Source of the DNA: Opitutales bacterium
Lineage (GTDB): Bacteria > Verrucomicrobiota > Verrucomicrobiia > Opitutales > UBA953
Length of the DNA: 64,000 bases
Assembly: GCA_024697185.1 (NCBI GenBank)
Contig: JAILGB010000020.1
Coordinates: 1-64,000 of the forward strand
Reading direction: 5' to 3'
The first letter of the stretch is position 1; every line of letters starts with the position of its first letter. The position numbers were made by a program, and so were the translations under genes. The notes beneath the pieces were generated by a model. The model was not told the DNA's origin and did not search any database. It was given only the letters and a program-made list of their open reading frames with translations. Positions 1-64,000 of this stretch are shown here, piece after piece.

Positions 1-494
1 CACATAATATAAACGCGTTCACGATGCTGAGGAATCCCGATATAATGCGGACTAAAAATTAATGGTTCACATAAAACATTGTAACCGATTGCGACCAAAT
101 GTTGATGTATTACCCGCCAAGTGTTGCCGTTGTCATGCGAGGCTAGATTTCTAACATTTTCAAGAAGCGCGTATTTTGGCTTTGTTTTTGCCATTATTCG
201 TTCTACATCAAAAAACAATGTTCCTTTTGTTTCATCCTGAAAACCAAGACGTTTACCTGCTTTTGAAAATGTTTGACAAGGAAAACCTGCACAGAGAACA
301 TCATATTGAGGAATGTTTTCAACATTAACTTTTGTTATATCTCGATCTGGGATTATTCCATAATTAGAAGAATATGTTTTTCTGCAATCTTCATCTATAT
401 CGCATGCATATACACACTGACCTCCCAATTGAGAAAGAGCTTGGTGAAAACCACCTATTCCACAAAATAAATCTATAAATTTAAATTTTTTCAT
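1..494 (-). CDS. DNA (cytosine-5-)-methyltransferase, N-terminal part (runs off the left edge)
   Basis: Manual reverse-strand translation MKKFKFIDLFCGIGGFHQAL...VLCAGFPCQTFSKAGKRLGF...LLENVRNL...GIPQHRERVYIM contains m5C-MTase motifs I (DLFCGIGGF), IV (GFPCQ), VI (ENVR) and VIII (QHRERVYI). ATG is at 492-494. Confidence 0.93.
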   Translation of the reverse strand, partial: MKKFKFIDLFCGIGGFHQALSQLGGQCVYACDIDEDCRKTYSSNYGIIPDRDITKVNVENIPQYDVLCAGFPCQTFSKAGKRLGFQDETKGTLFFDVERIMAKTKPKYALLENVRNLASHDNGNTWRVIHQHLVAIGYNVLCEPLIFSPHYIGIPQHRERVYIM

Positions 495-1720
495 TTGCCA
501 TTATAGCTATATCTAAAGACAACAAAACGATCAATATCTTTTTTCTTAATTAAAAATTTTGGATTCCGTGCCGATCCGTCTGGTTGATGCCCTTGGTTAA
601 ATTCCGTTAATGCTTCACGATAATTTACACGATTTAGTTCTAAAATTATCATTTTTAAAAATTTAACACCAGTTTTTAAGCGAGCGGCATACGAGAGTTC
701 GTCTTTCTTTTTACCGCCACTTACCGTGGATATAAATTTATTGTATGCTCTTACATTTTTATAATTGTTAACCTCACTATCTTTTTCTGTTTCGTGTTCG
801 TAAATAATATACCAAAATTTACCACACATATTAACACATTCAACAAATGTCCTTTGATCGTTGCCAGGTGCTTCTTTTGCTGTTATATCGCTAGCTTTAA
901 GATCTCCATAAAAACAATGTTTGGGAAACCATATGTCAAAGTCAAATTCATTATTTTTCTTACTTTTGTTTGACTGACCAGTATATTTCATTAAAGACGA
1001 GATGTCATTATCGTTTATAAACTGATTGAATAAGTATTCTAAATACCATCCTGGCCATTCTGTTTGTCTCCATTCAGGCCACTTATTGATCTGCATTTCT
1101 TTAACTGTCGGCAATACACGAAGCCATTGTCCGAATGAAAATCCATTATTAAATTTTTCAAATAGTGCGAATAACTCACTTTTACCTAATTCTTTGCCAG
1201 AAAGATAATTAGATAATTTATTTCCACGAATGGTGTAGATGTGATTTCCGAACGAATCTTCTTTATGAAATACGCCATTCGTAAAGGCTTGATAAATGTC
1301 ATTAATATAAATGTGTGCCGACGAATTATGAATTATTTTTCTAAGATAAGTATCTTTTATAAAATCAACAAAAACTACGGCGCCTTGGTAGTGATAAATA
1401 CCGATAAATCGCACATCATATAACAATTTATTTTTGACAATATGCAAACAAAAATCTTTATACCAACTTGGGAGTTGAACTCTTTTTTTAAAGATTGGGT
1501 GTGGATTCCCTAAATAATGAACGGCCTTATGTAATAAAATAAAATTCGTTCCGTTCTTAGAATAGACAAATACATTTTTACCAATAATTGTTTTAATACT
1601 GCAGTTTTCTTTCCCAAGATATTTTATTAGTTGCTCTTCTTGCTGATGAGGAGTCAGCACTTGATCTTGTGCGACCTCCAAACTTAAATCTGGGCGTATT
1701 TGTTCACTGTCTTGGTTCAT
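491..1720 (-). CDS. putative type II restriction endonuclease partnered with the adjacent cytosine methyltransferase
   Basis: 409-aa ORF whose stop overlaps the MTase start (ATGA). AT-rich. Contains NNEFDFDIWFPKHCFYGDLKASD, compatible with a PD-(D/E)XK-type core. Function inferred mainly from position. Confidence 0.6.
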   Translation of the reverse strand: MNQDSEQIRPDLSLEVAQDQVLTPHQQEEQLIKYLGKENCSIKTIIGKNVFVYSKNGTNFILLHKAVHYLGNPHPIFKKRVQLPSWYKDFCLHIVKNKLLYDVRFIGIYHYQGAVVFVDFIKDTYLRKIIHNSSAHIYINDIYQAFTNGVFHKEDSFGNHIYTIRGNKLSNYLSGKELGKSELFALFEKFNNGFSFGQWLRVLPTVKEMQINKWPEWRQTEWPGWYLEYLFNQFINDNDISSLMKYTGQSNKSKKNNEFDFDIWFPKHCFYGDLKASDITAKEAPGNDQRTFVECVNMCGKFWYIIYEHETEKDSEVNNYKNVRAYNKFISTVSGGKKKDELSYAARLKTGVKFLKMIILELNRVNYREALTEFNQGHQPDGSARNPKFLIKKKDIDRFVVFRYSYNGK

Positions 1721-1793
1721 TGTCGTGCTTTTACATATTATACTTGTCGCAATTTTATACGCTATCGGAAAATGGGAATCTGATTTTCTCCCC

Positions 1794-3119
1794 CTACCCT
1801 CTCACCGACTCATAGACTCGCAGGAGGAGCGGGCGGCCGAGGATGTTTTTGATTTTTTCGAAGCGGGAGAAAAGTTTTTCCATCGTGGATTCGGAGGTCG
1901 GATATGTGAGAAGCGTGACCGTTCCCGTTCCCGTTTCGCGGTGTTCGTAGGTTGCGACCTTGGCGATAGAGATGTTGAGCTCTGCGAGATCGCGATAAAT
2001 GTCGGCGAGCACGCCCACCTGGTCCGCCACGGTGACACGGATATAAAACGGCGATTTGATTTCATCGACCGTCGCCATACGCAGGTTTTCGCCCATATGG
2101 TAGTTGGCGTCGATATCCGCCGCCGTGAAAAACTTGTGCGCGTCGTCCCTGATCCCGATGATTGCATCGACAATGTCCGAGATGACAGCCGAGGATGTCG
2201 CGTCGCGTCCCGCGCCTCTGCCGATAAGGATTGTCGTTCCCGCGACGTCGCCTGAGAGTTTGATCGCGTTATAGACGCCGTCAACGCGCGCCAAGGTCTT
2301 GTCGAGCGGGACGAGCGACGGGGAGACGCTCAGCGAGAGGGCGTTGGTTTTAAAGTTGCGCCGGATCAGCCCGATGAGTTTGATGCGGTAGCCGAAATTT
2401 TTTGCCAGGTCCATATCCTCGAGCGTCACATTGCGAATGCCTTCGACGAGCGCGTGGTCTTCGTCGATCCATTTGCCATGGGCGAGAAAGGCGAGGATGA
2501 CCGCCTTGTGAAACGCGTCCTTGCCATCGAGGTCGAGGGAATCGTCCTGTTCGACATAGCCGAGCGCCTTGGCGTCGGCGAGAATTGTCTCATAGGATTT
2601 TCGCTCCGCCTCCATGCGTGAGAGGATGTAGTTGCAAGTGCCGTTGATAATGCCCGCAATGGAGGCAAAACGGTTGGCGACGAGCCCTTCGCGCAGGGTT
2701 TTGATAATCGGGATCGCTCCCGCGACGGAGGCTTCAAAATAGTAATGCCCGCCGTGTTTTTTGACCAAATCGAAGAGTTGTTGTCCGCAGGCGTAGATCA
2801 GAGCCTTGTTGGCGGTAACAACGACTTTGCCGGCCTTGAGCGCCGCCTCCGTGTATTCGCGCGCCTTGCCTGTGCCGCCCATAAGTTCGCAGACGATATC
2901 GACGGCGGGATCGTTGATCACCTCGTAGGGATCTTCCGTCATGATTTGCGCGGGAACGTCAACGTCGCGGGAACGCCCGATGTCGCGGACGGCAATGCGC
3001 GGGAACGCGATTTTGACGCCGAGGCGATTTTCGAGTTCTTCGCGCTGCGGTTCAAGATTTTTCCAAACGCCCTGTCCGACCGTGCCGAACCCGATAAAGC
3101 CGATACCGATTTTTTTCAT
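1794..3119 (-). CDS. hom: homoserine dehydrogenase
   Basis: MKKIGIGFIGFGTVGQGVWKNL... NAD-binding start, ...VVTANKALIYACG..., ...GIINGTCNYILSRME..., C-terminal ACT-like region. Confidence 0.95.
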   Translation of the reverse strand: MKKIGIGFIGFGTVGQGVWKNLEPQREELENRLGVKIAFPRIAVRDIGRSRDVDVPAQIMTEDPYEVINDPAVDIVCELMGGTGKAREYTEAALKAGKVVVTANKALIYACGQQLFDLVKKHGGHYYFEASVAGAIPIIKTLREGLVANRFASIAGIINGTCNYILSRMEAERKSYETILADAKALGYVEQDDSLDLDGKDAFHKAVILAFLAHGKWIDEDHALVEGIRNVTLEDMDLAKNFGYRIKLIGLIRRNFKTNALSLSVSPSLVPLDKTLARVDGVYNAIKLSGDVAGTTILIGRGAGRDATSSAVISDIVDAIIGIRDDAHKFFTAADIDANYHMGENLRMATVDEIKSPFYIRVTVADQVGVLADIYRDLAELNISIAKVATYEHRETGTGTVTLLTYPTSESTMEKLFSRFEKIKNILGRPLLLRVYESVRG

Positions 3120-3779
3120 TTATTGTCCTTCCTTTTTGTCCGTTTTTTTGAATGTGTTTTCCTTGCCGGCGATCAGTCTGCGAATATTGGACTGGTGCAT
3201 CACGATGATAAAGACCGCGAGCGCCAAACAGACGACGATTTCGAGATTGGTATAATGCCCGATGCCGCATTTGGCGTAAATCATCGTAATGATCGGCAAC
3301 GCCAAACCGAAGGCGATCGAAGCCACCGCCACGATTTTACAGGCAAAATAAACCGCCAGCCATACGAGCAGCGCCACCAAGATCGCCAGCGGCATCGCGC
3401 CCAAAAGCCCGCCGATCGTCGTCGAAACGCCTTTGCCGCCTTTAAATTTCAAAAAGATCGAAAAACAATGTCCCAGCACCGCGCCGATAAAACCGCAAAG
3501 CTGCGCCACCGCGACATCGCCCGCCGCCGTTCCCGCGACCGCCCCGAAGACAAAGGGCCAAAACGCCGCGACAAAGCCTTTCGCCATATCGAGGAAGAAA
3601 ACCGTGTTGCCCGCTTTTTTGCCGCAACAGCGCTTTACATTGGTCGCTCCCGGATTGCCGCTGCCCGCATGCAAAATATCAACGCCGCAACGGCGCGCCA
3701 CAATCACGGCAAACGGCAACGACCCCAAAAAATACCCGGCGACCAACGCCGCCGCCGGCAATAAAATAGAAATGTCCAT
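3120..3779 (-). CDS. plsY: acyl-phosphate:glycerol-3-phosphate acyltransferase
   Basis: YFLGSLPFAVIVAR...HAGSGNPGATNVKR...FKGGKGVSTTIGG motifs of the PlsY family. Confidence 0.93.
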   Translation of the reverse strand: MDISILLPAAALVAGYFLGSLPFAVIVARRCGVDILHAGSGNPGATNVKRCCGKKAGNTVFFLDMAKGFVAAFWPFVFGAVAGTAAGDVAVAQLCGFIGAVLGHCFSIFLKFKGGKGVSTTIGGLLGAMPLAILVALLVWLAVYFACKIVAVASIAFGLALPIITMIYAKCGIGHYTNLEIVVCLALAVFIIVMHQSNIRRLIAGKENTFKKTDKKEGQ

Positions 3780-3893
3780 ACGACTAATTATAAGACAGAA
3801 GCGGCGTCAAGTTAAGAACTTAATCACGGCGGGAACGCGTTCCCGCGCGCTGCATTTATTGCGGGAACGGCACTTTGCCTTTATAATGAAACT

Positions 3894-4385
3894 ATGGCGA
3901 CGACAAAAAAAGAGCGAATTGCACTTTATCCGGGCAGCTTCGATCCTGTTCACAACGGCCACCTCCATCTGATCGAACGTGCGGCAAAACTCTTTGACCG
4001 CCTCTATGTCGGCGTCGCCAAAAACCCGGGCAAAAACCCGCTTTTTAGCGAGGGCGAGCGCGTGGAGCTCCTGAAAGAGGTTTTAAAAAAACACAAGAAC
4101 GTCCGCGTGGTCAAAATTGACGGACTGACCGTCGATGCCGCCGAAGCCTTGGGCGCGACGGTTATCGTGCGCGGCTTGCGCTTAGTGTCGGACTTTGAGG
4201 ACGAACTCCTGCTCGACATGCACAACCGCCGCCTCAACGGCAAAATCGAAACCGTCTATATGATGCCGACGCAACAGTTCCTCTATTTCAACTCTTCCTT
4301 TGTCAAACAAATCGTCTCCATCGACCCCCAGCGCCTCGGCGACTACGTTCCCGCGGCAGTCTTGAAACGCCTTCTCAAAAAATAG
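3894..4385 (+). CDS. coaD: phosphopantetheine adenylyltransferase
   Basis: ALYPGSFDPVHNGHLHLIERA...VRGLRLVSDFEDE... Confidence 0.96.
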   Translation: MATTKKERIALYPGSFDPVHNGHLHLIERAAKLFDRLYVGVAKNPGKNPLFSEGERVELLKEVLKKHKNVRVVKIDGLTVDAAEALGATVIVRGLRLVSDFEDELLLDMHNRRLNGKIETVYMMPTQQFLYFNSSFVKQIVSIDPQRLGDYVPAAVLKRLLKK

Positions 4386-4386
4386 C

Positions 4387-4923
4387 ATGGCAAAAAAATC
4401 ACTTTATCTCCGCATCGCGGGAACGCTGGCGACGCTCGGACCGCTCGGCGGACGCCTGCCCGCTCCCGGCACCTGGGGAGCCCTTGCGGGAACGGTTTTT
4501 TACTGGCTCGCGTTTCAGACGACCGGACTTAACAGCCCCGGACATTTGAGACAGTTTTTGATGCTGGCGGGAGCGCTGACATTGTTCGCCGTTCCCGTCT
4601 GTTCCGCCGGAGAAAAATTTTTGGGGCGGAAAGATCCCGGAGAGGTCAATTTTGACGAATTCGCCGTGATGCCGTTTTGCTACGCCGGGCTCGGTCCCGT
4701 CATCTCTCGCGCGGGAACGGCAGGACAAATCCTCTGGCTTCTGGCGGGTTTTGCCCTCTTCCGCCTTTTTGACATCGCAAAGCCTTTCGGGATCAAAAAA
4801 CTGCAAAAAATCCCGGGCGGCGCCGGCATCGTCATCGATGATTTCGTCGCGGCGCTCTTCACATGCGCCTGCCTCTGGCTCGCCCGCTGGGCTTATGTTT
4901 TGACGGCAAACCTTTCAAACTGA
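4387..4923 (+). CDS. pgpA: phosphatidylglycerophosphatase A family protein
   Basis: GPLGGRLPAPGTWGALAGTVFYW...DPGEVNFDEFAVMP...FRLFDIAKPFGIKKLQKIPGGAGIVIDDFVAAL. Confidence 0.9.
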   Translation: MAKKSLYLRIAGTLATLGPLGGRLPAPGTWGALAGTVFYWLAFQTTGLNSPGHLRQFLMLAGALTLFAVPVCSAGEKFLGRKDPGEVNFDEFAVMPFCYAGLGPVISRAGTAGQILWLLAGFALFRLFDIAKPFGIKKLQKIPGGAGIVIDDFVAALFTCACLWLARWAYVLTANLSN

Positions 4924-4927
4924 TTTT

Positions 4928-6424
4928 ATGGCATTATTCAACTGGCTCAAAAACCGTTCCGCAGGTGTTCTGCTCCACCCGACCGCTCTGCCCTCCGACC
5001 AGGGAATCGGCTGCTTCGGCAAAGGAGCCTACCGATTTGTGGACGTCCTGTCGGAAATGCGCGTGCGCTATTGGCAAGTCTGTCCGCTCGGGCCGACCGG
5101 CTACGGCAACTCCCCCTACCAATGCTATTCTTCCTTTGCCGGCAATCCCAGCATGATCGACCTCGAATCCCTCGGCGGGAACCTCGAAATCTTTAAAAAC
5201 CTCAATCGCGCAAAAGTCGATTTTGACCGCTTCGCTCCCCTCCACGCCGCCGAGCTCGACCGCATCATCGAAACTTTTTTGAACAACAAAAGCGCGCTCG
5301 ACAAATGGGGCGATTTTGAAAAATTCAAACGCGACAACCAATACTGGCTTCACGGATATGCGCTTTACATGGCGTTAAAGGAGGAAAACGGCGGGAACGC
5401 CTGGTATGAATGGCCGGACGAGTTTAAAAACTTTAAGAACGCCGTCAAAAAAACATTCCCGCCAAACATTAGAAAAAGCGTCGAAAAAATCGAAATTATC
5501 CAGTTTCTCTTTTTTGCCCAATGGCAGGAATTGCGGCACTACGCCCGCCAACGCGGGATCGAGATCATCGGCGACGCTCCGATTTTTACCGCGCTCGACT
5601 CGGCGGACGTCTGGCAAAATCCTGAGATTTTCCAACTCGACAAAAAACAAAAACCGCTCGCCGTCGCCGGTGTCCCGCCCGATTATTTTTCCGCCACAGG
5701 TCAGCGCTGGGGCAATCCGCTCTATGACTGGAAGGCCCTCAAAAAACAAAAATACGCCTGGTGGATCGAACGCTTGCGCGCCTGCTTCAAACTCTACGAT
5801 GTCGTTCGCATCGATCATTTTAGGGCGTTTTGCGACTATTGGCGCATTCCCGCGGACTCTCCCGACGCGCGCAACGGCGAATGGATCAAAGGTCCCGGAC
5901 TGGAATTTTTTGAAACCGTCCGCAAATCGCTCGGCGAAGCCCGCCTAATCGCCGAAGACTTGGGAGATCTCAACGACGATGTCCGCAAACTCCTCGCCGA
6001 TACGGGATTGCCGGGCATGAATGTTTTGATTTTCGCCTTTGGCGGCGACCCCAAAAATCTTTATTTGCCGCACAATATCAAATCCAATTCCATCGTTTAT
6101 CCGGGAACGCACGACAACGACACCGTCGCCGGATGGTACGCGAGAGCTCCGGAGCACGAAAAAGATTTCTTCCGCCGTTATCTCTGGACGGACGGCAACG
6201 CACCGCATTGCGCGATGATCAACGCGGCTCTCAAATCTCACGCCAAAATGGCAATCGTCGCCGCACAGGATATTTTGGGACTCGGTAGCGAAGCCAGGTT
6301 TAACGAGCCGGGAACGAGCGAAGGCAATTGGTGCTGGAGACTTCGCGACGAAGAGCTCCAAGAGCTCAAAACACTCGCGGGAACACTCGTGCGCCCGCTT
6401 GTCGAAATCAGCGGACGATGCTAA
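4928..6424 (+). CDS. malQ: 4-alpha-glucanotransferase (GH77)
   Basis: GVLLHPTALPSDQGIGCFG...YWQVCPLGPTGYGNSPYQCYSSFAGNP...VRIDHFRAF...AEDLGDL...PGTHDNDT. Confidence 0.95.
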   Translation: MALFNWLKNRSAGVLLHPTALPSDQGIGCFGKGAYRFVDVLSEMRVRYWQVCPLGPTGYGNSPYQCYSSFAGNPSMIDLESLGGNLEIFKNLNRAKVDFDRFAPLHAAELDRIIETFLNNKSALDKWGDFEKFKRDNQYWLHGYALYMALKEENGGNAWYEWPDEFKNFKNAVKKTFPPNIRKSVEKIEIIQFLFFAQWQELRHYARQRGIEIIGDAPIFTALDSADVWQNPEIFQLDKKQKPLAVAGVPPDYFSATGQRWGNPLYDWKALKKQKYAWWIERLRACFKLYDVVRIDHFRAFCDYWRIPADSPDARNGEWIKGPGLEFFETVRKSLGEARLIAEDLGDLNDDVRKLLADTGLPGMNVLIFAFGGDPKNLYLPHNIKSNSIVYPGTHDNDTVAGWYARAPEHEKDFFRRYLWTDGNAPHCAMINAALKSHAKMAIVAAQDILGLGSEARFNEPGTSEGNWCWRLRDEELQELKTLAGTLVRPLVEISGRC

Positions 6425-6993
6425 TGCGGGAACTGATTTTGGCATCTGCATCGCCAAGACGGCGCGAACTCCTCGCCGCCGCCGGGTTCAGTTTTAAAAT
6501 CTGCAACGCCAACGTCATCGAAAACGAAGACCCGGACGGCGACCCGCAAAAAGCCGTTGCCGACAACGCCCGGGCAAAAGCCCTGGCTGTCGCCCAAAAA
6601 AATCCAAACGCCGTCGTTCTCGGAGCCGATACGACCGTCGCCGTCGGCAAACGGGTTCTCAACAAGCCGGCGGACATGAACGAAGCCGTAAAAATGTTGA
6701 AAGAACTCAGCGGCAAAACCCATACCGTCTATACCGGTTTTTGTATCGTCTGCGGACAAAGAAAATTGCTGCGGGAAGAAATCGTCGCCTGTAATGTCAC
6801 CTTCAAGCAAATCGACGATGCGACAATCGCCCGATATTTTGAGCGCGTCAACCCCCTCGACAAAGCTGGAGCCTACGGCATCCAAGAATCGCGGGAACTC
6901 ATCATCGAATCCTACGACGAACCCCTCTCAAACATCATCGGACTCCCTATCGAGATCGTCAAAGAGATTCTCGAAGAGGAACTCCAAAAATAA
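6418..6993 (+). CDS. maf: Maf family nucleotide pyrophosphatase
   Basis: MLMRELILASASPRRRELLAAAGFSF...VVLGADTTVAVG...HTVYTGFCI...DKAGAYGIQ...NIIGLPIE. Overlaps the malQ stop. Confidence 0.93.
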   Translation: MLMRELILASASPRRRELLAAAGFSFKICNANVIENEDPDGDPQKAVADNARAKALAVAQKNPNAVVLGADTTVAVGKRVLNKPADMNEAVKMLKELSGKTHTVYTGFCIVCGQRKLLREEIVACNVTFKQIDDATIARYFERVNPLDKAGAYGIQESRELIIESYDEPLSNIIGLPIEIVKEILEEELQK

Positions 6994-7009
6994 GCCTCAA
7001 CCCCTCGCG

Positions 7010-7107
7010 GGAACACCCGCCCCGACGCGTGCCGATGCCGTTCCCACGCCGCGCGTTTGCGAACGCGACACGACACGCCCGAGCGAGTCGTAAGAATAAT
7101 TCCGTTT
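7010..7107 (-). pseudogene. orphan RHS core fragment
   Basis: Minus-strand translation KRNYSYDSLGRVVSRSQTRGVGTA... closely matches KRNYSYDSLGRVVSRTQTRGAGTP in the neighbouring RHS ORF. 44 bp (7064-7107) are identical to 9205-9248. Confidence 0.75.
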
Positions 7108-7126
7108 GGCAGACATCCTCAATATC

Positions 7127-7654
7127 TCATTCTCTTTCGCTTGAAAAATTTGTCTTTCGAATAAGCGCATCCGAAATTTTCTCCAAGTGCTCCTTTATAA
7201 GCTCTTCGTCTTCCGGAGACATAAGTTCTCGTGCTCTCTTGTAATCGTTATACATCATTGACGGGAAATCAAGATGAATTAGATTTTCGGTGATCTCAAT
7301 ATAGTAGATTTCCCTGATAATTTTGGGCATCAATTCCGACAATTTTTCCAACTCGGGACGTATTTTCTCGGCGTAATACAAAGAGTTTCTCTTTTTCCCA
7401 ACGAGACAAAGCGGCCACTCCAAGATAATCCGATCAATTAATGGAATGCGAACCTGCATTCTCCCCAACTTATAGACTTGTTTGGTACTAAGAATAAAAT
7501 CCGTCCAAAAGAACAAAGACGACCATGTTGCATAGTTCCCCGCATAAATTTCGGGGAAATCGTCTAATTTTTTCTTGTGATAATAGGTATAGCCGTAGCA
7601 GTCCAAAGTGGCTTTCGTCCCTGTGCAATTCCATGTTCCTTCTTTACGATTCAT
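7127..7654 (-). CDS. hypothetical protein directly downstream of the RHS tip; immunity-protein candidate
   Basis: 175-aa low-GC ORF between the RHS C-terminal region and the orphan RHS core fragment. No family recognised. Confidence 0.6.
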   Translation of the reverse strand: MNRKEGTWNCTGTKATLDCYGYTYYHKKKLDDFPEIYAGNYATWSSLFFWTDFILSTKQVYKLGRMQVRIPLIDRIILEWPLCLVGKKRNSLYYAEKIRPELEKLSELMPKIIREIYYIEITENLIHLDFPSMMYNDYKRARELMSPEDEELIKEHLEKISDALIRKTNFSSERE

Positions 7655-7664
7655 AATAAAAAGT

Positions 7665-9419
7665 CTATGAGCAGGATGGAAAAATCTTTAGCAACTCTAT
7701 GGGACCTCCGAGTAGAATCCACGGATTCTTATCCGCATCTGAAGAAATAATAGATCCCTCCTGTTCAAAATCTCTATTATATGATGTTGTCCACCCTACA
7801 AAATTTAAGTTTAAATTTACAGACGCAACCAATGTATAATCTAACGAAATCGTGCCGTTGCACAAATTTAAAATCCCTGAAATTTCTCCACTTATACCAA
7901 AACCAAATTCCATTTTTTTATCTGGTTTTTTAAAAGAATCTTCGGTCGAGCCTCTGCGTCCATGCCCTGCAGTTATCGCGCCACTTAAAGCAACCTCGCG
8001 AACATCTATGCACCCACATCCATAACTTCCTGTTCCTGAAAGCCAAACAGAAACTGTAATGTTTGGAATGTAATCCTCCACATATGAGGCAAATTTCGTT
8101 CCAACATTTGGAAGTCGTCCTAGTAGCGCAACAACTTTCCCCTTCACATTCCAACTAGCCCCTCCTGCAACTTCTACTTCTTGTCTATTGTTATGGGGAT
8201 GCTTAAAAATAAGATTTATGAATATCCCCCAAACAGGCGTAATCGGCAGATTAAATTCAACAGTTCCTGGCAAGAAAAATAATTTTGCCGCATCTTTAAA
8301 TTGATCTAGAAATGAAAGCCCTTGAGTATCCACTCCTCCCGTCCTGTTGAACACAAACGCATACAGATTCCAACCTCCCTGTTCTTCGATAGGATCGCGG
8401 GAGAGGAAGCGGCCGTCGTAAGGGGAATAGTGGCGGTAGTTGTAATAGACGAGGCCGAGTTCGGAATCGTAGATCTCGGACGACCACTGGAGGGGGTTTG
8501 CGACCGTTCCCGTGGAAGTGGCCGCGCCGAAAGGTGCGTAGTCGTAAGTTGCGGCGAGCGTTCCCGATACGTCGATAAGTTCGCAGACATTTTTCGTAAG
8601 ATCGACGGTCGGGAAATAGAGTTGGTCGCCGATGAGGTTGATCAGGAGCGGACGCGTAGCGACAGGCTCCGACGGATCCCAATAGATGACGCGCTTGAGC
8701 GAGTAATTCAGCGTTCCCGCGGACTCCGTAATGTCAAACGCGGCGACTTGAAGATAGTCGCGGTAAAGATAGCGTTCCCAAAGAGTGGTTGTTCCCGCGA
8801 CGGAAACTTTTTTCTCAAAGCGTCTGCCTTGGCTGTCGTAAGCGCAGGTGATGATCGTTTGCGTCGTGACGTTTTCAAAGCGCACAGGGCGATTTTCCGC
8901 ATTGTAGGAAATCTGCCATACGCCTGTGGAGGTCCGCACCAAAATCGCGTTCCCGTCCGCATCGTGGATCGGCGTGAAATACGAAGGCGTGCCGCCGACG
9001 GTTTCGACAATCGCCTGGTATTGGTTCAAATTGTTCGTCGAGTAGGAAGATACCGTTCCCGCCTCAGTCGCGGAATTTCGGTTGCCGATATTATCGTAAT
9101 TGTAGGCGAAACTGTCGTTCCCGATAGTCGCGGTAGTTAATTCGCTACGGGAATTGTAGCCGAACGCATCCGAGCGCGGCGTTCCCGCGCCCCGCGTTTG
9201 CGTGCGCGACACGACACGCCCGAGCGAGTCGTAAGAATAATTCCGTTTTGCGAGAAGGTTGCTCACGCTGTCATTGTAAGCGATTTCAACAGGCAAGTCA
9301 CGCGAAGACTCGTAAGTTATCGTCTTTGTGACAAAATAATTTCCCACGCTCGCCAAAAGATTCGTTCCCGCAAGGTAACTGTAGGCGAAATCGACGTTCC
9401 CGTAAGAGCCGACGGAAAG
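7665..9419 (-). pseudogene. RHS/YD-repeat protein, 5'-truncated, with unique C-terminal tip
   Basis: YD repeats and RHS core end (SSEIYDSELGLVYYNYRHYSPYDGRFLSRDPIEEQGGWNLYAFVFNRTGGVDTQGLSF) followed by a non-core tip. The frame is open upstream of the annotated TTG (9356) to an in-frame TAG at 9420-9422, so the N-terminal portion is missing. Confidence 0.85.
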
Positions 9420-9455
9420 CTACTCTGTCGTAAATTGTACTGCACACTTTCTTTG

Positions 9456-10454
9456 CTATTCTTCTATCGACTCCTTTATATGGGGAATTGGGGTGCCGAT
9501 GAAAAGCGTCCACAATGCAATTTCCTCAGAATTATATTCTCCTTTATATACGGCTCGTGCACATTCTCCTCTTACACGAACAGGAATAAGACTCTTTTTG
9601 TCATCACTTAGTAGTAAAACGTCAAGATGTACAATTCTCGGATCAGAATCTTCTCGAACACCGAGTAAAAATTCATAGTCCCTCAACAAATACATTTGCT
9701 CCAATTCCTTAATAAATTCAGACAATGTTTTATTATAAATAGGAAAATAACGATGAACATAAATATTATCTATATTTTCAGATTTAATTTCATAAATCCA
9801 TCCGTCATTGAATCCAAAACGTCCCTGTTGGGCAAGACTGATCACTTTGTCTTTAATTTTGAGATAAGCGTCAAATCTTATTTTGTCACACTCAAAATTT
9901 TCATATTTTAAAATAGTTTTACTTTTACTCTGTGTTTTTTGAAACTTCTTCGTAAAAATAAACGTGGTCGTTCTAAGAACGCTTTCATATGATTTTGAAA
10001 GACGTTCAAATTTGTCGTTTTCAAGAATTCGAGTTTGTCGAAGAATATCATTCTTTAAGCGCAAAAATCCTTTTTCAATATCAAGATCTTTCCAAGTTTC
10101 TTTTCGCGTAGCTTCATTACAAAGTCGAAAAATTTCATCCGATTCCAACTCTTCAATAAGCAAGAGCAAATCTCTGTTTCCAAAATAATTTCTTTTAAGA
10201 TCAATACTTTCACTTCCTTCCAAAATAACAGGAGAAAAAACATCGCCCATCCCTGTCAACGAAGGATTCAACTCACGGATCAAATCATTGATTCGGGAAT
10301 ACCAAGCCTTCATAAACTCAAAACGCTCCTGAAGATTTTCCTGCGTCTGATGATAATATAGTGGCATATCCGAATTTTCATAAGTAACAACATCCTCACT
10401 CCCGCTCGACAAAACAGGAAACAACATTATTGTGATTAAAACAAGTTTTTTCAT
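9456..10454 (-). CDS. hypothetical secreted or membrane-anchored protein
   Basis: 332-aa AT-rich ORF with a signal-peptide-like N-terminus (MKKLVLITIMLFPVLSSG). Confidence 0.65.
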   Translation of the reverse strand: MKKLVLITIMLFPVLSSGSEDVVTYENSDMPLYYHQTQENLQERFEFMKAWYSRINDLIRELNPSLTGMGDVFSPVILEGSESIDLKRNYFGNRDLLLLIEELESDEIFRLCNEATRKETWKDLDIEKGFLRLKNDILRQTRILENDKFERLSKSYESVLRTTTFIFTKKFQKTQSKSKTILKYENFECDKIRFDAYLKIKDKVISLAQQGRFGFNDGWIYEIKSENIDNIYVHRYFPIYNKTLSEFIKELEQMYLLRDYEFLLGVREDSDPRIVHLDVLLLSDDKKSLIPVRVRGECARAVYKGEYNSEEIALWTLFIGTPIPHIKESIEE

Positions 10455-10514
10455 TTTGAAAAGATCGTATATTTTTCTGAACCAAATACAAATCTATTTT
10501 TCACCCACGACAAA

Positions 10515-11198
10515 TCAAAGCACAATAACTTCTCCTTTTGATGCTTGTTTAGATATGTAAATTGGAGGAATCCCAACTTCTTCGCCATCAACAAGGAGGC
10601 GGATTTTCCCTTCAGTTCCTGATATTAATGCAAAATTTTTCCCGCGCCAATATCGAATTTGAGATAAGATTTTAACATCTTTTGCACTTTTAAATTTTTG
10701 CTTTATCAAATCAGAATGCTTTTTACGAACACCATCAGGAAATTCAATCTCCATATCCGGATTAAGACCTTGTGGTGATTTCGAAAAATAAAGTTTTACT
10801 ATTTCATCGGAACGCTTTCCCTCAAGAGCATTTCTTAATTTTTGAACATAATCCTTACATTCCTTTTTTGACGGAGCGAGAGTCTTAAGATTTTTTAAAC
10901 TTAATGCATTTTCTGCGGATTCATGCGATTCAAATTGACAAGTCGCGATTCCTTCCGGTTTGCAAACAACAGAAAGATCTTGCTTTTGAAAATCTTTAAA
11001 TTTATGAAGTGTCGTAAAAACCGAATGGTCATCTGTAGTCACAGAAAAAACATCAACGGGGTTCGACTTTGCATAAATTATGACATATCCAGATGCTGAG
11101 ATATTTTTAACCGTTGCCGAAAAAGTGTTTAAATTTTCAGCAAAAAGAGCAATCGGGATAGACAGGAACGATACGAATGTTATAATAATTTTTTTCAT
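10515..11198 (-). CDS. hypothetical secreted protein
   Basis: 227-aa AT-rich ORF with signal peptide MKKIIITFVSFLSIPIALFA. Confidence 0.65.
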   Translation of the reverse strand: MKKIIITFVSFLSIPIALFAENLNTFSATVKNISASGYVIIYAKSNPVDVFSVTTDDHSVFTTLHKFKDFQKQDLSVVCKPEGIATCQFESHESAENALSLKNLKTLAPSKKECKDYVQKLRNALEGKRSDEIVKLYFSKSPQGLNPDMEIEFPDGVRKKHSDLIKQKFKSAKDVKILSQIRYWRGKNFALISGTEGKIRLLVDGEEVGIPPIYISKQASKGEVIVL

Positions 11199-11354
11199 TT
11201 TTTTAGATGTTATATTAAAAGATCTACAATTTCATTTTCATAAAATGCTGCAAAAAGACCGCCCGAAAAACAGATAAACTCCGGCACTCCGCCGGGAACC
11301 TCATTCAGTATTCTTAAAGACCCTCCCCAAGTCAAGAAAGTTTTTACAAAAACA

Positions 11355-11394
11355 AAAATGGCGGGAACAGTATCTGTTTCGTTCCCGCCATTTT
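11355..11394 (-). terminator. motif-pair intrinsic terminator downstream of galE
   Basis: Perfect 14-bp stem AAAATGGCGGGAAC / GTTCCCGCCATTTT, 12-nt loop. Minus strand continues TGTTTTTGT. Confidence 0.85.
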
Positions 11395-11414
11395 GCAATT
11401 TCCGGCGTTTGTTT

Positions 11415-12425
11415 TTAATAACCGTTAGGATTCATCGATTGCCATTTCCAGGACGATGCACACATGTCGTCGAGGGTGTGGGTCGCTTCCCAGCCGAGAA
11501 GTTTTTTGGCATAGCTCGGATCTGCGTAGCACTCGGGGGCGTCGCCTGGGCGGCGGGGTGCGATCACATAGGGGATTTCTTTGCCGCAAGCCTTTGAAAA
11601 CGCCTTGATCATGTCGAGGACGGAATAGCCTGTTCCCGTGCCGAGGTTGACTGTATAGATCGATCCGGGTTCTTTTTCGAGTTTTTTGAGTGCTGCCAAG
11701 TGTCCGCGCGCGAGATCGACGACATGGATATAGTCGCGAACGCCCGTTCCGTCTTTGGTGGGGTAGTCGTCACCGAAAACGTTAACATGGGGCAAGCGCC
11801 CGACGGCGACTTGTGCGATATAGGGCATAAGATTGTTGGGAATCCCGTTTGGATTTTCGCCGATACGTCCGGAAGGGTGGGCGCCGACGGGGTTGAAGTA
11901 ACGCAAAAGCATCACTCCGAGATCCGGCTCGGAAGCTTTGACATCGCTCAAAACGCGTTCGAGGAAAAGTTTTGTCGCTCCGTAAGGATTGAGTGCGCCT
12001 GTCGAGCAGCTTTCGTCCAGCGGCACTTTTTCGGGCATACCGTAAACTGTTGCCGATGAAGAGAAAACAATGTTACGGCAGCCATATTGCTTCATCAGTT
12101 TGAGCAGGTTGAACGTTCCCGTCATGTTGTTGTGGTAGTAGAACAACGGGAGTTTGCAGGATTCGCCGACAGCCTTGAGTCCCGCAAAATGAATGACGGC
12201 ATCGTATTTTTTTGCCTGAAAAACTTTTTCGAGCGCGTCGTAGTCCAGCAAATCCACTTTGTGGAATTCGGGGGCGCGACCGGCGAGTTCTGCGCCGCGA
12301 CGCACGGCCTCTTCTTGAGAATTGTAGAGATTATCGACAATTGTCACGTCATAATTTGCCTGCAACAATTCGATCACTGTATGTGTGCCAATATAGCCGG
12401 CACCGCCTGTAACGAGGATGTTCAT
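11415..12425 (-). CDS. galE: UDP-glucose 4-epimerase
   Basis: MNILVTGGAGYIGTHTVIELL...SSSATVYG...YGATKLFLE...RDYIHVVDLARGH. Confidence 0.96.
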   Translation of the reverse strand: MNILVTGGAGYIGTHTVIELLQANYDVTIVDNLYNSQEEAVRRGAELAGRAPEFHKVDLLDYDALEKVFQAKKYDAVIHFAGLKAVGESCKLPLFYYHNNMTGTFNLLKLMKQYGCRNIVFSSSATVYGMPEKVPLDESCSTGALNPYGATKLFLERVLSDVKASEPDLGVMLLRYFNPVGAHPSGRIGENPNGIPNNLMPYIAQVAVGRLPHVNVFGDDYPTKDGTGVRDYIHVVDLARGHLAALKKLEKEPGSIYTVNLGTGTGYSVLDMIKAFSKACGKEIPYVIAPRRPGDAPECYADPSYAKKLLGWEATHTLDDMCASSWKWQSMNPNGY

Positions 12426-12452
12426 AAGTTTTTGAATATTTTATTGTTAAAA

Positions 12453-13607
12453 TTATGCGAGCCCTGCGCCCTTGCCTGTCGTCGTTTTAAAGAAATTCGG
12501 TTTTTTGCCGAACTTCGCTTCAAAAGCCGCCGCGACAGCCGCCGCCTGAGTTTCTGAAAAATCTCCGTTTGTCAGCGCGATGGCGATCCCGCCGAATCCG
12601 CCGCCCGAAAGCCGCGCGCCATAGACATTGTCTTGTGCCATCAGCTGTTCGACCAAAAAGTCGATTTCCGGGCAGGAGTTTTCAAAAAGATCCCGGGAAC
12701 TGCAATGTGATGCATACATCAGGTTGCCGACCGCCGTAAGATCGCCTTTTTTGAGCGCTTCTTGCATTTCGATCACGCGGGCGTTTTCCTCGACAACGTG
12801 TTTTGCCCGTTCGAAAATCTTTGCACCGGCGGCTTCCATTCTGGAACGGTTCGCCATGACGACGGATGCTGAGGCGTCAGCCAGGCATGTGTATTTTGCA
12901 TCATATTTGCCGACAATATCCGCCGCTTTCATGCAAGCGTCGTGCCGTTGCGCGTAGTCGCCGGCAACAAGAGCGTGTTTGACGCCCGAGTTGAAGACCC
13001 AAAAATACGTTCCCGCCGGGAGCGGCAGCGTCGAGAAATCGTTGGTCTTGCAATCGATGCGCACGATAGCGTCTTTTTCGCCGAATCCGGAAACGCCTTG
13101 GTCCAAAATCCCGCACGGCATTCCGACAAATTTGTTTTCAGCCTCTTTGCCGACGAGCACGGTTTCCAGTTTGTTTAGAGGGAAATTGTAAAGGGCGCAA
13201 AGCGCATAGGCTGTCGCCAGTTCGATAGCCGCGGAGGAACTGACTCCGGCTCCTGACGGGACCGTCGAAGTGTCCGCCATATTAAATCCGTGCGGGACTT
13301 TCATTCCGCGGCGCATCAAGGCGTCAAGCACGCCGAGCGGATAGTTCATGAATTTCTTTTTCCCGTCCTGCAATTTCACTTGATCCAAGTTGATGGAGTC
13401 CCGGCAGCGAAGACCTTCGGACGCCATGTGAATCTCGTTGTCGTCGCGCGGGGAGACGGCGACATAAATGCGATTGTCGATGGCGACGCCCATCACAACA
13501 CCGTTGTTGTAGTCAACGTGGTTGCCGATAAACTCCAGGCGACCGGGAGCTTGTGCGACGATTGTCGGCTCGCATTTGAAAACAGATTTGAAATAATCTT
13601 GAATCAT
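12453..13607 (-). CDS. galK: galactokinase
   Basis: APGRLEFIGNHVDYNNG...VPSGAGVSSSAAIELA...GARLSGGGFGGIAIAL. Confidence 0.93.
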   Translation of the reverse strand: MIQDYFKSVFKCEPTIVAQAPGRLEFIGNHVDYNNGVVMGVAIDNRIYVAVSPRDDNEIHMASEGLRCRDSINLDQVKLQDGKKKFMNYPLGVLDALMRRGMKVPHGFNMADTSTVPSGAGVSSSAAIELATAYALCALYNFPLNKLETVLVGKEAENKFVGMPCGILDQGVSGFGEKDAIVRIDCKTNDFSTLPLPAGTYFWVFNSGVKHALVAGDYAQRHDACMKAADIVGKYDAKYTCLADASASVVMANRSRMEAAGAKIFERAKHVVEENARVIEMQEALKKGDLTAVGNLMYASHCSSRDLFENSCPEIDFLVEQLMAQDNVYGARLSGGGFGGIAIALTNGDFSETQAAAVAAAFEAKFGKKPNFFKTTTGKGAGLA

Positions 13608-13628
13608 GAATTTTCCTTTCTATAAAGT

Positions 13629-14696
13629 TCAAAGAATTGACGGACGATAAATCGTTGTCGAGACATAGGGCGTTCCCGGCTGAAGAATATTGGCGCGGAA
13701 AGCGTTTTGGTTGATTGCGTCGGGAGCGTGTTGGGTCTCAAATGCGACGCCGGCATAATCCCCATAGACGACGCCGTCTTTAGCGGGAACGCCCGCGCAA
13801 CAATCGCCAAGCCAGTTGCCGGTATAAACTTGCATTGCCGGCTCCGTCGTCTCGACAGTCATCACCCTGCCGTTTTCGCGGCATTCAAGTTTTGCCACTT
13901 CGCGCAAAACTCCTTCGTTCCCGCCAAGAATAAAGCAGTGGTCATAACCTTTGCCGTAAATCAACTGCCGGACACGTTTGTCAAAAATACAATCGCCCAA
14001 GGCTTTGGGCTGCGAAAAATCAAAAACACGCAGAGCGTTGGTCGCCCAAACTTCCCCTGTCGGGATCGCGACTTCGTCTGTCGGCAAAAATCCGCGTTCC
14101 CGCAGAGTCAAATATTGTGCCAAGACTGTTCCCGACGCGTGTCCTGCGAGATTAAAATAGGAATGGTTCGTCAAATTGATCAGGGTTGTCTTGTCGGTTT
14201 CCGCCTTATAATCCAAACGCACCGCGCCATCTTTGAGCAAAGTATAGGTCACGGAAACCTGCAAATTGCCGGGATAGCCTTCTTCCCCGTCGGGAGAAAG
14301 GCGCGTAAAACGAACGCTCGGCTCTTCGTCGTTCCCGCCGCAAGTCGCGGTCCAGATGTAACTGTTGAAACCTTTTAAGCCGCCGTGCAAATGATTGGGA
14401 CCGTTATTGACCGCTAAGGAATAGTCGTTCCCGCAAAGTTTAAATTTGCCGCCGGCGATGCGATTGGCGTGACGGCCGCAAACGGCACCGACATAGGCGG
14501 TTTGGCGGGCGTATGCTTCCGCGGAATCAAAACCCAAGACCACATCCTCAAAAACGCCGTTGCGCGCGGGAACGAGCCAGCGCACCCAGGTTGCGCCCAA
14601 ATCGCAAAACGCCGCCGTGAAACCCGCGGCATTCGTCAGCGTGTAAAGTTTTACAGCCTCCCCTTCAAATTTTCCGAAATCACTAACTGTCAACAT
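13629..14696 (-). CDS. galM: aldose 1-epimerase
   Basis: GRHANRIAGGKFKL...NNGPNHLHGGLKGF...INLTNHSYFNLAGH. Confidence 0.93.
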   Translation of the reverse strand: MLTVSDFGKFEGEAVKLYTLTNAAGFTAAFCDLGATWVRWLVPARNGVFEDVVLGFDSAEAYARQTAYVGAVCGRHANRIAGGKFKLCGNDYSLAVNNGPNHLHGGLKGFNSYIWTATCGGNDEEPSVRFTRLSPDGEEGYPGNLQVSVTYTLLKDGAVRLDYKAETDKTTLINLTNHSYFNLAGHASGTVLAQYLTLRERGFLPTDEVAIPTGEVWATNALRVFDFSQPKALGDCIFDKRVRQLIYGKGYDHCFILGGNEGVLREVAKLECRENGRVMTVETTEPAMQVYTGNWLGDCCAGVPAKDGVVYGDYAGVAFETQHAPDAINQNAFRANILQPGTPYVSTTIYRPSIL

Positions 14697-14702
14697 AAGC
14701 CA

Positions 14703-15122
14703 TCATCGAAATAACGGAGCGATCAAAAGTGCTGCCGTCAAAACCAAAAACGCCAGGTAAAAAATTGAAATCAACGATGTGAAAATCAAAATTGTCATTT
14801 GGCGTGCGCTGCCGATCCAATGGGTGGCGGCGCGATTTTTCACCATCAAAGTCGCGGACAGCGCAATCGCCGCCACGGTGACAAAAAAGAAAATCCAAAG
14901 AATGGCCTGCTGATGTTCCAAAAAAGCGAGCGCCGGCGCGGGAATGTCAATCCCGGACAGCTTCATCCGTGTCGCCATCTCGATCCACGTCGCCTGTGTC
15001 GCCAAGCCTACAAAAATCGTAAACAAGGGGAAGACCGCCACAAAAAATACAACGAAAACGCTCGCAATGTGCGGCGATATCGTAGCGGGAACGCTTTTAT
15101 CGGGGGTAGCATCGCATTTCAT
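14703..15122 (-). CDS. hypothetical membrane protein
   Basis: 139 aa with several hydrophobic helices. Confidence 0.6.
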   Translation of the reverse strand: MKCDATPDKSVPATISPHIASVFVVFFVAVFPLFTIFVGLATQATWIEMATRMKLSGIDIPAPALAFLEHQQAILWIFFFVTVAAIALSATLMVKNRAATHWIGSARQMTILIFTSLISIFYLAFLVLTAALLIAPLFR

Positions 15123-15192
15123 ACCTCTATCTTACTCCCCCCGTAAAAAACTCGCAAGAAACAAGTGAAACCGTTTTTACAATATTCCAAAC

Positions 15193-16251
15193 TTAAATGA
15201 TGCCGGCCGTTTCCTTAAATCCAAGCGCCAGATTCATCAGCTGGACAGCCTGCCCTGATGCGCCTTTGACAACATTGTCGATGCAAGACGTGATCAGCAA
15301 ATTTCCCGTGCGCTTGTCATAGACGGCGGAGATGTCGGCACGGTTTGTTCCCGTAACATGAGCGGTATCGGGAAATTTGCCGCTGGGCAAAATCGCCACG
15401 AAGGGCTTGTCGTCGTAAGCCCGGTGCCAACAATCGTAAACTTCTTCGAGCGACAATCCGGCGGCGGGAACGACAATCGTCGTCGATATTCCGCGTTTCA
15501 TCGGCGCGAGGTGCGGGCAAAACTGCACGACAATCGGCGTTCCCGCGGCAAGAGAAAGCTGTTCTTCAATCTCCGACAAATGCCGGTGCTTGGGCAAGCC
15601 ATAGGCCTTGGCGGATTCGTCGCGCTCGCAATAGGCGTAAGCGAGGTCGGATTTTTTTCCGGCACCGGAGACGCCTGAATAAGAATTGATCACACAAGTG
15701 CCGGGTGCCGGTCGCAAAAGTCCGGCGCGCAGGAGCGGTACGAGCGGGATTTGAATACTTGTCGGATAACAGCCGGGGCAAGCCACCAGTGAAGCTTTTT
15801 TCCAAGCGTCGTCGCGAGCGAGTTCGGGAACGACATAGGGCGAGGTCTTCAAAAGCTCCAAGTCGGGATGAGGCTTTCCGTAATATTCCTCATAAATGGC
15901 GGGATCATTGAGTCGAAAATCCGCTGAAAGATCAAAAACGCGTTTTCCTGCAGCGACAAGCGGGCGGGCATATTCGGCGGCGACACCATGCGGGAGCGCC
16001 AAAAACCAAATTTCAACCGGCTCTTTGCAAATCGCCTGCGGATCCGCCTGGACAAATGTCAAGCCTCGAGGAACGCTTTCGCGAAACTGCGGCATCACAT
16101 CCGCCAAGAGCGTTCCCGCAAGAGAGCGCGAACAAACGCAGGCAAGCTCTATATCCGGATGCCGCGACAAAAGGCGGACAAGCTCTTCGCCCGCATAACC
16201 GCTGGCACCGACGATCCCAACTTTAATTTTAGAATCCCTCATCGTTACCAA
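15193..16251 (-). CDS. argC: N-acetyl-gamma-glutamyl-phosphate reductase
   Basis: KVGIVGASGYAGEELVRLLSRHPDIEL...VACPGCYPTSIQIPL...HLSEIEE. Confidence 0.95.
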   Translation of the reverse strand: MVTMRDSKIKVGIVGASGYAGEELVRLLSRHPDIELACVCSRSLAGTLLADVMPQFRESVPRGLTFVQADPQAICKEPVEIWFLALPHGVAAEYARPLVAAGKRVFDLSADFRLNDPAIYEEYYGKPHPDLELLKTSPYVVPELARDDAWKKASLVACPGCYPTSIQIPLVPLLRAGLLRPAPGTCVINSYSGVSGAGKKSDLAYAYCERDESAKAYGLPKHRHLSEIEEQLSLAAGTPIVVQFCPHLAPMKRGISTTIVVPAAGLSLEEVYDCWHRAYDDKPFVAILPSGKFPDTAHVTGTNRADISAVYDKRTGNLLITSCIDNVVKGASGQAVQLMNLALGFKETAGII

Positions 16252-18134
16252 ACATTATTTTTGTTTTCCGTCTGTTTGCCGGAGTCTGTGTTGCGGAACG
16301 GGAAGCCTTTGATTTCCTCCGGCTTTTCCATCGGACAGAATTCGATAACATCGATAACATTTTTTCCTTTTTTAAGAAATGGCGCCGGGCAATAAAGACG
16401 CTGTTGCGCACCGAGTTCCCAATAACGGCCGAGATTTTTGCCGTTTACATAAACGACGCCCTTATGCCATCTGGACATGTCGAGGAAGGTGTCCTGGACT
16501 TTGGTGAGAGTCAGTGTCGCCCGATAATGGCCTCCGGGCAAAATCCACTTGCCTTTTGCCGCTTGGGTTTCCGCAAAATCGCTGTAAAGCATCGGACAGG
16601 CGGAGACGGTCCAGTTTTTGAGCTCTTTGCCGGCAAATGTCACTTTGCCGTAAATGCCCTTGCGGTCTTTTTCCATCTGATTGCCAAAATTAATATGCCC
16701 CATACCTTCGACAAAAATTGTCAATTCCGCGGGGGCTTTGCGTTCGGGGATTTCCACGCTGACATTTTTGACATCTTTGCGATAGACGGTCGAAAGAATC
16801 TTGCCGTCGAGCATAATATGTCCCCAATCGTTAAAATGTTCAAATACAAGCGTTCCCGCCGGGCCGGCCGGCAATTTTGTCTTGTAGGTCGCCACGCCCT
16901 GATTTTGTCCCCATGCCTCAAAATAAGTCGGCTGCCCCTTGGCTTTTACCGCTTGCATATAGGTGTCGAGCGGTGCGACAAATTTGGGTTTGATGGCTTT
17001 GGTTTCCATCGCCGGCATGTCTTTTGGCGGTTCCGGAATATTTTTGACATACTTGGCGATTATTGCCCGATACTGGTGGTATTCCGGCATGATTTTGCCG
17101 TTTTCGGCAATCGGCGACCCGTAATCGTAACTCGTCAAGTCCGCACTGTAACCGCCTGTGCCTTCGGAATTCGCTCCCGCGGTAAAGCCGAAGTTTGTGC
17201 CGCCGTGAAAAACAAAAATACTAAACGATTTGTTGTTCTTCATGTACCACTCGATCGAAGAGGAAAGATTGGTGGGATTCCAGTTCCCCTCCCCCCAGTG
17301 GCGGAGCCATCCCGGATAAGTCTCTGAAGAAAACGCCGGCATTCCGGGATTGTTGCGTTGCGCCGCTGCAAAAGCCGCGTCATTTTGTGCAGGGTCCATT
17401 CCAACGGCGACTCCCGGCAAAACGACCCCGCGCATATGGCCGTCGCTCGCGCCGTCAGAAGTATAGAAAGGACCGAAACCCTCCTTGGTCCAAAAATCTT
17501 TGAGCCAACGCATATACTCAGTTTCGCGACGGTAAAACGAGCCGTATTCGTTCTCGAGCTGCGTCATAATGATCGGCCCGCCATTTTGCACGAGATAGGG
17601 CTTCGCCACCTTTGCCGCCGCTTTGAGCCAGCGTGTTTGGGCTTTCATAAAATCCGGATCCTTTAATGTGCGCAATCCGGTATCCGGTTTCTTGTAGAGG
17701 TAATTAGGAATTCCCCCGGCATCCCATTCGCCACAGGTATAGGGGCCCGGCCGATAAAGCACCCACATTTTTTCCTCCTGGCAAATTTTCAGGAATCCGG
17801 CGATGTCATTTTCGCCGCTCCAATCAAATTTCCCCTCCTCTTTTTCGATCGCGTTCCAAAAAACATAAAACGCGATCGTGTTCAATCCCATCGCTTTAGC
17901 CTGTTGGACGCGGTGACGCCAATATTCTTTGGGAATACGTTGCGGATGGATTTCCGCGCCGCGAATTTGGAACGGTTTGCCGTTAAGCATAAATGTTCCA
18001 AGCTCTTTCCCGCCGTCTTTGAACTCAAACCGTTGCGGCTTGCCGTTGGGAACGTCTTCCGATGCGAAAGTCGTTCCCGCAAGAAATGGAGTCAACGACA
18101 GAGTTGCCAAGATGTAGAATAATGTCGATTTCAC
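16245..18134 (-). CDS. secreted GH35 beta-galactosidase
   Basis: Signal peptide; IRGAEIHPQRIPKEYWRHRVQQAKAMGLNTIAFYVFWNAIEKEEGKFDW...GGPIIMTQLENEYGSF. Confidence 0.92.
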   Translation of the reverse strand: MKSTLFYILATLSLTPFLAGTTFASEDVPNGKPQRFEFKDGGKELGTFMLNGKPFQIRGAEIHPQRIPKEYWRHRVQQAKAMGLNTIAFYVFWNAIEKEEGKFDWSGENDIAGFLKICQEEKMWVLYRPGPYTCGEWDAGGIPNYLYKKPDTGLRTLKDPDFMKAQTRWLKAAAKVAKPYLVQNGGPIIMTQLENEYGSFYRRETEYMRWLKDFWTKEGFGPFYTSDGASDGHMRGVVLPGVAVGMDPAQNDAAFAAAQRNNPGMPAFSSETYPGWLRHWGEGNWNPTNLSSSIEWYMKNNKSFSIFVFHGGTNFGFTAGANSEGTGGYSADLTSYDYGSPIAENGKIMPEYHQYRAIIAKYVKNIPEPPKDMPAMETKAIKPKFVAPLDTYMQAVKAKGQPTYFEAWGQNQGVATYKTKLPAGPAGTLVFEHFNDWGHIMLDGKILSTVYRKDVKNVSVEIPERKAPAELTIFVEGMGHINFGNQMEKDRKGIYGKVTFAGKELKNWTVSACPMLYSDFAETQAAKGKWILPGGHYRATLTLTKVQDTFLDMSRWHKGVVYVNGKNLGRYWELGAQQRLYCPAPFLKKGKNVIDVIEFCPMEKPEEIKGFPFRNTDSGKQTENKNNVW

Positions 18135-18168
18135 CGCGTCCTAATTTTACAGGTTAATAATTTAACGA

Positions 18169-19563
18169 TTACGCTTTGGGGATCGCCGGCAAGGAAGCCG
18201 CCGCGATTGCTTGACCGTGTCGTTTGTCTTTTTCATCCGGGACGACGAGGTTGATTTTGAGTTCGGGGAACTCCGCCTTAAGAACCTCGTTAGCCTTGTC
18301 GATGATAATGCTGCCGCCCTCGCCTGATGTGACGCGACCCATGATCAGAAGATTTTCGTAGTCATAGAATTCGGCAAAGTGTGCAAGCGTGTATCCGAAG
18401 CAAATGCCGATCGCCTCATAAACCTTCCGTGCGCGCGGATCGTTGTTTTTCATGAGTTTTTGCAACTCTTCCAACTTTTCCGGCAATTTCATTTCCGCCG
18501 GAAGTTCGATACCTGCGAGCGGAATCAGACGTCCGGTGCCTTGTTGTGAGAAATATTGGACACCGCAGCCGAGATCGCCGGACCATTCGTCGGCAGGACC
18601 GTTTTCACGGTAGTCCACGGGAACGAACGCGAGTTCGGAAAGCCAGTTGGTCATATGCCCCTTCATGTCGACATAGCCGGCAGCGACAGAAGTGCCCATT
18701 GCGACGCCGAGAACGCCGTTTTTATTGAGGCTCATCGCTCCGGCAAGCGCCGTAACGTCGCCGTCGTTTGCAACCTCAAAGGGAACGCCGAATTCCTTGG
18801 CGATATCGAGGAACATATTTTTGACGCGTTTTTGGTAAACTTCAGGATCTTTGACTCCGCGGAAAAGCGAAGCGACGCCGAGGCGGTTGTTGATGATGAC
18901 GCCGGCGGAGGAACCTCCGATTGCATCGACATGCGGAAGATGGGCCGCCGCGAGTTTGAGCGAATCCATAATCCCTGCATAGTGATAATCGGGATTGCTC
19001 TCAAAATAAGGAGACCATTTGACTTCTTCTGAAAATACGACTTTGCCGTCAATCAACGCCGCGCATTTGCGATCCGAACCGCCAAGGTCAAATCCGATAC
19101 GGCAGCCGTCGAGATTTCGTCCGAGCGGAAGTGCCGACGCAGCTTCCTTGGGAAGACCCGCCTCATCGACAACTACGACTTCAATTCCTTTTTCAAAGGT
19201 TTTCTTGAAGAAATCATAGTCAAACGCGCGTTCACCGTCCGGAGAATAAACGGCAGAGAGGACTTTCGCCATTTCCGGAGCGTATTTGCCGCTGAGATAA
19301 ATCTTGGTGCCGCCGCGTGCCCAAAGCATAAATTTTACAATGCGTTCAACATAAATTTTGTTGAGCGGAGCGAAATCGTCCGTGCAAGGCAGGCAGACCG
19401 TGCGAAAAACGGAAGCTGTGCCGTCCGGGCGCTCAAGGCCGATGGCGAGCGGTGCCGCATCAGGAGTCGCCGCTGCGAGTTTGCGATATTCACGGTTCCA
19501 CAAAACTGCGGGAACGAACGCTTTATCAATTTCAGGGATATATTTTGGGGTAACGTTAATCAT
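18169..19563 (-). CDS. ROK-type sugar kinase / glucokinase-like protein
   Basis: CRIGFDLGGSDRKCAALIDGKVVF..., NDGDVTALAGA..., GVLGVAMGTSVAAGYVD. Confidence 0.75.
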   Translation of the reverse strand: MINVTPKYIPEIDKAFVPAVLWNREYRKLAAATPDAAPLAIGLERPDGTASVFRTVCLPCTDDFAPLNKIYVERIVKFMLWARGGTKIYLSGKYAPEMAKVLSAVYSPDGERAFDYDFFKKTFEKGIEVVVVDEAGLPKEAASALPLGRNLDGCRIGFDLGGSDRKCAALIDGKVVFSEEVKWSPYFESNPDYHYAGIMDSLKLAAAHLPHVDAIGGSSAGVIINNRLGVASLFRGVKDPEVYQKRVKNMFLDIAKEFGVPFEVANDGDVTALAGAMSLNKNGVLGVAMGTSVAAGYVDMKGHMTNWLSELAFVPVDYRENGPADEWSGDLGCGVQYFSQQGTGRLIPLAGIELPAEMKLPEKLEELQKLMKNNDPRARKVYEAIGICFGYTLAHFAEFYDYENLLIMGRVTSGEGGSIIIDKANEVLKAEFPELKINLVVPDEKDKRHGQAIAAASLPAIPKA

Positions 19564-19592
19564 AAACTATTTAGGGTTGTTGAGGGTTTAAA

Positions 19593-19630
19593 ATCGCCCG
19601 TCAACGTTTTGGTTCTCGAAGACGGGCGAT
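19593..19630 (-). terminator. hairpin downstream of nagB (no motif)
   Basis: 10-bp stem ATCGCCCGTC / GACGGGCGAT followed by TTTT on the minus strand. Confidence 0.6.
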
Positions 19631-19651
19631 GGAGGATATAAAATTGAAAAA

Positions 19652-20407
19652 TTAAAGTTTTGAAGCGGCAGCCGTATCAAGAACGAACTCTGTGTCCGGA
19701 TGCTGTTGCAACCAGCTTGCCGGGCACATTTCCGACGGAGCGTCCTTGACGGAACGTTTGATAATGTCCGCCTTGTTTTCGCCCCAAGCGAGAAGGATCA
19801 CTTTTTTGGCGTCAAGAATCGTTCCGACGCCCATTGTCACCGCCGAGGTCGGGACTTCTTCGATTTTGCCATGGAAGAACAGTCTTGCATTGTCCTTGAT
19901 CGTCAATTCGTCGAGTTTGACCTGGTGGGTGCGTGTTTCGGGACCGCAGGGCGGTTCGTTAAAGCCGATATGGCCTGTGCGACCGATGCCGAGAATCTGA
20001 ATATCGACGCCGCCGGCGGCCTTGATGTCCGCATCGTATTTGGCGCAAGCCTCCGCGACTTGTTCTTGCGGCACCATTCCGTTGGGGACGTGCGTTTTGT
20101 TTTTGTCAATATCGACATGATCGAAAAGCTCGGTATTCATGAAATAACGATAGCTTTGATCGTGTGTTCCCGGGAGACCGTAATATTCATCGAGATTGAA
20201 TGTGGTCACATTTTTGAAGCTGAGGCCTTCTTCCTTGTGCAGACGGATCAACTCTTTGTAAAGCACGACAGGAGTTGAACCCGTTGCCAAGCCGAGGATG
20301 GCTTCCTTGCCCTCTGCCGCGCGAGCGCGGATGAGAGCTGCGATCTCTGCTGCGACAGCCTTGACCGCCTGTTCTTTTGTGGGGGAAACAGTAACTTTGA
20401 TACTCAT
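19652..20407 (-). CDS. nagB: glucosamine-6-phosphate deaminase
   Basis: [17 protein letters not shown]...[22 protein letters not shown]...[14 protein letters not shown]. Confidence 0.94.
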
Positions 20408-20487
20408 GATGTTTTAGATATTTGAAATTAACTGGAGTAAGTAGAAAACATTGTAGTCTTTTCAAGCTTTCGGCGCAAATACAAAAG

Positions 20488-20540
20488 TTCCCGTTCCCGC
20501 AGAGTTTTCTATGTGAAAACGCCTATGGCGGGAACGGGAA
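20488..20540 (-). terminator. motif-pair hairpin downstream of dnaB
   Basis: 13-bp perfect stem TTCCCGTTCCCGC / GCGGGAACGGGAA with an inner GTTTTC/GAAAAC hairpin in the loop. Confidence 0.8.
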
Positions 20541-20561
20541 TTTTATTATTTTACCTATGAT

Positions 20562-22301
20562 TTAAAAATCATTGTTGTCTGCGGGGGAATTGGTGTTCCC
20601 GTCGGTAGATTTTCCAATATAGCCGTCGGGAGCGCCATCATCGTCTTTGCCTTGATGCGGGGCTTCGATAAAACGTGTAAACTGTCCGTAAAAACGGAAA
20701 AGCACATCGCCCGTCGGTCCGTTACGCTGCTTCGCGATGATCAGTTTGCGTGCGCCGTAACCGCGATTGCTCTCTTCCTGTGCCGCGAGTTCCTTGTCGC
20801 TCTTGACGTCTTTGCTGACTGCAGCATGCCTTGCCGTGTCAATCAACAGGATCACGTCCGCATCCTGTTCGATAGAGCCGGATTCGCGCAAATCGCTCGC
20901 TCTCGGCGTGCGGTCCTCCTTGTCCGATTCACGGTTGAGCTGTGCCAGGGCGATAATCGGGATTTTAAATTCTTTTGCCATCGCCTTGATCGAACGCGAA
21001 GCTTCTGCGATTTGCTGTTCGCGCGGCATTCTCGAATCCGTCCCGTTGATCAACTGCAAATAATCGATAATGATCATATCGAGTTTCTTGCGCTGGTGAA
21101 TACGGCGGGCCTTCGCCCGGATCTCCGTAATCGTCTGGCCGCCAATATCGTCAATGTCGAGTTGGCATTTGCGATAATCCTCGCCCGCCTTCATCAAACG
21201 GGCCCAACCATCTTTTCCCATCGCCTGACTTTTCATGACTTGGCGCAAATTGACACGCGCCCGCGACGCCAAAAGTCGCTGCATCAAATCCTCCGCCAAC
21301 ATTTCCAAACTGAAAAAGAGGAAATGGGGCGTCCGATCCTTGTCCCCGTCCCGTTTCAGTCGCGAACGGTAAGATTCGTCAAAAAGTGCGTTTTCGATGA
21401 TGTTGAGCGCGATTGTCGTTTTGCCCATACCCGGGCGCGCCGCCACGACAATCATCTGTCCCGCATGAAAACCGAGAGTCATTCCGTCGAGGGTCGGGAA
21501 TCCTGTCGGGACACCCAGAGCCTCCGAGCGCCCTTTTGACAGATTATACAGAATTTCATGGGTGCGATCGATAATGTTTCTGTTTTTGTCAGGATCGTTT
21601 GTGCTTGAAACCTCTTGAGTGTTTGTGTCGGTGATGCTCAAAAAGATTTTTTCCGTCGCCTCGATAATCCCCATGATCTCCTGACCGCCGTCCTGTGCTG
21701 CCTCGATGGTGCGCGCCGCCGACTGGATAAGACGCCGACGATAAAATTTTTCCTTGATAATCGAACACCAATGCCCAGTGCTGATCATTGAAGGAGAGGC
21801 TCCGGTCGCCAAATCGCCGATATAAACATAGCCTCCGGCGAGTTCCAGCATTCCGTCCGCAGCCAACTGGTCCGCCAGCGCCACCTCTTCCGCCGGTTTG
21901 TTTTTGGCGGACAACTTGCACATCGCGCCATAAATCAACTTGTGGCGCTCGTCATAAAACATCGACTCGTCCAATTTTTGAGCCTGGCAATTGACGAGAA
22001 TGGAACCGTGGCCTTCGACTGCCGCCGCCTCGTCTCTCAAAATGGACGCCAGCAAATACTGCTCCGCCTTGATGTCCGAAGGCGACTGGTTGGCGAGGAG
22101 GTCGATTTCCTGCCGCTCGTTTTCATAACGCTTGCGCCGGGCCATCTGCGCCTTTTTTGTCGCCAATGACGGCTGTTTTACCACCTTCAGGCTGCTGCCT
22201 GCCTGCTCGGCGACACCGTTTTCCCCTACAGTCGTTTCCTTTGAAAGACCGCCTTCCGGGTTCGTTCCCGCGGGAACGCCATCCGTGTTTTCCCCTTCCA
22301 T
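20562..22301 (-). CDS. dnaB: replicative DNA helicase
   Basis: AEQYLLASILRDEAA...GFPTLDGMTLGFHAGQMIVVAARPGMGKTTIALNI...IIIDYLQLI. Confidence 0.95.
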   Translation of the reverse strand: MEGENTDGVPAGTNPEGGLSKETTVGENGVAEQAGSSLKVVKQPSLATKKAQMARRKRYENERQEIDLLANQSPSDIKAEQYLLASILRDEAAAVEGHGSILVNCQAQKLDESMFYDERHKLIYGAMCKLSAKNKPAEEVALADQLAADGMLELAGGYVYIGDLATGASPSMISTGHWCSIIKEKFYRRRLIQSAARTIEAAQDGGQEIMGIIEATEKIFLSITDTNTQEVSSTNDPDKNRNIIDRTHEILYNLSKGRSEALGVPTGFPTLDGMTLGFHAGQMIVVAARPGMGKTTIALNIIENALFDESYRSRLKRDGDKDRTPHFLFFSLEMLAEDLMQRLLASRARVNLRQVMKSQAMGKDGWARLMKAGEDYRKCQLDIDDIGGQTITEIRAKARRIHQRKKLDMIIIDYLQLINGTDSRMPREQQIAEASRSIKAMAKEFKIPIIALAQLNRESDKEDRTPRASDLRESGSIEQDADVILLIDTARHAAVSKDVKSDKELAAQEESNRGYGARKLIIAKQRNGPTGDVLFRFYGQFTRFIEAPHQGKDDDGAPDGYIGKSTDGNTNSPADNNDF

Positions 22302-22311
22302 AAAAAATCGC

Positions 22312-23103
22312 TTATTTTACAATTTTCCAAATAGCGACACAATCCTTCAAAAGATCGTGCAACTGGGCGAGAGGCAACTGCGTCGCGGCGTCAGAGATGG
22401 CGTTGGCGGGATCGGGATGCGTCTCGACGAAAAGTCCTTTGGCTCCGGCGGCGACCGCCGCTCTCGAGAGTGCCGGGACAAACTCGCGCTGCCCACCGCT
22501 GGCTCCCATCATCGCGCCCGGCAACTGTACACTGTGCGTCGCATCCATAATCGACGGACGCCCGTAATTGTTCATTATTTGAAAAGAACGCATATCGACA
22601 ACAAGATTCTGATAGCCGAAACTTGTGCCGCGGTCCGTCAGCCAAACTTCTTTTGCGCCTACGGAGGTCAGTTTGTCGTTGACATAACGCATTTCCTGCG
22701 GCGAAAGAAACTGCCCCTTTTTGACGTTAACACAACGTCCCGTCTTCGCCGCAGCCACGAGCAAGTCTGTCTGCCGGCAAAGAAAAGCCGGGATCTGCAA
22801 AACATCGCAAACGCCGCCGACCTTGACGCATTGTTCCGCTTCATGGACATCTGTCAAAACCGGCAACTTATACTCTTTTTTCACCATCGACAGAAGCGCC
22901 AAACCTTCGTCAATGCCCGGTCCGCGAAGACCCGAAATCGAAGTGCGGTTCGCCTTGTCAAAAGAGCCTTTGAAAACAATCGTCAATTCCGGCATCGCAG
23001 CTTGAATCCGGCAAAGCTCCTCCGCCACCGTTCTGCAAACATTCTCATTTTCGAGGGAACAGGGACCTGCAATTAACAAAAATTTCTTTGAATCATAAAT
23101 CAT
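22312..23103 (-). CDS. kdsA: 3-deoxy-8-phosphooctulonate synthase
   Basis: [15 protein letters not shown]...[20 protein letters not shown]...TDVHE...[11 protein letters not shown]. Start set to MIYDSKKF. Confidence 0.93.
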
Positions 23104-23215
23104 AACAAAATTTATATTAATTGCCGTTCCCGAAGCGAGCAACGAATAATTTTTGACAAAATATCAACATTTTTCACACATTAAAAAAATCTAAAACGGC
23201 GTTCCCGAAAAAAAA

Positions 23216-23247
23216 TCGTTCCCGCGGCAAAATGCTCACGGGAACGA
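23216..23247 (-). terminator. motif-pair terminator downstream of the UspA-like gene
   Basis: 9-bp perfect stem TCGTTCCCG / CGGGAACGA. Minus strand continues with an 8-T run (TTTTTTTT). Confidence 0.8.
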
Positions 23248-23271
23248 GAAATAAAAATGAGACTTTTTGTC

Positions 23272-24135
23272 TTAATGGAACAGCAAAAACGGAACGAGGC
23301 AGCGGCGAACCACCTCCGTGGTTGTCGAACCGATGATGAATTCTCTGATTTTCGAATGTCCGTAAGCGCCCATCAAAATGCAGGTGATGGCGTTTGTTTT
23401 CGCGTAAGTTTGAATCGCTTCGGCGGGAACGCCCGAAAGCATCTGCACCTTCAGACGATAATTACCGCCGGAAAGCTGCTTTTCGATCTCTGTCAGCCGT
23501 TTCGAAATTTCCTCTTCCCTGCCCGGCTTGGCGACAGATACGAGGTGAATCTCCTGGTCAAAAAACTTTTTGTTTTCCTCCAAAAACACCAGGGCCTTTT
23601 CCGCCGACACGCCGCCATCATATGCAAAAAGCAAGCGTTCCTGATTGATAAACTCGCGATTGACGACAAAACACGGCAGATCCGTCGTCCGGATAATCCG
23701 TTCCAGATTGCTTCCCAAAAATCCTTTTGCAAAATTGCAGTTTTCTCCGCGTTTGCCGATAATGATATTTTTAATATTCTTGTTTTCCTCGCAAACTTCC
23801 TGGATCACATCAAGCAAATCTCCGATACGATGGACGCAGCGGATGCGGTCGCCGATGCCGGCGTCCTCAAAACTTTTTTTCACGAAATCCGCAATCACCG
23901 TCGCTTTTTTGTTTTCAATCTCCCGCAACTGTTCCGCCACTCCGGAATAATTTTGAGTTCCTAAAACGCCTCCGAAATCGCCGAATGTCGGCAAATCGTA
24001 ATTGATGAGTTCGGAAACATAAAGCGCCGTCACCTTGCGACCTGTTTTTTTTGAAATCCAAATCGCATATTTCGTGACAACTTGTCCATATTGCGAACCG
24101 TCGACGCAAATTAAAATTTCGGCATTTTCGTCCAT
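23272..24135 (-). CDS. universal stress protein (tandem UspA-like domains)
   Basis: ILICVDGSQYGQVVTKYAIWIS..., IIIGKRG, ...CILMGAYGHSKIREFIIGSTTTEVVRRC. Confidence 0.88.
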   Translation of the reverse strand: MDENAEILICVDGSQYGQVVTKYAIWISKKTGRKVTALYVSELINYDLPTFGDFGGVLGTQNYSGVAEQLREIENKKATVIADFVKKSFEDAGIGDRIRCVHRIGDLLDVIQEVCEENKNIKNIIIGKRGENCNFAKGFLGSNLERIIRTTDLPCFVVNREFINQERLLFAYDGGVSAEKALVFLEENKKFFDQEIHLVSVAKPGREEEISKRLTEIEKQLSGGNYRLKVQMLSGVPAEAIQTYAKTNAITCILMGAYGHSKIREFIIGSTTTEVVRRCLVPFLLFH

Positions 24136-24211
24136 AACTTAGAGGGGGTTGGGGTTTACGCCTAAATAATAGCACCAAAAAGACAGACCTGACAATAATT
24201 TTGTCAAAAAC

Positions 24212-26746
24212 TCAATCTTCTTTGAGTGCGAACAACGATTCCAAGGTCGGATAAAATTGGGACCATTTTGAAATATCGATATTGTTTTCAATCAACGAGC
24301 TGAATATTTCGCGCTTTGACTGCTTCAGCTGCTCGATGCGCTCTTCGATCGTTCCCGCCGCAATCATCCGATAGACGAAAACGCGTCGTGTCTGTCCGAT
24401 TCTGTGAACACGGTCGATCGCCTGCTCTTCAACTGCCGGATTCCACCAGGGGTCGAGCAGGAAGACATATTCCGCGCTCGTCAGCGTCAAACCGGTGCCG
24501 CCCGCGCGAAGACTGATGAGAAAAATAGCGGGTCCCTTGCATTCTTGAAATTGTTTTACGGGTTCCGCGCGATCCGTCGTCTCCCCGGTGATTTTAAAAA
24601 ACGGCACGGAGGGGAAGCGTTCCCGCAAATAATGTTCCGCATGATTGAGAAACTTTACAAACTGGCTGAAAATTACAATATGCCCGCCGTTATCGACAAT
24701 CTCCTCGACGCGCTCGGAAAGTGCCGCAAGCTTGCCCGAAGCCTCCTCCGCCGGCAAAAGTTCGTTCCCGCGCAACAAATGCAAATCACAGGCGGCCTGA
24801 CGCAGGCGCAGTAAAAGCGTGAGGAAATTAAGCGATTTTTTGTGATAGATTTCAGAAATGTTTTTATCGCCGTATTCGTTGACTCCGTGGCGGGCGATCG
24901 TCTCATAGGACTCGCGCTGACGCTCTGTCAAGGGACAATAAAGGACATTCAAGACTTTTTCCGGCAAGTCCTTCGCGACCTCTTCCTTGCTGCGGCGCAA
25001 AATAAACGGCGCGATCTGCGTGCGCAACTTTTCCAACTGTTCCGAATCCTCTTCTCCGGCACCCTCCAAATCTGTGCGACGCCCCAGCAAACCCGGCATC
25101 AAAAATCTAAAAATCGTCCACAGGTCAAGATTGCGGTTTTCAATCGGCGTTCCCGTGAGCGCAATACGATACTTCGACTTTATCTCCATTACCGCATGCG
25201 CGATTTTTGTCGTCGGATTTTTAATGAATTGCGCCTCGTCAAGCACCGCGTAAGTATAGTGACGACGGCACAAGCGACGGCGATTGTTGCGAAAATAGCC
25301 GTAGCTCGTCAAAAAAACTCCGGATTTGACGGGAACGTTTTTTTGCAAAGTTCCCCAAACGGAAACAGGCATATCGGGGAAAAATTTGAGAATCTCATTT
25401 TTCCACACGGGAACGACCGACGCGGGACAAATAATCAAAGCCGTCTTGGTTTTCTTGGGATCGAGGGCGATGACAGAAAGGATTTGCAAAGTCTTCCCCA
25501 AGCCCATTTCGTCCGCCAAAAGCGGGTGCACGCCGCAATCGAGCATCTTTTTTATCCAGGCGACGCCACGCGTCTGATAAGGGCGCAAATAATCCGGCGT
25601 TCCCGCGGGCGCTTCGCCTTCTTTTAAAAAGCGTTTTTTCCAACGTGTCAATTTTTTGTCGGCAATCAGATTTTTTGACGACTCGCCGTTATAGAGCGAC
25701 AAGAGCGAATAAATCGGCAGCTCCTTGTCCTCTTTTTCTTCCCAGTCGGCAAGGAACTCCAAATCTCGGGAGCGCAATTTGATGCGGCCGTATTCCGGCA
25801 GATAAATGCCGTCTTCACGATTTTTCAACAAAAGCCGGCTTTCCTTGTCCGACAAAACTTTTCCGTTATACGACAAAAGATAATGCAGCGAAAAAGAATT
25901 TTTGTGTGCGCTGCTCAACTTTGCAAGCGTATCGACCTCTGTTGCCGCCTGATTAAAAATCCCGAATAATTTTTTCGCGCCGTCGATGTCGGGAAACGCC
26001 TGTTCCCAGGATTTTAAAAAATTGCGAACGAAAATCTCAATCTTTGACATTTCGCAAAGTTCATAAACGCGATTTCGCGAATTGAAAACGAAGCCGGCTT
26101 TATGGGCGAAGCTCCCCAGTTTCAGCAAACTCCTCCGGTCTTCGCTCGTCAAAACGATTCCGGCGTCCGAAAGTTTTGACAATGCGCTGATCGGGGAACG
26201 TTTTTCATCCTCAAAAACAAATTGCGCGCTCAAAATCAGCAGCGTCTCCTCGAGCTTAAAGAAAAGTTTTAAAGTCTTCTTTTCTTCGACAAGAGATTTT
26301 CCCTCGGGAACGGCCGTTTTCTCGGGAACGGATTTTTCTGCGGGAGCGCTATCCGCCTTCTCCTCCTTCGCCACGAGTTTCGGGCTTTCTTCCGCCAAAA
26401 ATTCCTCGACAAAATAAACGGCGGCCACAGCAAGACCTGCGCGCATTTCAAAAGGAAGATCCGCCGGGCTTTGCCATTTTAACCGCCGCGTATTTTTTTC
26501 CGCCGACAAAAGGATCTTCACATCGCCGATATTTTCCAGTCTGAAAACAATCGTCGCCGTCCAAAGTCCGAGAGTCAAAGCATAGGCATGGGGAATCTCC
26601 CGATAAAGGCGACGACCGTTTTTCAAAAAAGCCGCGGGAACGAAATCCTCTTCCCAATTTCCGTTTTCCCGACAATCCAAAATCTCGCTCCAAGATAAAA
26701 TTGAAGCTGCAGAATAAGATTTTTGAGTGCGGGGAACGTAAAACAT
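24212..26746 (-). CDS. SNF2/SWI2-family DEAD-like helicase
   Basis: LRPYQTRGVAWIKKMLDCGVHPLLADEMGLGKTLQ...LDEAQFIKN...ALTGTPIENR...SLRAGGTGLTLTSAEYVFLLDPWWNPAVEEQAIDRVHRIGQTR. Confidence 0.94.
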   Translation of the reverse strand: MFYVPRTQKSYSAASILSWSEILDCRENGNWEEDFVPAAFLKNGRRLYREIPHAYALTLGLWTATIVFRLENIGDVKILLSAEKNTRRLKWQSPADLPFEMRAGLAVAAVYFVEEFLAEESPKLVAKEEKADSAPAEKSVPEKTAVPEGKSLVEEKKTLKLFFKLEETLLILSAQFVFEDEKRSPISALSKLSDAGIVLTSEDRRSLLKLGSFAHKAGFVFNSRNRVYELCEMSKIEIFVRNFLKSWEQAFPDIDGAKKLFGIFNQAATEVDTLAKLSSAHKNSFSLHYLLSYNGKVLSDKESRLLLKNREDGIYLPEYGRIKLRSRDLEFLADWEEKEDKELPIYSLLSLYNGESSKNLIADKKLTRWKKRFLKEGEAPAGTPDYLRPYQTRGVAWIKKMLDCGVHPLLADEMGLGKTLQILSVIALDPKKTKTALIICPASVVPVWKNEILKFFPDMPVSVWGTLQKNVPVKSGVFLTSYGYFRNNRRRLCRRHYTYAVLDEAQFIKNPTTKIAHAVMEIKSKYRIALTGTPIENRNLDLWTIFRFLMPGLLGRRTDLEGAGEEDSEQLEKLRTQIAPFILRRSKEEVAKDLPEKVLNVLYCPLTERQRESYETIARHGVNEYGDKNISEIYHKKSLNFLTLLLRLRQAACDLHLLRGNELLPAEEASGKLAALSERVEEIVDNGGHIVIFSQFVKFLNHAEHYLRERFPSVPFFKITGETTDRAEPVKQFQECKGPAIFLISLRAGGTGLTLTSAEYVFLLDPWWNPAVEEQAIDRVHRIGQTRRVFVYRMIAAGTIEERIEQLKQSKREIFSSLIENNIDISKWSQFYPTLESLFALKED

Positions 26747-26799
26747 AAAAACCTATTAAAATATTATAACATTCCAATATAACAATTTTAATAAAAAAA

Positions 26800-26830
26800 T
26801 CGTTCCCGCGAATTGTCTTCACGGGAACGA
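26800..26830 (-). terminator. motif-pair terminator downstream of the DUF481-like gene
   Basis: 9-bp perfect stem TCGTTCCCG / CGGGAACGA. Minus strand continues with a T7 run. Confidence 0.8.
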
Positions 26831-26853
26831 CACTTCTTCAGATTTTTATCCGA

Positions 26854-27936
26854 TTATTTCCAAGAAAAGACCAAGGAAGCGTAATAATACGTATCGAGAT
26901 GATCCTTGTTGACCATGAGCGAACGGTATTCGTTTTTGACTCCGACACGAAAATAAAGCATCGGATCGTCCTGCATCTGGTGTTGGAAATAGGTTTCGTG
27001 GGTAATCAAATAATTGCCCGTGAAATCCTCAAAAGCCGGCGTATAGGTGATTTCTGTCACGATTTTGCTGTTTTCCCAGTCGTATTCGTGGCTGAGCCCA
27101 AAATCCAAGCCGAGGGAATTTGTCGAATCGTGCGTTTCTCCGACAGCCCATGTTCCCATGTAATCCTTGTATTTTTCATAACGGTAGGAAAGACCGCCGC
27201 GCACCGAAAGCTTCCAATTGTCTTCCTTGATGATGTTCCAACCAAACCCTGCCGCCGAAGTGTCAAAAAATTTCGTATTGGCGGCGCGGTCAAAACCCAA
27301 ATCCGTGCGGGTGTACCAGAAAAACGGATCGTAAAAATCCGATTTGAAATCGAATCCGACATGCAGATTGTCCGAGGATTTTGTCCAATCGCCCGTCACC
27401 GGATCTTTGGATTTCCCGTAGTAATATTTTGCATAGAGTTTGAGGGAATTGACATCGTTTGCTGTCAAAGACTCGATAAACGCGTTCCCGTTGACGGCTT
27501 CCGTGTTGCCGGTCTGTCCCGTGATGCCGAGACCGGCGTCAACCGTTGTCTTATATTCTTTTTTTGCCGCGGCTTTTGCCTCGGGGCTGTCTTCCGGCTT
27601 TGTCCATGAAGAGTCAATGTCGTCCAAAGCGACAGCTGTCGCACCGATCAAAACCGTACCTGCCTGTGAATTTTCAAGTGTGGAAATGCTGCCGTTCAGG
27701 GTTTCCCCGTCCTTGGTGCGCACCGAAAACGACCCCGTCGAGTTTAAGACGATAATATCCGATGTCTTGATCGTAATCGCTTCGGCGGAACTTGCCGAAT
27801 CGAGCTTGACCGTATCCGCGTCAAGCGAGGTGACAGTGCCGACATAGACAGAACCGTCCGTCGTTCGGACTTCGTCCGCAAACGCAAACGAAGCCATTGC
27901 CGCGGCACTAAGCGTAATCATTGTTATCTTTTTCAT
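26854..27936 (-). CDS. DUF481-family outer-membrane-type protein
   Basis: Signal peptide; VDAGLGITGQTGNTEAVNGNAFIES...; beta-rich C-terminus ending in an aromatic-rich strand (YYASLVFSWK). Confidence 0.8.
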   Translation of the reverse strand: MKKITMITLSAAAMASFAFADEVRTTDGSVYVGTVTSLDADTVKLDSASSAEAITIKTSDIIVLNSTGSFSVRTKDGETLNGSISTLENSQAGTVLIGATAVALDDIDSSWTKPEDSPEAKAAAKKEYKTTVDAGLGITGQTGNTEAVNGNAFIESLTANDVNSLKLYAKYYYGKSKDPVTGDWTKSSDNLHVGFDFKSDFYDPFFWYTRTDLGFDRAANTKFFDTSAAGFGWNIIKEDNWKLSVRGGLSYRYEKYKDYMGTWAVGETHDSTNSLGLDFGLSHEYDWENSKIVTEITYTPAFEDFTGNYLITHETYFQHQMQDDPMLYFRVGVKNEYRSLMVNKDHLDTYYYASLVFSWK

Positions 27937-28030
27937 AAAACTAATCGTAATTGAATTAAAACTTCTTAAAATATAATTCCGTTCCCGTGACCGGTAAATA
28001 AAAATTTGACGCGCGAGCGATTCAAATCCG

Positions 28031-29503
28031 CTATGCGACGCGCTCCGCGATCAAGGGCAAATCCACCGGGCGCTTGGGGGCAAGACGATAGGCGTAGCGG
28101 AAATACTCCATGGCTCGCGCCAAATTGGCTTCGTCATTGTAGCGGATTTCAAAAAGCGCTTCGCCCTGCTTGACCTGATACCCGACTTTGCGAAGTCCGC
28201 AAACGCCGACCGCCGGATCGAGCGTGCCGTCTTTCCGGCGAGCCAGTTCGTAAACGCCCTTAGCGATAAGCAGCGGATTGATTTGATGGACATATCCGCG
28301 TTTTGCCGCACAGGAATGCTTAACCTTTGTCGCCGGCTTGAAAAGTTTCTGTTCTTTTAACCAATCAAAACTTTCGCCTGCTCCAGCCTTGACCGCCGCA
28401 TCATATTTGGCGACCAAATCCGTCAGCCACTCTGTCGAGCCGCCCTGTTTTTCGATCATTTCCTTAAATTTCTTAAGGCCGAGACGGTTGCGAATCGTGC
28501 GCTCGACCATCTGTTTCGCCGAAAGCGTCGAACCCGCGACACCCGCAAGACGAACCATCTCCTTGCCGAATTCCTGCAAGAGTTCCTGGCTGTTCGCCAA
28601 ATACGCATAGCGCGACTTCGGTGTCAGATTGAGCCCGCAACCGCAGAGGATTTGAACAGTCTCAATAATCTCCATTCCCGTGCCGACCATGTCTCCGAGC
28701 GGCTGGTTGGCATCGGTAACGAGCGCGACCGATTTGCGCTTCATCCCCTTGGCCACACGGGTCAGAAAACGCGCCAAAAGCTTGGCTTGCTCCAAATCGT
28801 GAACATAAGAGCCGCTGCCCCATTTGAGGTCGATAATCAAACCGTCACTGTCCTCCGCATATTTGCGCGAAAGGATACTGCAGGTCAGCAAATGCAAATT
28901 TTCGTCTGTCACCGTCTCTTTTCTCAAAACAGACAGCGCGCCGTCAACCGGGGAGATATCCTCGGATTTCCGCACAATGCCCGTCCCAACCTTTCCGATC
29001 AGCTTGGCATAGTCCGAATGCGAGTATTCCGTGTTGAATCCGGGAATGGCCTTAACCTTGTCAATCAAAGAAATAACCGTGCTCTCATCTTGCGAAACCA
29101 TCATCGGGACCACGACATCGTTGGCGGCACCGACAACAGCCAATGCCAAAGAAACCTTGTCTCCTACACCGCCCGTCGAAGTTTTGGAAACCTTGGGATC
29201 CGTAATCTTGGCAAACTCGATATCCATCGTCGTTCCCGAAAACATCATCTCCTCGGAAAATGCCGCCATCTCCGCTCCCGAAAGCGACTTGAAATAAATC
29301 GCCATCAACAGCGCGGACTGTTGCGACACTGGCATGTCGCCTTTCATAATCGCATCCACAATCGTCCGGATCTCCGGCTTTGTAAACTCGTTCCCGTCAC
29401 GTTTTTTTGCAATAAGAGCGGCATATTGTTCTATTTTTTCTTCTGACACCGCTGGATTCGTTGAGACTTTTTTCGAGTTCCCCGTCGATTTTTTTGTGGA
29501 CAT
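28031..29503 (-). CDS. deoA: pyrimidine-nucleoside / thymidine phosphorylase
   Basis: EIRTIVDAIMKGDMPVSQQSALLMAI...KTSTGGVGDKVSLALA...SLIDKVKAIPGFNTEYS. Confidence 0.88.
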   Translation of the reverse strand: MSTKKSTGNSKKVSTNPAVSEEKIEQYAALIAKKRDGNEFTKPEIRTIVDAIMKGDMPVSQQSALLMAIYFKSLSGAEMAAFSEEMMFSGTTMDIEFAKITDPKVSKTSTGGVGDKVSLALAVVGAANDVVVPMMVSQDESTVISLIDKVKAIPGFNTEYSHSDYAKLIGKVGTGIVRKSEDISPVDGALSVLRKETVTDENLHLLTCSILSRKYAEDSDGLIIDLKWGSGSYVHDLEQAKLLARFLTRVAKGMKRKSVALVTDANQPLGDMVGTGMEIIETVQILCGCGLNLTPKSRYAYLANSQELLQEFGKEMVRLAGVAGSTLSAKQMVERTIRNRLGLKKFKEMIEKQGGSTEWLTDLVAKYDAAVKAGAGESFDWLKEQKLFKPATKVKHSCAAKRGYVHQINPLLIAKGVYELARRKDGTLDPAVGVCGLRKVGYQVKQGEALFEIRYNDEANLARAMEYFRYAYRLAPKRPVDLPLIAERVA

Positions 29504-29687
29504 GATTTGTTCTTTTTTTGGATTTGTTATTAAATTACAGGCATAGAATGCCCTTAAACTATTAAAGCATATTTTTTACAATCTTTCAAGCAAAAAAACT
29601 TTTAAAAAATATCAGCATTTTTTAATATTTTTCTTGTCTAAAATATCTTCAAATAAAATTATGATAAAGCAAATCTTTTACAAAAAA

Positions 29688-29716
29688 GCGTTCCCGCGAA
29701 AAATCCGCGGGAACGC
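29688..29716 (-). terminator. motif-pair terminator downstream of the nanA-like gene
   Basis: 11-bp perfect stem GCGTTCCCGCG / CGCGGGAACGC, 7-nt loop, T-runs on both sides. Confidence 0.88.
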
Positions 29717-29738
29717 CATTTTTTTCTACAGTGTCGAT

Positions 29739-30629
29739 TTATTTGATCAACGGTTTTGCACGTTTGACGCAATCGCCTTTTTGCGCAGGTGTCAGGCAGG
29801 TCAACGGCGGACGGACACCGCCCATGTCGAGACCATGGCACTTCATAATCGCCTTGCCGCCGACAACGCCTCCGTATTGAACGAGGATGTCAACGATTTT
29901 GCAGACTTTTGCCATACCTGCATCGACAGCCTTCTGATCGCCTTTCTTATAAGCGTCCCAGATTCTGTAGTAAAGCGGAGCCGCATAATTGTAGGTCGAT
30001 CCGATCGCGGATTTCGCACCGCAGGCGAGCGCGCCCGCAAACCATTCATCGACACCCCATGTGATGTCAAATTTGCCGTTGCAGGCACGGATACAGCGCT
30101 GGTACATGTAAAGATCGGGATAATTGAACTTGATGCCGGCGAGATTTTTAATTTTGCCGTTCGCCTTAATCAGAAACTGCTCCATATCAAAATTCACACC
30201 CGACATGCCGGTGTGGTAATAGTAGAAAGGAAGTTTTGGCGCTGCGACAAGCACTGCGTTCAAATAATCGATCAGCGCGTCGATTGAACCCGGCTTGAAG
30301 AAGTTGGGCGGAACAATCGAAGTCGCATCAAGTTTGAGTTCCTGCGCATAAGCGGCAAGCTCTTTGGCATCGGTAATCGACAGAGCGCCGACGTGAGCGA
30401 TGATAAAAAGTTTGCCTTTGCCGTAATCCGCCCAAGCTTTCATCACGCTTTTGCGTTCTTCGACGGAGCAACAGATGCCCTCGCCGGTCGTGCCGCAAAT
30501 ATAAGCGCCTTTGACACCCTGTTTGACCAAGAGGTCGATTTGTTTGGGGATCAGCTTCAGATTCACCGATCCGTCAGGATTAAACGGCGTATGCGGAGCT
30601 GCAATGAGACCTTCTAATTTTTTTGCCAT
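29739..30629 (-). CDS. nanA: N-acetylneuraminate lyase / dihydrodipicolinate synthase family
   Basis: LIAAPHTPFNPDGSVNLKLIPKQIDLLVKQGVKGAYICGTTGEGICCSVEERK...YYYHTGMSGV...IKNLAGIKFN. Confidence 0.85.
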   Translation of the reverse strand: MAKKLEGLIAAPHTPFNPDGSVNLKLIPKQIDLLVKQGVKGAYICGTTGEGICCSVEERKSVMKAWADYGKGKLFIIAHVGALSITDAKELAAYAQELKLDATSIVPPNFFKPGSIDALIDYLNAVLVAAPKLPFYYYHTGMSGVNFDMEQFLIKANGKIKNLAGIKFNYPDLYMYQRCIRACNGKFDITWGVDEWFAGALACGAKSAIGSTYNYAAPLYYRIWDAYKKGDQKAVDAGMAKVCKIVDILVQYGGVVGGKAIMKCHGLDMGGVRPPLTCLTPAQKGDCVKRAKPLIK

Positions 30630-30667
30630 ATATTTTTAATTTTTTTGGAGGTTAATAAAAAAGGGGA

Positions 30668-31111
30668 TTAGTCACAGCGCGCCTTGACGATCAATTTGCG
30701 GAACGGCACCGGTGAAATTGCCGGTGCGTGAACGTCCTCCGGCCAATAAATCACAAATTCGCCCGGCTGGATTGTCGTATAAATTTCTGCCGGACCTTCA
30801 TAAACCGAGCTGTCGCTTTTTTCATCATACGGAGTCTCCGCAATATCTTCGCGCGCGATCCAGCCGAGCGTTTCCGGTGCCGAGAGAGGTATATGGATAT
30901 CGAGAAAATGATTGTGGCTTTCCAACATCGACGTTTCCTTAGTTTTGCCGGGATGATCGACAACATTGATAAAACAGTCGTCGCCTTCGATAACAACGCG
31001 TCCCGCCGGGATCGATGCCATATCATGCGTGCGAATATAGTCAAAAACCTTTTTGAAATACGGATTGAGTGCCTCGATCCGCTTTGTATTTTTCAAGCTT
31101 CCAAGAATCAT
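30668..31111 (-). CDS. YhcH/YjgK/YiaL (NanQ) family protein
   Basis: ESHNHFLDIHIPLSAPETLGW..., PGEFVIYWPEDVHAPAI. Confidence 0.85.
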   Translation of the reverse strand: MILGSLKNTKRIEALNPYFKKVFDYIRTHDMASIPAGRVVIEGDDCFINVVDHPGKTKETSMLESHNHFLDIHIPLSAPETLGWIAREDIAETPYDEKSDSSVYEGPAEIYTTIQPGEFVIYWPEDVHAPAISPVPFRKLIVKARCD

Positions 31112-31222
31112 ATAATTATAAGGGGGTTAACATATTAATTTTGCCCCTCTTCCCGACAATAGTCAAACCCCAAAAACCGCTGTCCGGATTTATTTTCTCT
31201 TTTGTCGGCGTTCCCGCAAAAA

Positions 31223-32074
31223 CTATGCTGTTCTTCTCAATGCGTCGGCGACGATCACGAGATCGCGCACCGCCACCACATCGTGCAAGCGCAACATCGC
31301 GACTCCGCCGGCGATCCCGACCGCAGCGCAGGCGGCATCTCCACCGCCACGCTCCTTGGGAACTTTTCCCAAAATCGCCCCCAATGCGCTCTTTCGCGAA
31401 GTTCCCAGCAAAACGGGGAACCCGAGCGCGGTGATTTTGTTCATCTGGGCGACCATCTGCAAATTTTGCTCCACGGATTTGCCAAACCCGAAACCCGGAT
31501 CAAGCCAAAGCGATTCCGCGGGAACGCCAGCCGCCAAAATCCGTTCCGTTCCCGCCAGCAGATCCCGGCAAAGTTCCCCCATAAACTCGTTCCCGTAATC
31601 CGCGTTCCCGAAACGGTTGTGCATCGCAATCAGCGTGGCACCGGCCTCCGCAACGACTCGCGCCATAGGATAATCGCGTTCCCGCGACAAATCCGCAGCT
31701 CCGATCGCGCAAACGTCATTGATGAGTGACGCGCCCTCGGCAATCGCCGCACGGGCCACATTCGGACGATAAGTGTCAATACTCACGGGAACGTCCGGCA
31801 AAACTTCGCGAATCGCCCGCAAAGCCGGCAAAAGCCGAGACAGTTCCTCCGTCTCGTCAACGGGACGGGAACCCGGGCGCGTGCTCTCCGCTCCCAAATC
31901 GATCAGATCCGCGCCCTGTTCCACCAGCTCGCACGCATGGCGCGCCGCCGCTCTCGGATTCAAAAATTCGCCGCCGTCCGAAAACGAATCGGGCGTCGCG
32001 TTGACAATTCCCATCAGTAAGGTTCGGCGTTCCCGAAGCGCGGCTTCTGCGATTTTTTTAAATTTTCCAGGCAT
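31223..32074 (-). CDS. folP: dihydropteroate synthase
   Basis: LLMGIVNATPDSFSDGGEFLNPRAAARHACELVEQGADLIDLGAESTRPGS...SIDTYRPNVARAAIAEGASLINDV. Confidence 0.95.
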   Translation of the reverse strand: MPGKFKKIAEAALRERRTLLMGIVNATPDSFSDGGEFLNPRAAARHACELVEQGADLIDLGAESTRPGSRPVDETEELSRLLPALRAIREVLPDVPVSIDTYRPNVARAAIAEGASLINDVCAIGAADLSRERDYPMARVVAEAGATLIAMHNRFGNADYGNEFMGELCRDLLAGTERILAAGVPAESLWLDPGFGFGKSVEQNLQMVAQMNKITALGFPVLLGTSRKSALGAILGKVPKERGGGDAACAAVGIAGGVAMLRLHDVVAVRDLVIVADALRRTA

Positions 32075-32942
32075 TTTTTATCAGCGAATTCAAATCCTGC
32101 CAAGCGGCGGGAACGATATTTTCGGGACGATCCGTCCGGGCACAGGAAAATTGCGGCAAACGCTCCAGCCAAGTCTCCAGCGTCGCGGGAACGACTCCCG
32201 GCGGCAAGGAAATCTGCTTTAACGCCGCCCCCAACTGCTTGCGACGATAAATAAAAATTTCGCGAATCATCTTCTTCGCCGCGGGAACGAATTTTTGCGG
32301 CGACGCCTTCAAACGCAAATGCAAAAGGCAGGAATCGATTTTGGGCGGCGGGAAAAAACATTTTGCAGAAACGTTATGCCCCGGCGCGCGTTCATAAACC
32401 GCATCCAAAAAAACCGAGAGGGCGCCATAGTTTTTCGTTCCCGGCAAACCCGTAAAACGATCCGCTGCCTCCTTTTGCAGCATCAAAACCAAAGTCGTCG
32501 GCAAATCTTCAAAATCCAAAACGGCATCCATCCAAGGTGTCGAGATTGCATAAGGCAAGTTGGCGACAATCTTGAACGCCGTTCCCGCAGGCATCGTTTG
32601 CGGGAACGCCGCAAGCGGATAGTCCATCGCGTCGCCTTCGAGCAGTGAAAATTTTTCCGGATACGCCGGCAAGACGCGTTCCCGCAAATGCGCGGCCATT
32701 GTCGCGTCGCGTTCGACGGCAAAAACCCGCGCGCCCGCCTGCAACAATGTTGTCGTCAATGTCCCGAGCCCCGGGCCGACCTCAACGATAATGTCTCCGG
32801 CTGCGACCGCCGCCAAATCCAAAGATTTTTTGACGATGTTCCCGTCGATCAAAAAATTTTGCCCCAGCCATTTTTTGGGAGAATGGCCCAAAGCCGCAAG
32901 AAGTTCGCGCGTTTGGGAAAGATTGAAAGGGCCGGTCAGCAT
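32058..32942 (-). CDS. rsmA: 16S rRNA dimethyladenosine transferase
   Basis: PKKWLGQNFLIDGNIVKKSLDLA...IVEVGPGLGTLTTTLLQAGARVFAVERD...NLPYAISTP. Overlaps folP by 17 bp. Confidence 0.94.
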   Translation of the reverse strand: MLTGPFNLSQTRELLAALGHSPKKWLGQNFLIDGNIVKKSLDLAAVAAGDIIVEVGPGLGTLTTTLLQAGARVFAVERDATMAAHLRERVLPAYPEKFSLLEGDAMDYPLAAFPQTMPAGTAFKIVANLPYAISTPWMDAVLDFEDLPTTLVLMLQKEAADRFTGLPGTKNYGALSVFLDAVYERAPGHNVSAKCFFPPPKIDSCLLHLRLKASPQKFVPAAKKMIREIFIYRRKQLGAALKQISLPPGVVPATLETWLERLPQFSCARTDRPENIVPAAWQDLNSLIKNAWKI

Positions 32943-32957
32943 ATCGCGGGAACGCCG

Positions 32958-34421
32958 TTAGCGATTGTCTTTTTTGGGCTTCTTTGAGGGACGCTCTTTT
33001 TGAGCTTTGCCGACAAAGTCAAATTTTACGGGAACGCCGCCGAGGTCGAACGCCTCATAAAATTTGGCTTTCAAATAACGCTCGTAAGCCTCGTCGAGTC
33101 GTTCTTCCGAGTTACAATAAAGCGCGATTCGGATCGGCTTGTTCTTTGTCTGCAAGGCATAATAGCATTTGAAACGCCTGCCGCTCACAACACGCGGCTC
33201 CTGCATCGCCATCGCCTTTGCGATCGCCCGGTTGACCTGACCCGTCGGCAAACGGACATTCATGCGCTCGTTGAGCTCGACCGCTTCCGCCAGCAGTTCC
33301 TCAACATGATAGCCTTCCTTGGCGGAAGCGAAAATAATGCGTGAACCCGGCAGGAAAAAGAGTTCCTTGTGAATCGCTTTTACAAAAGCGCGGCGGAACT
33401 CTTCTTCATTGGCGTAATCGCCGGCAGCCTGACCGCCTTTGAAATGCTGGCGCGCCAAATCCCATTTGTTGACGACGATCACCAAGCCGACGCCGAGATC
33501 GATCAGACTGCCCGCCAACTGCTTGTCCAAACGCGTGACACCCGTCATCGCGTCTATGACCAAAAAACAAACATCCGCGCGCTGCAACGCCTCTTCCGTC
33601 CGGAGCGAGGAAAAATATTCCAGGGTGTCAAACTTGTTCTTGGCGCGTTTTCCCGCCGTGTCCGCGAGTTCAAAATGATAGGTTTTTCCCGTTTTGTCTG
33701 TCCAGTCAAGCCGCTTTTTGATCGCTTCGCGCGTCGTTCCCGCGACTTCGGAGACGATCAGGCGCTCCTCCTTCAAAAGACAGTTCCCGAGCGAACTTTT
33801 CCCGACATTGGGTTTGCCAGCCAGACAGATGCGAATCGGTTCCGGATCTTCGGGCGCCTTCGGCTTTTCAACGACATTCCCGTCTTCATCGATCAATTCC
33901 TCATCGTCTTCGGGCATGCCGATAATTTTTAAAATTTCCTGCCGCAAAAATTCCAGACCGAGATTGTGTTCCGCAGAAATCAGCACGGGGGTGCCGAAAC
34001 CCAATTTATAAAATTCCCCCTGCACCATTTTCCGGTCCTCGTTATCGACTTTGTTGACCGCCAAGACAACCTGTTTGTTGTATTTTCGCAACGCTGCCGC
34101 CACCTCGAGATCCAGCGGTGTGCAACCCTGGGTGACATCGGTTACCATCACCACACATTCCGCCGCGGTGATGGCAAAATTGACCTGCTCCTCAACGGCG
34201 TCGGCAATCACCTTGGGCGTCGATTCTTCCGTAAAAAGTCCGATTCCGCCCGTATCCATCAGCAAATAGTCGTCGCCGGGAACGCGTTCCGTAATCAAAT
34301 CGCGGGTCACACCCGGCATATCGTGAACAATGGAAACCCGACGGCCGAGCAAGCGGTTGAACAAACGGCTCTTGCCAACATTGGGCCTCCCGACAATCGC
34401 AACTGAACGCGGTATAGTCAT
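32958..34421 (-). CDS. der: ribosome biogenesis GTPase Der
   Basis: Two G domains: VAIVGRPNVGKSRLFNRLLGRR... and ICLAGKPNVGKSSLGNCLLKEER. Confidence 0.96.
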   Translation of the reverse strand: MTIPRSVAIVGRPNVGKSRLFNRLLGRRVSIVHDMPGVTRDLITERVPGDDYLLMDTGGIGLFTEESTPKVIADAVEEQVNFAITAAECVVMVTDVTQGCTPLDLEVAAALRKYNKQVVLAVNKVDNEDRKMVQGEFYKLGFGTPVLISAEHNLGLEFLRQEILKIIGMPEDDEELIDEDGNVVEKPKAPEDPEPIRICLAGKPNVGKSSLGNCLLKEERLIVSEVAGTTREAIKKRLDWTDKTGKTYHFELADTAGKRAKNKFDTLEYFSSLRTEEALQRADVCFLVIDAMTGVTRLDKQLAGSLIDLGVGLVIVVNKWDLARQHFKGGQAAGDYANEEEFRRAFVKAIHKELFFLPGSRIIFASAKEGYHVEELLAEAVELNERMNVRLPTGQVNRAIAKAMAMQEPRVVSGRRFKCYYALQTKNKPIRIALYCNSEERLDEAYERYLKAKFYEAFDLGGVPVKFDFVGKAQKERPSKKPKKDNR

Positions 34422-34486
34422 ATGAAAATCAAAAATTAAATGAAAGTTTTCACTAATTTTACGAAATTCCCGTTCCCGCCGCTACA

Positions 34487-34532
34487 AAAAATCGTTCCCG
34501 CGAGAGACAAAATCTTCGCGGGAACGATTTTT
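34487..34532 (-). terminator. motif-pair intrinsic terminator downstream of ridA
   Basis: Perfect 17-bp stem AAAAATCGTTCCCGCGA / TCGCGGGAACGATTTTT, 12-nt loop, T-run on the minus strand. Confidence 0.92.
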
Positions 34533-34542
34533 AGAGCGAAAA

Positions 34543-35019
34543 CTATTCGACTTCGAGCACGACTTGCACTTCCGCCGTGGCATTGAGCGGAACACCCGGC
34601 AAAGCGACGGCCGCTCGGGCGTGTTTGCCCGCCTCGCCAAAAATCTCCACCAGGACATCCGACGCCCCGTTAATCACCTTGGGCGCCATTTCAAAGCCGG
34701 CGGGCGCGTTCACAAAACCGTTGAGGTTGACGACACGCTTGATCTTGTCGAGCGAACCCAATGCCGCCTTCGCATTCGCCAACGCAGCCAAAGCACAAGC
34801 TTTTGCCGCAGCGTAGCCGTAATCGAGATCTTTTTCCGGAGCCGAACCGATCTGCCCCGTGTAGGCGAGTTTGCCGTCCACCATCGGCAGCGTTCCCGCG
34901 ATAAAAAGCAAATTGCCTGTGCGAACGCTCGAAACATAGGAACCTGCTGGAGCCGGAGCCGGCGGCAAGACCAAACCCAATGAATTGATTTTTTCTTCGA
35001 TTGTCATAATGCTCTTCAT
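34543..35019 (-). CDS. RidA family (YjgF/YER057c) protein
   Basis: LPPAPAPAGSYVSSVRTGNLLFIAGTLPM...GQIG...VVNLNGFVNA...ARAAVALPGVPLNATAEVQVVLEV. Confidence 0.92.
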   Translation of the reverse strand: MKSIMTIEEKINSLGLVLPPAPAPAGSYVSSVRTGNLLFIAGTLPMVDGKLAYTGQIGSAPEKDLDYGYAAAKACALAALANAKAALGSLDKIKRVVNLNGFVNAPAGFEMAPKVINGASDVLVEIFGEAGKHARAAVALPGVPLNATAEVQVVLEVE

Positions 35020-35115
35020 TATAAAACCCCGTCGCAAAACTTAAAAGCAAAATCGCGGGAACGGGAAAGTTCGCCGTCTTTGTCGTTCCCGTAAAATGTC
35101 GTTCCCGCAAAAAGT

Positions 35116-36084
35116 TCAGGCGCGCGGATGAGCCTTTTTGTGAACATTTTTAAGTCGGGCGAGCGTGACGTGGGTGTAAATCTGAGTTGTCGAGAGGGAT
35201 GCGTGTCCGAGTTGTTCCTGAACAATGCGGATATCGGCGCCGTTGTCGAGCATGTGCGTCGCACAGGAATGCCGAAGCTTGTGCGGTGTAATGTCCATCG
35301 GCAAATTCGCCAGCTTCAGATAACGGCGCAGCCGTTCCCGTATTTGTCCGGGTTCGATAGGATTGCCCAGCGTTCCCGCAAAAACATATTCGCCGGCGGC
35401 GGGAATGCTTTTATAAAAATTTTTAAGCGCCGTCATCGCCGTTTTTCCAGCGGGAACGACGCGTTCTTTTTTGCCTTTGCCCAAGACTTTGATCAAGCCC
35501 GATTCCAAATCGACGTTCTCGCGACGCAAGGTGCAAAGTTCGCCAATGCGCAAGCCCGCCCCGTAAAGCAAGGTCAAAACCGCCTCGTCGCGCGCCGCCT
35601 CTTCCGGCGAGATCAGGGATTTTTTGAGCGCCTCCTCAGGCATCGCCATCAAAGCCAAGGCTTGTTTTTCCGTTAAAAATTTTGGCAGACGCTTCGGCAA
35701 CTTCGGCAAAATCAATCCCGTCATCGGGGAGACTTTGATTATTTTTTTCAACCTCAAAAATTTATAAAAAGAATGAAGCGCCGTCATCCAAAGTTTGACA
35801 GTTTTGCGCGACAAAGCTTTTTCGTCTGTTTTGCCGTAAACTTCGCCGTTTTGACAGGCGATGACAAAGGCGCGAAAAACATTCAGTTTGAGCTTGTCCC
35901 ATTTGCCGTCAAATCCCGAACAGCGCTCCGCCCAGCGCGCGAAAGTGTTCAAGGCGTGCTCATAGTTAAAAAGGGTGTGTTCGGAAAAGCGCCGTTCGTT
36001 GCGCATATAGTCCAAAAACTGATAAATGCGCCCACAGCCCGGAGTCTGCGGCGCATTTTCTTCGGAGACGATTTCAAGTCCCAT
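35116..36084 (-). CDS. xerD: tyrosine recombinase XerC/XerD
   Basis: LLYGAGLRIGELCTLRRENVD...ITPHKLRHSCATHMLDNGADIRIVQEQLGHASLSTTQIYTHV. Confidence 0.93.
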   Translation of the reverse strand: MGLEIVSEENAPQTPGCGRIYQFLDYMRNERRFSEHTLFNYEHALNTFARWAERCSGFDGKWDKLKLNVFRAFVIACQNGEVYGKTDEKALSRKTVKLWMTALHSFYKFLRLKKIIKVSPMTGLILPKLPKRLPKFLTEKQALALMAMPEEALKKSLISPEEAARDEAVLTLLYGAGLRIGELCTLRRENVDLESGLIKVLGKGKKERVVPAGKTAMTALKNFYKSIPAAGEYVFAGTLGNPIEPGQIRERLRRYLKLANLPMDITPHKLRHSCATHMLDNGADIRIVQEQLGHASLSTTQIYTHVTLARLKNVHKKAHPRA

Positions 36085-36509
36085 CAGCAGTTTTCGGGAC
36101 GTTTGCCGTAATTGGCGCGCACGGCGATCCCGATCCCGCCACGCGCGTTAAATTCGCCGATCACTTCGCACCATTTGGGGTCAAGGGCGGCGACCAGATC
36201 GTCGAGCATCTGATTGACGATATGTTCGTGAAACGCGCCCTCGTCGCGATAGCTCCAAAAATAAAGTTTAAGCGATTTGGACTCGACGATTTTTTTGTCG
36301 GGAACATAACGGATTGTTATTTTGGCGAAATCCGGCTGACCCGTTGCCGGGCAAAGTGTTGTGAATTCGTCCGTTGTTAGTTCGACAAGATAATCGCGAC
36401 GGCTGTGATTCGGGAAAACCTCCAATTTTCGCAGCGGGCGATTGCGCGTTGCCGGATTGGAGCCGATCGAGAGGCCCGCCAAATCTTTTTTGGAAGTGAT
36501 CTTAGCCAT
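36084..36509 (-). CDS. queF: NADPH-dependent 7-cyano-7-deazaguanine reductase
   Basis: FPNHSRRDYLVELTTDEFTTLCPATGQPDFAKITIRYVPDKKIVESKSLKLYFWSYRDEGAFHEHIVNQ. Start set to MAKITSKK. Confidence 0.94.
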   Translation of the reverse strand: MAKITSKKDLAGLSIGSNPATRNRPLRKLEVFPNHSRRDYLVELTTDEFTTLCPATGQPDFAKITIRYVPDKKIVESKSLKLYFWSYRDEGAFHEHIVNQMLDDLVAALDPKWCEVIGEFNARGGIGIAVRANYGKRPENC

Positions 36510-37152
36510 GGGCGATCGCGAGCGTTTCCTGTGTTCTGCGGGTGATTTCCGCCCAATCTTCAGCAATAATCAGTTCTTCCGGGCAAATCCACGCCGCGCC
36601 GATGCCGACGACAGAAGGATGTTGGAGCCAGGTCTTCATGTTGCCGTTGTTGAGGTTTCCTGTCGCGAGGAATTGCGGCTGGGCTTCACCAAACGCCAGG
36701 CAGCCGGCATTCAAAAGCTCGATGCCAACAGCCGCCGCCGGATAAAAATTCATAAAGTTGCAGCCGCGTCCCAATGCCCGCAGCATATTTGACGGCGTCA
36801 TCACGCCGGGAATCAAAGGAATGCCTTCTTCTGCCGCCCGGTCGAGATGGTGGGGGTCAAAGCCCGCCGTAACGACAAAGCGTGCGCCACTCATATGCGC
36901 GTCGCCGATTTGTTCCTGACGTATAAGATCCGCCACTCCGACAAACATTTCGGGCAGTTCGCTCGAGATTGTCTGAATCGCCATTGTATAATCCGCAGAG
37001 CGCGCCGTAATCGCGACGAGATCGCAGCCGCCAGCCATCAGCGCATAGCAAAGCGGCAAGGCTTTTTCCGCCGAATCAAGTGTTGCATAAGGCAGAACCC
37101 GGATACTTTTAATATGTTCAAGAATCGCTTCCATAAATTTAATTATAAACAA
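36502..37152 (-). CDS. eda: KDPG/KHG aldolase
   Basis: LPYATLDSAEKALPLCYALMAGGCDLVAITARS...FVVTAGFDPHHLDRAAEEGIPLIPGVMTPSNMLRALG...FMNFYPAA. Confidence 0.85.
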   Translation of the reverse strand: MFIIKFMEAILEHIKSIRVLPYATLDSAEKALPLCYALMAGGCDLVAITARSADYTMAIQTISSELPEMFVGVADLIRQEQIGDAHMSGARFVVTAGFDPHHLDRAAEEGIPLIPGVMTPSNMLRALGRGCNFMNFYPAAAVGIELLNAGCLAFGEAQPQFLATGNLNNGNMKTWLQHPSVVGIGAAWICPEELIIAEDWAEITRRTQETLAIAHG

Positions 37153-37161
37153 CGTTTTTTT

Positions 37162-38586
37162 TTAAGACGACAAAGATTGAATAAAATTTTGAATAATTCC
37201 GCCGAATGCGCCGTTTGAGAAAAAAACGACGAGAAGCGGTCGTTCCCGTGAAGCTTTTTTCGATTCATCGATCAATGCCGTCAAAATTTCCCCATTGTCC
37301 TTTGCGGCGAGCGCGTCTCTGCCACGGGACTTCAGCGTTCCCGCGACTTGCTCCGTATCCATTTTTTCCGCTCCCTGTGAAGCGTGATGAACGGGAGCGA
37401 TAAGAGCCCGGTCAGCTTTTTCGAGTGAGTCGGTAAAAGCCTCCTGCATAATTTTTCGCACGGCGGTATTGGAACGCGGCTCAAAAGCGGCGACCAGTTT
37501 GTGTTGCGGATAGCGTTCCCGCAAGGCTTCGAGGGTCAGCCGCAAGGCTGTCGGGTGGTGTCCGAAATCCTCGACCGCTGTCAGTTCCGGACGATCGATT
37601 AAGATTTCGCGACGCCGTTTGACGCCTTTGAATTCGCCAAGCGCGTCCAACGGGAACGTCCATTCCGGATTTTTGTCGTTCCCGTAAAGCGCCGCCGCCG
37701 TTCCCGCCATTGCGGCGTTGCGCGCGTTAAATATTCCGCTTTGGCTCCAGCGGACAGTCGTCCATTCGCGCCCCTTCCAAGTCAGTTTGAATGTCGAGCC
37801 CGTCGGAGTTTCCTTAAAATCCAAGATTCTCACATCGCAATGCTCGCCGACTCCGACGCGGACAATCGGGCACCACGAAACCGCCTCCAGCAAAGGCGCG
37901 ATATTGGCATCGTCGCCGTTGGCGACAATATAACCTGAGCGCGGCACCAGACGCATCACATGGGAAAAAGTCCGCTGAACATCCTGCAGATCTCTAAAAA
38001 TATCCGCATGATCAAATTCCAAATTGTTGAGCAAGAGAATTTCCGGCAAGTATTGGATAAATTTTGAACGTTTGTCAAAAAAGGCCGTGTCATATTCGTC
38101 GCCTTCGATGACAAAGGGCGCGCCGTCTTCGCCCGCGTGCGCTCCCGTCGGCAAATCGCGCGGCACTCCGCCGATCAGCCAGCCCGGATTTTTGCCGGCG
38201 GATTTCAACAAATAAGCCGCCAAAGTCGAAGTCGTCGTCTTGCCGTGCGTTCCCGCGACAACGATGTTGTGACGCCTGCAAAGCAATTGCGTCCGCAAAA
38301 GTTCCGGCAAGGAAACATACGGGAACGCTCGCGATTCGAGCAGCCATTCCATTTCCGGATGCCCGCGCGAAACCACATTGCCGACTACCACCAGGTCCGG
38401 GCGTTCCCGCAACAAGGCTTCCGCGCTATAGCCTTCCCGAATCTCAATCCCCTGCGAACGCAAAAGATCCGACATCGGCGGATAAACGCCCTTGTCCGAA
38501 CCGCTCACGCGATGTCCGAGTTCCCGCATCAGCAAAGCCGCGTTGCCCATCGCCGTGCCACAGATTCCCATAAAATAAATATGCAT
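37162..38586 (-). CDS. mpl: UDP-N-acetylmuramate:L-alanyl-gamma-D-glutamyl-meso-diaminopimelate ligase
   Basis: MHIYFMGICGTAMGNAALLMRELGHRVSGSDKGVYPPMSDLL...VAGTHGKTTTSTLAAYLL...VEDFGHHPTALRLTL. Confidence 0.92.
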   Translation of the reverse strand: MHIYFMGICGTAMGNAALLMRELGHRVSGSDKGVYPPMSDLLRSQGIEIREGYSAEALLRERPDLVVVGNVVSRGHPEMEWLLESRAFPYVSLPELLRTQLLCRRHNIVVAGTHGKTTTSTLAAYLLKSAGKNPGWLIGGVPRDLPTGAHAGEDGAPFVIEGDEYDTAFFDKRSKFIQYLPEILLLNNLEFDHADIFRDLQDVQRTFSHVMRLVPRSGYIVANGDDANIAPLLEAVSWCPIVRVGVGEHCDVRILDFKETPTGSTFKLTWKGREWTTVRWSQSGIFNARNAAMAGTAAALYGNDKNPEWTFPLDALGEFKGVKRRREILIDRPELTAVEDFGHHPTALRLTLEALRERYPQHKLVAAFEPRSNTAVRKIMQEAFTDSLEKADRALIAPVHHASQGAEKMDTEQVAGTLKSRGRDALAAKDNGEILTALIDESKKASRERPLLVVFFSNGAFGGIIQNFIQSLSS

Positions 38587-38642
38587 GGGATTTATTATAA
38601 AGAAGCACCGCTTTCTTTTCAATTTCCCAAGACAAAAACCGC

Positions 38643-38682
38643 GCGGGAACGACGGCGTTCCCTCGAAAAAGGACGTTCCCGC
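38643..38682 (-). terminator. motif-pair hairpin downstream of the membrane protein gene
   Basis: GCGGGAACG (38643-38651) / CGTTCCCGC (38674-38682), with a third partial copy CGTTCCC at 38656-38662. T5 follows on the minus strand. Confidence 0.65.
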
Positions 38683-38692
38683 CGGGAGGCTC

Positions 38693-39334
38693 TCAGTGTT
38701 TTTCTTTAATCAGCGAAAAATAAATTTCCGGCGCCGACAAGAAAATCAAAACATACGCGACCAATTCCAAGCTCTCCTCGATCAAACGGCGAATATCGGA
38801 CATGTTTTCGAAATCGCCGACGGAATCCCTGATAAAAGAAACGTGACCGACAGCCTGCGCCAAAGGCACAAAAACAATCAACGCCACGAAGAGCAAATCA
38901 AACGCTGTCGAATCCAAAAACTTGAACAATGCCGCTTTGGCCTCGTAGCGGTGCGACCAGGCATAAAAAAGCGCCAACAGCGGAAAAAGCCAGGCAAATT
39001 TCCAAGTAACGACCGGCAAAAGTTTATCAAAAAAAGAATCCAGTTCCCGCACAAAACAAAACGCCGTCAATCCCGCCAGGAAAAACAAGACGGGACGATA
39101 AAATTTGTCCCGCAATGCCAAAAAGGAAAAGCAGACTGTCGATAAAAACAAAAGCCCCAACTGAAGATTTTCGACCAAACCGTGTTCCGCGAACGTGTCC
39201 GTCTGATAATGTTTCGCCAATCCCCACAAAGCGATCACGACCGCAAAGACAACAACGAAATAAAGCCCATAACGCAAAATTTTGAAAGAAACTTTGCGCT
39301 CATAAAAATCAAATTTCCAAATACCGTTGTCCAT
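38693..39334 (-). CDS. hypothetical multi-pass membrane protein
   Basis: MDNGIWKFDFYERKVSFKILRYGLYFVVVFAVVIALWGLA..., several hydrophobic segments. Start set at 39334 rather than the longer ORF start. Confidence 0.7.
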   Translation of the reverse strand: MDNGIWKFDFYERKVSFKILRYGLYFVVVFAVVIALWGLAKHYQTDTFAEHGLVENLQLGLLFLSTVCFSFLALRDKFYRPVLFFLAGLTAFCFVRELDSFFDKLLPVVTWKFAWLFPLLALFYAWSHRYEAKAALFKFLDSTAFDLLFVALIVFVPLAQAVGHVSFIRDSVGDFENMSDIRRLIEESLELVAYVLIFLSAPEIYFSLIKEKH

Positions 39335-39432
39335 GGGGTAAAAAAAATAATAAAGACGAGGCGTTATAATAAAAACACCGTCATTTTTAGTATAATCTAA
39401 AAAGTCAAAAAAAAAAAAAAAACGAAAAAAAA

Positions 39433-39534
39433 GTTCCCGCAAAAAAATAAATTTCGCGGGAACGACGCTGTTCCCGCGAAAAAAACCGTTCCCGCGAGAT
39501 TTGATTTTACGGGAACGGCAATTGCGGGAACGCC
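39433..39534. repeat. intergenic array of six GTTCCCGC/GCGGGAAC-type motif copies in alternating orientations
   Basis: Direct reading: GTTCCCGC, CGCGGGAACG, GTTCCCGCG, CGTTCCCGCG, ACGGGAACGG, GCGGGAACGCC within about 100 bp. An adjacent A16-CG-A8 tract lies at 39407-39432. Confidence 0.85.
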
Positions 39535-39543
39535 GGGTAATTA

Positions 39544-41367
39544 TCACATGTCAACATTATCGCTGATGTCGATCATGTAAAACTCCGGAAAGTCTATCGC
39601 CGGTAGAGATTCGATTTGCCGTTGCGTGTATTTTTTCAATATTTCCTTATTGCGCGGGTCGAGATAAAAGATCTTTTTAAAATTTTCATATGAGAGAAAA
39701 AGATACAGCCTCCCAACCGCGCGGGAACTCGCCTCATACAGCCAGGTTTTCGTATCGTTGAGCCAATCGCTGTCTCTCGGCAAAAAAACAATCACCGTGT
39801 CAGCCTCGCAGCCCACAAATTTTGACAAATGAAAAAAGTCCCACGTCTCCTCATCTTGTCCGATCTGCGAGAGTTCGTCCGGCCAATTGCTTTTTCTGTC
39901 GGGGAAAAAATCTTTGAGTCTGTTTCGCCATTGAGTCCTGTTTACAAGAAATGCCGTGCGGTCAAACTTCCCGCCGTTTCGTTTAAATCGTTTGACGAAT
40001 TCTTTCATCACGCCCGACAACTTGTCTCCTTCCGGTCCTGTAATATAAACAACCGGTTTTTGGCCCCGATATTTCCGATCCTCTTCGTTTTTATTGAAAA
40101 CCTCTCCCGCCTCTTCCGGATTTTCAATTGGCAAAAACTCGCTCCCGTCGTCGATAAAAAGCCGCGCGAATCTTGCTGTCGCCTCCGTATTGCGGCAATT
40201 CATCGTTAGAGTATGTGCCTCCATTCCCTCTATAAATTTATACAATCTCGCCGATGCGCCGTTAACATCTTTTACATTAAAGCGTTGATTTTCGTCGTAA
40301 AAGACAATCCACTGCGCGCCGGAATTCACCCGTCTCAATTCCTCAACAATATCCCAAATTTCCGGATTCAAAAGTTGCGCCTCGTCAATAATAATCAGAT
40401 CGTATTCCCGCTGTTTTTTCGATTTTAAAACTTCAAGAGCGCGTCTCCATAGGTTTGACCAAAAATCCCTGTCGTCCTTTTTGGGCTCATCATTAATCCC
40501 TGTAATCTCACGACAAAGCGTCTCGATTCGTTCCGAGCACAGCTGGTCATCTCTTTCTTTGCACGTGTGTTCACGATGAATCCCGTGCAAAATCTTGTTC
40601 CAACACAGAAGCAAGGTCCGCCTGTTCATGGCATAGGCACCGATTGTGGCAAAACGTTCCGCAAAAAGCGTTTTCCCCGTTCCCGCGCCACCGGTAACGG
40701 AAAAACTTTTTCCCGTCCGCAAAAGCTCAGACAATATTTTTTCCTGCTTGTTAATATAGGAATTGAATTGTTCCCGCTGAAAAACGGAAAGGTTCATAAA
40801 GCGGAAGGATTTTTTGACAAAACTTGAGATTGTCGATTCCATCAATTCCGGTGGCATTTCCCACTCGTCCCGCTCGCCGAGCAGTTCCAAAAACTGCTCT
40901 TCAAGCGAATCATAATCGCTGTCACAGAAGAGCACATTCCCCTCATAGCCGTATTCGGCATAATCACAATATTTTTTTTGCGGGAACGCCAAAACGCCGG
41001 CAATCCTCGGATTCGAATAATTGAAATCACAAGCACAATAACGATTACAATGTTCGGCAAAAGCCTCCACCTCCTTGTCCAACTGCTTCGAAATGTCTTT
41101 CTCCTCAGATTCGTCATCCATTCGAGCCCACCATGTTCCATTAGCCCATTCGATATATTTGCAATTTTTTTGCTCTATAATAATCACACCGCCGCTGGGT
41201 TTGTGAAACAAAATAAAATCAATCTCCCCGCGCCTGCCGCTCAAAAACTGCACAGAATAATAACAAAGCCAATCGTCAGAAAGAGACTTTTCCAAACAAC
41301 TTAAAAACTCTTTCTCCGAATTGCGTTCCTTACGACTGAAAACACTTAAATCCGCACCAATTCTCAT
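39544..41367 (-). CDS. NERD-domain / UvrD-DUF2075-like helicase
   Basis: N-terminal GRRGEIDFILFHKPSGGVIIIEQKN (NERD-like), Walker A VTGGAGTGKTLFAERFA, Walker B DLIIIDEAQLLN. Confidence 0.82.
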   Translation of the reverse strand: MRIGADLSVFSRKERNSEKEFLSCLEKSLSDDWLCYYSVQFLSGRRGEIDFILFHKPSGGVIIIEQKNCKYIEWANGTWWARMDDESEEKDISKQLDKEVEAFAEHCNRYCACDFNYSNPRIAGVLAFPQKKYCDYAEYGYEGNVLFCDSDYDSLEEQFLELLGERDEWEMPPELMESTISSFVKKSFRFMNLSVFQREQFNSYINKQEKILSELLRTGKSFSVTGGAGTGKTLFAERFATIGAYAMNRRTLLLCWNKILHGIHREHTCKERDDQLCSERIETLCREITGINDEPKKDDRDFWSNLWRRALEVLKSKKQREYDLIIIDEAQLLNPEIWDIVEELRRVNSGAQWIVFYDENQRFNVKDVNGASARLYKFIEGMEAHTLTMNCRNTEATARFARLFIDDGSEFLPIENPEEAGEVFNKNEEDRKYRGQKPVVYITGPEGDKLSGVMKEFVKRFKRNGGKFDRTAFLVNRTQWRNRLKDFFPDRKSNWPDELSQIGQDEETWDFFHLSKFVGCEADTVIVFLPRDSDWLNDTKTWLYEASSRAVGRLYLFLSYENFKKIFYLDPRNKEILKKYTQRQIESLPAIDFPEFYMIDISDNVDM

Positions 41368-41485
41368 AAAAAAATAATTTTAAAGCAACAGGGATAAAAA
41401 TTATTCCCGTTCCCGAAAATTGTCAACAAAAATCCCCGCGTTCCCGAAAAAAAATCGAGGAAACGGCGATAAAAATGCGGTTCGA

Positions 41486-42766
41486 CTAATAAAGCCAATA
41501 TTTTTTGATCCGCGCCTGGAAAATCTCCGCCTCTCTCGCCCAGCGGTCAAAATAGGCGTTAATGTTGACGCGGGCTCCGTTTTTGGCAAAATCATTAAAA
41601 AGCGCCTCGACGCCGACATGCTTGATCCAGAGTTCCCGCTGATTTTTTGTCGCGGCGGCAAAAGGATTTTTTGGGGCAAACTCACAGGCTTTTCGCATGA
41701 GATAAAAATTCAAATGACAAATCGGCAGTCTGTCCCAGTTGGAAATCGCCAAAAATGCGCCGCCCTTGTCGCCGACAGTCTTTGCCGATCCAGCGAGCCC
41801 GCGGATAAAAAAGGAATTGACGAGGGTCGCCATCTCCCGATCGCTTTTTTGGGGATAGGTCAAAAAACGGAAAGGATAGGCGATTTTGCCGTCCAGTCTT
41901 CCCGTGTGCCCGAAATCTCCCAACTGCGTTCCCAATCCCGTCATCGCATAGCCTTCGCAAGCCTCGACGGAATTGATATAAGGCGACGTCGGGATCCATT
42001 TCAAACCCGTTTGCCGCCAGCGCATCGAGCGTTCCCAGGCATACATTTTGACGACATCGACCTTGCCGATCCGTTTTTGTGCGGCGGCGGAAAGGCTAAA
42101 CCAGCCCTCGCCCAATGCCGCTTTCGCCAGTTCGCCGATTGTCAGGCCGTGAACATAGGGCGTCGGATAAAGTCCGACATAACTCTCCCATTTTTTTTCC
42201 AGTCCGGGTCCGCCGACTTTTAAGCCGCCGAGCGGATTGGGCCTGTCGAGAATCGTGACGCCGATTCCCGCTTCAAGACACGCCTCGATGACATAGCGCA
42301 TGCAAGAAATATAAGTATAACTGCGGGAACCGATGTCTTGGAGGTCGATAACGATGCGATCAAGTCCGCGCAACATCTCCGCCGTCGGTTTTCGCGTCGC
42401 CCCATAAAGAGAAAAAACAGGTAGTCCCGTTTTGGCGTCGATTTGGTTTTGAATGATTTTTTCAGCTGGAACATCGCCGTAAATACCGTGTTCCGGTCCA
42501 AAAAGTTTTACCAACTTGACGCCCGCCCGCCGTCCGCGCGTATGTAAAATCTGAATCGTGCTCTCGCCGCGGCAATTGACACCGGCGGGATGTGTGAGCA
42601 AGCCGATCCGCAGTCCTTTGAGCCGCTTAAAATTTTCGCGTTCCAATTCATCAATCCCCAACCTGACGCCGCCTCGCGGGCGATTGGCGAAATCGGGAGC
42701 GGCGGACAAAAACGGCGTTCCCGCGAGAGCGATTGAGAGGGTAGTAATAAATTGGAGTCTGTTCAT
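41486..42766 (-). CDS. secreted DUF1343 family protein (NamZ-like exo-beta-N-acetylmuramidase family)
   Basis: RLGIDELERENFKRLKGLRIGLLTHPAGVNCRGESTIQILH...KLFGPEHGIYGDVPA...DLQDIGSRSYTYISCM...LDRPNPLGG. Start set to MNRLQF. Confidence 0.88.
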   Translation of the reverse strand: MNRLQFITTLSIALAGTPFLSAAPDFANRPRGGVRLGIDELERENFKRLKGLRIGLLTHPAGVNCRGESTIQILHTRGRRAGVKLVKLFGPEHGIYGDVPAEKIIQNQIDAKTGLPVFSLYGATRKPTAEMLRGLDRIVIDLQDIGSRSYTYISCMRYVIEACLEAGIGVTILDRPNPLGGLKVGGPGLEKKWESYVGLYPTPYVHGLTIGELAKAALGEGWFSLSAAAQKRIGKVDVVKMYAWERSMRWRQTGLKWIPTSPYINSVEACEGYAMTGLGTQLGDFGHTGRLDGKIAYPFRFLTYPQKSDREMATLVNSFFIRGLAGSAKTVGDKGGAFLAISNWDRLPICHLNFYLMRKACEFAPKNPFAAATKNQRELWIKHVGVEALFNDFAKNGARVNINAYFDRWAREAEIFQARIKKYWLY

Positions 42767-42767
42767 T

Positions 42768-45326
42768 TTATTTTGCTTCAAGCCAGTTAGAGGCGGCGGC
42801 GCTGTCGGCGACAAGCGGCACCGTGAGCGGGAACGCGTTTTGCATCTCTCGCGTCACAATCGTTTTTACGATTTCGACGGTTTCGGCGGGGGTTTCGACA
42901 ATCAATTCGTCGTGAATCTGCAAAACAATACGGGCTGCGGGAACGGATTTTTTGAGTGCGGCATCGACTTTAAGCATCGCCACCTTCATGATGTCGGCGG
43001 CGGAACCCTGAATCGGCGTGTTGAGCGCAAGTCGCTCGCCCAGTTTTTGAACGACCTTGTTGGCGGCGGCGAGTTCCGGCAGATTGCGACGACGGCCGAG
43101 AACCGTCTCAACAAAGCCGTCACTGCGCGCCTTGGCGATAATTTCATCCATGTAGCGGCGCACTCCCGCGTATTTTTTAAAATAGTTCTCCATGTAGTTT
43201 TTAGCTTCGGCACGCGAGATCCCGAGCGACTGGGCGAGCGCGAATTCGCCGATCCCGTAAATGATGCCGAAATTGACGGCCTTGGCATGGCGGCGCATCG
43301 TCGGCGTCACAGCCTCCGGCGCACAATGAAAAACATTGCAGGCGGTAACGCCGTGAATATCTTCGCCCTCACGAAAAGCTTCGCGCATCGACTCGTCGCC
43401 GGAAATATGCGCCAACACGCGCAACTCGACTTGCGAATAGTCCGCATCGACAAAAACGCAGCCCGGCTTGGCGACGAACATCCGCCGCAAATCTCCGCCC
43501 AACTCGCCCCGCGCGGGAACGTTTTGCAGATTGGGCTCCGACGAACTCAAACGTCCCGTGACGGTGATCGCCTGATTGAAAGTCGTGTGAATCCTACCGT
43601 CGGCGGCGACCGATTCGACAAGCCCGTCCGTAATGCCTTTCAGTTTGACAAGCTGGCGATAAGTCAAAATCTTGCCGACAACAGGCGACAGCGGCATCAG
43701 CTCTTTCAAAACCTCGGCGTCTGTCGAATAACCGCTTTTTGTTTTGTGGCGCGCCGGCAATTGCAGTTTTTCAAACAAAATCACACCCAACTGCTTGGGA
43801 GAATTGAGATTGAAGGTTTCACCGACTTCGGCAAAGATCTCCTGTCGCAAAAGCGCCGCCCTTTCGTCCAAATCGGCTGAAAACGCGCGCATTTTTTCAC
43901 AATCGACGGCAATGCCCGTCGCCTCGATTTCCGCCAGCAAAAAAGTCAACGGCATTTCGACCGTCTTAAAAAGTTCCAACAGCGCAGCTTTTTTCGACAG
44001 AGCCTCCTCTTGGCTTTTGTAGATTTCCCGAAACTCCGCCATCGTTGCGGGAACGCCGATTTTTTTTGCGGGATCAAGCACATAGGCCGCCAGAGCGATG
44101 TCAAAAAATTCACGCTCGGCAAAAAGTCCGTTCCCGTCAAATTTTCCGGAAATCTTAATCCATTGTCTCAAAATCGATTTGAGGTCATAAGCGACAAGTT
44201 TTGCCGTTCCCGCAAAAATCGCCTTCAATGCCTGCGGGAACGCCAATTCGTCGGCTTCAAAAAACTGCGTTCCCGCGGCAATTTGCAAAATCCCATTTCG
44301 GAGCAGGAGAAAAATTTCCGGCGTTCCCGCGGCGGCTTCATTAAATTTTTCCTCGTCAAAAGGAAGCGTTTCCTCCGCGTTCCCGCCAGCGTCTTTTTCA
44401 TCGTCCCCGCCAAAATCGAGCGTGAGTTCGTCCGGTTCCTGCACCGCGACAGACTGCAAGTTCCAATCCTTGATCAGTTTTGAAAAATCCAGGCGTTTGA
44501 AAATCTTATAAAGTGCGGCATCGTCGGCGTTCCCGCGCAAATTTTGTTCCGGGGCAAAGTCGAGCGGCGCTTCCCGGCAAATCGTCGCCAGGTCATAGGA
44601 AAGCCATGCGGAATCTTTGCCGGCAATCAATTTGTTTTTGAGCGAATCGCGGATATCGAGCGCTTCGACATTCCCGTAAATCGTTTTGAGATCTCCGCAG
44701 GAGACGAGAAGTTCCCGCGCGGTTTTTTCGCCGATGCCGGGAACACCGGGAATGTTGTCGGACGCATCGCCCCAAAGCGCTTTGAGATCGACGATTTTTG
44801 CGGGAACGAAATGGTAGTCTTCAAAAAATTTTTCCGGTGTATAATCGATTGTGTCGGTTTTGCCCATTCGCGAAACGATGAGTTTTACCGTGGTTGTCTG
44901 CGAAACAAGTTGGAGGCTGTCGCGGTCGCCGGTGACGACAATGCAGCGCCAGTCCGATTTTTCACAACGGCTCGCGATCGTGCCGATCAGATCGTCCGCC
45001 TCCCAGCCTTCCTGTTCATAGACGGGAACGCGCATCGCGCCCAAAATTTCTTTTGCCAACGGGATTTGCGGCCTCAAGTCGTCGGGCATCGGCTTTCGCT
45101 GCGCCTTGTATTGCGGATATTTTTTGTGGCGGAATGTCGGTGCATGAACATCAAAACAGACACAGAGTGCGTCCGGCTTTTCCTCGTTGAGCAAGCGTTG
45201 TAAGATCATCAAAAAACCATAAACGGCGTTTGTCGGAGTGCCGTCGCTCGCACTCAAAGGACGAATCCCGTAAAAAGCGCGATTGATAATGCTGTTCCCG
45301 TCAAGCACCATTAATTTTTTCATCAT
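42768..45326 (-). CDS. polA: DNA polymerase I
   Basis: N-terminal 5'-nuclease (DGNSIINRAFYGIRPL...GWEADDLIGTIA) and family A polymerase domain (DADYSQVELRVLAHISGDESM...RRHAKAVNFGIIYG...QIHDELIVE). Confidence 0.96.
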   Translation of the reverse strand: MMKKLMVLDGNSIINRAFYGIRPLSASDGTPTNAVYGFLMILQRLLNEEKPDALCVCFDVHAPTFRHKKYPQYKAQRKPMPDDLRPQIPLAKEILGAMRVPVYEQEGWEADDLIGTIASRCEKSDWRCIVVTGDRDSLQLVSQTTTVKLIVSRMGKTDTIDYTPEKFFEDYHFVPAKIVDLKALWGDASDNIPGVPGIGEKTARELLVSCGDLKTIYGNVEALDIRDSLKNKLIAGKDSAWLSYDLATICREAPLDFAPEQNLRGNADDAALYKIFKRLDFSKLIKDWNLQSVAVQEPDELTLDFGGDDEKDAGGNAEETLPFDEEKFNEAAAGTPEIFLLLRNGILQIAAGTQFFEADELAFPQALKAIFAGTAKLVAYDLKSILRQWIKISGKFDGNGLFAEREFFDIALAAYVLDPAKKIGVPATMAEFREIYKSQEEALSKKAALLELFKTVEMPLTFLLAEIEATGIAVDCEKMRAFSADLDERAALLRQEIFAEVGETFNLNSPKQLGVILFEKLQLPARHKTKSGYSTDAEVLKELMPLSPVVGKILTYRQLVKLKGITDGLVESVAADGRIHTTFNQAITVTGRLSSSEPNLQNVPARGELGGDLRRMFVAKPGCVFVDADYSQVELRVLAHISGDESMREAFREGEDIHGVTACNVFHCAPEAVTPTMRRHAKAVNFGIIYGIGEFALAQSLGISRAEAKNYMENYFKKYAGVRRYMDEIIAKARSDGFVETVLGRRRNLPELAAANKVVQKLGERLALNTPIQGSAADIMKVAMLKVDAALKKSVPAARIVLQIHDELIVETPAETVEIVKTIVTREMQNAFPLTVPLVADSAAASNWLEAK

Positions 45327-45330
45327 CTTC

Positions 45331-46713
45331 TCAAATCGATTTGGCGTGTTTGGGCGTTCCCGCCGGATTAAAATAAGCGTCGAACGGCAACGCGATCAGA
45401 CGGATGAAGAGACGCCCTTTTTGTGTGACTCTAAAACCGTTCCCGTCGGCAAAAGGTTCAATCAGACCGTCCGCCTGCAAAGGCGCCAGCTTGGCGATTT
45501 CCGCCGCATAGCGTTTTTTAAAATCAAAACCGAAGCGCGTTCCCGCCGCGACAAAATCAAGCTGGAGCTCGCACATGATTTTTGAAATAATCTCACGGCG
45601 GCGCAAATCTTCTTCCGTCAACGCCAACGCCTTTACGGTCGCCATCGAGCCGGCGGAGATCAGCTCACAATAGCGAGCGTAGTCTTTTTCGTTTTGTGAA
45701 AATGCCCGCGCCGACTGTGAAATCGCCGACATTCCCAAGGCGACAATCGGCAAGCCCGCGTGTGTAGAATAACCCTGAAAATTCCGTTGCAGTCGGCGTT
45801 CCCGCAAAGCCTGCACCAGCTCGTCGTCGGGCCGCGCAAAATGATCGAGCCCGATATAAACATAGGATGCCGCGCAAAGCCGTTCGATAATCGTTTTCAA
45901 AAGCTCCAATTTCAAATCCGGTCCCGGCAGCGCTCCCGTCGCTTCGAGCAGTTTTTGTTGCGGCTTGATCCACGGCACATGAGCGTAGCTAAAAACGGAA
46001 AAGCGGTCCGGCTGCAAAGCGATCGTTTCCGTCAGTGTTTTTTGAAAAGTCTCGACTGTCTGATACGGCAAACCGTAAATCAAGTCGAAGTTGACCGAAG
46101 TGAAACCGCATTCACGAAGATTTCTGACGCAGGCGGCGACAACGGGCAACGGCTGGACACGATGAATGGCCGCTTGCGTTTGCGGATTGAGATCTTGGAC
46201 ACCTAACGAGGCGCGCGTGCAGCCGAGACGACGAAAAGCCTCGATGATTTCGCGCGAAGCCGTTCGCGGATCAAGCTCGACGGAAATCTCCGCATCGGGC
46301 TCGACAATCAGCCGTTCCCGCAAAATGGCGCTGATGCGATCGATTTGGCGCGGGAGTAAAGCGCTGGGCGTGCCGCCGCCAAAATGGATTTGGGCGACAT
46401 GAATCTTGCCGGAACTCTCAAGGCGGGCGCAACGAAGAGCGAGTTCTTTTTCAAGACAATCAATATAATCGTCCGCAGCAGAATCGCCTTTGCAGGGAAC
46501 TGTCGTGCAGCCGCAATACCAACAGAGAGAACGGCAAAACGGAATATGGATGTAAATTGAAACGACGTTCCCGCTCCGCGCAATGTCCTCCCGCATCAAA
46601 AGCTCGACAGCTTCAAAATTTTCATCCGTCTTAAACTGCAACGCCGTCGGATACGATGTGTATCGTGGCGCGGGAACGTTGTATTTTTTTACCAGATCCA
46701 AATCAACGTTCAT
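45331..46713 (-). CDS. hemN: oxygen-independent coproporphyrinogen III oxidase
   Basis: YNVPAPRYTSYPTALQF...YIHIPFCRSLCWYCGCTT...HFGGGTPS...SLGVQDLNPQTQAAIHR...NFQGYSTHAGLP. Confidence 0.94.
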   Translation of the reverse strand: MNVDLDLVKKYNVPAPRYTSYPTALQFKTDENFEAVELLMREDIARSGNVVSIYIHIPFCRSLCWYCGCTTVPCKGDSAADDYIDCLEKELALRCARLESSGKIHVAQIHFGGGTPSALLPRQIDRISAILRERLIVEPDAEISVELDPRTASREIIEAFRRLGCTRASLGVQDLNPQTQAAIHRVQPLPVVAACVRNLRECGFTSVNFDLIYGLPYQTVETFQKTLTETIALQPDRFSVFSYAHVPWIKPQQKLLEATGALPGPDLKLELLKTIIERLCAASYVYIGLDHFARPDDELVQALRERRLQRNFQGYSTHAGLPIVALGMSAISQSARAFSQNEKDYARYCELISAGSMATVKALALTEEDLRRREIISKIMCELQLDFVAAGTRFGFDFKKRYAAEIAKLAPLQADGLIEPFADGNGFRVTQKGRLFIRLIALPFDAYFNPAGTPKHAKSI

Positions 46714-46723
46714 AATATCCCCT

Positions 46724-48496
46724 TCAAGCGTTCATGATATTTTTGCAAAAATGCTCCAGACGCTCTTGAATGCGTCGCGGATCGCCTTCCTGCAAAACTT
46801 CATGCGCCAAAGCCTGCATGTCAGTAAGTTTGGAATGGCGGAGATTGTAGCGGATAAGCGACGCGTTTAAAACGCTCATACTCAACGCGTCGGCGCCGCA
46901 ACCGATCAAAAACGGAGCGAAAACAGCCGTTCCCGCCATTTCTCCGCAGACCGCGCACCAGATTTTTGCCTCGTGCGCCGAATTGATCGTCTTGGCGATA
47001 GCCCGCAAGACTGCCGGATGAAACGAATCGTAAAGATAGGAAATCTTGGAATTGCCGCGATCGACCGCCAACATATACTGCGTCAAATCGTTTGTCCCGA
47101 TCGAAAAGAAATCGACATGCTTTGCCAAATCGTCCGAAATCGCCACGGCTGCCGGCAGTTCGATCATCGCTCCGACGGATATGTTTTCGTCAAACGGCAC
47201 ATCGCGGGAACGCAAATCCGATTTCGCCTCTTCCAAAACTTCCTTCGCCGCCAAAAGTTCCCGCAACGAAGAGATCATCGGGAACATGATGCGGACATTC
47301 TTGCGCGTCGAAGTGCGCAAAATCGCCCGCAACTGTTCTTTGAAAATATCCTTGAACTCCAAACAAAAGCGAATGGCGCGAAATCCCATGAACGGATTGG
47401 TCTCCGGCGGCATCAACGAGGAAGAAATATGCTTGTCGCCGCCGATGTCCAAGGTGCGGATCACACAATTGGAATTCGACGGGATCGCTTCCGTCACGGC
47501 GCTGTATTCCTTGAACTGCGCCTCTTCGTCCGGGAACGAATTGGTGCGCATAAAAATGCCCTCGCTTCTGAAAAGCCCGACTGCCGTAATTTTCGCCTTG
47601 TCAAGCGATTCTAAATTTTCCTTGCCGGAAATATTGGCTTCGAGATAAAAACGGTGGCCGTCGAGCGTCACGTCATCCTTGCCGGCGTCTGCGGCGATCC
47701 GCATATCAATTTCCGACTGGCGAGAAGCGATCTTCTCATAAACCTCAATCGTCTTTTCCGAAGGGTTGATATAAACGATCCCTTGAGAACCGTCGATCAG
47801 CAAGTCGTCCTCTTGAGCGATTTTAAGCGTGGCGTTGCGCAGACCGACGACGGCGGGAATGCCCAATGTGCGCGCAAAAATCGCCGCGTGGGAAGTGTGA
47901 TTGCCCGTATCCGTCAAAATCGCCCGCACTTGGCATTTTTCAAAACCAATCGTCTCCGACGGCGTCAGATTTTCCGAAACGACAATATGATCTTGGAGAT
48001 ATTCGGAAGCCTGATCCAGCGTTTTTCCTGTCAGGTTGCGCAAAATCCGCTCCGTGACATCGCGAATGTCGGTAACGCGTTCCTTCAAAAAACTGTCATC
48101 GAGCGAGGAAAAGAAATCGATATATTTGCCGGCGACAGAATTAAAGCAATGTTCCGCATTCAAGCGGGAATTGCGGATTGCCTCATCTGTCTTATTGATG
48201 ACGGCGGGATCGTCAAGCACCAGAAGATGCGCGTCAAAAATCGACGCTTCGAGCGCGCCGACGCGGGAACGCATCTCATCGCCCAAAGCCTGGATCTGCC
48301 GTCGGGTTTGCGCGACCGCCGCATGGAAACGGCGCACTTCCGTCTCAATCCGCTCCGGACGAATTTTAAAACACGGCAGATCAGATTTTCGCGCCAAAAA
48401 AACAAAAGCTTTGCCCCGGACGATGCCCGGCGAAGCTCCAATCCCGTGCAAGCAAATTTCGGGACGCTGGTTCTGGGTTGTCTGTTCACCGCTCAT
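46724..48496 (-). CDS. ptsI: phosphoenolpyruvate-protein phosphotransferase (PTS enzyme I)
   Basis: ILTDTGNHTSHAAIFARTLGIPAVVG...LFRSEGIFM...LDIGGDKH...FFSIGTNDLTQYMLAVDRGN. Start set to MSGEQ. Confidence 0.94.
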   Translation of the reverse strand: MSGEQTTQNQRPEICLHGIGASPGIVRGKAFVFLARKSDLPCFKIRPERIETEVRRFHAAVAQTRRQIQALGDEMRSRVGALEASIFDAHLLVLDDPAVINKTDEAIRNSRLNAEHCFNSVAGKYIDFFSSLDDSFLKERVTDIRDVTERILRNLTGKTLDQASEYLQDHIVVSENLTPSETIGFEKCQVRAILTDTGNHTSHAAIFARTLGIPAVVGLRNATLKIAQEDDLLIDGSQGIVYINPSEKTIEVYEKIASRQSEIDMRIAADAGKDDVTLDGHRFYLEANISGKENLESLDKAKITAVGLFRSEGIFMRTNSFPDEEAQFKEYSAVTEAIPSNSNCVIRTLDIGGDKHISSSLMPPETNPFMGFRAIRFCLEFKDIFKEQLRAILRTSTRKNVRIMFPMISSLRELLAAKEVLEEAKSDLRSRDVPFDENISVGAMIELPAAVAISDDLAKHVDFFSIGTNDLTQYMLAVDRGNSKISYLYDSFHPAVLRAIAKTINSAHEAKIWCAVCGEMAGTAVFAPFLIGCGADALSMSVLNASLIRYNLRHSKLTDMQALAHEVLQEGDPRRIQERLEHFCKNIMNA

Positions 48497-48554
48497 TGCT
48501 TTTATGATAACAACAAGACAAAGTTCCCGCGAATAAATTTTCATTCCCGGGCGA

Positions 48555-48576
48555 ATGCGGGAAAATGCGTTCCCGC
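48555..48576 (-). terminator. motif-derived hairpin downstream of nif3
   Basis: 8-bp stem TGCGGGAA / TTCCCGCA, 6-nt loop. Confidence 0.5.
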
Positions 48577-48579
48577 AAG

Positions 48580-49338
48580 CTACAAAACGCAGTCTTCGGG
48601 AATGAAAATTTGGGGAATTTCAAATGTTTTTGCGACTTCTTCCGCAAGGGCGCGTATCCCCAAAGTTTCCGTCGCATAATGCCCGCACGGATAAATGTTA
48701 AACCCCTGCTCTTGCGCCTCCGCAAACACCGCGTGCTTGACCTCTCCCGTGACGAGAGTGTCACAGCCGAGTTCGTGCATCGCGGTGAGCGCCGTATTGC
48801 CGCTGCCGCACAAAATTGCGATGCGGGATAATTTTTCGTTCCCGCAATCGATCGATTTGAATGTCTGCGGGAACAAGGTTTTGAGGCGCGATTTCAAAAG
48901 TTCGCGATCCATGCCGTCCGCGTCGCAGACCGCGGCAAAAGTCCGCCCTTCATAAGACAGTCCCCAAGAAAGAATTTTGAGTCCCAAAGCCTTGGCGAGC
49001 AAAGCGTTATGCCCGATTTCCCGATGGCAATCCAAGGGCAGATGACATGAAAAAACGGCGAGATTGGCGTCGATTAATGTTTTAAATTTTTTATAAATCG
49101 TTCCCGTGACCGGAATTTGCGGTGTCCAAAACATTCCATGGTGCACCAGCAGCAAATCCGCTCCAGCCTGCACCGCCGCGTCGATTACGCCGGAGCTCGC
49201 ATCCACTGCGCAAGCGATTTTTTTGACGTTCCCGTCATTTGCAAATTGCAGCCCGTTGTTGGCGCCCGGGAAATCGACAAAGCCGCGCATTTCCAAGCGT
49301 TCCTCGCAATAAGCGATAATATCCGTCAGTTTTGCCAT
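48580..49338 (-). CDS. Nif3-like dinuclear metal center protein
   Basis: VDASSGVIDAAVQAGADLLLVHHGMFWTP...FSCHLPLDCHREIGHNALLAKALGL...DTLVTGEVKH. Start set to MAKLTD. Confidence 0.92.
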   Translation of the reverse strand: MAKLTDIIAYCEERLEMRGFVDFPGANNGLQFANDGNVKKIACAVDASSGVIDAAVQAGADLLLVHHGMFWTPQIPVTGTIYKKFKTLIDANLAVFSCHLPLDCHREIGHNALLAKALGLKILSWGLSYEGRTFAAVCDADGMDRELLKSRLKTLFPQTFKSIDCGNEKLSRIAILCGSGNTALTAMHELGCDTLVTGEVKHAVFAEAQEQGFNIYPCGHYATETLGIRALAEEVAKTFEIPQIFIPEDCVL

Positions 49339-49339
49339 C

Positions 49340-49927
49340 TTATAAAAAATATTTGTCATTAACGACAATCGTTCCAGAAGTTTTGTCGTGCCAACCGCGG
49401 CGCAATTTGTTAAAGAACGGCACATAGGCGTTGGCGATGATCAAAATGACAACGATGAAATTGGTCGGCATAAATGTCAACGCCTTCCAAAAGGAGCGAA
49501 GACCGCACTGCACCGCCGTCAATTTCTCGCCATTGACACTCAGGGTTTTTATCCGCACAATGCGCTTGCCCAAGGAGGTGCCGCCAAAGAAAAATTCGCC
49601 GATAAAAAAGTAAAAAAATGCGAGGGCGAGCCCGCCATAGGTGAAGACATTCCCTAAAGTCTCGCAAACCGGAGACTGGCGGAAATCGAGGATTTCCGTT
49701 TGAAATTTTTGCAATCTTTCCAAATCGCCCAGCGCCACGATCTTGCGATAGTCTTCTTGAAAAGCGATGAGCTTTTCGGCAAATTCATTACATTGCTCAC
49801 CAAAGCCGATAAAAAGAACGGCTATCAAAAGCAGGAGCAACAAGAGAGAATCGGCAAGAAACGCCAATGTCCGCCAGCCTATGCCGGCGACGGGAAAGCC
49901 TAAGTTTTCCAAATCTGTTTTTTCCAT
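49340..49927 (-). CDS. RDD family membrane protein
   Basis: AGIGWRTLAFLADSLLLLLLLI...FFFGGTSLGKRIVRIKTL...RRGWHDKTSGTIVV. Confidence 0.85.
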   Translation of the reverse strand: MEKTDLENLGFPVAGIGWRTLAFLADSLLLLLLLIAVLFIGFGEQCNEFAEKLIAFQEDYRKIVALGDLERLQKFQTEILDFRQSPVCETLGNVFTYGGLALAFFYFFIGEFFFGGTSLGKRIVRIKTLSVNGEKLTAVQCGLRSFWKALTFMPTNFIVVILIIANAYVPFFNKLRRGWHDKTSGTIVVNDKYFL

Positions 49928-49934
49928 AGGATAA

Positions 49935-50669
49935 TTATTGCAAAACTTGATGATTCCGCCAATTTTTTATCGACGCGAGCGCGAGTGCGTGAGCGAATGC
50001 CGCCGCTGTTTCCACCCGCAAAACCCGTTCCCCCAAATGGGCGAAGCGCCAATTGCGGTTTTTAAAAATTTCACGTTCCCGAGAGGACCATCCTCGCTCC
50101 GAACCGATTGCAAAGACGGCGGGAACGCCAAAATCGATTTCATTGGCGGGAACGCCGTTTTCGTAAATGTCAAAAACAATTCCTACAGGGACGAAGGAAA
50201 GTGCCTCCTCCAAAGAATCGGCACGCAAACATTCGGGAACGGCTGTCGAACAATTTTGCTCCGCCGCTTTGCAAAAAATCGCATTGATCTCGTCCTCGCC
50301 CTCCCGCCAAATGGAACTTTGGAGGTAGGAAGGATCCGTCTTGTCCGTCGGGAAAATTATAATTTTTTGCAGTCCGAGCTCCGCGGAGGTCGCCAAAACT
50401 TTTTTTAAAGTCTGCGGACGTGAGAGTCCCAAGAGCAAACAAACGGCGGGAGCGGCGGCGGGAACGGCTTTTTCCCAGTCGATATCGATTTCGATGCCCG
50501 CATCAGAAATATTTTTGACGGTCGCCAGACCTCTCGCCCCGTTTTTAACGCCGCACCAAAAAGTTTTTCCGATATCGGTCTTTATGATTTTTAATAAATG
50601 AACAGCCGCTGCAGTCGTTGCGGGAACGAGCTGGTGAGCGGCTGTATTGTTGAGCAAAACCAAATTCAC
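49935..50669 (-). CDS. rsmE: 16S rRNA (uracil1498-N3)-methyltransferase
   Basis: LLLGLSRPQTLKKVLATSAELGLQKIIIFPTDKT...FAIGSERGWSSREREIFKNRNWRFAHLGERVLRVETAAAFA. GTG start proposed just after the purE stop. Confidence 0.88.
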   Translation of the reverse strand: MNLVLLNNTAAHQLVPATTAAAVHLLKIIKTDIGKTFWCGVKNGARGLATVKNISDAGIEIDIDWEKAVPAAAPAVCLLLGLSRPQTLKKVLATSAELGLQKIIIFPTDKTDPSYLQSSIWREGEDEINAIFCKAAEQNCSTAVPECLRADSLEEALSFVPVGIVFDIYENGVPANEIDFGVPAVFAIGSERGWSSREREIFKNRNWRFAHLGERVLRVETAAAFAHALALASIKNWRNHQVLQ

Positions 50670-50674
50670 ACCTA

Positions 50675-51061
50675 TCAGGCATTCAAAATGCGAGCAACGG
50701 CGAGTGCACAATTAGCGGGATCGAGCACCGTCAGCACCGGCGTTTTTGAAGGCATCTGCAAGGTTGAATTGATGTTGACCATAAAATCAACTTTATCCTT
50801 GAAGGGCGGACAAGCCAAAACGGGCTTTTGAGAATTGGCGGCAACCACGCCCGAAAGCGCGTTGCTACGGCCGGCAATCGTTACAAAAACGACTTTTTGC
50901 TCATTGTCGTGCGCTTTGACAAAATTATAGACTCCGATCGGATCCTTATGAGCGCTACGGACAAAATATTCAAACGGGACGCCTTCGGCTGTCAGCCCCG
51001 CCGCAATCTTTTCCGCGTGGGGCATGTCCGAGTCGGAACCCATCATAATATAAGCTTTCAT
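50675..51061 (-). CDS. purE: 5-(carboxyamino)imidazole ribonucleotide mutase-like protein (PurE family)
   Basis: MKAYIMMGSDSDMPHAEKIAAGLTAEGVPFEYFVRSAHKDP...GRSNALSGVVAANSQKPVLACPP. Confidence 0.87.
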   Translation of the reverse strand: MKAYIMMGSDSDMPHAEKIAAGLTAEGVPFEYFVRSAHKDPIGVYNFVKAHDNEQKVVFVTIAGRSNALSGVVAANSQKPVLACPPFKDKVDFMVNINSTLQMPSKTPVLTVLDPANCALAVARILNA

Positions 51062-51071
51062 AATGAAAAAA

Positions 51072-51989
51072 TTAGACGTTGACGGCAAAAAGTTTTTCGA
51101 GCGCGCCCAAATAAAGTTCCTGCGAATGGACGATAACAGACTCGGGCAGAGACGGAGCCGGCGGTTGTTTGTTCCAATCGAGGCTTTCGAGATAATCGCG
51201 GACAAACTGCTTGTCGAAGGAAGGCTGCGATTTGCCGGGAGCATAGCCTGCCTGCGGCCAATAACGTGAAGAATCCGGCGTCAGCACTTCGTCGATCAAA
51301 AAGAGATTGCCGGCCTCGTCGAGTCCGAATTCGAATTTTGTATCTGCCAAGATCAGTCCCGCCTGCTCTGCGATTTTTGTGCCCAGTCCAAAAAGTGCCA
51401 TTGTCGCTTTTTTGACCTGAGCAAAGACATCGGCGCCGAGAATTTCCGCGCATTGGGCTTCGGTAATCGGTTCGTCGTGTCCGGCGGCAGCTTTTGTCGT
51501 CGGGGTGAAAATGGGTTCCGGCAAGCGTTGGCTCTCGAGCATTCCCGCCGGCAATCTGTGGTCGAGGATCGCTCCCGTTTTACAATATTCCTTCCAGCCG
51601 CTACCTGCGAGATATCCTCGAACAACAGCTTCGATCGGCAAAGGTTTCAGCTTGCGCACGAGCATCGAACGGGCGATCAGTTCCGGGCGGTCTTTGAGGA
51701 CTTCGGCGATAGCCTTGTCGTGATCCGGGACGAGATGGGTCGGCATCACCTTTGCGGCTTGGGCAAACCACCAAAGGCTGATTTTTGTCAGCAAAACGCC
51801 CTTGCCGGGAACGCCATTGGGCATAATCACATCAAAGGCGGAAATGCGATCCGTCGCAATAATTAAAATTTTATCACCCAAATCAAAGATTTCGCGAACC
51901 TTGCCGGACGCGATCTTTTCGTAAGGCAAACCTTCGATTTTCAAAAGGGCCTCGTTGGGGAGAGATTGACGAATTTCTTGAATATCCAT
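51072..51989 (-). CDS. purC: phosphoribosylaminoimidazole-succinocarboxamide synthase
   Basis: GKVREIFDLGDKILIIATDRISAFDVIMPNGVPGKG...VRGYLAGSGWKEY...DEVLTPDSSRYWP. Confidence 0.95.
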   Translation of the reverse strand: MDIQEIRQSLPNEALLKIEGLPYEKIASGKVREIFDLGDKILIIATDRISAFDVIMPNGVPGKGVLLTKISLWWFAQAAKVMPTHLVPDHDKAIAEVLKDRPELIARSMLVRKLKPLPIEAVVRGYLAGSGWKEYCKTGAILDHRLPAGMLESQRLPEPIFTPTTKAAAGHDEPITEAQCAEILGADVFAQVKKATMALFGLGTKIAEQAGLILADTKFEFGLDEAGNLFLIDEVLTPDSSRYWPQAGYAPGKSQPSFDKQFVRDYLESLDWNKQPPAPSLPESVIVHSQELYLGALEKLFAVNV

Positions 51990-52052
51990 GACTGTAAAAA
52001 AGACATTTTAATAACGTTCCCGCAAGAAATCAATTTTAAAAATATTATAGTT

Positions 52053-52799
52053 TTATTGCAAATAACGCGTATATTTTTCCACTTCCAAAATTTCATCCGC
52101 CAGCTGCTTTTGCTCGGCTGTCGGCGACGCTTGTCCGAGCAAGGTGTAAGGGATTCCCAAGCTTGCATATTTGACTTCTCCCAAGGAGTGGTACGGGAGG
52201 TTTTCGACACGATGGACATTTTTCAGCCCCCGGATAAAATCCCGCAAACGGAAAAGACTTTCTTCATCGTCTGTCACTCCGGGGACGAGCACATGACGAA
52301 TCCAAACAGGAATGTCGTGATCGGAAAGCCAAGTTGCTAACTTTAGAATATTTTCGTTCCCGCAAGCGGTCAACGCCTGATGTTTTTTATCGTCGATTTC
52401 CTTCAAATCAAGCAAAACGCAATCCGTCACACGCATCAGGCGCTCAAATTTCTTCATCCATTTTTCATTTTCGGGCGCGAACGGCTGGCCTGCGGTATCA
52501 ATGCAGGTGTTGACACCTTTCAGGTGGGCTTTTTCAAAAAAATCGATTAAAAAATCAATTTGCAGCAGCGGCTCTCCGCCTGAAACTGTAATGCCGCCTT
52601 TTTTGCCCCAATAACTTTTAAACCGGAGCGCCTGATCGAGCAAATCTTGGGCAGAACGTTGCGTTCCCGCCATTTTCCAAGTTTCCGGATTGTGGCAATA
52701 GCGACAACGCATCGCACAACCGTTCAAAAAAACGATAAATCGCACCCCCGGCCCGTCAACGAGTCCGAAACTTTCAATTTTTTGGATAAATGCATTCAT
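52053..52799 (-). CDS. pflA: pyruvate formate-lyase activating enzyme
   Basis: ESFGLVDGPGVRFIVFLNGCAMRCRYCHNPETW...GGITVSGGEPLLQ. Confidence 0.94.
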   Translation of the reverse strand: MNAFIQKIESFGLVDGPGVRFIVFLNGCAMRCRYCHNPETWKMAGTQRSAQDLLDQALRFKSYWGKKGGITVSGGEPLLQIDFLIDFFEKAHLKGVNTCIDTAGQPFAPENEKWMKKFERLMRVTDCVLLDLKEIDDKKHQALTACGNENILKLATWLSDHDIPVWIRHVLVPGVTDDEESLFRLRDFIRGLKNVHRVENLPYHSLGEVKYASLGIPYTLLGQASPTAEQKQLADEILEVEKYTRYLQ

Positions 52800-52809
52800 A
52801 AAAAATCAA

Positions 52810-52840
52810 AGCGGCAGCGCTAATCGACAGCGCCGCCGCT
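52810..52840 (-). terminator. hairpin between pflB and pflA (no motif)
   Basis: 12-bp stem AGCGGCAGCGCT / AGCGCCGCCGCT (one G-U wobble in minus-strand RNA), 7-nt loop, followed by a T-run reaching pflA. Confidence 0.7.
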
Positions 52841-52856
52841 CGGGTTAAATTAGGAA

Positions 52857-55115
52857 TTAGAGGCGGGCGTGGCAAGTTCTCGCGATGACGTCAAGCTGCT
52901 GCTCGCGTGTCAAATCGATAAACTTCACCGCATAACCGGAAACGCGAATTGTAAAGTTCGCATATTCCTCTTTTTCCGGATGTTCCATCGCATCAATGAG
53001 TTTGTCCGTCCCGAAGACATTGACATTCAAATGGTGTGCGCCCTTGAGGAAATAGCCGTCCATGACGTTCACCAGATTGGGAATACGCTCGTCTTCGTTG
53101 TGTCCGAGAGCATTCGGATTCATCGTCTGCGTATTAGAAATACCATCAAGCGCCCAATGATACGGGATTTTTGCCACGGAATTCAAAGACGCCAGCAAAC
53201 CGTTTTGCTCCGCCCCGTAAGAAGGCGACGCTCCCGGCGCAAACGGAGCCCACGCGGGACGGCCGTCCGGCATCGCACCCGTCGCCTTACCGTAAACGAC
53301 ATTGGAAGTGATCGTCAAAATAGAGGTTGTCGCCTCCGCATTGCGATAAGTGTGGCGTTTCTTGACATCCTCGAGGAATGTTTTGAGTAACCACAGACCG
53401 ATATTGTCGGCGCGATCGTCGTCGTTGCCGTATTTGGGGAATTCGCCTTCGATTTCAAAATCCTTGGCATAGCCCTCTTCGTCACGAATGACCTTGACCT
53501 TCGCGTACTTGATAGCGCTGAGAGAGTCGATAACATGCGAGAATCCGGCAATACCCGTCGCGAAAGTGCGTCGGACGTCCGTATCGATAAGAGCCATTTC
53601 AGCAGCCTCGTAATAGTATTTGTCGTGCATATAGTGAATGAGGTTGAGCACATTCACATAGATATCGGCGATCCAGTCGAGCCAGAACTTGTATTTCTCG
53701 ATCACTTCATCGTAATCGAGGTATTCGCTCGTGATACGCTCCATCTTTGGACCGCATTGGATGCGGTGTTTCTCGTCAAAGCCGCCGTTGATCGCATAAA
53801 GCAAGGCTTTGCCCAAATTGGCGCGCGCGCCGAAGAACTGGATCTCCTTGCCCGTCTGTGTTGCGGAGACACAGCAGCAAATGCTGTAATCATCACCCCA
53901 AACCGGCTTCATCACACGATCGTTCTCATACTGGATGGACGACGTGTCGATCGAAATTTTTGAAGCGAAGCGACGGAATGTTTCCGGCAAATCTTTGTCG
54001 TAAAGCACGGTAATATTGGGTTCCGGAGAGGGGCCCATATTGACGAGGGTGTTCAAGAAACGGAAATCGTTTTTGGTCACCATATGGCGGCCGTCCATGC
54101 CGATACCCGCCAACTCGAGTGTCGCCCATGTCGGATCGCCCGAGAACAATTGGTTGTATTCGGGAATACGTGCAAATTTGACCATGCGGAACTTCATCGT
54201 CATGTGGTCGATAATTTCCTGCGCTTCCGTCTCCGTTAAAACTCCATTGCGCAAATCGCGCTCGATATAAATATCAAGGAAAGTCGAGATGCGTCCAACG
54301 CTCATCGCCGCGCCGTTTTGTGTTTTGACAGCCGCGAGATAGCCGAAATAAAGCCACTGGCAAGCTTCACGAGCGTTGGCGGCGGGTTTGGAAATGTCAT
54401 AGCCGTAGATTTTGGCCATCGCCTTCATTTCCTTCAAGGCCTTGATCTGCATCGAAATCTCTTCGCGAACGCGGATCACTTCGTCATACATAGCTCCGCA
54501 GCCGGCGTTCAATTTGTCGTTTTCTTTTTGCTCAATCAGATAGTCGATACCGTAAAGAGCGACACGGCGATAGTCGCCGACAATGCGACCGCGACCATAT
54601 GTGTCCGGCAATCCTGTGACGATGTGTGTCTTTCGAGCCAAACGCATCTCCGGCGTATAAGCGGCAAAAACAGCATCGTTATGCGTCGTCATATAGCTCG
54701 TAAAAATGTGTTGCAGCTCCTTATCGATTTCATAACCGTAGGATTCGGCCGCCTTAATCGCCATCTTGATACCACCATAAGGCATAAAAGCGCGCTTGAG
54801 CGGCTTGTCCGTTTGAAGACCGACGACTTTTTCAAGATCTTTCAATTCCTGATCAATGTAACCGGGACCGTAAGCGGTCATCGAGGAAACGACTTTCGTT
54901 TCGCAATCAAGCACACCGCCCTTGGCACGCTCCTGCTTTTGGAGCTTTTGCAAGGCACCCCAAAGTTTATTCGTCGCATCGGTGGCAGGCGTCAAAAAGC
55001 TTTCGTCACCATCATAGGGCGTGTAATTGTTTTGGATAAAGTCACGAACATTGACTTCCTCCTTCCACAGACGACCTTCAAAGCCGTTCCATTGATCATA
55101 ATTTTTCATAGTCAT
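52857..55115 (-). CDS. pflB: formate acetyltransferase (pyruvate formate-lyase)
   Basis: [33 protein letters not shown]...[32 protein letters not shown]...glycyl-radical motif [24 protein letters not shown]. Confidence 0.97.
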
Positions 55116-55215
55116 AAGAGTTTTTATTTTAATTAAAAATTTTTTCGTTTTTAGAATGTTTTTAAATTATATGCCCTAACTTGAAATTTTTCAAGCCTCT
55201 AAATTTTTCAAAAAT

Positions 55216-56046
55216 TTATTTTTTTATTTTTAACACTTGTTTATATTTTGCGTTTGCGTCTTTATAAATTCTCACATAATCAATCCACATTTCGACCGGC
55301 AATTGAGACTGGTTGACCTTCCCGACCCAGTTCCCTCCCAATTGCATATCGAGTAAAATATAGAACGGTTTATGATAGGGCCATTGTCCGTCTTTTTCCT
55401 TCTCCGGCAAGCGCGGATAAGTGAGTGTCTCCTTTTCGTTGATCAGGCAGGTGATTTTGTCTGGAGTCCAAATTACGGAATAGAGATTATAGTCGTCCCG
55501 ATTAATTTTTCCGGTTCCCCCATTGCGCGGATTTCTTTGTCCAAGCTTTGTGATAAATCTTGAATGCAATGTTTGATAGACAATATTATCGAAATTCAAA
55601 TGTTCCATAATGTCGATTTCACCGTCATCCGGCCAAACGCGATTAGGGATATCCGGCAAAAGCCATAATGCCGGCCACGCTCCCTGTGCGCATGTGAATT
55701 TTGCCCTTACGTCAATGCGCCCGTAACAAAATGAAACCTTCCCACGCGATTGGACGCCTCCGGTTATAACTGGCGACGGATCTTTTGCCGTATCGGGATT
55801 GACCTTGCCTCTCAAAACCAAGTTCCCGTTTTTTAACGCGAACAATGAAGGATCGTCGGACATTGTATTACTCCAGTCGGGCTTGCCCCGTTCGCATTTT
55901 GACCAATGTTTCGACTCGATTTTAGATCCGTTAAACTCATCGCTCCAAACTAATTTCCAACGTTCTTTTTTAGCCGGTGCCGCAGCGAGAAAAGCGCTTG
56001 ATAAAATAAGGCTTGTAAGCAACGATAAAATATATTTCATAGTCAC
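55216..56046 (-). CDS. secreted GH16 beta-glucanase
   Basis: Signal peptide; LVWSDEFNGSKIESKHW..., ALWLLPDIPNRVWPDDGEIDIMEHLNF with the EIDxxE catalytic motif. Confidence 0.9.
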   Translation of the reverse strand: MTMKYILSLLTSLILSSAFLAAAPAKKERWKLVWSDEFNGSKIESKHWSKCERGKPDWSNTMSDDPSLFALKNGNLVLRGKVNPDTAKDPSPVITGGVQSRGKVSFCYGRIDVRAKFTCAQGAWPALWLLPDIPNRVWPDDGEIDIMEHLNFDNIVYQTLHSRFITKLGQRNPRNGGTGKINRDDYNLYSVIWTPDKITCLINEKETLTYPRLPEKEKDGQWPYHKPFYILLDMQLGGNWVGKVNQSQLPVEMWIDYVRIYKDANAKYKQVLKIKK

Positions 56047-56068
56047 AGAAAAGTGAGGTCTGTAAAAA

Positions 56069-56593
56069 TTATTTTTTCGGGAACCTTAAAGTTTTTAACG
56101 GCGCGATATTTCGGGAACGCAGAATCTCGATAGCCTCTTTTTCGCAAGATCTCATCAATTTGCGGTCGGCCTCTTCGAGATCGTCTATTCCTGCCAAATG
56201 CAAAAAACCATGGACCAAATAAAGCAGGATTTCATCCTCGGGCGTCGTCCCGTATTGAAGGGCCGCACGCTGTGCCTGATCGACACAGATAACGATTTCC
56301 CCCGCAAAAAAATCTTCTTCAATTCGCCCCCGGGCTCTTCCAGAAGGCAATCTCACGGGAACGTCAAAAACCTCGTCTCCCGGGAACGTGATAACATCGG
56401 TCTTTGACGGATCATTTAAAAATTTTTCATGGAGCTCACAACAGCGGTCGTCATCGACAAATGCGATCGAAAGGATTCCCCGCGGGAACGCCCACGGCAG
56501 CTCGCGCCGCAATGTTTTAAGAACAGAGCGAATTTCCGGTTTTAAAATCTTAAAACCTTTGCAGCTGTTAATAATTTCGTCCTGGACGATCAT
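56069..56593 (-). CDS. ybeY: endoribonuclease YbeY
   Basis: LHEKFLNDPSKTDVITFPGDE...GEIVICVDQAQRAALQYGTTPEDEILLYLVHGFLHLAGIDD. Confidence 0.92.
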   Translation of the reverse strand: MIVQDEIINSCKGFKILKPEIRSVLKTLRRELPWAFPRGILSIAFVDDDRCCELHEKFLNDPSKTDVITFPGDEVFDVPVRLPSGRARGRIEEDFFAGEIVICVDQAQRAALQYGTTPEDEILLYLVHGFLHLAGIDDLEEADRKLMRSCEKEAIEILRSRNIAPLKTLRFPKK

Positions 56594-56598
56594 GATGT

Positions 56599-58965
56599 CT
56601 ATTTTTTACCTTTTTCCAAATAATGAGCCACTTCGCGTTTCACTTCGTCCTGAGAATAGGAGATGCGGCGATGGTTTGCCTCGGTAATCGATTCAATCAA
56701 GGATTTTTTTATCTGCGCCAAATCGCGCATTGTAATCTGAGATTCTTCAAATTCCCCTTCTTGAAGGCGTTCATCAATCAACTTGTTGACCAAAGATTCA
56801 AGTCGCGCCGGAGAGGGATCCCTAAGCGAACGGGAGGCGGCTTCGACAACATCGCTACACAAGAGGACAACCGCCTCTTTTGTCCGTGGCGAAGGTCCGT
56901 CATAACGGAATTTTTCCAAATCGACCGCCGCCTCTTCGCCGCCCGTCGAAACGGCAAGATCTTTAGCTTTTTTCAGAAAATATCCCACATAGCTGCGTCC
57001 ATGATGTTGCTGGATCAATTCTTTGACACAAAGCGGCAAATGGTATTCGTCCGCTTTTACCAAACCGGCCTTCACGTGTCGTCTGATAATTGTCGCCGAA
57101 ATCTCCGGCGTCAGTTTGTTGTGGGGATTTTCGGTTCCGGGAACCTGATTTTCGGTAAAAAAGTATGCCCGTTCTATTTTACCGATATCATGATAGAGGC
57201 CGGCACAACGGCACAAAACAGCATTTGCTCCGATACGAGAAGCCGCATTTGCCGCGTAGGAAGAAACCGTCACACTATGGTTATATGTTCCCGGCGCAAA
57301 AGATTGAAGGCTCCTCAAAAGCGGGTGATTGAAATCCGTCAGCTCGGACAAGGTGATGTTTGAAGTCAAACCGAACATTCGTTCAATCGGAGTAATCAAG
57401 GCTGCCGCAAGCGAGCCCAAAATCAGCGCCATGATCAAAACTCCAACAATATTGATTGAAAAATCTTTGAACGATGAAAAAAGAACAAAGAAATCACCGG
57501 CAAAAATACAGTCTGCAAAAAAAGATCCCTTCACATAAAGCCATACGAAGAGCAAAATCAGGGCGACCAACAAACCGGCATAAAAAGCGCAAACTAAAAG
57601 CTGTGTGCGCTTCGCAATACGCTTCGACCAATAAACGACAATCAGGGAAACGGCAAATGCCGGGAAAAAGATTTCGGCGCTCCCGTCAAGCATTAACGCA
57701 ATTATCGCACATAAAAAACCGGATGAAACAATCGCCAGCGGCGCTCCTGCAATCAAAGCGCAGACAAGGGCCGAAAAAATAGGCGTTGTCGAGAGCCAGG
57801 CCTCCGCCACCTGTGAATTTGGCAAAACAACATCCAATATCGTCGAATCCATAACCTCCAAAACAAGTCTGACCGCCAAGACATTAAAAAACATCAGCAC
57901 GCCGGCGCAAACGATAGGAGATGAGATGCCACGCTTCTTGAAAAATTCCGGCAAAAGCAAACGGCCCGCCAAAACGGCAGCCAACGTCACCAATAAAACA
58001 AAAAATGCATTGGGAAGAAAATTTTTGCTGCCTCCGACATAAGAAGCCTGCCGCTTTGTCATTTCCTGGCGAAAAGCCTGCCAGCGCTCATAGATTTCAT
58101 CTGTAACCAACTCGTCCGCAACCAGGAGCGCTTCGCCCTCGGCAACAGAAATCGTTTGACGCGGGACGGCGTCCTTCGCCTTCGATTTTGCCTCGTTCGT
58201 CTGTTCAAGATCAAAAACCAGATTTGAATCCATCAAACCTATCGACGAAAACATTCCGATTGTCGCGCGCACATTGCGGCGCAAATTTTGTCGCGTCTCC
58301 GTATAACCGTAAACATCGCGCACCAACGCATCCTCAAGCGCATTTTCAAAATCTCTGTTAAACTGGGAAACATTATCGATATTGGCAATCGCGATATCGT
58401 TGGGAGAGATCCCCTCTTTCGCCAGACGCTCATAGATTTCACAAGAGGCATTAACCCACTCTTTGGCGATATTGGCATCCGAACTATATTGAATGATAAA
58501 AGAAAGATTCTCCGGAAAGTCTTTTTCGGGAACGAGATGCTGCTCTTTCAGATAAAGCTCTATTTCAGAAAATCCCAAAATCTTGGTGATCTCCTTAGCG
58601 ATTTCTTCCTGACTCAACGGTTTTAAGACATCATAATCTTCAACAATGTCGCCGGCAATCATCTGAAACGCCTTTAACGCCGCTTTTTCAGCACGATTGT
58701 CGATACTGTAAACCGGCTTAACCTTGGCAGCCGCCTCCGCCGCCTTGCGTTCCCGCAAAATCTCGCTGCTGTATTCAAAGGCATACGGAGCCCGATAACT
58801 AAAGGTCGCATTGCTTCCCCGACTGATAACGGGCGCATGGGGCGGCCTGTTCCAAAAAGCCACCAAAGAAATCAGAGCCCCAAAAAAAAGAATCGCTACC
58901 CAGGGACGATTAAAAAATCGCACTACCGCCGACCAGAACATCGACCAAATGGAACCTTCTGTCAT
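56599..58965 (-). CDS. 7TM-HD family (PgpH/YqfF-like) HD phosphohydrolase
   Basis: Multi-TM region followed by FAPGTYNHSVTVSSYAANAASRIGANAVLCRCAGLYHDIGKIERAYFFTENQ. Start set to MTEGSIW. Confidence 0.9.
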   Translation of the reverse strand: MTEGSIWSMFWSAVVRFFNRPWVAILFFGALISLVAFWNRPPHAPVISRGSNATFSYRAPYAFEYSSEILRERKAAEAAAKVKPVYSIDNRAEKAALKAFQMIAGDIVEDYDVLKPLSQEEIAKEITKILGFSEIELYLKEQHLVPEKDFPENLSFIIQYSSDANIAKEWVNASCEIYERLAKEGISPNDIAIANIDNVSQFNRDFENALEDALVRDVYGYTETRQNLRRNVRATIGMFSSIGLMDSNLVFDLEQTNEAKSKAKDAVPRQTISVAEGEALLVADELVTDEIYERWQAFRQEMTKRQASYVGGSKNFLPNAFFVLLVTLAAVLAGRLLLPEFFKKRGISSPIVCAGVLMFFNVLAVRLVLEVMDSTILDVVLPNSQVAEAWLSTTPIFSALVCALIAGAPLAIVSSGFLCAIIALMLDGSAEIFFPAFAVSLIVVYWSKRIAKRTQLLVCAFYAGLLVALILLFVWLYVKGSFFADCIFAGDFFVLFSSFKDFSINIVGVLIMALILGSLAAALITPIERMFGLTSNITLSELTDFNHPLLRSLQSFAPGTYNHSVTVSSYAANAASRIGANAVLCRCAGLYHDIGKIERAYFFTENQVPGTENPHNKLTPEISATIIRRHVKAGLVKADEYHLPLCVKELIQQHHGRSYVGYFLKKAKDLAVSTGGEEAAVDLEKFRYDGPSPRTKEAVVLLCSDVVEAASRSLRDPSPARLESLVNKLIDERLQEGEFEESQITMRDLAQIKKSLIESITEANHRRISYSQDEVKREVAHYLEKGKK

Positions 58966-58981
58966 AACAATTGATTTTAAT

Positions 58982-59845
58982 TTAATTTCCCAGGCGTGTG
59001 AAGAACAAAAGTCCTGTCTCGGAAAAGATCTGATATCCCCAAAAATAAGCGACAACGACATAAATCGTTCCCGCGATCAAAAGCGGAGGACCAAAAGGGA
59101 CAACACCGCTTTCGGGAACGGCACCGTCATCCTCGCTATAAACTTTTTTGCTCCGTTTCAAGCAACGCCAAACAAAAGCGACAAACGAGAATAACAAACC
59201 GATCAAAGAGCCTACAAAAAGCGCAAATAAGGTTGCGCCCCACCCCCAAAAGGCTCCAATCCCCGCCATCAGATAAATATCGCCCTCGCCCATGGCCTCC
59301 CTCTTGAGCAAACATGAAGCAAAAAAACGGATCATTAGCAAAACTGTCGTTCCCGTAGCGAGGCCGGTCGCCATCGACCTTATATCCTGTGTCAAAAAAC
59401 AGCCACAAATCACCGCCGAAACAATAAACCACGCCAAAACAGAGTCCGGCAACGACATCGAGTCATAATCTTGCATCGACAACACTATCGCGAACGAAAT
59501 ATAAATCATTGCCGCAACTGCGAGATCCCACGGGAACAAAATCCATGAGGTGCAAAAAGATATCGCCGTCAACAACTCAATCGCCGGATAGCGAATACTG
59601 AAGTGCCTCCCGCAACAAGCCGCCCGCCCGCGCAAAATGATCCAGGAAAGAATCGGAATGTTGTGCCAAAGAGGGATGGCTTTGCCGCAGGCACAATGAG
59701 AACCCGGAGTGACAATGCTCTCACCGCGAGGAATTCTTAAAATGCAAACATTTAAAAAACTCCCGACAACGGCCCCAAAAACAAAAAAGACTGCAGCCCA
59801 AAAATACGGGAACGCCACGTTGATCTCTATTAAATTTTCAAGCAT
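58982..59845 (-). CDS. pilD: prepilin peptidase (A24 family)
   Basis: FGAVVGSFLNVCILRIPRGESIVTPGSHCACGKAIPLWHNIPILSWIILRGRAACCGRHFSIRYPAIELLTA...MQDYDSMSLPD...EAMGEGDIYLMAGIGAFWG. Confidence 0.92.
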   Translation of the reverse strand: MLENLIEINVAFPYFWAAVFFVFGAVVGSFLNVCILRIPRGESIVTPGSHCACGKAIPLWHNIPILSWIILRGRAACCGRHFSIRYPAIELLTAISFCTSWILFPWDLAVAAMIYISFAIVLSMQDYDSMSLPDSVLAWFIVSAVICGCFLTQDIRSMATGLATGTTVLLMIRFFASCLLKREAMGEGDIYLMAGIGAFWGWGATLFALFVGSLIGLLFSFVAFVWRCLKRSKKVYSEDDGAVPESGVVPFGPPLLIAGTIYVVVAYFWGYQIFSETGLLFFTRLGN

Positions 59846-59857
59846 TGTCGGGAAGGA

Positions 59858-61699
59858 TTAAAAAGGGAAAAAGAAAGGGATGAGAAAAACAGAAATAGCG
59901 CAGACAATGAGCGCCAACGGCAAACCGAGTTTCACAAAATCAAAAAATTTATAGCCGCCGGGTCCCATTACCAAAGTATTCACCGGAGTCGAAACAGGTG
60001 TAATAAACGATGCCGAACAAATAATCGCCACCATCATCGCGAAGGGCACCGGAGAAACTTGCAGTTTTGCAGCAATCTCAACCGCTACCGGAGCCAAGAT
60101 GATTGCAACAACGGTGTTGGAAATGAAAAGGCCGGTAATCATCACCAAGATGCCGATCGCCGCCATCCAAACATAGGGTGACGCGTTCCCGACAATGTTC
60201 GTAGCCGTTTCAACCGCCAAGTCGATCCCGCCCGCCTCTTGGATTGCTGTCGCAAAAGGATACATGCCGACAATCAAAAGCAATGTTGACCAATTGATAC
60301 AACGATAAACGCCGTCCATATCAATACAACGCGACAAAATCAACAAAACGGCTCCTATCAACGCAGCGAGGGCGTTGGGCACGACTCCCGAAATCATCAA
60401 GCCGACCATGATGAGAACAGACAGCAACGCCATAGGAGCCCGTCCGGGAGCCGCGACCGCATTTTTGGACTCTTCCGGCAAGGTCAACAAAACCATATCC
60501 CGCTTATGCTTGTCCAGATTGCGGACTACACTCCAAGGACCGCTTAAAAGCATAGAATCGCCGACTTCCAGTTTCCTGAATCCCAAATTTTCCGTATAGG
60601 CTTTTCCCGAGTGAATAATCCCGACGACACTCATCCCATACGTCCCTCTAAAATCTTTTTCCGCCAATGTACTCCCGACCAACTGCGAAGTATGCGGGAT
60701 GAGCACTTCCACAAAACCGTGCTCATGGTCAAAATTGTTAAAATAATCCTTTGTGTCCGTCTGTTCTTCCAACTTGCATTGTTCCGACATGCGGGCGACG
60801 AGATTTTCAAAAAGCTCTTCTCTGGACTTGGCGAAATCCACCAAGAGAACATCATTGGGCCTCAATTCCATTTCCGCATACGGACTCAACAATTCGCGAT
60901 TTATCCCGCGACGGCGTTCAATACAGATAATGTTAGCTCCAAAGTTCTTCCGGGTATCCAAATCTTTGATTTTTTTGCCGCAGACATTCGAAGCGGGCGG
61001 GACTTTCAAAATCGCCACCTTTTTACTCAGTTCATAACGCTCGACGCAGTCGTCATAATTAAAGCCCGCAACTTCCTCATCCGCAAAATTTCCGCCTTTC
61101 AAAAAACGGCGGGCAAAAAACATATAAACGATCGAAACGATTAAAATCGTCAATCCGATCGGCGTAAAATCAAAAAAATTCAATGCGGCAAACCCCTCTT
61201 TTTCGAGAGCCGAACTCGCAATCATATTGGGCGGGGTCGCGACCAGGGTCATCATGCCGCTAACGCCTCCGGCGATCGCTAACGGCATCATTATTTTCGA
61301 AGATGACATTTTTACTTTATGGCAAATATTTACCGCCACAGGAATAAAGAGCGCGACAATCCCTGTCGAACTCATTACAGAACCGATAATCCCGACAGCC
61401 AGCATCAAAAACACCATCAGTTTTTTAGGATTGTCACCCGCCATTTTTACAATCCAAACCCCAACCTTTGAGGAAACTCCCGTTCGCTCGAGGCTCTCAC
61501 CGATAATAAACATCAAGGCGATCAAAATGATACTTTGGTCCGAAAAACCTTTGAGCGCGTCCTGAAACTTTACAACGCCTGTCAACGGCAAAGCCAAAAG
61601 CGCAAACAAAGCGACAAAATCCATTCGTGGCTTATTGATGACAAAACAAAGCACACAAACAGCCAAAAGAGATAAAGCTATGAGCAGATCGCCGTTCAT
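59858..61699 (-). CDS. SLC13/DASS-like anion permease with TrkA-C domains
   Basis: Multi-TM ...LFIPVAVNICHKVKMSSSKIMMPLAIAGGVSGMMTLVATPPNMIASS... with central TrkA-C-like region and C-terminal TM half. Confidence 0.85.
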   Translation of the reverse strand: MNGDLLIALSLLAVCVLCFVINKPRMDFVALFALLALPLTGVVKFQDALKGFSDQSIILIALMFIIGESLERTGVSSKVGVWIVKMAGDNPKKLMVFLMLAVGIIGSVMSSTGIVALFIPVAVNICHKVKMSSSKIMMPLAIAGGVSGMMTLVATPPNMIASSALEKEGFAALNFFDFTPIGLTILIVSIVYMFFARRFLKGGNFADEEVAGFNYDDCVERYELSKKVAILKVPPASNVCGKKIKDLDTRKNFGANIICIERRRGINRELLSPYAEMELRPNDVLLVDFAKSREELFENLVARMSEQCKLEEQTDTKDYFNNFDHEHGFVEVLIPHTSQLVGSTLAEKDFRGTYGMSVVGIIHSGKAYTENLGFRKLEVGDSMLLSGPWSVVRNLDKHKRDMVLLTLPEESKNAVAAPGRAPMALLSVLIMVGLMISGVVPNALAALIGAVLLILSRCIDMDGVYRCINWSTLLLIVGMYPFATAIQEAGGIDLAVETATNIVGNASPYVWMAAIGILVMITGLFISNTVVAIILAPVAVEIAAKLQVSPVPFAMMVAIICSASFITPVSTPVNTLVMGPGGYKFFDFVKLGLPLALIVCAISVFLIPFFFPF

Positions 61700-61716
61700 T
61701 TTTTAAGTTTTGAACC

Positions 61717-61737
61717 GTTCCCGCAACTGACGGGAAC
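61717..61737 (-). terminator. weak motif-pair hairpin downstream of the VWA-like gene
   Basis: 7-bp stem GTTCCCG / CGGGAAC, 7-nt loop, no convincing T-run. Confidence 0.35.
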
Positions 61738-61823
61738 TCTTAAATCAGTATAAAAAAAATCCAAAGTTTTTTCAAACGAAGAGCCGTCTTGTCCCGACAA
61801 TGTTCTCGCAAGTGTTTTTACGA

Positions 61824-63245
61824 TCAAGAATCGTCGTCATCGTCTTCGTCAAAGTCCTCTATCTCAAATTCAGGCTCTTCGGGAACGGGCATTTTGGATT
61901 TGGACAACGCTTTTTTTGAACGCTTTGATTTTTTAGACGATTTTTTCCTTTTCAAATATGAAACATCCGTTATTTCACCGCCGGTCAATTCCACCAGTTT
62001 TCTAAAATGCTCCTGAGGTTCCCGGGTAATTGTATAACAATAAACAGCCGGTTTGTTATTGCGGGATTTAACGACTTTGAGCCAACGTTCAAGCCAGCGC
62101 AAATCCTTGGCTTTTCGATCGTCGTCAAGTTTCGGGTGATAGCGGGAGTCCGCAAAAAGCAATTCTCCGTCCCTGCCCCATTGACGCAAACCGTCTTCAA
62201 AGTCCGAAAAGATAATCAAGCCGTCATAACCGCCTTCCAACACAACATCCAGCCACGCCCCGACCGATCCCGTAGCAAAATTGGGCGCGTATTTTTTGTA
62301 AATCTGTCTGCCCGCGATCGACAATTTTTTTTCATCCGTATTGTCATCGCCCATCTTTTTTGCCATAACGGCAGCCTGTTTATCCACGCGGGAACGCTTG
62401 GCGCCCGTCAACTCCCCGTCGCGAACCTCTGTGACAATCGCATTAAATTCATAAATGTCCGCATCGGGGAAAAGTTCGTAAATTTCCGCCTTGACCGCAG
62501 GAAGATAAGGTGTCATCGATGGTGAACAATCCAAATAAACCGCAAGTTTTTGCGCCTTGATTGTCGTTCCCATGATTTTAAATCCGCTAACAAAAGATTT
62601 GCCGTCCCCGATTCCAACTCCCTTTCCGGAACCGATTCCTCCGCCGGAACCTCCCCCGCTCCCGCTGCCCATATCGCCAAAACCGCTGGCAAAATCCCCA
62701 AAACCGTCCTTGCTGAAACCCGACAAGGAGGGCATGTCGATTTCTGGCAAAACAAGCGTTCCCGCCGTATTTTTCGCCATAATGCGTTTGGGCTGGACAT
62801 CAATTTTAGCAGCGCGCCGGGGGCGTTCCCGCGAAGCGCCGTCGTTCCCGCCGCCTGCTCCGGTAACAAACGCGTTCGGTTCCTCTTCAACATTAATCAC
62901 AATGCTTTGTGTGATATAAAAAATCGCAAAGGCCAACAAAATCAAATGGAAGACTAACGAAAAAACCAATCCGGCCCCCCCCCATGTCCGCAAAGTCCGA
63001 CGCCAAAAAGATTCCTTGTAATTTAAAACCTCCCCGTTCTCATTTTTCAAATGTCGCAACTTTTGCCCTGCGGGTGTCGTCTCCCAAACAAAATCTGACG
63101 TCTCCTTCGACAAAGGCGCATAGGCTTTCCTTTCCCGAGATTTTTTTGTCTCCGGATCTGAAGCTTTTGCGAGTTTGGATTTTTGCTTACAAACAAAACA
63201 AGCAAAGGCCTCTTGGGTCTTGATCGAATGTCTAGGCCAATTCAT
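61824..63245 (-). CDS. membrane-anchored VWA-like protein with glycine-rich linker and acidic tail
   Basis: One TM segment, GSGSGGGSGGGIGSGKGVGIGDG linker, KLAVYLDCSPSMTPYLPAVKAEIYEL (VWA/MIDAS-like), C-terminal EDFDEDDDDDS. Confidence 0.7.
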   Translation of the reverse strand: MNWPRHSIKTQEAFACFVCKQKSKLAKASDPETKKSRERKAYAPLSKETSDFVWETTPAGQKLRHLKNENGEVLNYKESFWRRTLRTWGGAGLVFSLVFHLILLAFAIFYITQSIVINVEEEPNAFVTGAGGGNDGASRERPRRAAKIDVQPKRIMAKNTAGTLVLPEIDMPSLSGFSKDGFGDFASGFGDMGSGSGGGSGGGIGSGKGVGIGDGKSFVSGFKIMGTTIKAQKLAVYLDCSPSMTPYLPAVKAEIYELFPDADIYEFNAIVTEVRDGELTGAKRSRVDKQAAVMAKKMGDDNTDEKKLSIAGRQIYKKYAPNFATGSVGAWLDVVLEGGYDGLIIFSDFEDGLRQWGRDGELLFADSRYHPKLDDDRKAKDLRWLERWLKVVKSRNNKPAVYCYTITREPQEHFRKLVELTGGEITDVSYLKRKKSSKKSKRSKKALSKSKMPVPEEPEFEIEDFDEDDDDDS

Positions 63246-63249
63246 ATTT

Positions 63250-64000
63250 TTATTTCCCGGACCAAAGCCTCAAACATTTTAGCAAAAAGTTTTCAAGCAC
63301 CGAACCGTCTTGCATGTTAAGCTCCAACAATCTCGCCGCGCGTTCCAATTCATAACAGGAAAGCGCGACCGGATGCACCAGCGGATTGGCGGTGCCATAG
63401 GCAAGCGACAGTTTTAACAGCGATTCTTGCATTTCAATCAACAATTGACGTCTGACTCCGCGTTCATTGCCGACACTTATCGCTTCGAGCTGATCTTCCG
63501 AAAGGTTCGGCGACAAATCCGCCTCCAGATGCTTCCATTCCTTTTCCGCAATTTTTTTTACAAGAGCCTGAAAACGCGCCGTCAAAGAATAAACGCTGAA
63601 AATAGCGCGATCTATCCCATGTGTCCTGACTTCATTTTGAGTCAAACCCAAAATCCATTTTTCAAAGTCCGCACGCCATTGCGTCCAGTCTTCGTCTTCA
63701 ATACAATCTTCTCCCGGGATTCTAAAATGCAGTGTGCGCGACAAAATCGTCGGCAAAACTTGGTTGATTGCCGTTGTCAGCAAAAAAATATGCGTTCCCG
63801 CCGGCGGCTCTTCAAGGGTTTTCAAAAATGCGTTCGCAGCATCTTTCCCCAAACGGTCCGCCTCATAAACACAGGCGACTTTTTTGTCACCGAAACTCGG
63901 CGCCAATTGGAGTTCCCGACAAAGTTCGCTCATCGAATCCATACTGATGCGACGAATTTTATTACTCGGGCGGATTGCATGAAAATCAATCGACTTGACA
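63250..64000 (-). CDS. holB: DNA polymerase III delta'/clamp-loader-like subunit (partial, runs off the right edge)
   Basis: CVYEADRLGKDAANAFLKTLEEPPAGTHIFLLTTAINQVLPTILSRTLHFRIPG. Reading frame stays open to the window end (VKSIDFHAIRPSNKIRRIS). Confidence 0.85.
   Translation of the reverse strand, partial: VKSIDFHAIRPSNKIRRISMDSMSELCRELQLAPSFGDKKVACVYEADRLGKDAANAFLKTLEEPPAGTHIFLLTTAINQVLPTILSRTLHFRIPGEDCIEDEDWTQWRADFEKWILGLTQNEVRTHGIDRAIFSVYSLTARFQALVKKIAEKEWKHLEADLSPNLSEDQLEAISVGNERGVRRQLLIEMQESLLKLSLAYGTANPLVHPVALSCYELERAARLLELNMQDGSVLENFLLKCLRLWSGK

Follow-up and report, generated by a model that had tools for sequence, protein, structure and literature searches.

A dense dispersed octamer confined to one genus of Verrucomicrobiota: a candidate DNA-uptake sequence

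The 8-mer CGGGAACG is dispersed in thousands of copies through genomes of a single genus of Verrucomicrobiota, where it is maintained as a DNA word independently of the genes that contain it. On balance, we lean toward the interpretation that it is the DNA-uptake sequence of this genus, kept by transformation and recombination; its copies resemble a tag by which cells could recognize DNA of their own kind for uptake. An uptake-like role had been suggested in an earlier note on this DNA; all testable sequence-level predictions gave the outcome known from DUS and USS, although neither an electropositive receptor pilin nor ComEA was found.

Abundance and Identity of the Word

In the window (the whole 64-kb stretch of DNA that was analyzed), the 9-mer GCGGGAACG occurs 117 times, with 47 copies on the plus strand and 70 on the minus strand, whereas 100 dinucleotide-preserving shuffles averaged 1.5 copies and never exceeded 4. 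The order-3 Markov expectation, with the motif kept in the training data, is 4.4, and by this model GCGGGAACG is the highest-scoring word of its length in the window. For the whole genome (G000; 1.59 Mb in 32 contigs), a search of the contigs gave 3,488 copies of the 9-mer (1,662 + 1,826) versus 48 of the reversed-word control, and 5,322 copies of the 8-mer CGGGAACG (3.3 per kb; 3,349 per Mb) versus 105 of its control; in addition to these search-based counts, about 0.5 Mb of the genome was read in stretches. The hyperabundant dispersed 9-mer of the earlier note is thus borne out by the shuffles, by the suggested comparison with a Markov model, and by the whole-genome counts, as is its estimate by eye of more than 100 core copies in the window, where the 7-mer GGGAACG was counted 189 times.

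The note had further taken the 9-mer with a 7-bp core as the unit, and here the overabundance stood while the unit did not. The functional unit is the 8-mer, of which the window holds 178 copies, genic and intergenic and in both orientations (CGGGAACG / CGTTCCCG; 1920..64000), 117 of them extended to GCGGGAACG. Flanking preferences are weak: at the outer position of the 9-mer, G is preferred at 60–70%, and only 27 of the 117 GCGGGAACG copies in the window have the form GCGGGAACGCC. The core of the word is strict and its ends are tolerant; one-off variants are few overall, yet enriched at some end positions. In its wider form, the word approximates YCRCGGGAACGSC and ends in a weak T-rich tail. 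Its footprint spans only ~12–16 bp and looks alike whether copies are sense, antisense, or intergenic, so that there is no longer repeat unit. Since the flanks are not conserved past about 16 bp, the earlier view that these are not copies of a longer mobile element was upheld.

Distribution in Genes, Gaps, and Islands

The word is found on both strands, between genes, and in six of six reading frames, more than the several frames first reported. Its density is 3.2 per kb in genes (1,227 copies) and 4.3 per kb in intergenic regions (322 copies); the favored frame is the sense frame encoding Ala-Gly-Thr, with 346 copies, and there is no bias of copies toward gene ends. Spacing is over-dispersed (CV 1.47), and some genes of 2–3 kb have no copy at all. 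One of these is pflB (formate C-acetyltransferase; 52857..55115, 2.3 kb, minus strand), a native gene, so that the claim of copies in nearly every native gene was too strong. Another native gene, polA (42768..45326, minus strand), served to place the species; a search of genome contigs with it gave only hits of 45% identity. The strand-bias check proposed in the note was carried out, and no coupling to the replication strand was found, the orientation of the word being independent of GC skew. Density showed no correlation with protein conservation in 54 genes, and the idea that type IV pilus genes are kept free of the word holds for pilQ and both pilB genes in the same genome and fails in sibling genomes.

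No 8-mer copy lies in positions 1..1793 at the contig end (chance of zero copies in 1,793 bp at the window rate, 0.007), and the first is at 1920; the choice of 1794 as the start of the word-bearing stretch was therefore apt. This motif-free stretch is an R-M-like island with a truncated C5 DNA methyltransferase (6–485) and an MTaX1 “methylase-associated” protein (491–1720), both encoded on the minus strand. A GmrSD gene (L024 6883–9822) also has zero copies. In the few islands looked at, namely this one and the GmrSD gene, the word is absent from restriction/defense islands, as an uptake sequence should be from recently acquired DNA.

An opposite-strand copy lies within 40 bp of 33% of intergenic copies and 10% of genic copies; the frequent inverted pairs described earlier are thus a feature of the gaps between genes and less so of genes. 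Convergent intergenic regions carry 11.5 copies per kb, as compared with 4.7 in divergent ones, and the five longest-stemmed terminator-like hairpins in a scanned 20 kb all derive from inverted pairs of the word. For example, an intergenic pair CGTTCCCG...CGGGAACG at 26801..26829 forms a terminator-like hairpin with a T-run on the minus strand, and the pair at 29689..29715 gives a hairpin on each strand (29687–29717), these being the top two terminator-like hairpins in the 20 kb scanned. Another intergenic pair (34493..34526) has A/T runs on its flanks, and an intergenic cluster of alternating copies (39457..39530) adjoins 39433–39481, which yields two of the strongest terminator-like hairpins. 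Judged by sequence, the intergenic inverted pairs look like terminators.

Restriction to One Genus and Maintenance Between Species

When related genomes were surveyed, as the note had recommended, all eight species of one genus were enriched in the word, six of them dense and two nested ones (G156 and G217) sparse, and all other genera and families surveyed had it at background. On the uptake reading, the branch that gave rise to G156 and G217 has probably lost the uptake bias, with copies decaying there. With larger samples, no comparable dispersed word remained in other genera of the family. Three candidate dialects were rejected: the copies of CGGGTACG in G019 and of GAGGGTGCC in G082 are in each case all one-stranded and within one repeat-protein stretch, and CACCAACCC in G217 is a separate clustered repeat with ~18-bp spacing.

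A species pair with 92% identity shares 87% of its copies, as compared with 57% of control 8-mers; for a pair with 88% identity the values are 83% and 41%. In both, divergence drops only inside the core. Four-fold-degenerate sites within the word diverge 2.4–3.8 times less than those within 15 bp in these close species (9.4% versus 22.5%, p=1e-9; 7.9% versus 29.9%, p=3e-18), which indicates that the DNA word itself is maintained; intergenic divergence is 1.4% in the core versus 7.5% in the flank, and 7.2% versus 15.3%. More distant species have equal density, with most positions differing and 16–26% of copies kept versus 2–6% for the control. Something removes mutated copies at the DNA level, independent of codon or gene, and this signal is equally expected from any process with that effect. 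The few recent changes that could be polarized were mostly losses, 22 in number and resembling ordinary transitions, as compared with 4 gains; they gave no proof of drive by gain, and this excess of losses speaks against the uptake reading.

Competence Machinery and a Possible Mechanism

The genomes encode the type IV pilus proteins PilB, PilT, and PilC, a secretin with PilM, seven prepilins, ComEC, and DprA. Of the components that the note had proposed to search for, the type IV pilus, ComEC, and DprA were thus recovered, and ComEA and a basic receptor pilin were not. ComEA was not detected in that all PF12836 matches above the cut-off lie in frames of ~800 aa, a length typical of Tex; a divergent or analogous protein is possible, and a recognizable ComEA is not used by every competent species, so that its absence alone does not exclude an uptake sequence. 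As for an electropositive (ComP-like) receptor pilin, none was found: the soluble domains of all prepilins examined are acidic (pI 4.2–5.9 in dense species), although local basic patches may exist; the AlphaFold model of minor pilin 2 was poor (pLDDT 55) and was set aside. Known DNA-binding minor pilins are unlike these acidic prepilins. The same kit of type IV pilus, ComEC, and DprA is present in family members without the word, and therefore does not explain the restriction to one genus; the sparse species still carry it.

If the word acts in uptake, it would be bound on extracellular DNA by a receptor located at the type IV pilus or close to it, and the bound DNA would be pulled in, passed through ComEC, and recombined by DprA/RecA. 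We propose that fragments with intact words would in this way replace mutated ones, and such a drive would maintain copies by the thousands wherever the position tolerates them.

Alternative Explanations

The rivals named in the note, a HIP1-like word, a nucleoid site, and a drive element, are either weakened or still plausible to some degree. A more unusual reading, less likely than not, is that the word is maintained by neither uptake nor methylation, for example by a genus-specific chromosome-wide DNA-binding or conversion system, or that, if it does act in uptake, it is recognized by a receptor of a different kind from the basic minor pilins already known. The leading rival, though clearly less probable than uptake, is a site for an abundant chromosomal protein (in nucleoid organization, segregation, recombination hotspots, or replication), with selection on total site density. 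Constant density under turnover of positions, a core constrained everywhere, and the strict core with tolerant ends, which suggests protein–DNA contact, would all suit such a site; however, over-dispersed spacing and copy-free genes of 2–3 kb give no hint that even coverage is selected for, terminator pairs would not be expected, Chi and KOPS are strand-skewed with replication whereas orientation here is independent of GC skew, and such functions are usually conserved rather than limited to one genus.

We doubt that the word is a HIP1-like iterated word that arises and persists through coupling of DNA methylation with mismatch repair, the process reportedly proposed by Elhai for cyanobacterial HIP1. 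CGGGAACG is not self-complementary, its losses look like ordinary transitions, and, although methyltransferase genes are present, a search of two families found PF00145 enzymes missing from two dense species and, with orthology judged from frame lengths only, no PF01555 set obviously common to the six dense species. Yet the word equals or exceeds HIP1 in density (3,349 versus 300–2,700 per Mb; PMC4390886), and some of its end positions show an excess of one-off variants like that described for HIP1. A terminator stem that spread would account for the hairpins and for the concentration of inverted pairs in convergent regions, but it is very improbable as the main identity of a word whose copies are mostly single and genic, in all frames, and maintained at synonymous sites. 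An origin in composition, codon bias, or mobile repeats is excluded; the favored Ala-Gly-Thr frame is what an artefact of this kind has on its side, against the background level of the reversed word, the enrichment far above Markov expectation, the six frames and intergenic copies, the unconserved flanks, and the constrained four-fold sites.

Significance and Comparison with Known Systems

Bacteria that confine transformation to DNA of their own kind are known chiefly through uptake sequences, most descriptions of which come from two proteobacterial families, in a phylum distant from Verrucomicrobiota. We found no published uptake sequence in Verrucomicrobiota and no paper joining “uptake signal sequence” with Verrucomicrobia; many papers contain the letters of the word, and among the matches listed these were unrelated, apparently primers. 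If CGGGAACG acts in uptake, it would be an independent and much denser case, in uncultured Verrucomicrobiota, some of which would be naturally transformable, offering a possible route to their genetics. Some close species carry the word, others have lost most copies, and still others never possessed it; comparing them can test two old questions, namely what makes such words arise and whether uptake words serve selection or pure molecular drive. Should the word prove to have no part in uptake, its strong maintenance across the genome would call for a different explanation.

Unlike REP/MITE mobile repeats, the copies have no longer shared unit or conserved flanks. Chi and KOPS are likewise short oriented words scattered along the chromosome, but they occur at lower density and with a replication-strand skew that CGGGAACG lacks. 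Cyanobacterial HIP1 (GCGATCGC) is similarly a hyperabundant genic 8-mer, clade-wide with low-density exceptions (PMC4390886); however, HIP1 is palindromic and tied to methyltransferases, whereas CGGGAACG is not palindromic and showed no obviously shared methyltransferase in PF00145 or PF01555, the two families searched.

Closer parallels exist in the uptake sequences. By published counts, H. influenzae has 1,471 USS and N. gonorrhoeae has 1,965 DUS (PMC1939737). The USS of Pasteurellaceae share a 9-bp core, a strict center, a T-rich downstream flank, an often genic location with one orientation favored in frames, and few one-off variants (PMC1939737, PMC2346458). They differ in belonging to an unrelated word and phylum, and CGGGAACG has no bias to gene ends. 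The AT segments of USS are also stronger than its weak flank. From the DUS of Neisseriaceae, CGGGAACG, for which uptake is a candidate role only, differs as an unrelated word in a different phylum, about 2–4 times denser, mostly genic, and with no basic ComP-like pilin found. Treangen et al. described DUS as highly conserved, located at permissive sites, and absent from recently acquired genes (PMC2397512). In common with DUS, CGGGAACG is a short non-palindromic word present on both strands in thousands of copies, which stay conserved as the flanks diverge and are scarce in acquired genes (PMC2397512), with terminator-like inverted pairs and with a type IV pilus and ComEC present.

Abundance and Anatomy of the Word

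The word GCGGGAACG is the most over-represented 9-mer of the window, in which 117 copies (47 on the forward strand and 70 on the reverse) stand against 4.4 expected from an order-3 Markov model with the window itself as training sequence and 1.5 in dinucleotide-preserving shuffles; its 8-mer unit, CGGGAACG, occurs 178 times. Genome-wide (1.59 Mb), 3,488 copies of the 9-mer were counted against 48 of the reversed-word control, and 5,322 of the 8-mer (3.3 per kb) against 105, which bears out the hyper-abundance claimed in an earlier note. The core, CGGGAAC, is followed by G in about 85% of copies; on its 5' side stands G or A, preceded by two A-avoiding positions, and 3' of that G come C or G and then a weak T-rich stretch. 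This shape is alike in sense, antisense and intergenic copies and in the other species rich in the word. No conservation was found past about 16 bp around the word, so the copies are not mobile-element remnants, as the note had held.

Both orientations and all six reading frames are used, the preferred frame coding Ala-Gly-Thr, with 3.2 copies per kb in genes and 4.3 per kb between them, in line with the dispersion first described. On the strand bias that the note had proposed to check, copy orientation proved not to track GC skew. An opposite copy lies within 40 bp of one third of intergenic copies versus 10% of genic ones, so the inverted pairs that it had called frequent are frequent between genes and scarcer within them. 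Convergent intergenic regions are the richest (11.5 copies per kb). Of the terminator-like hairpins in the 20 kb of the window scanned, the five with the longest stems are inverted word pairs. The spacing of copies is over-dispersed (CV 1.47). Genic copies are widespread, yet "nearly every native gene" was too broad, since some native genes, such as pflB, have none. Zero copies were also found in the 2.9-kb GmrSD restriction gene and in window positions 1-1793, which hold a truncated C5 methyltransferase and an MTaX1 protein. A SNF2-family helicase (24212-26746, reverse strand) resembles the ZorD and DISARM DrmD models, under their cut-offs.

Maintenance as DNA

Two pairs of closely related species were compared over about 60 kb each, at identities of 92% and 88%; they retain 87% and 83% of copies, versus 57% and 41% of ordinary 8-mers. 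The dip in divergence is confined to the core in both: at four-fold-degenerate sites, one pair diverges by 9.4% in the core, against 22.5% up to 15 bp away and 20.4% at other places (p = 1e-9), and for the second pair the three values are 7.9%, 29.9% and 29.7% (p = 3e-18); intergenic divergence is 1.4% in the core versus 7.5% around it in one pair and 7.2% versus 15.3% in the other. Orthologues of distant congeners have similar copy numbers at mostly different positions, with 16-26% of sites exactly shared (control 2-6%) and no enrichment of single-mismatch states. Core-only constraint and similar copy number at shifted places thus indicate that selection or drive targets the word and its density, not particular sites or codons. 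The few polarisable recent changes comprise 22 losses and 4 gains, mostly transitions; the signal shown is therefore the removal of mutated copies, and active gain is not part of it.

Distribution and Probable Loss of Density

The word is enriched in all eight species of the genus examined, with 5,192-6,561 8-mers in each of six dense species, the window's own included, and 1,362 and 546 in two sparse ones (genomes G156 and G217). Only background levels were found in the family's other genera and the order's other families surveyed. Once an artefact of giant repeat genes had been removed, sister genera showed no other dispersed word; the overabundant words there, caused by such genes, were rejected as counterparts. 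Two near-20-kb contig stretches, L057 (G019) and L058 (G082), carry in-frame, single-strand repeated words, probably giant repeat proteins, which imitate overabundant words in k-mer counts. G217 has a further dispersed repeat, CCACCACCAACCC, clustered at about 18-19-bp spacing on both strands (stretches L036-L045, L137 and L144).

In the concatenated pilus-protein tree, G156 and G217 are paired (95/97) and adjoin the window's species, and the remaining five dense species form a separate clade; a ComEC tree with outgroups unites the same three in one clade (98/95), a grouping that the PolA tree did not resolve. Since the sparse species are nested among dense ones, their low density is most simply read as loss. 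Perfect copies are 5-10 times fewer in them than in dense species, and one-off variants, at 1.66-1.95 times expectation, are equally enriched in both (1.07-1.40 times in other genera); this excess agrees with loss, suggestively and not as proof. A full-length DNA polymerase I gene is present in all eight species (window 42768-45326, reverse strand; L156-L171), and the sister-genera members searched gave a match to the 5'-3' exonuclease part of PolA only. The nearest named polA relatives are MAGs labelled Oscillospiraceae (about 45% identity), and the genus may have acquired the gene.

Pilus and Competence Genes

The genome encodes two PilB, PilT, PilC and a secretin together with PilM and partner genes; the secretin resembles the Amuc_1098 family and its neighbor the Amuc_1100 family, both under curated cut-offs. 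There are also a four-gene minor-pilin operon (L007, 7389-10648) and three more prepilins; prepilins resemble Verru_Chthon cassette families, again under cut-off. On these resemblances we place the genome in Verrucomicrobiota, and a gut lineage of Opitutales is no more than a guess. Of the genes that the note had named, type IV pilus genes, ComEC and DprA (with a winged-helix domain) are present, and ComEA was not found in the search. Nor was a basic ComP-like pilin; the examined prepilins of dense species have soluble-domain pI values of 4.2-5.9. This kit (ComEC, DprA, secretin and T2SSE) is shared by the members of the family that were searched, so it permits the genus-specific word and does not explain it.

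The minor-pilin operon is immediately preceded by a subtilase autotransporter of 1,878 aa (L007, 1625-7261, forward strand), and a DnaJ and FGE-sulfatase domain fusion protein (L151, 9941-12544, reverse strand) adjoins the secretin gene. Both sparse species have an extra prepilin cluster that dense species lack (L183 in G156, L182 in G217); in G156 it lies near a second secretin, and one of its pilins is basic (pI 8.2).

Interpretation and Comparison With Known Systems

Composition, codon usage and mobile repeats were excluded as the cause. On balance, we judge it most likely that the word is a DNA uptake sequence, because the combined pattern is that described for the uptake sequences of Neisseriaceae (DUS) and Pasteurellaceae (USS); that its maintenance reflects uptake is our inference. 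The uptake-like reading of the earlier note thus keeps its DUS/USS-type pattern and goes without the ComEA and basic pilin sought. That a chromosomal protein binds the word, and that this is its role, seems rather unlikely. Maintenance by a methylation process, like that of the cyanobacterial iterated word HIP1, is less probable still, being weakened by the non-palindromic word and by PF00145 and PF01555, which give no enzyme evidently common to all six dense species.

A search of the open-access literature turned up no paper on this word and none on an uptake sequence in any member of Verrucomicrobiota. If confirmed, the word would bring a new phylum to a known kind of system, as an independent case and a denser one. 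Published counts are 1,471 USS in H. influenzae and 1,965 DUS in N. gonorrhoeae (PMC1939737), and HIP1 densities reach 300-2,700 per Mb (PMC4390886). The gene-end bias reported for Pasteurellaceae (PMC2346458) is not seen for the window's word. The pattern that it shares with DUS and USS, as described by Treangen et al. (PMC2397512), is that of a conserved word lying in permissive places, sparse in acquired genes and paired in terminators; and, as reported for uptake words (PMC2346458), it prefers one orientation in reading frames.
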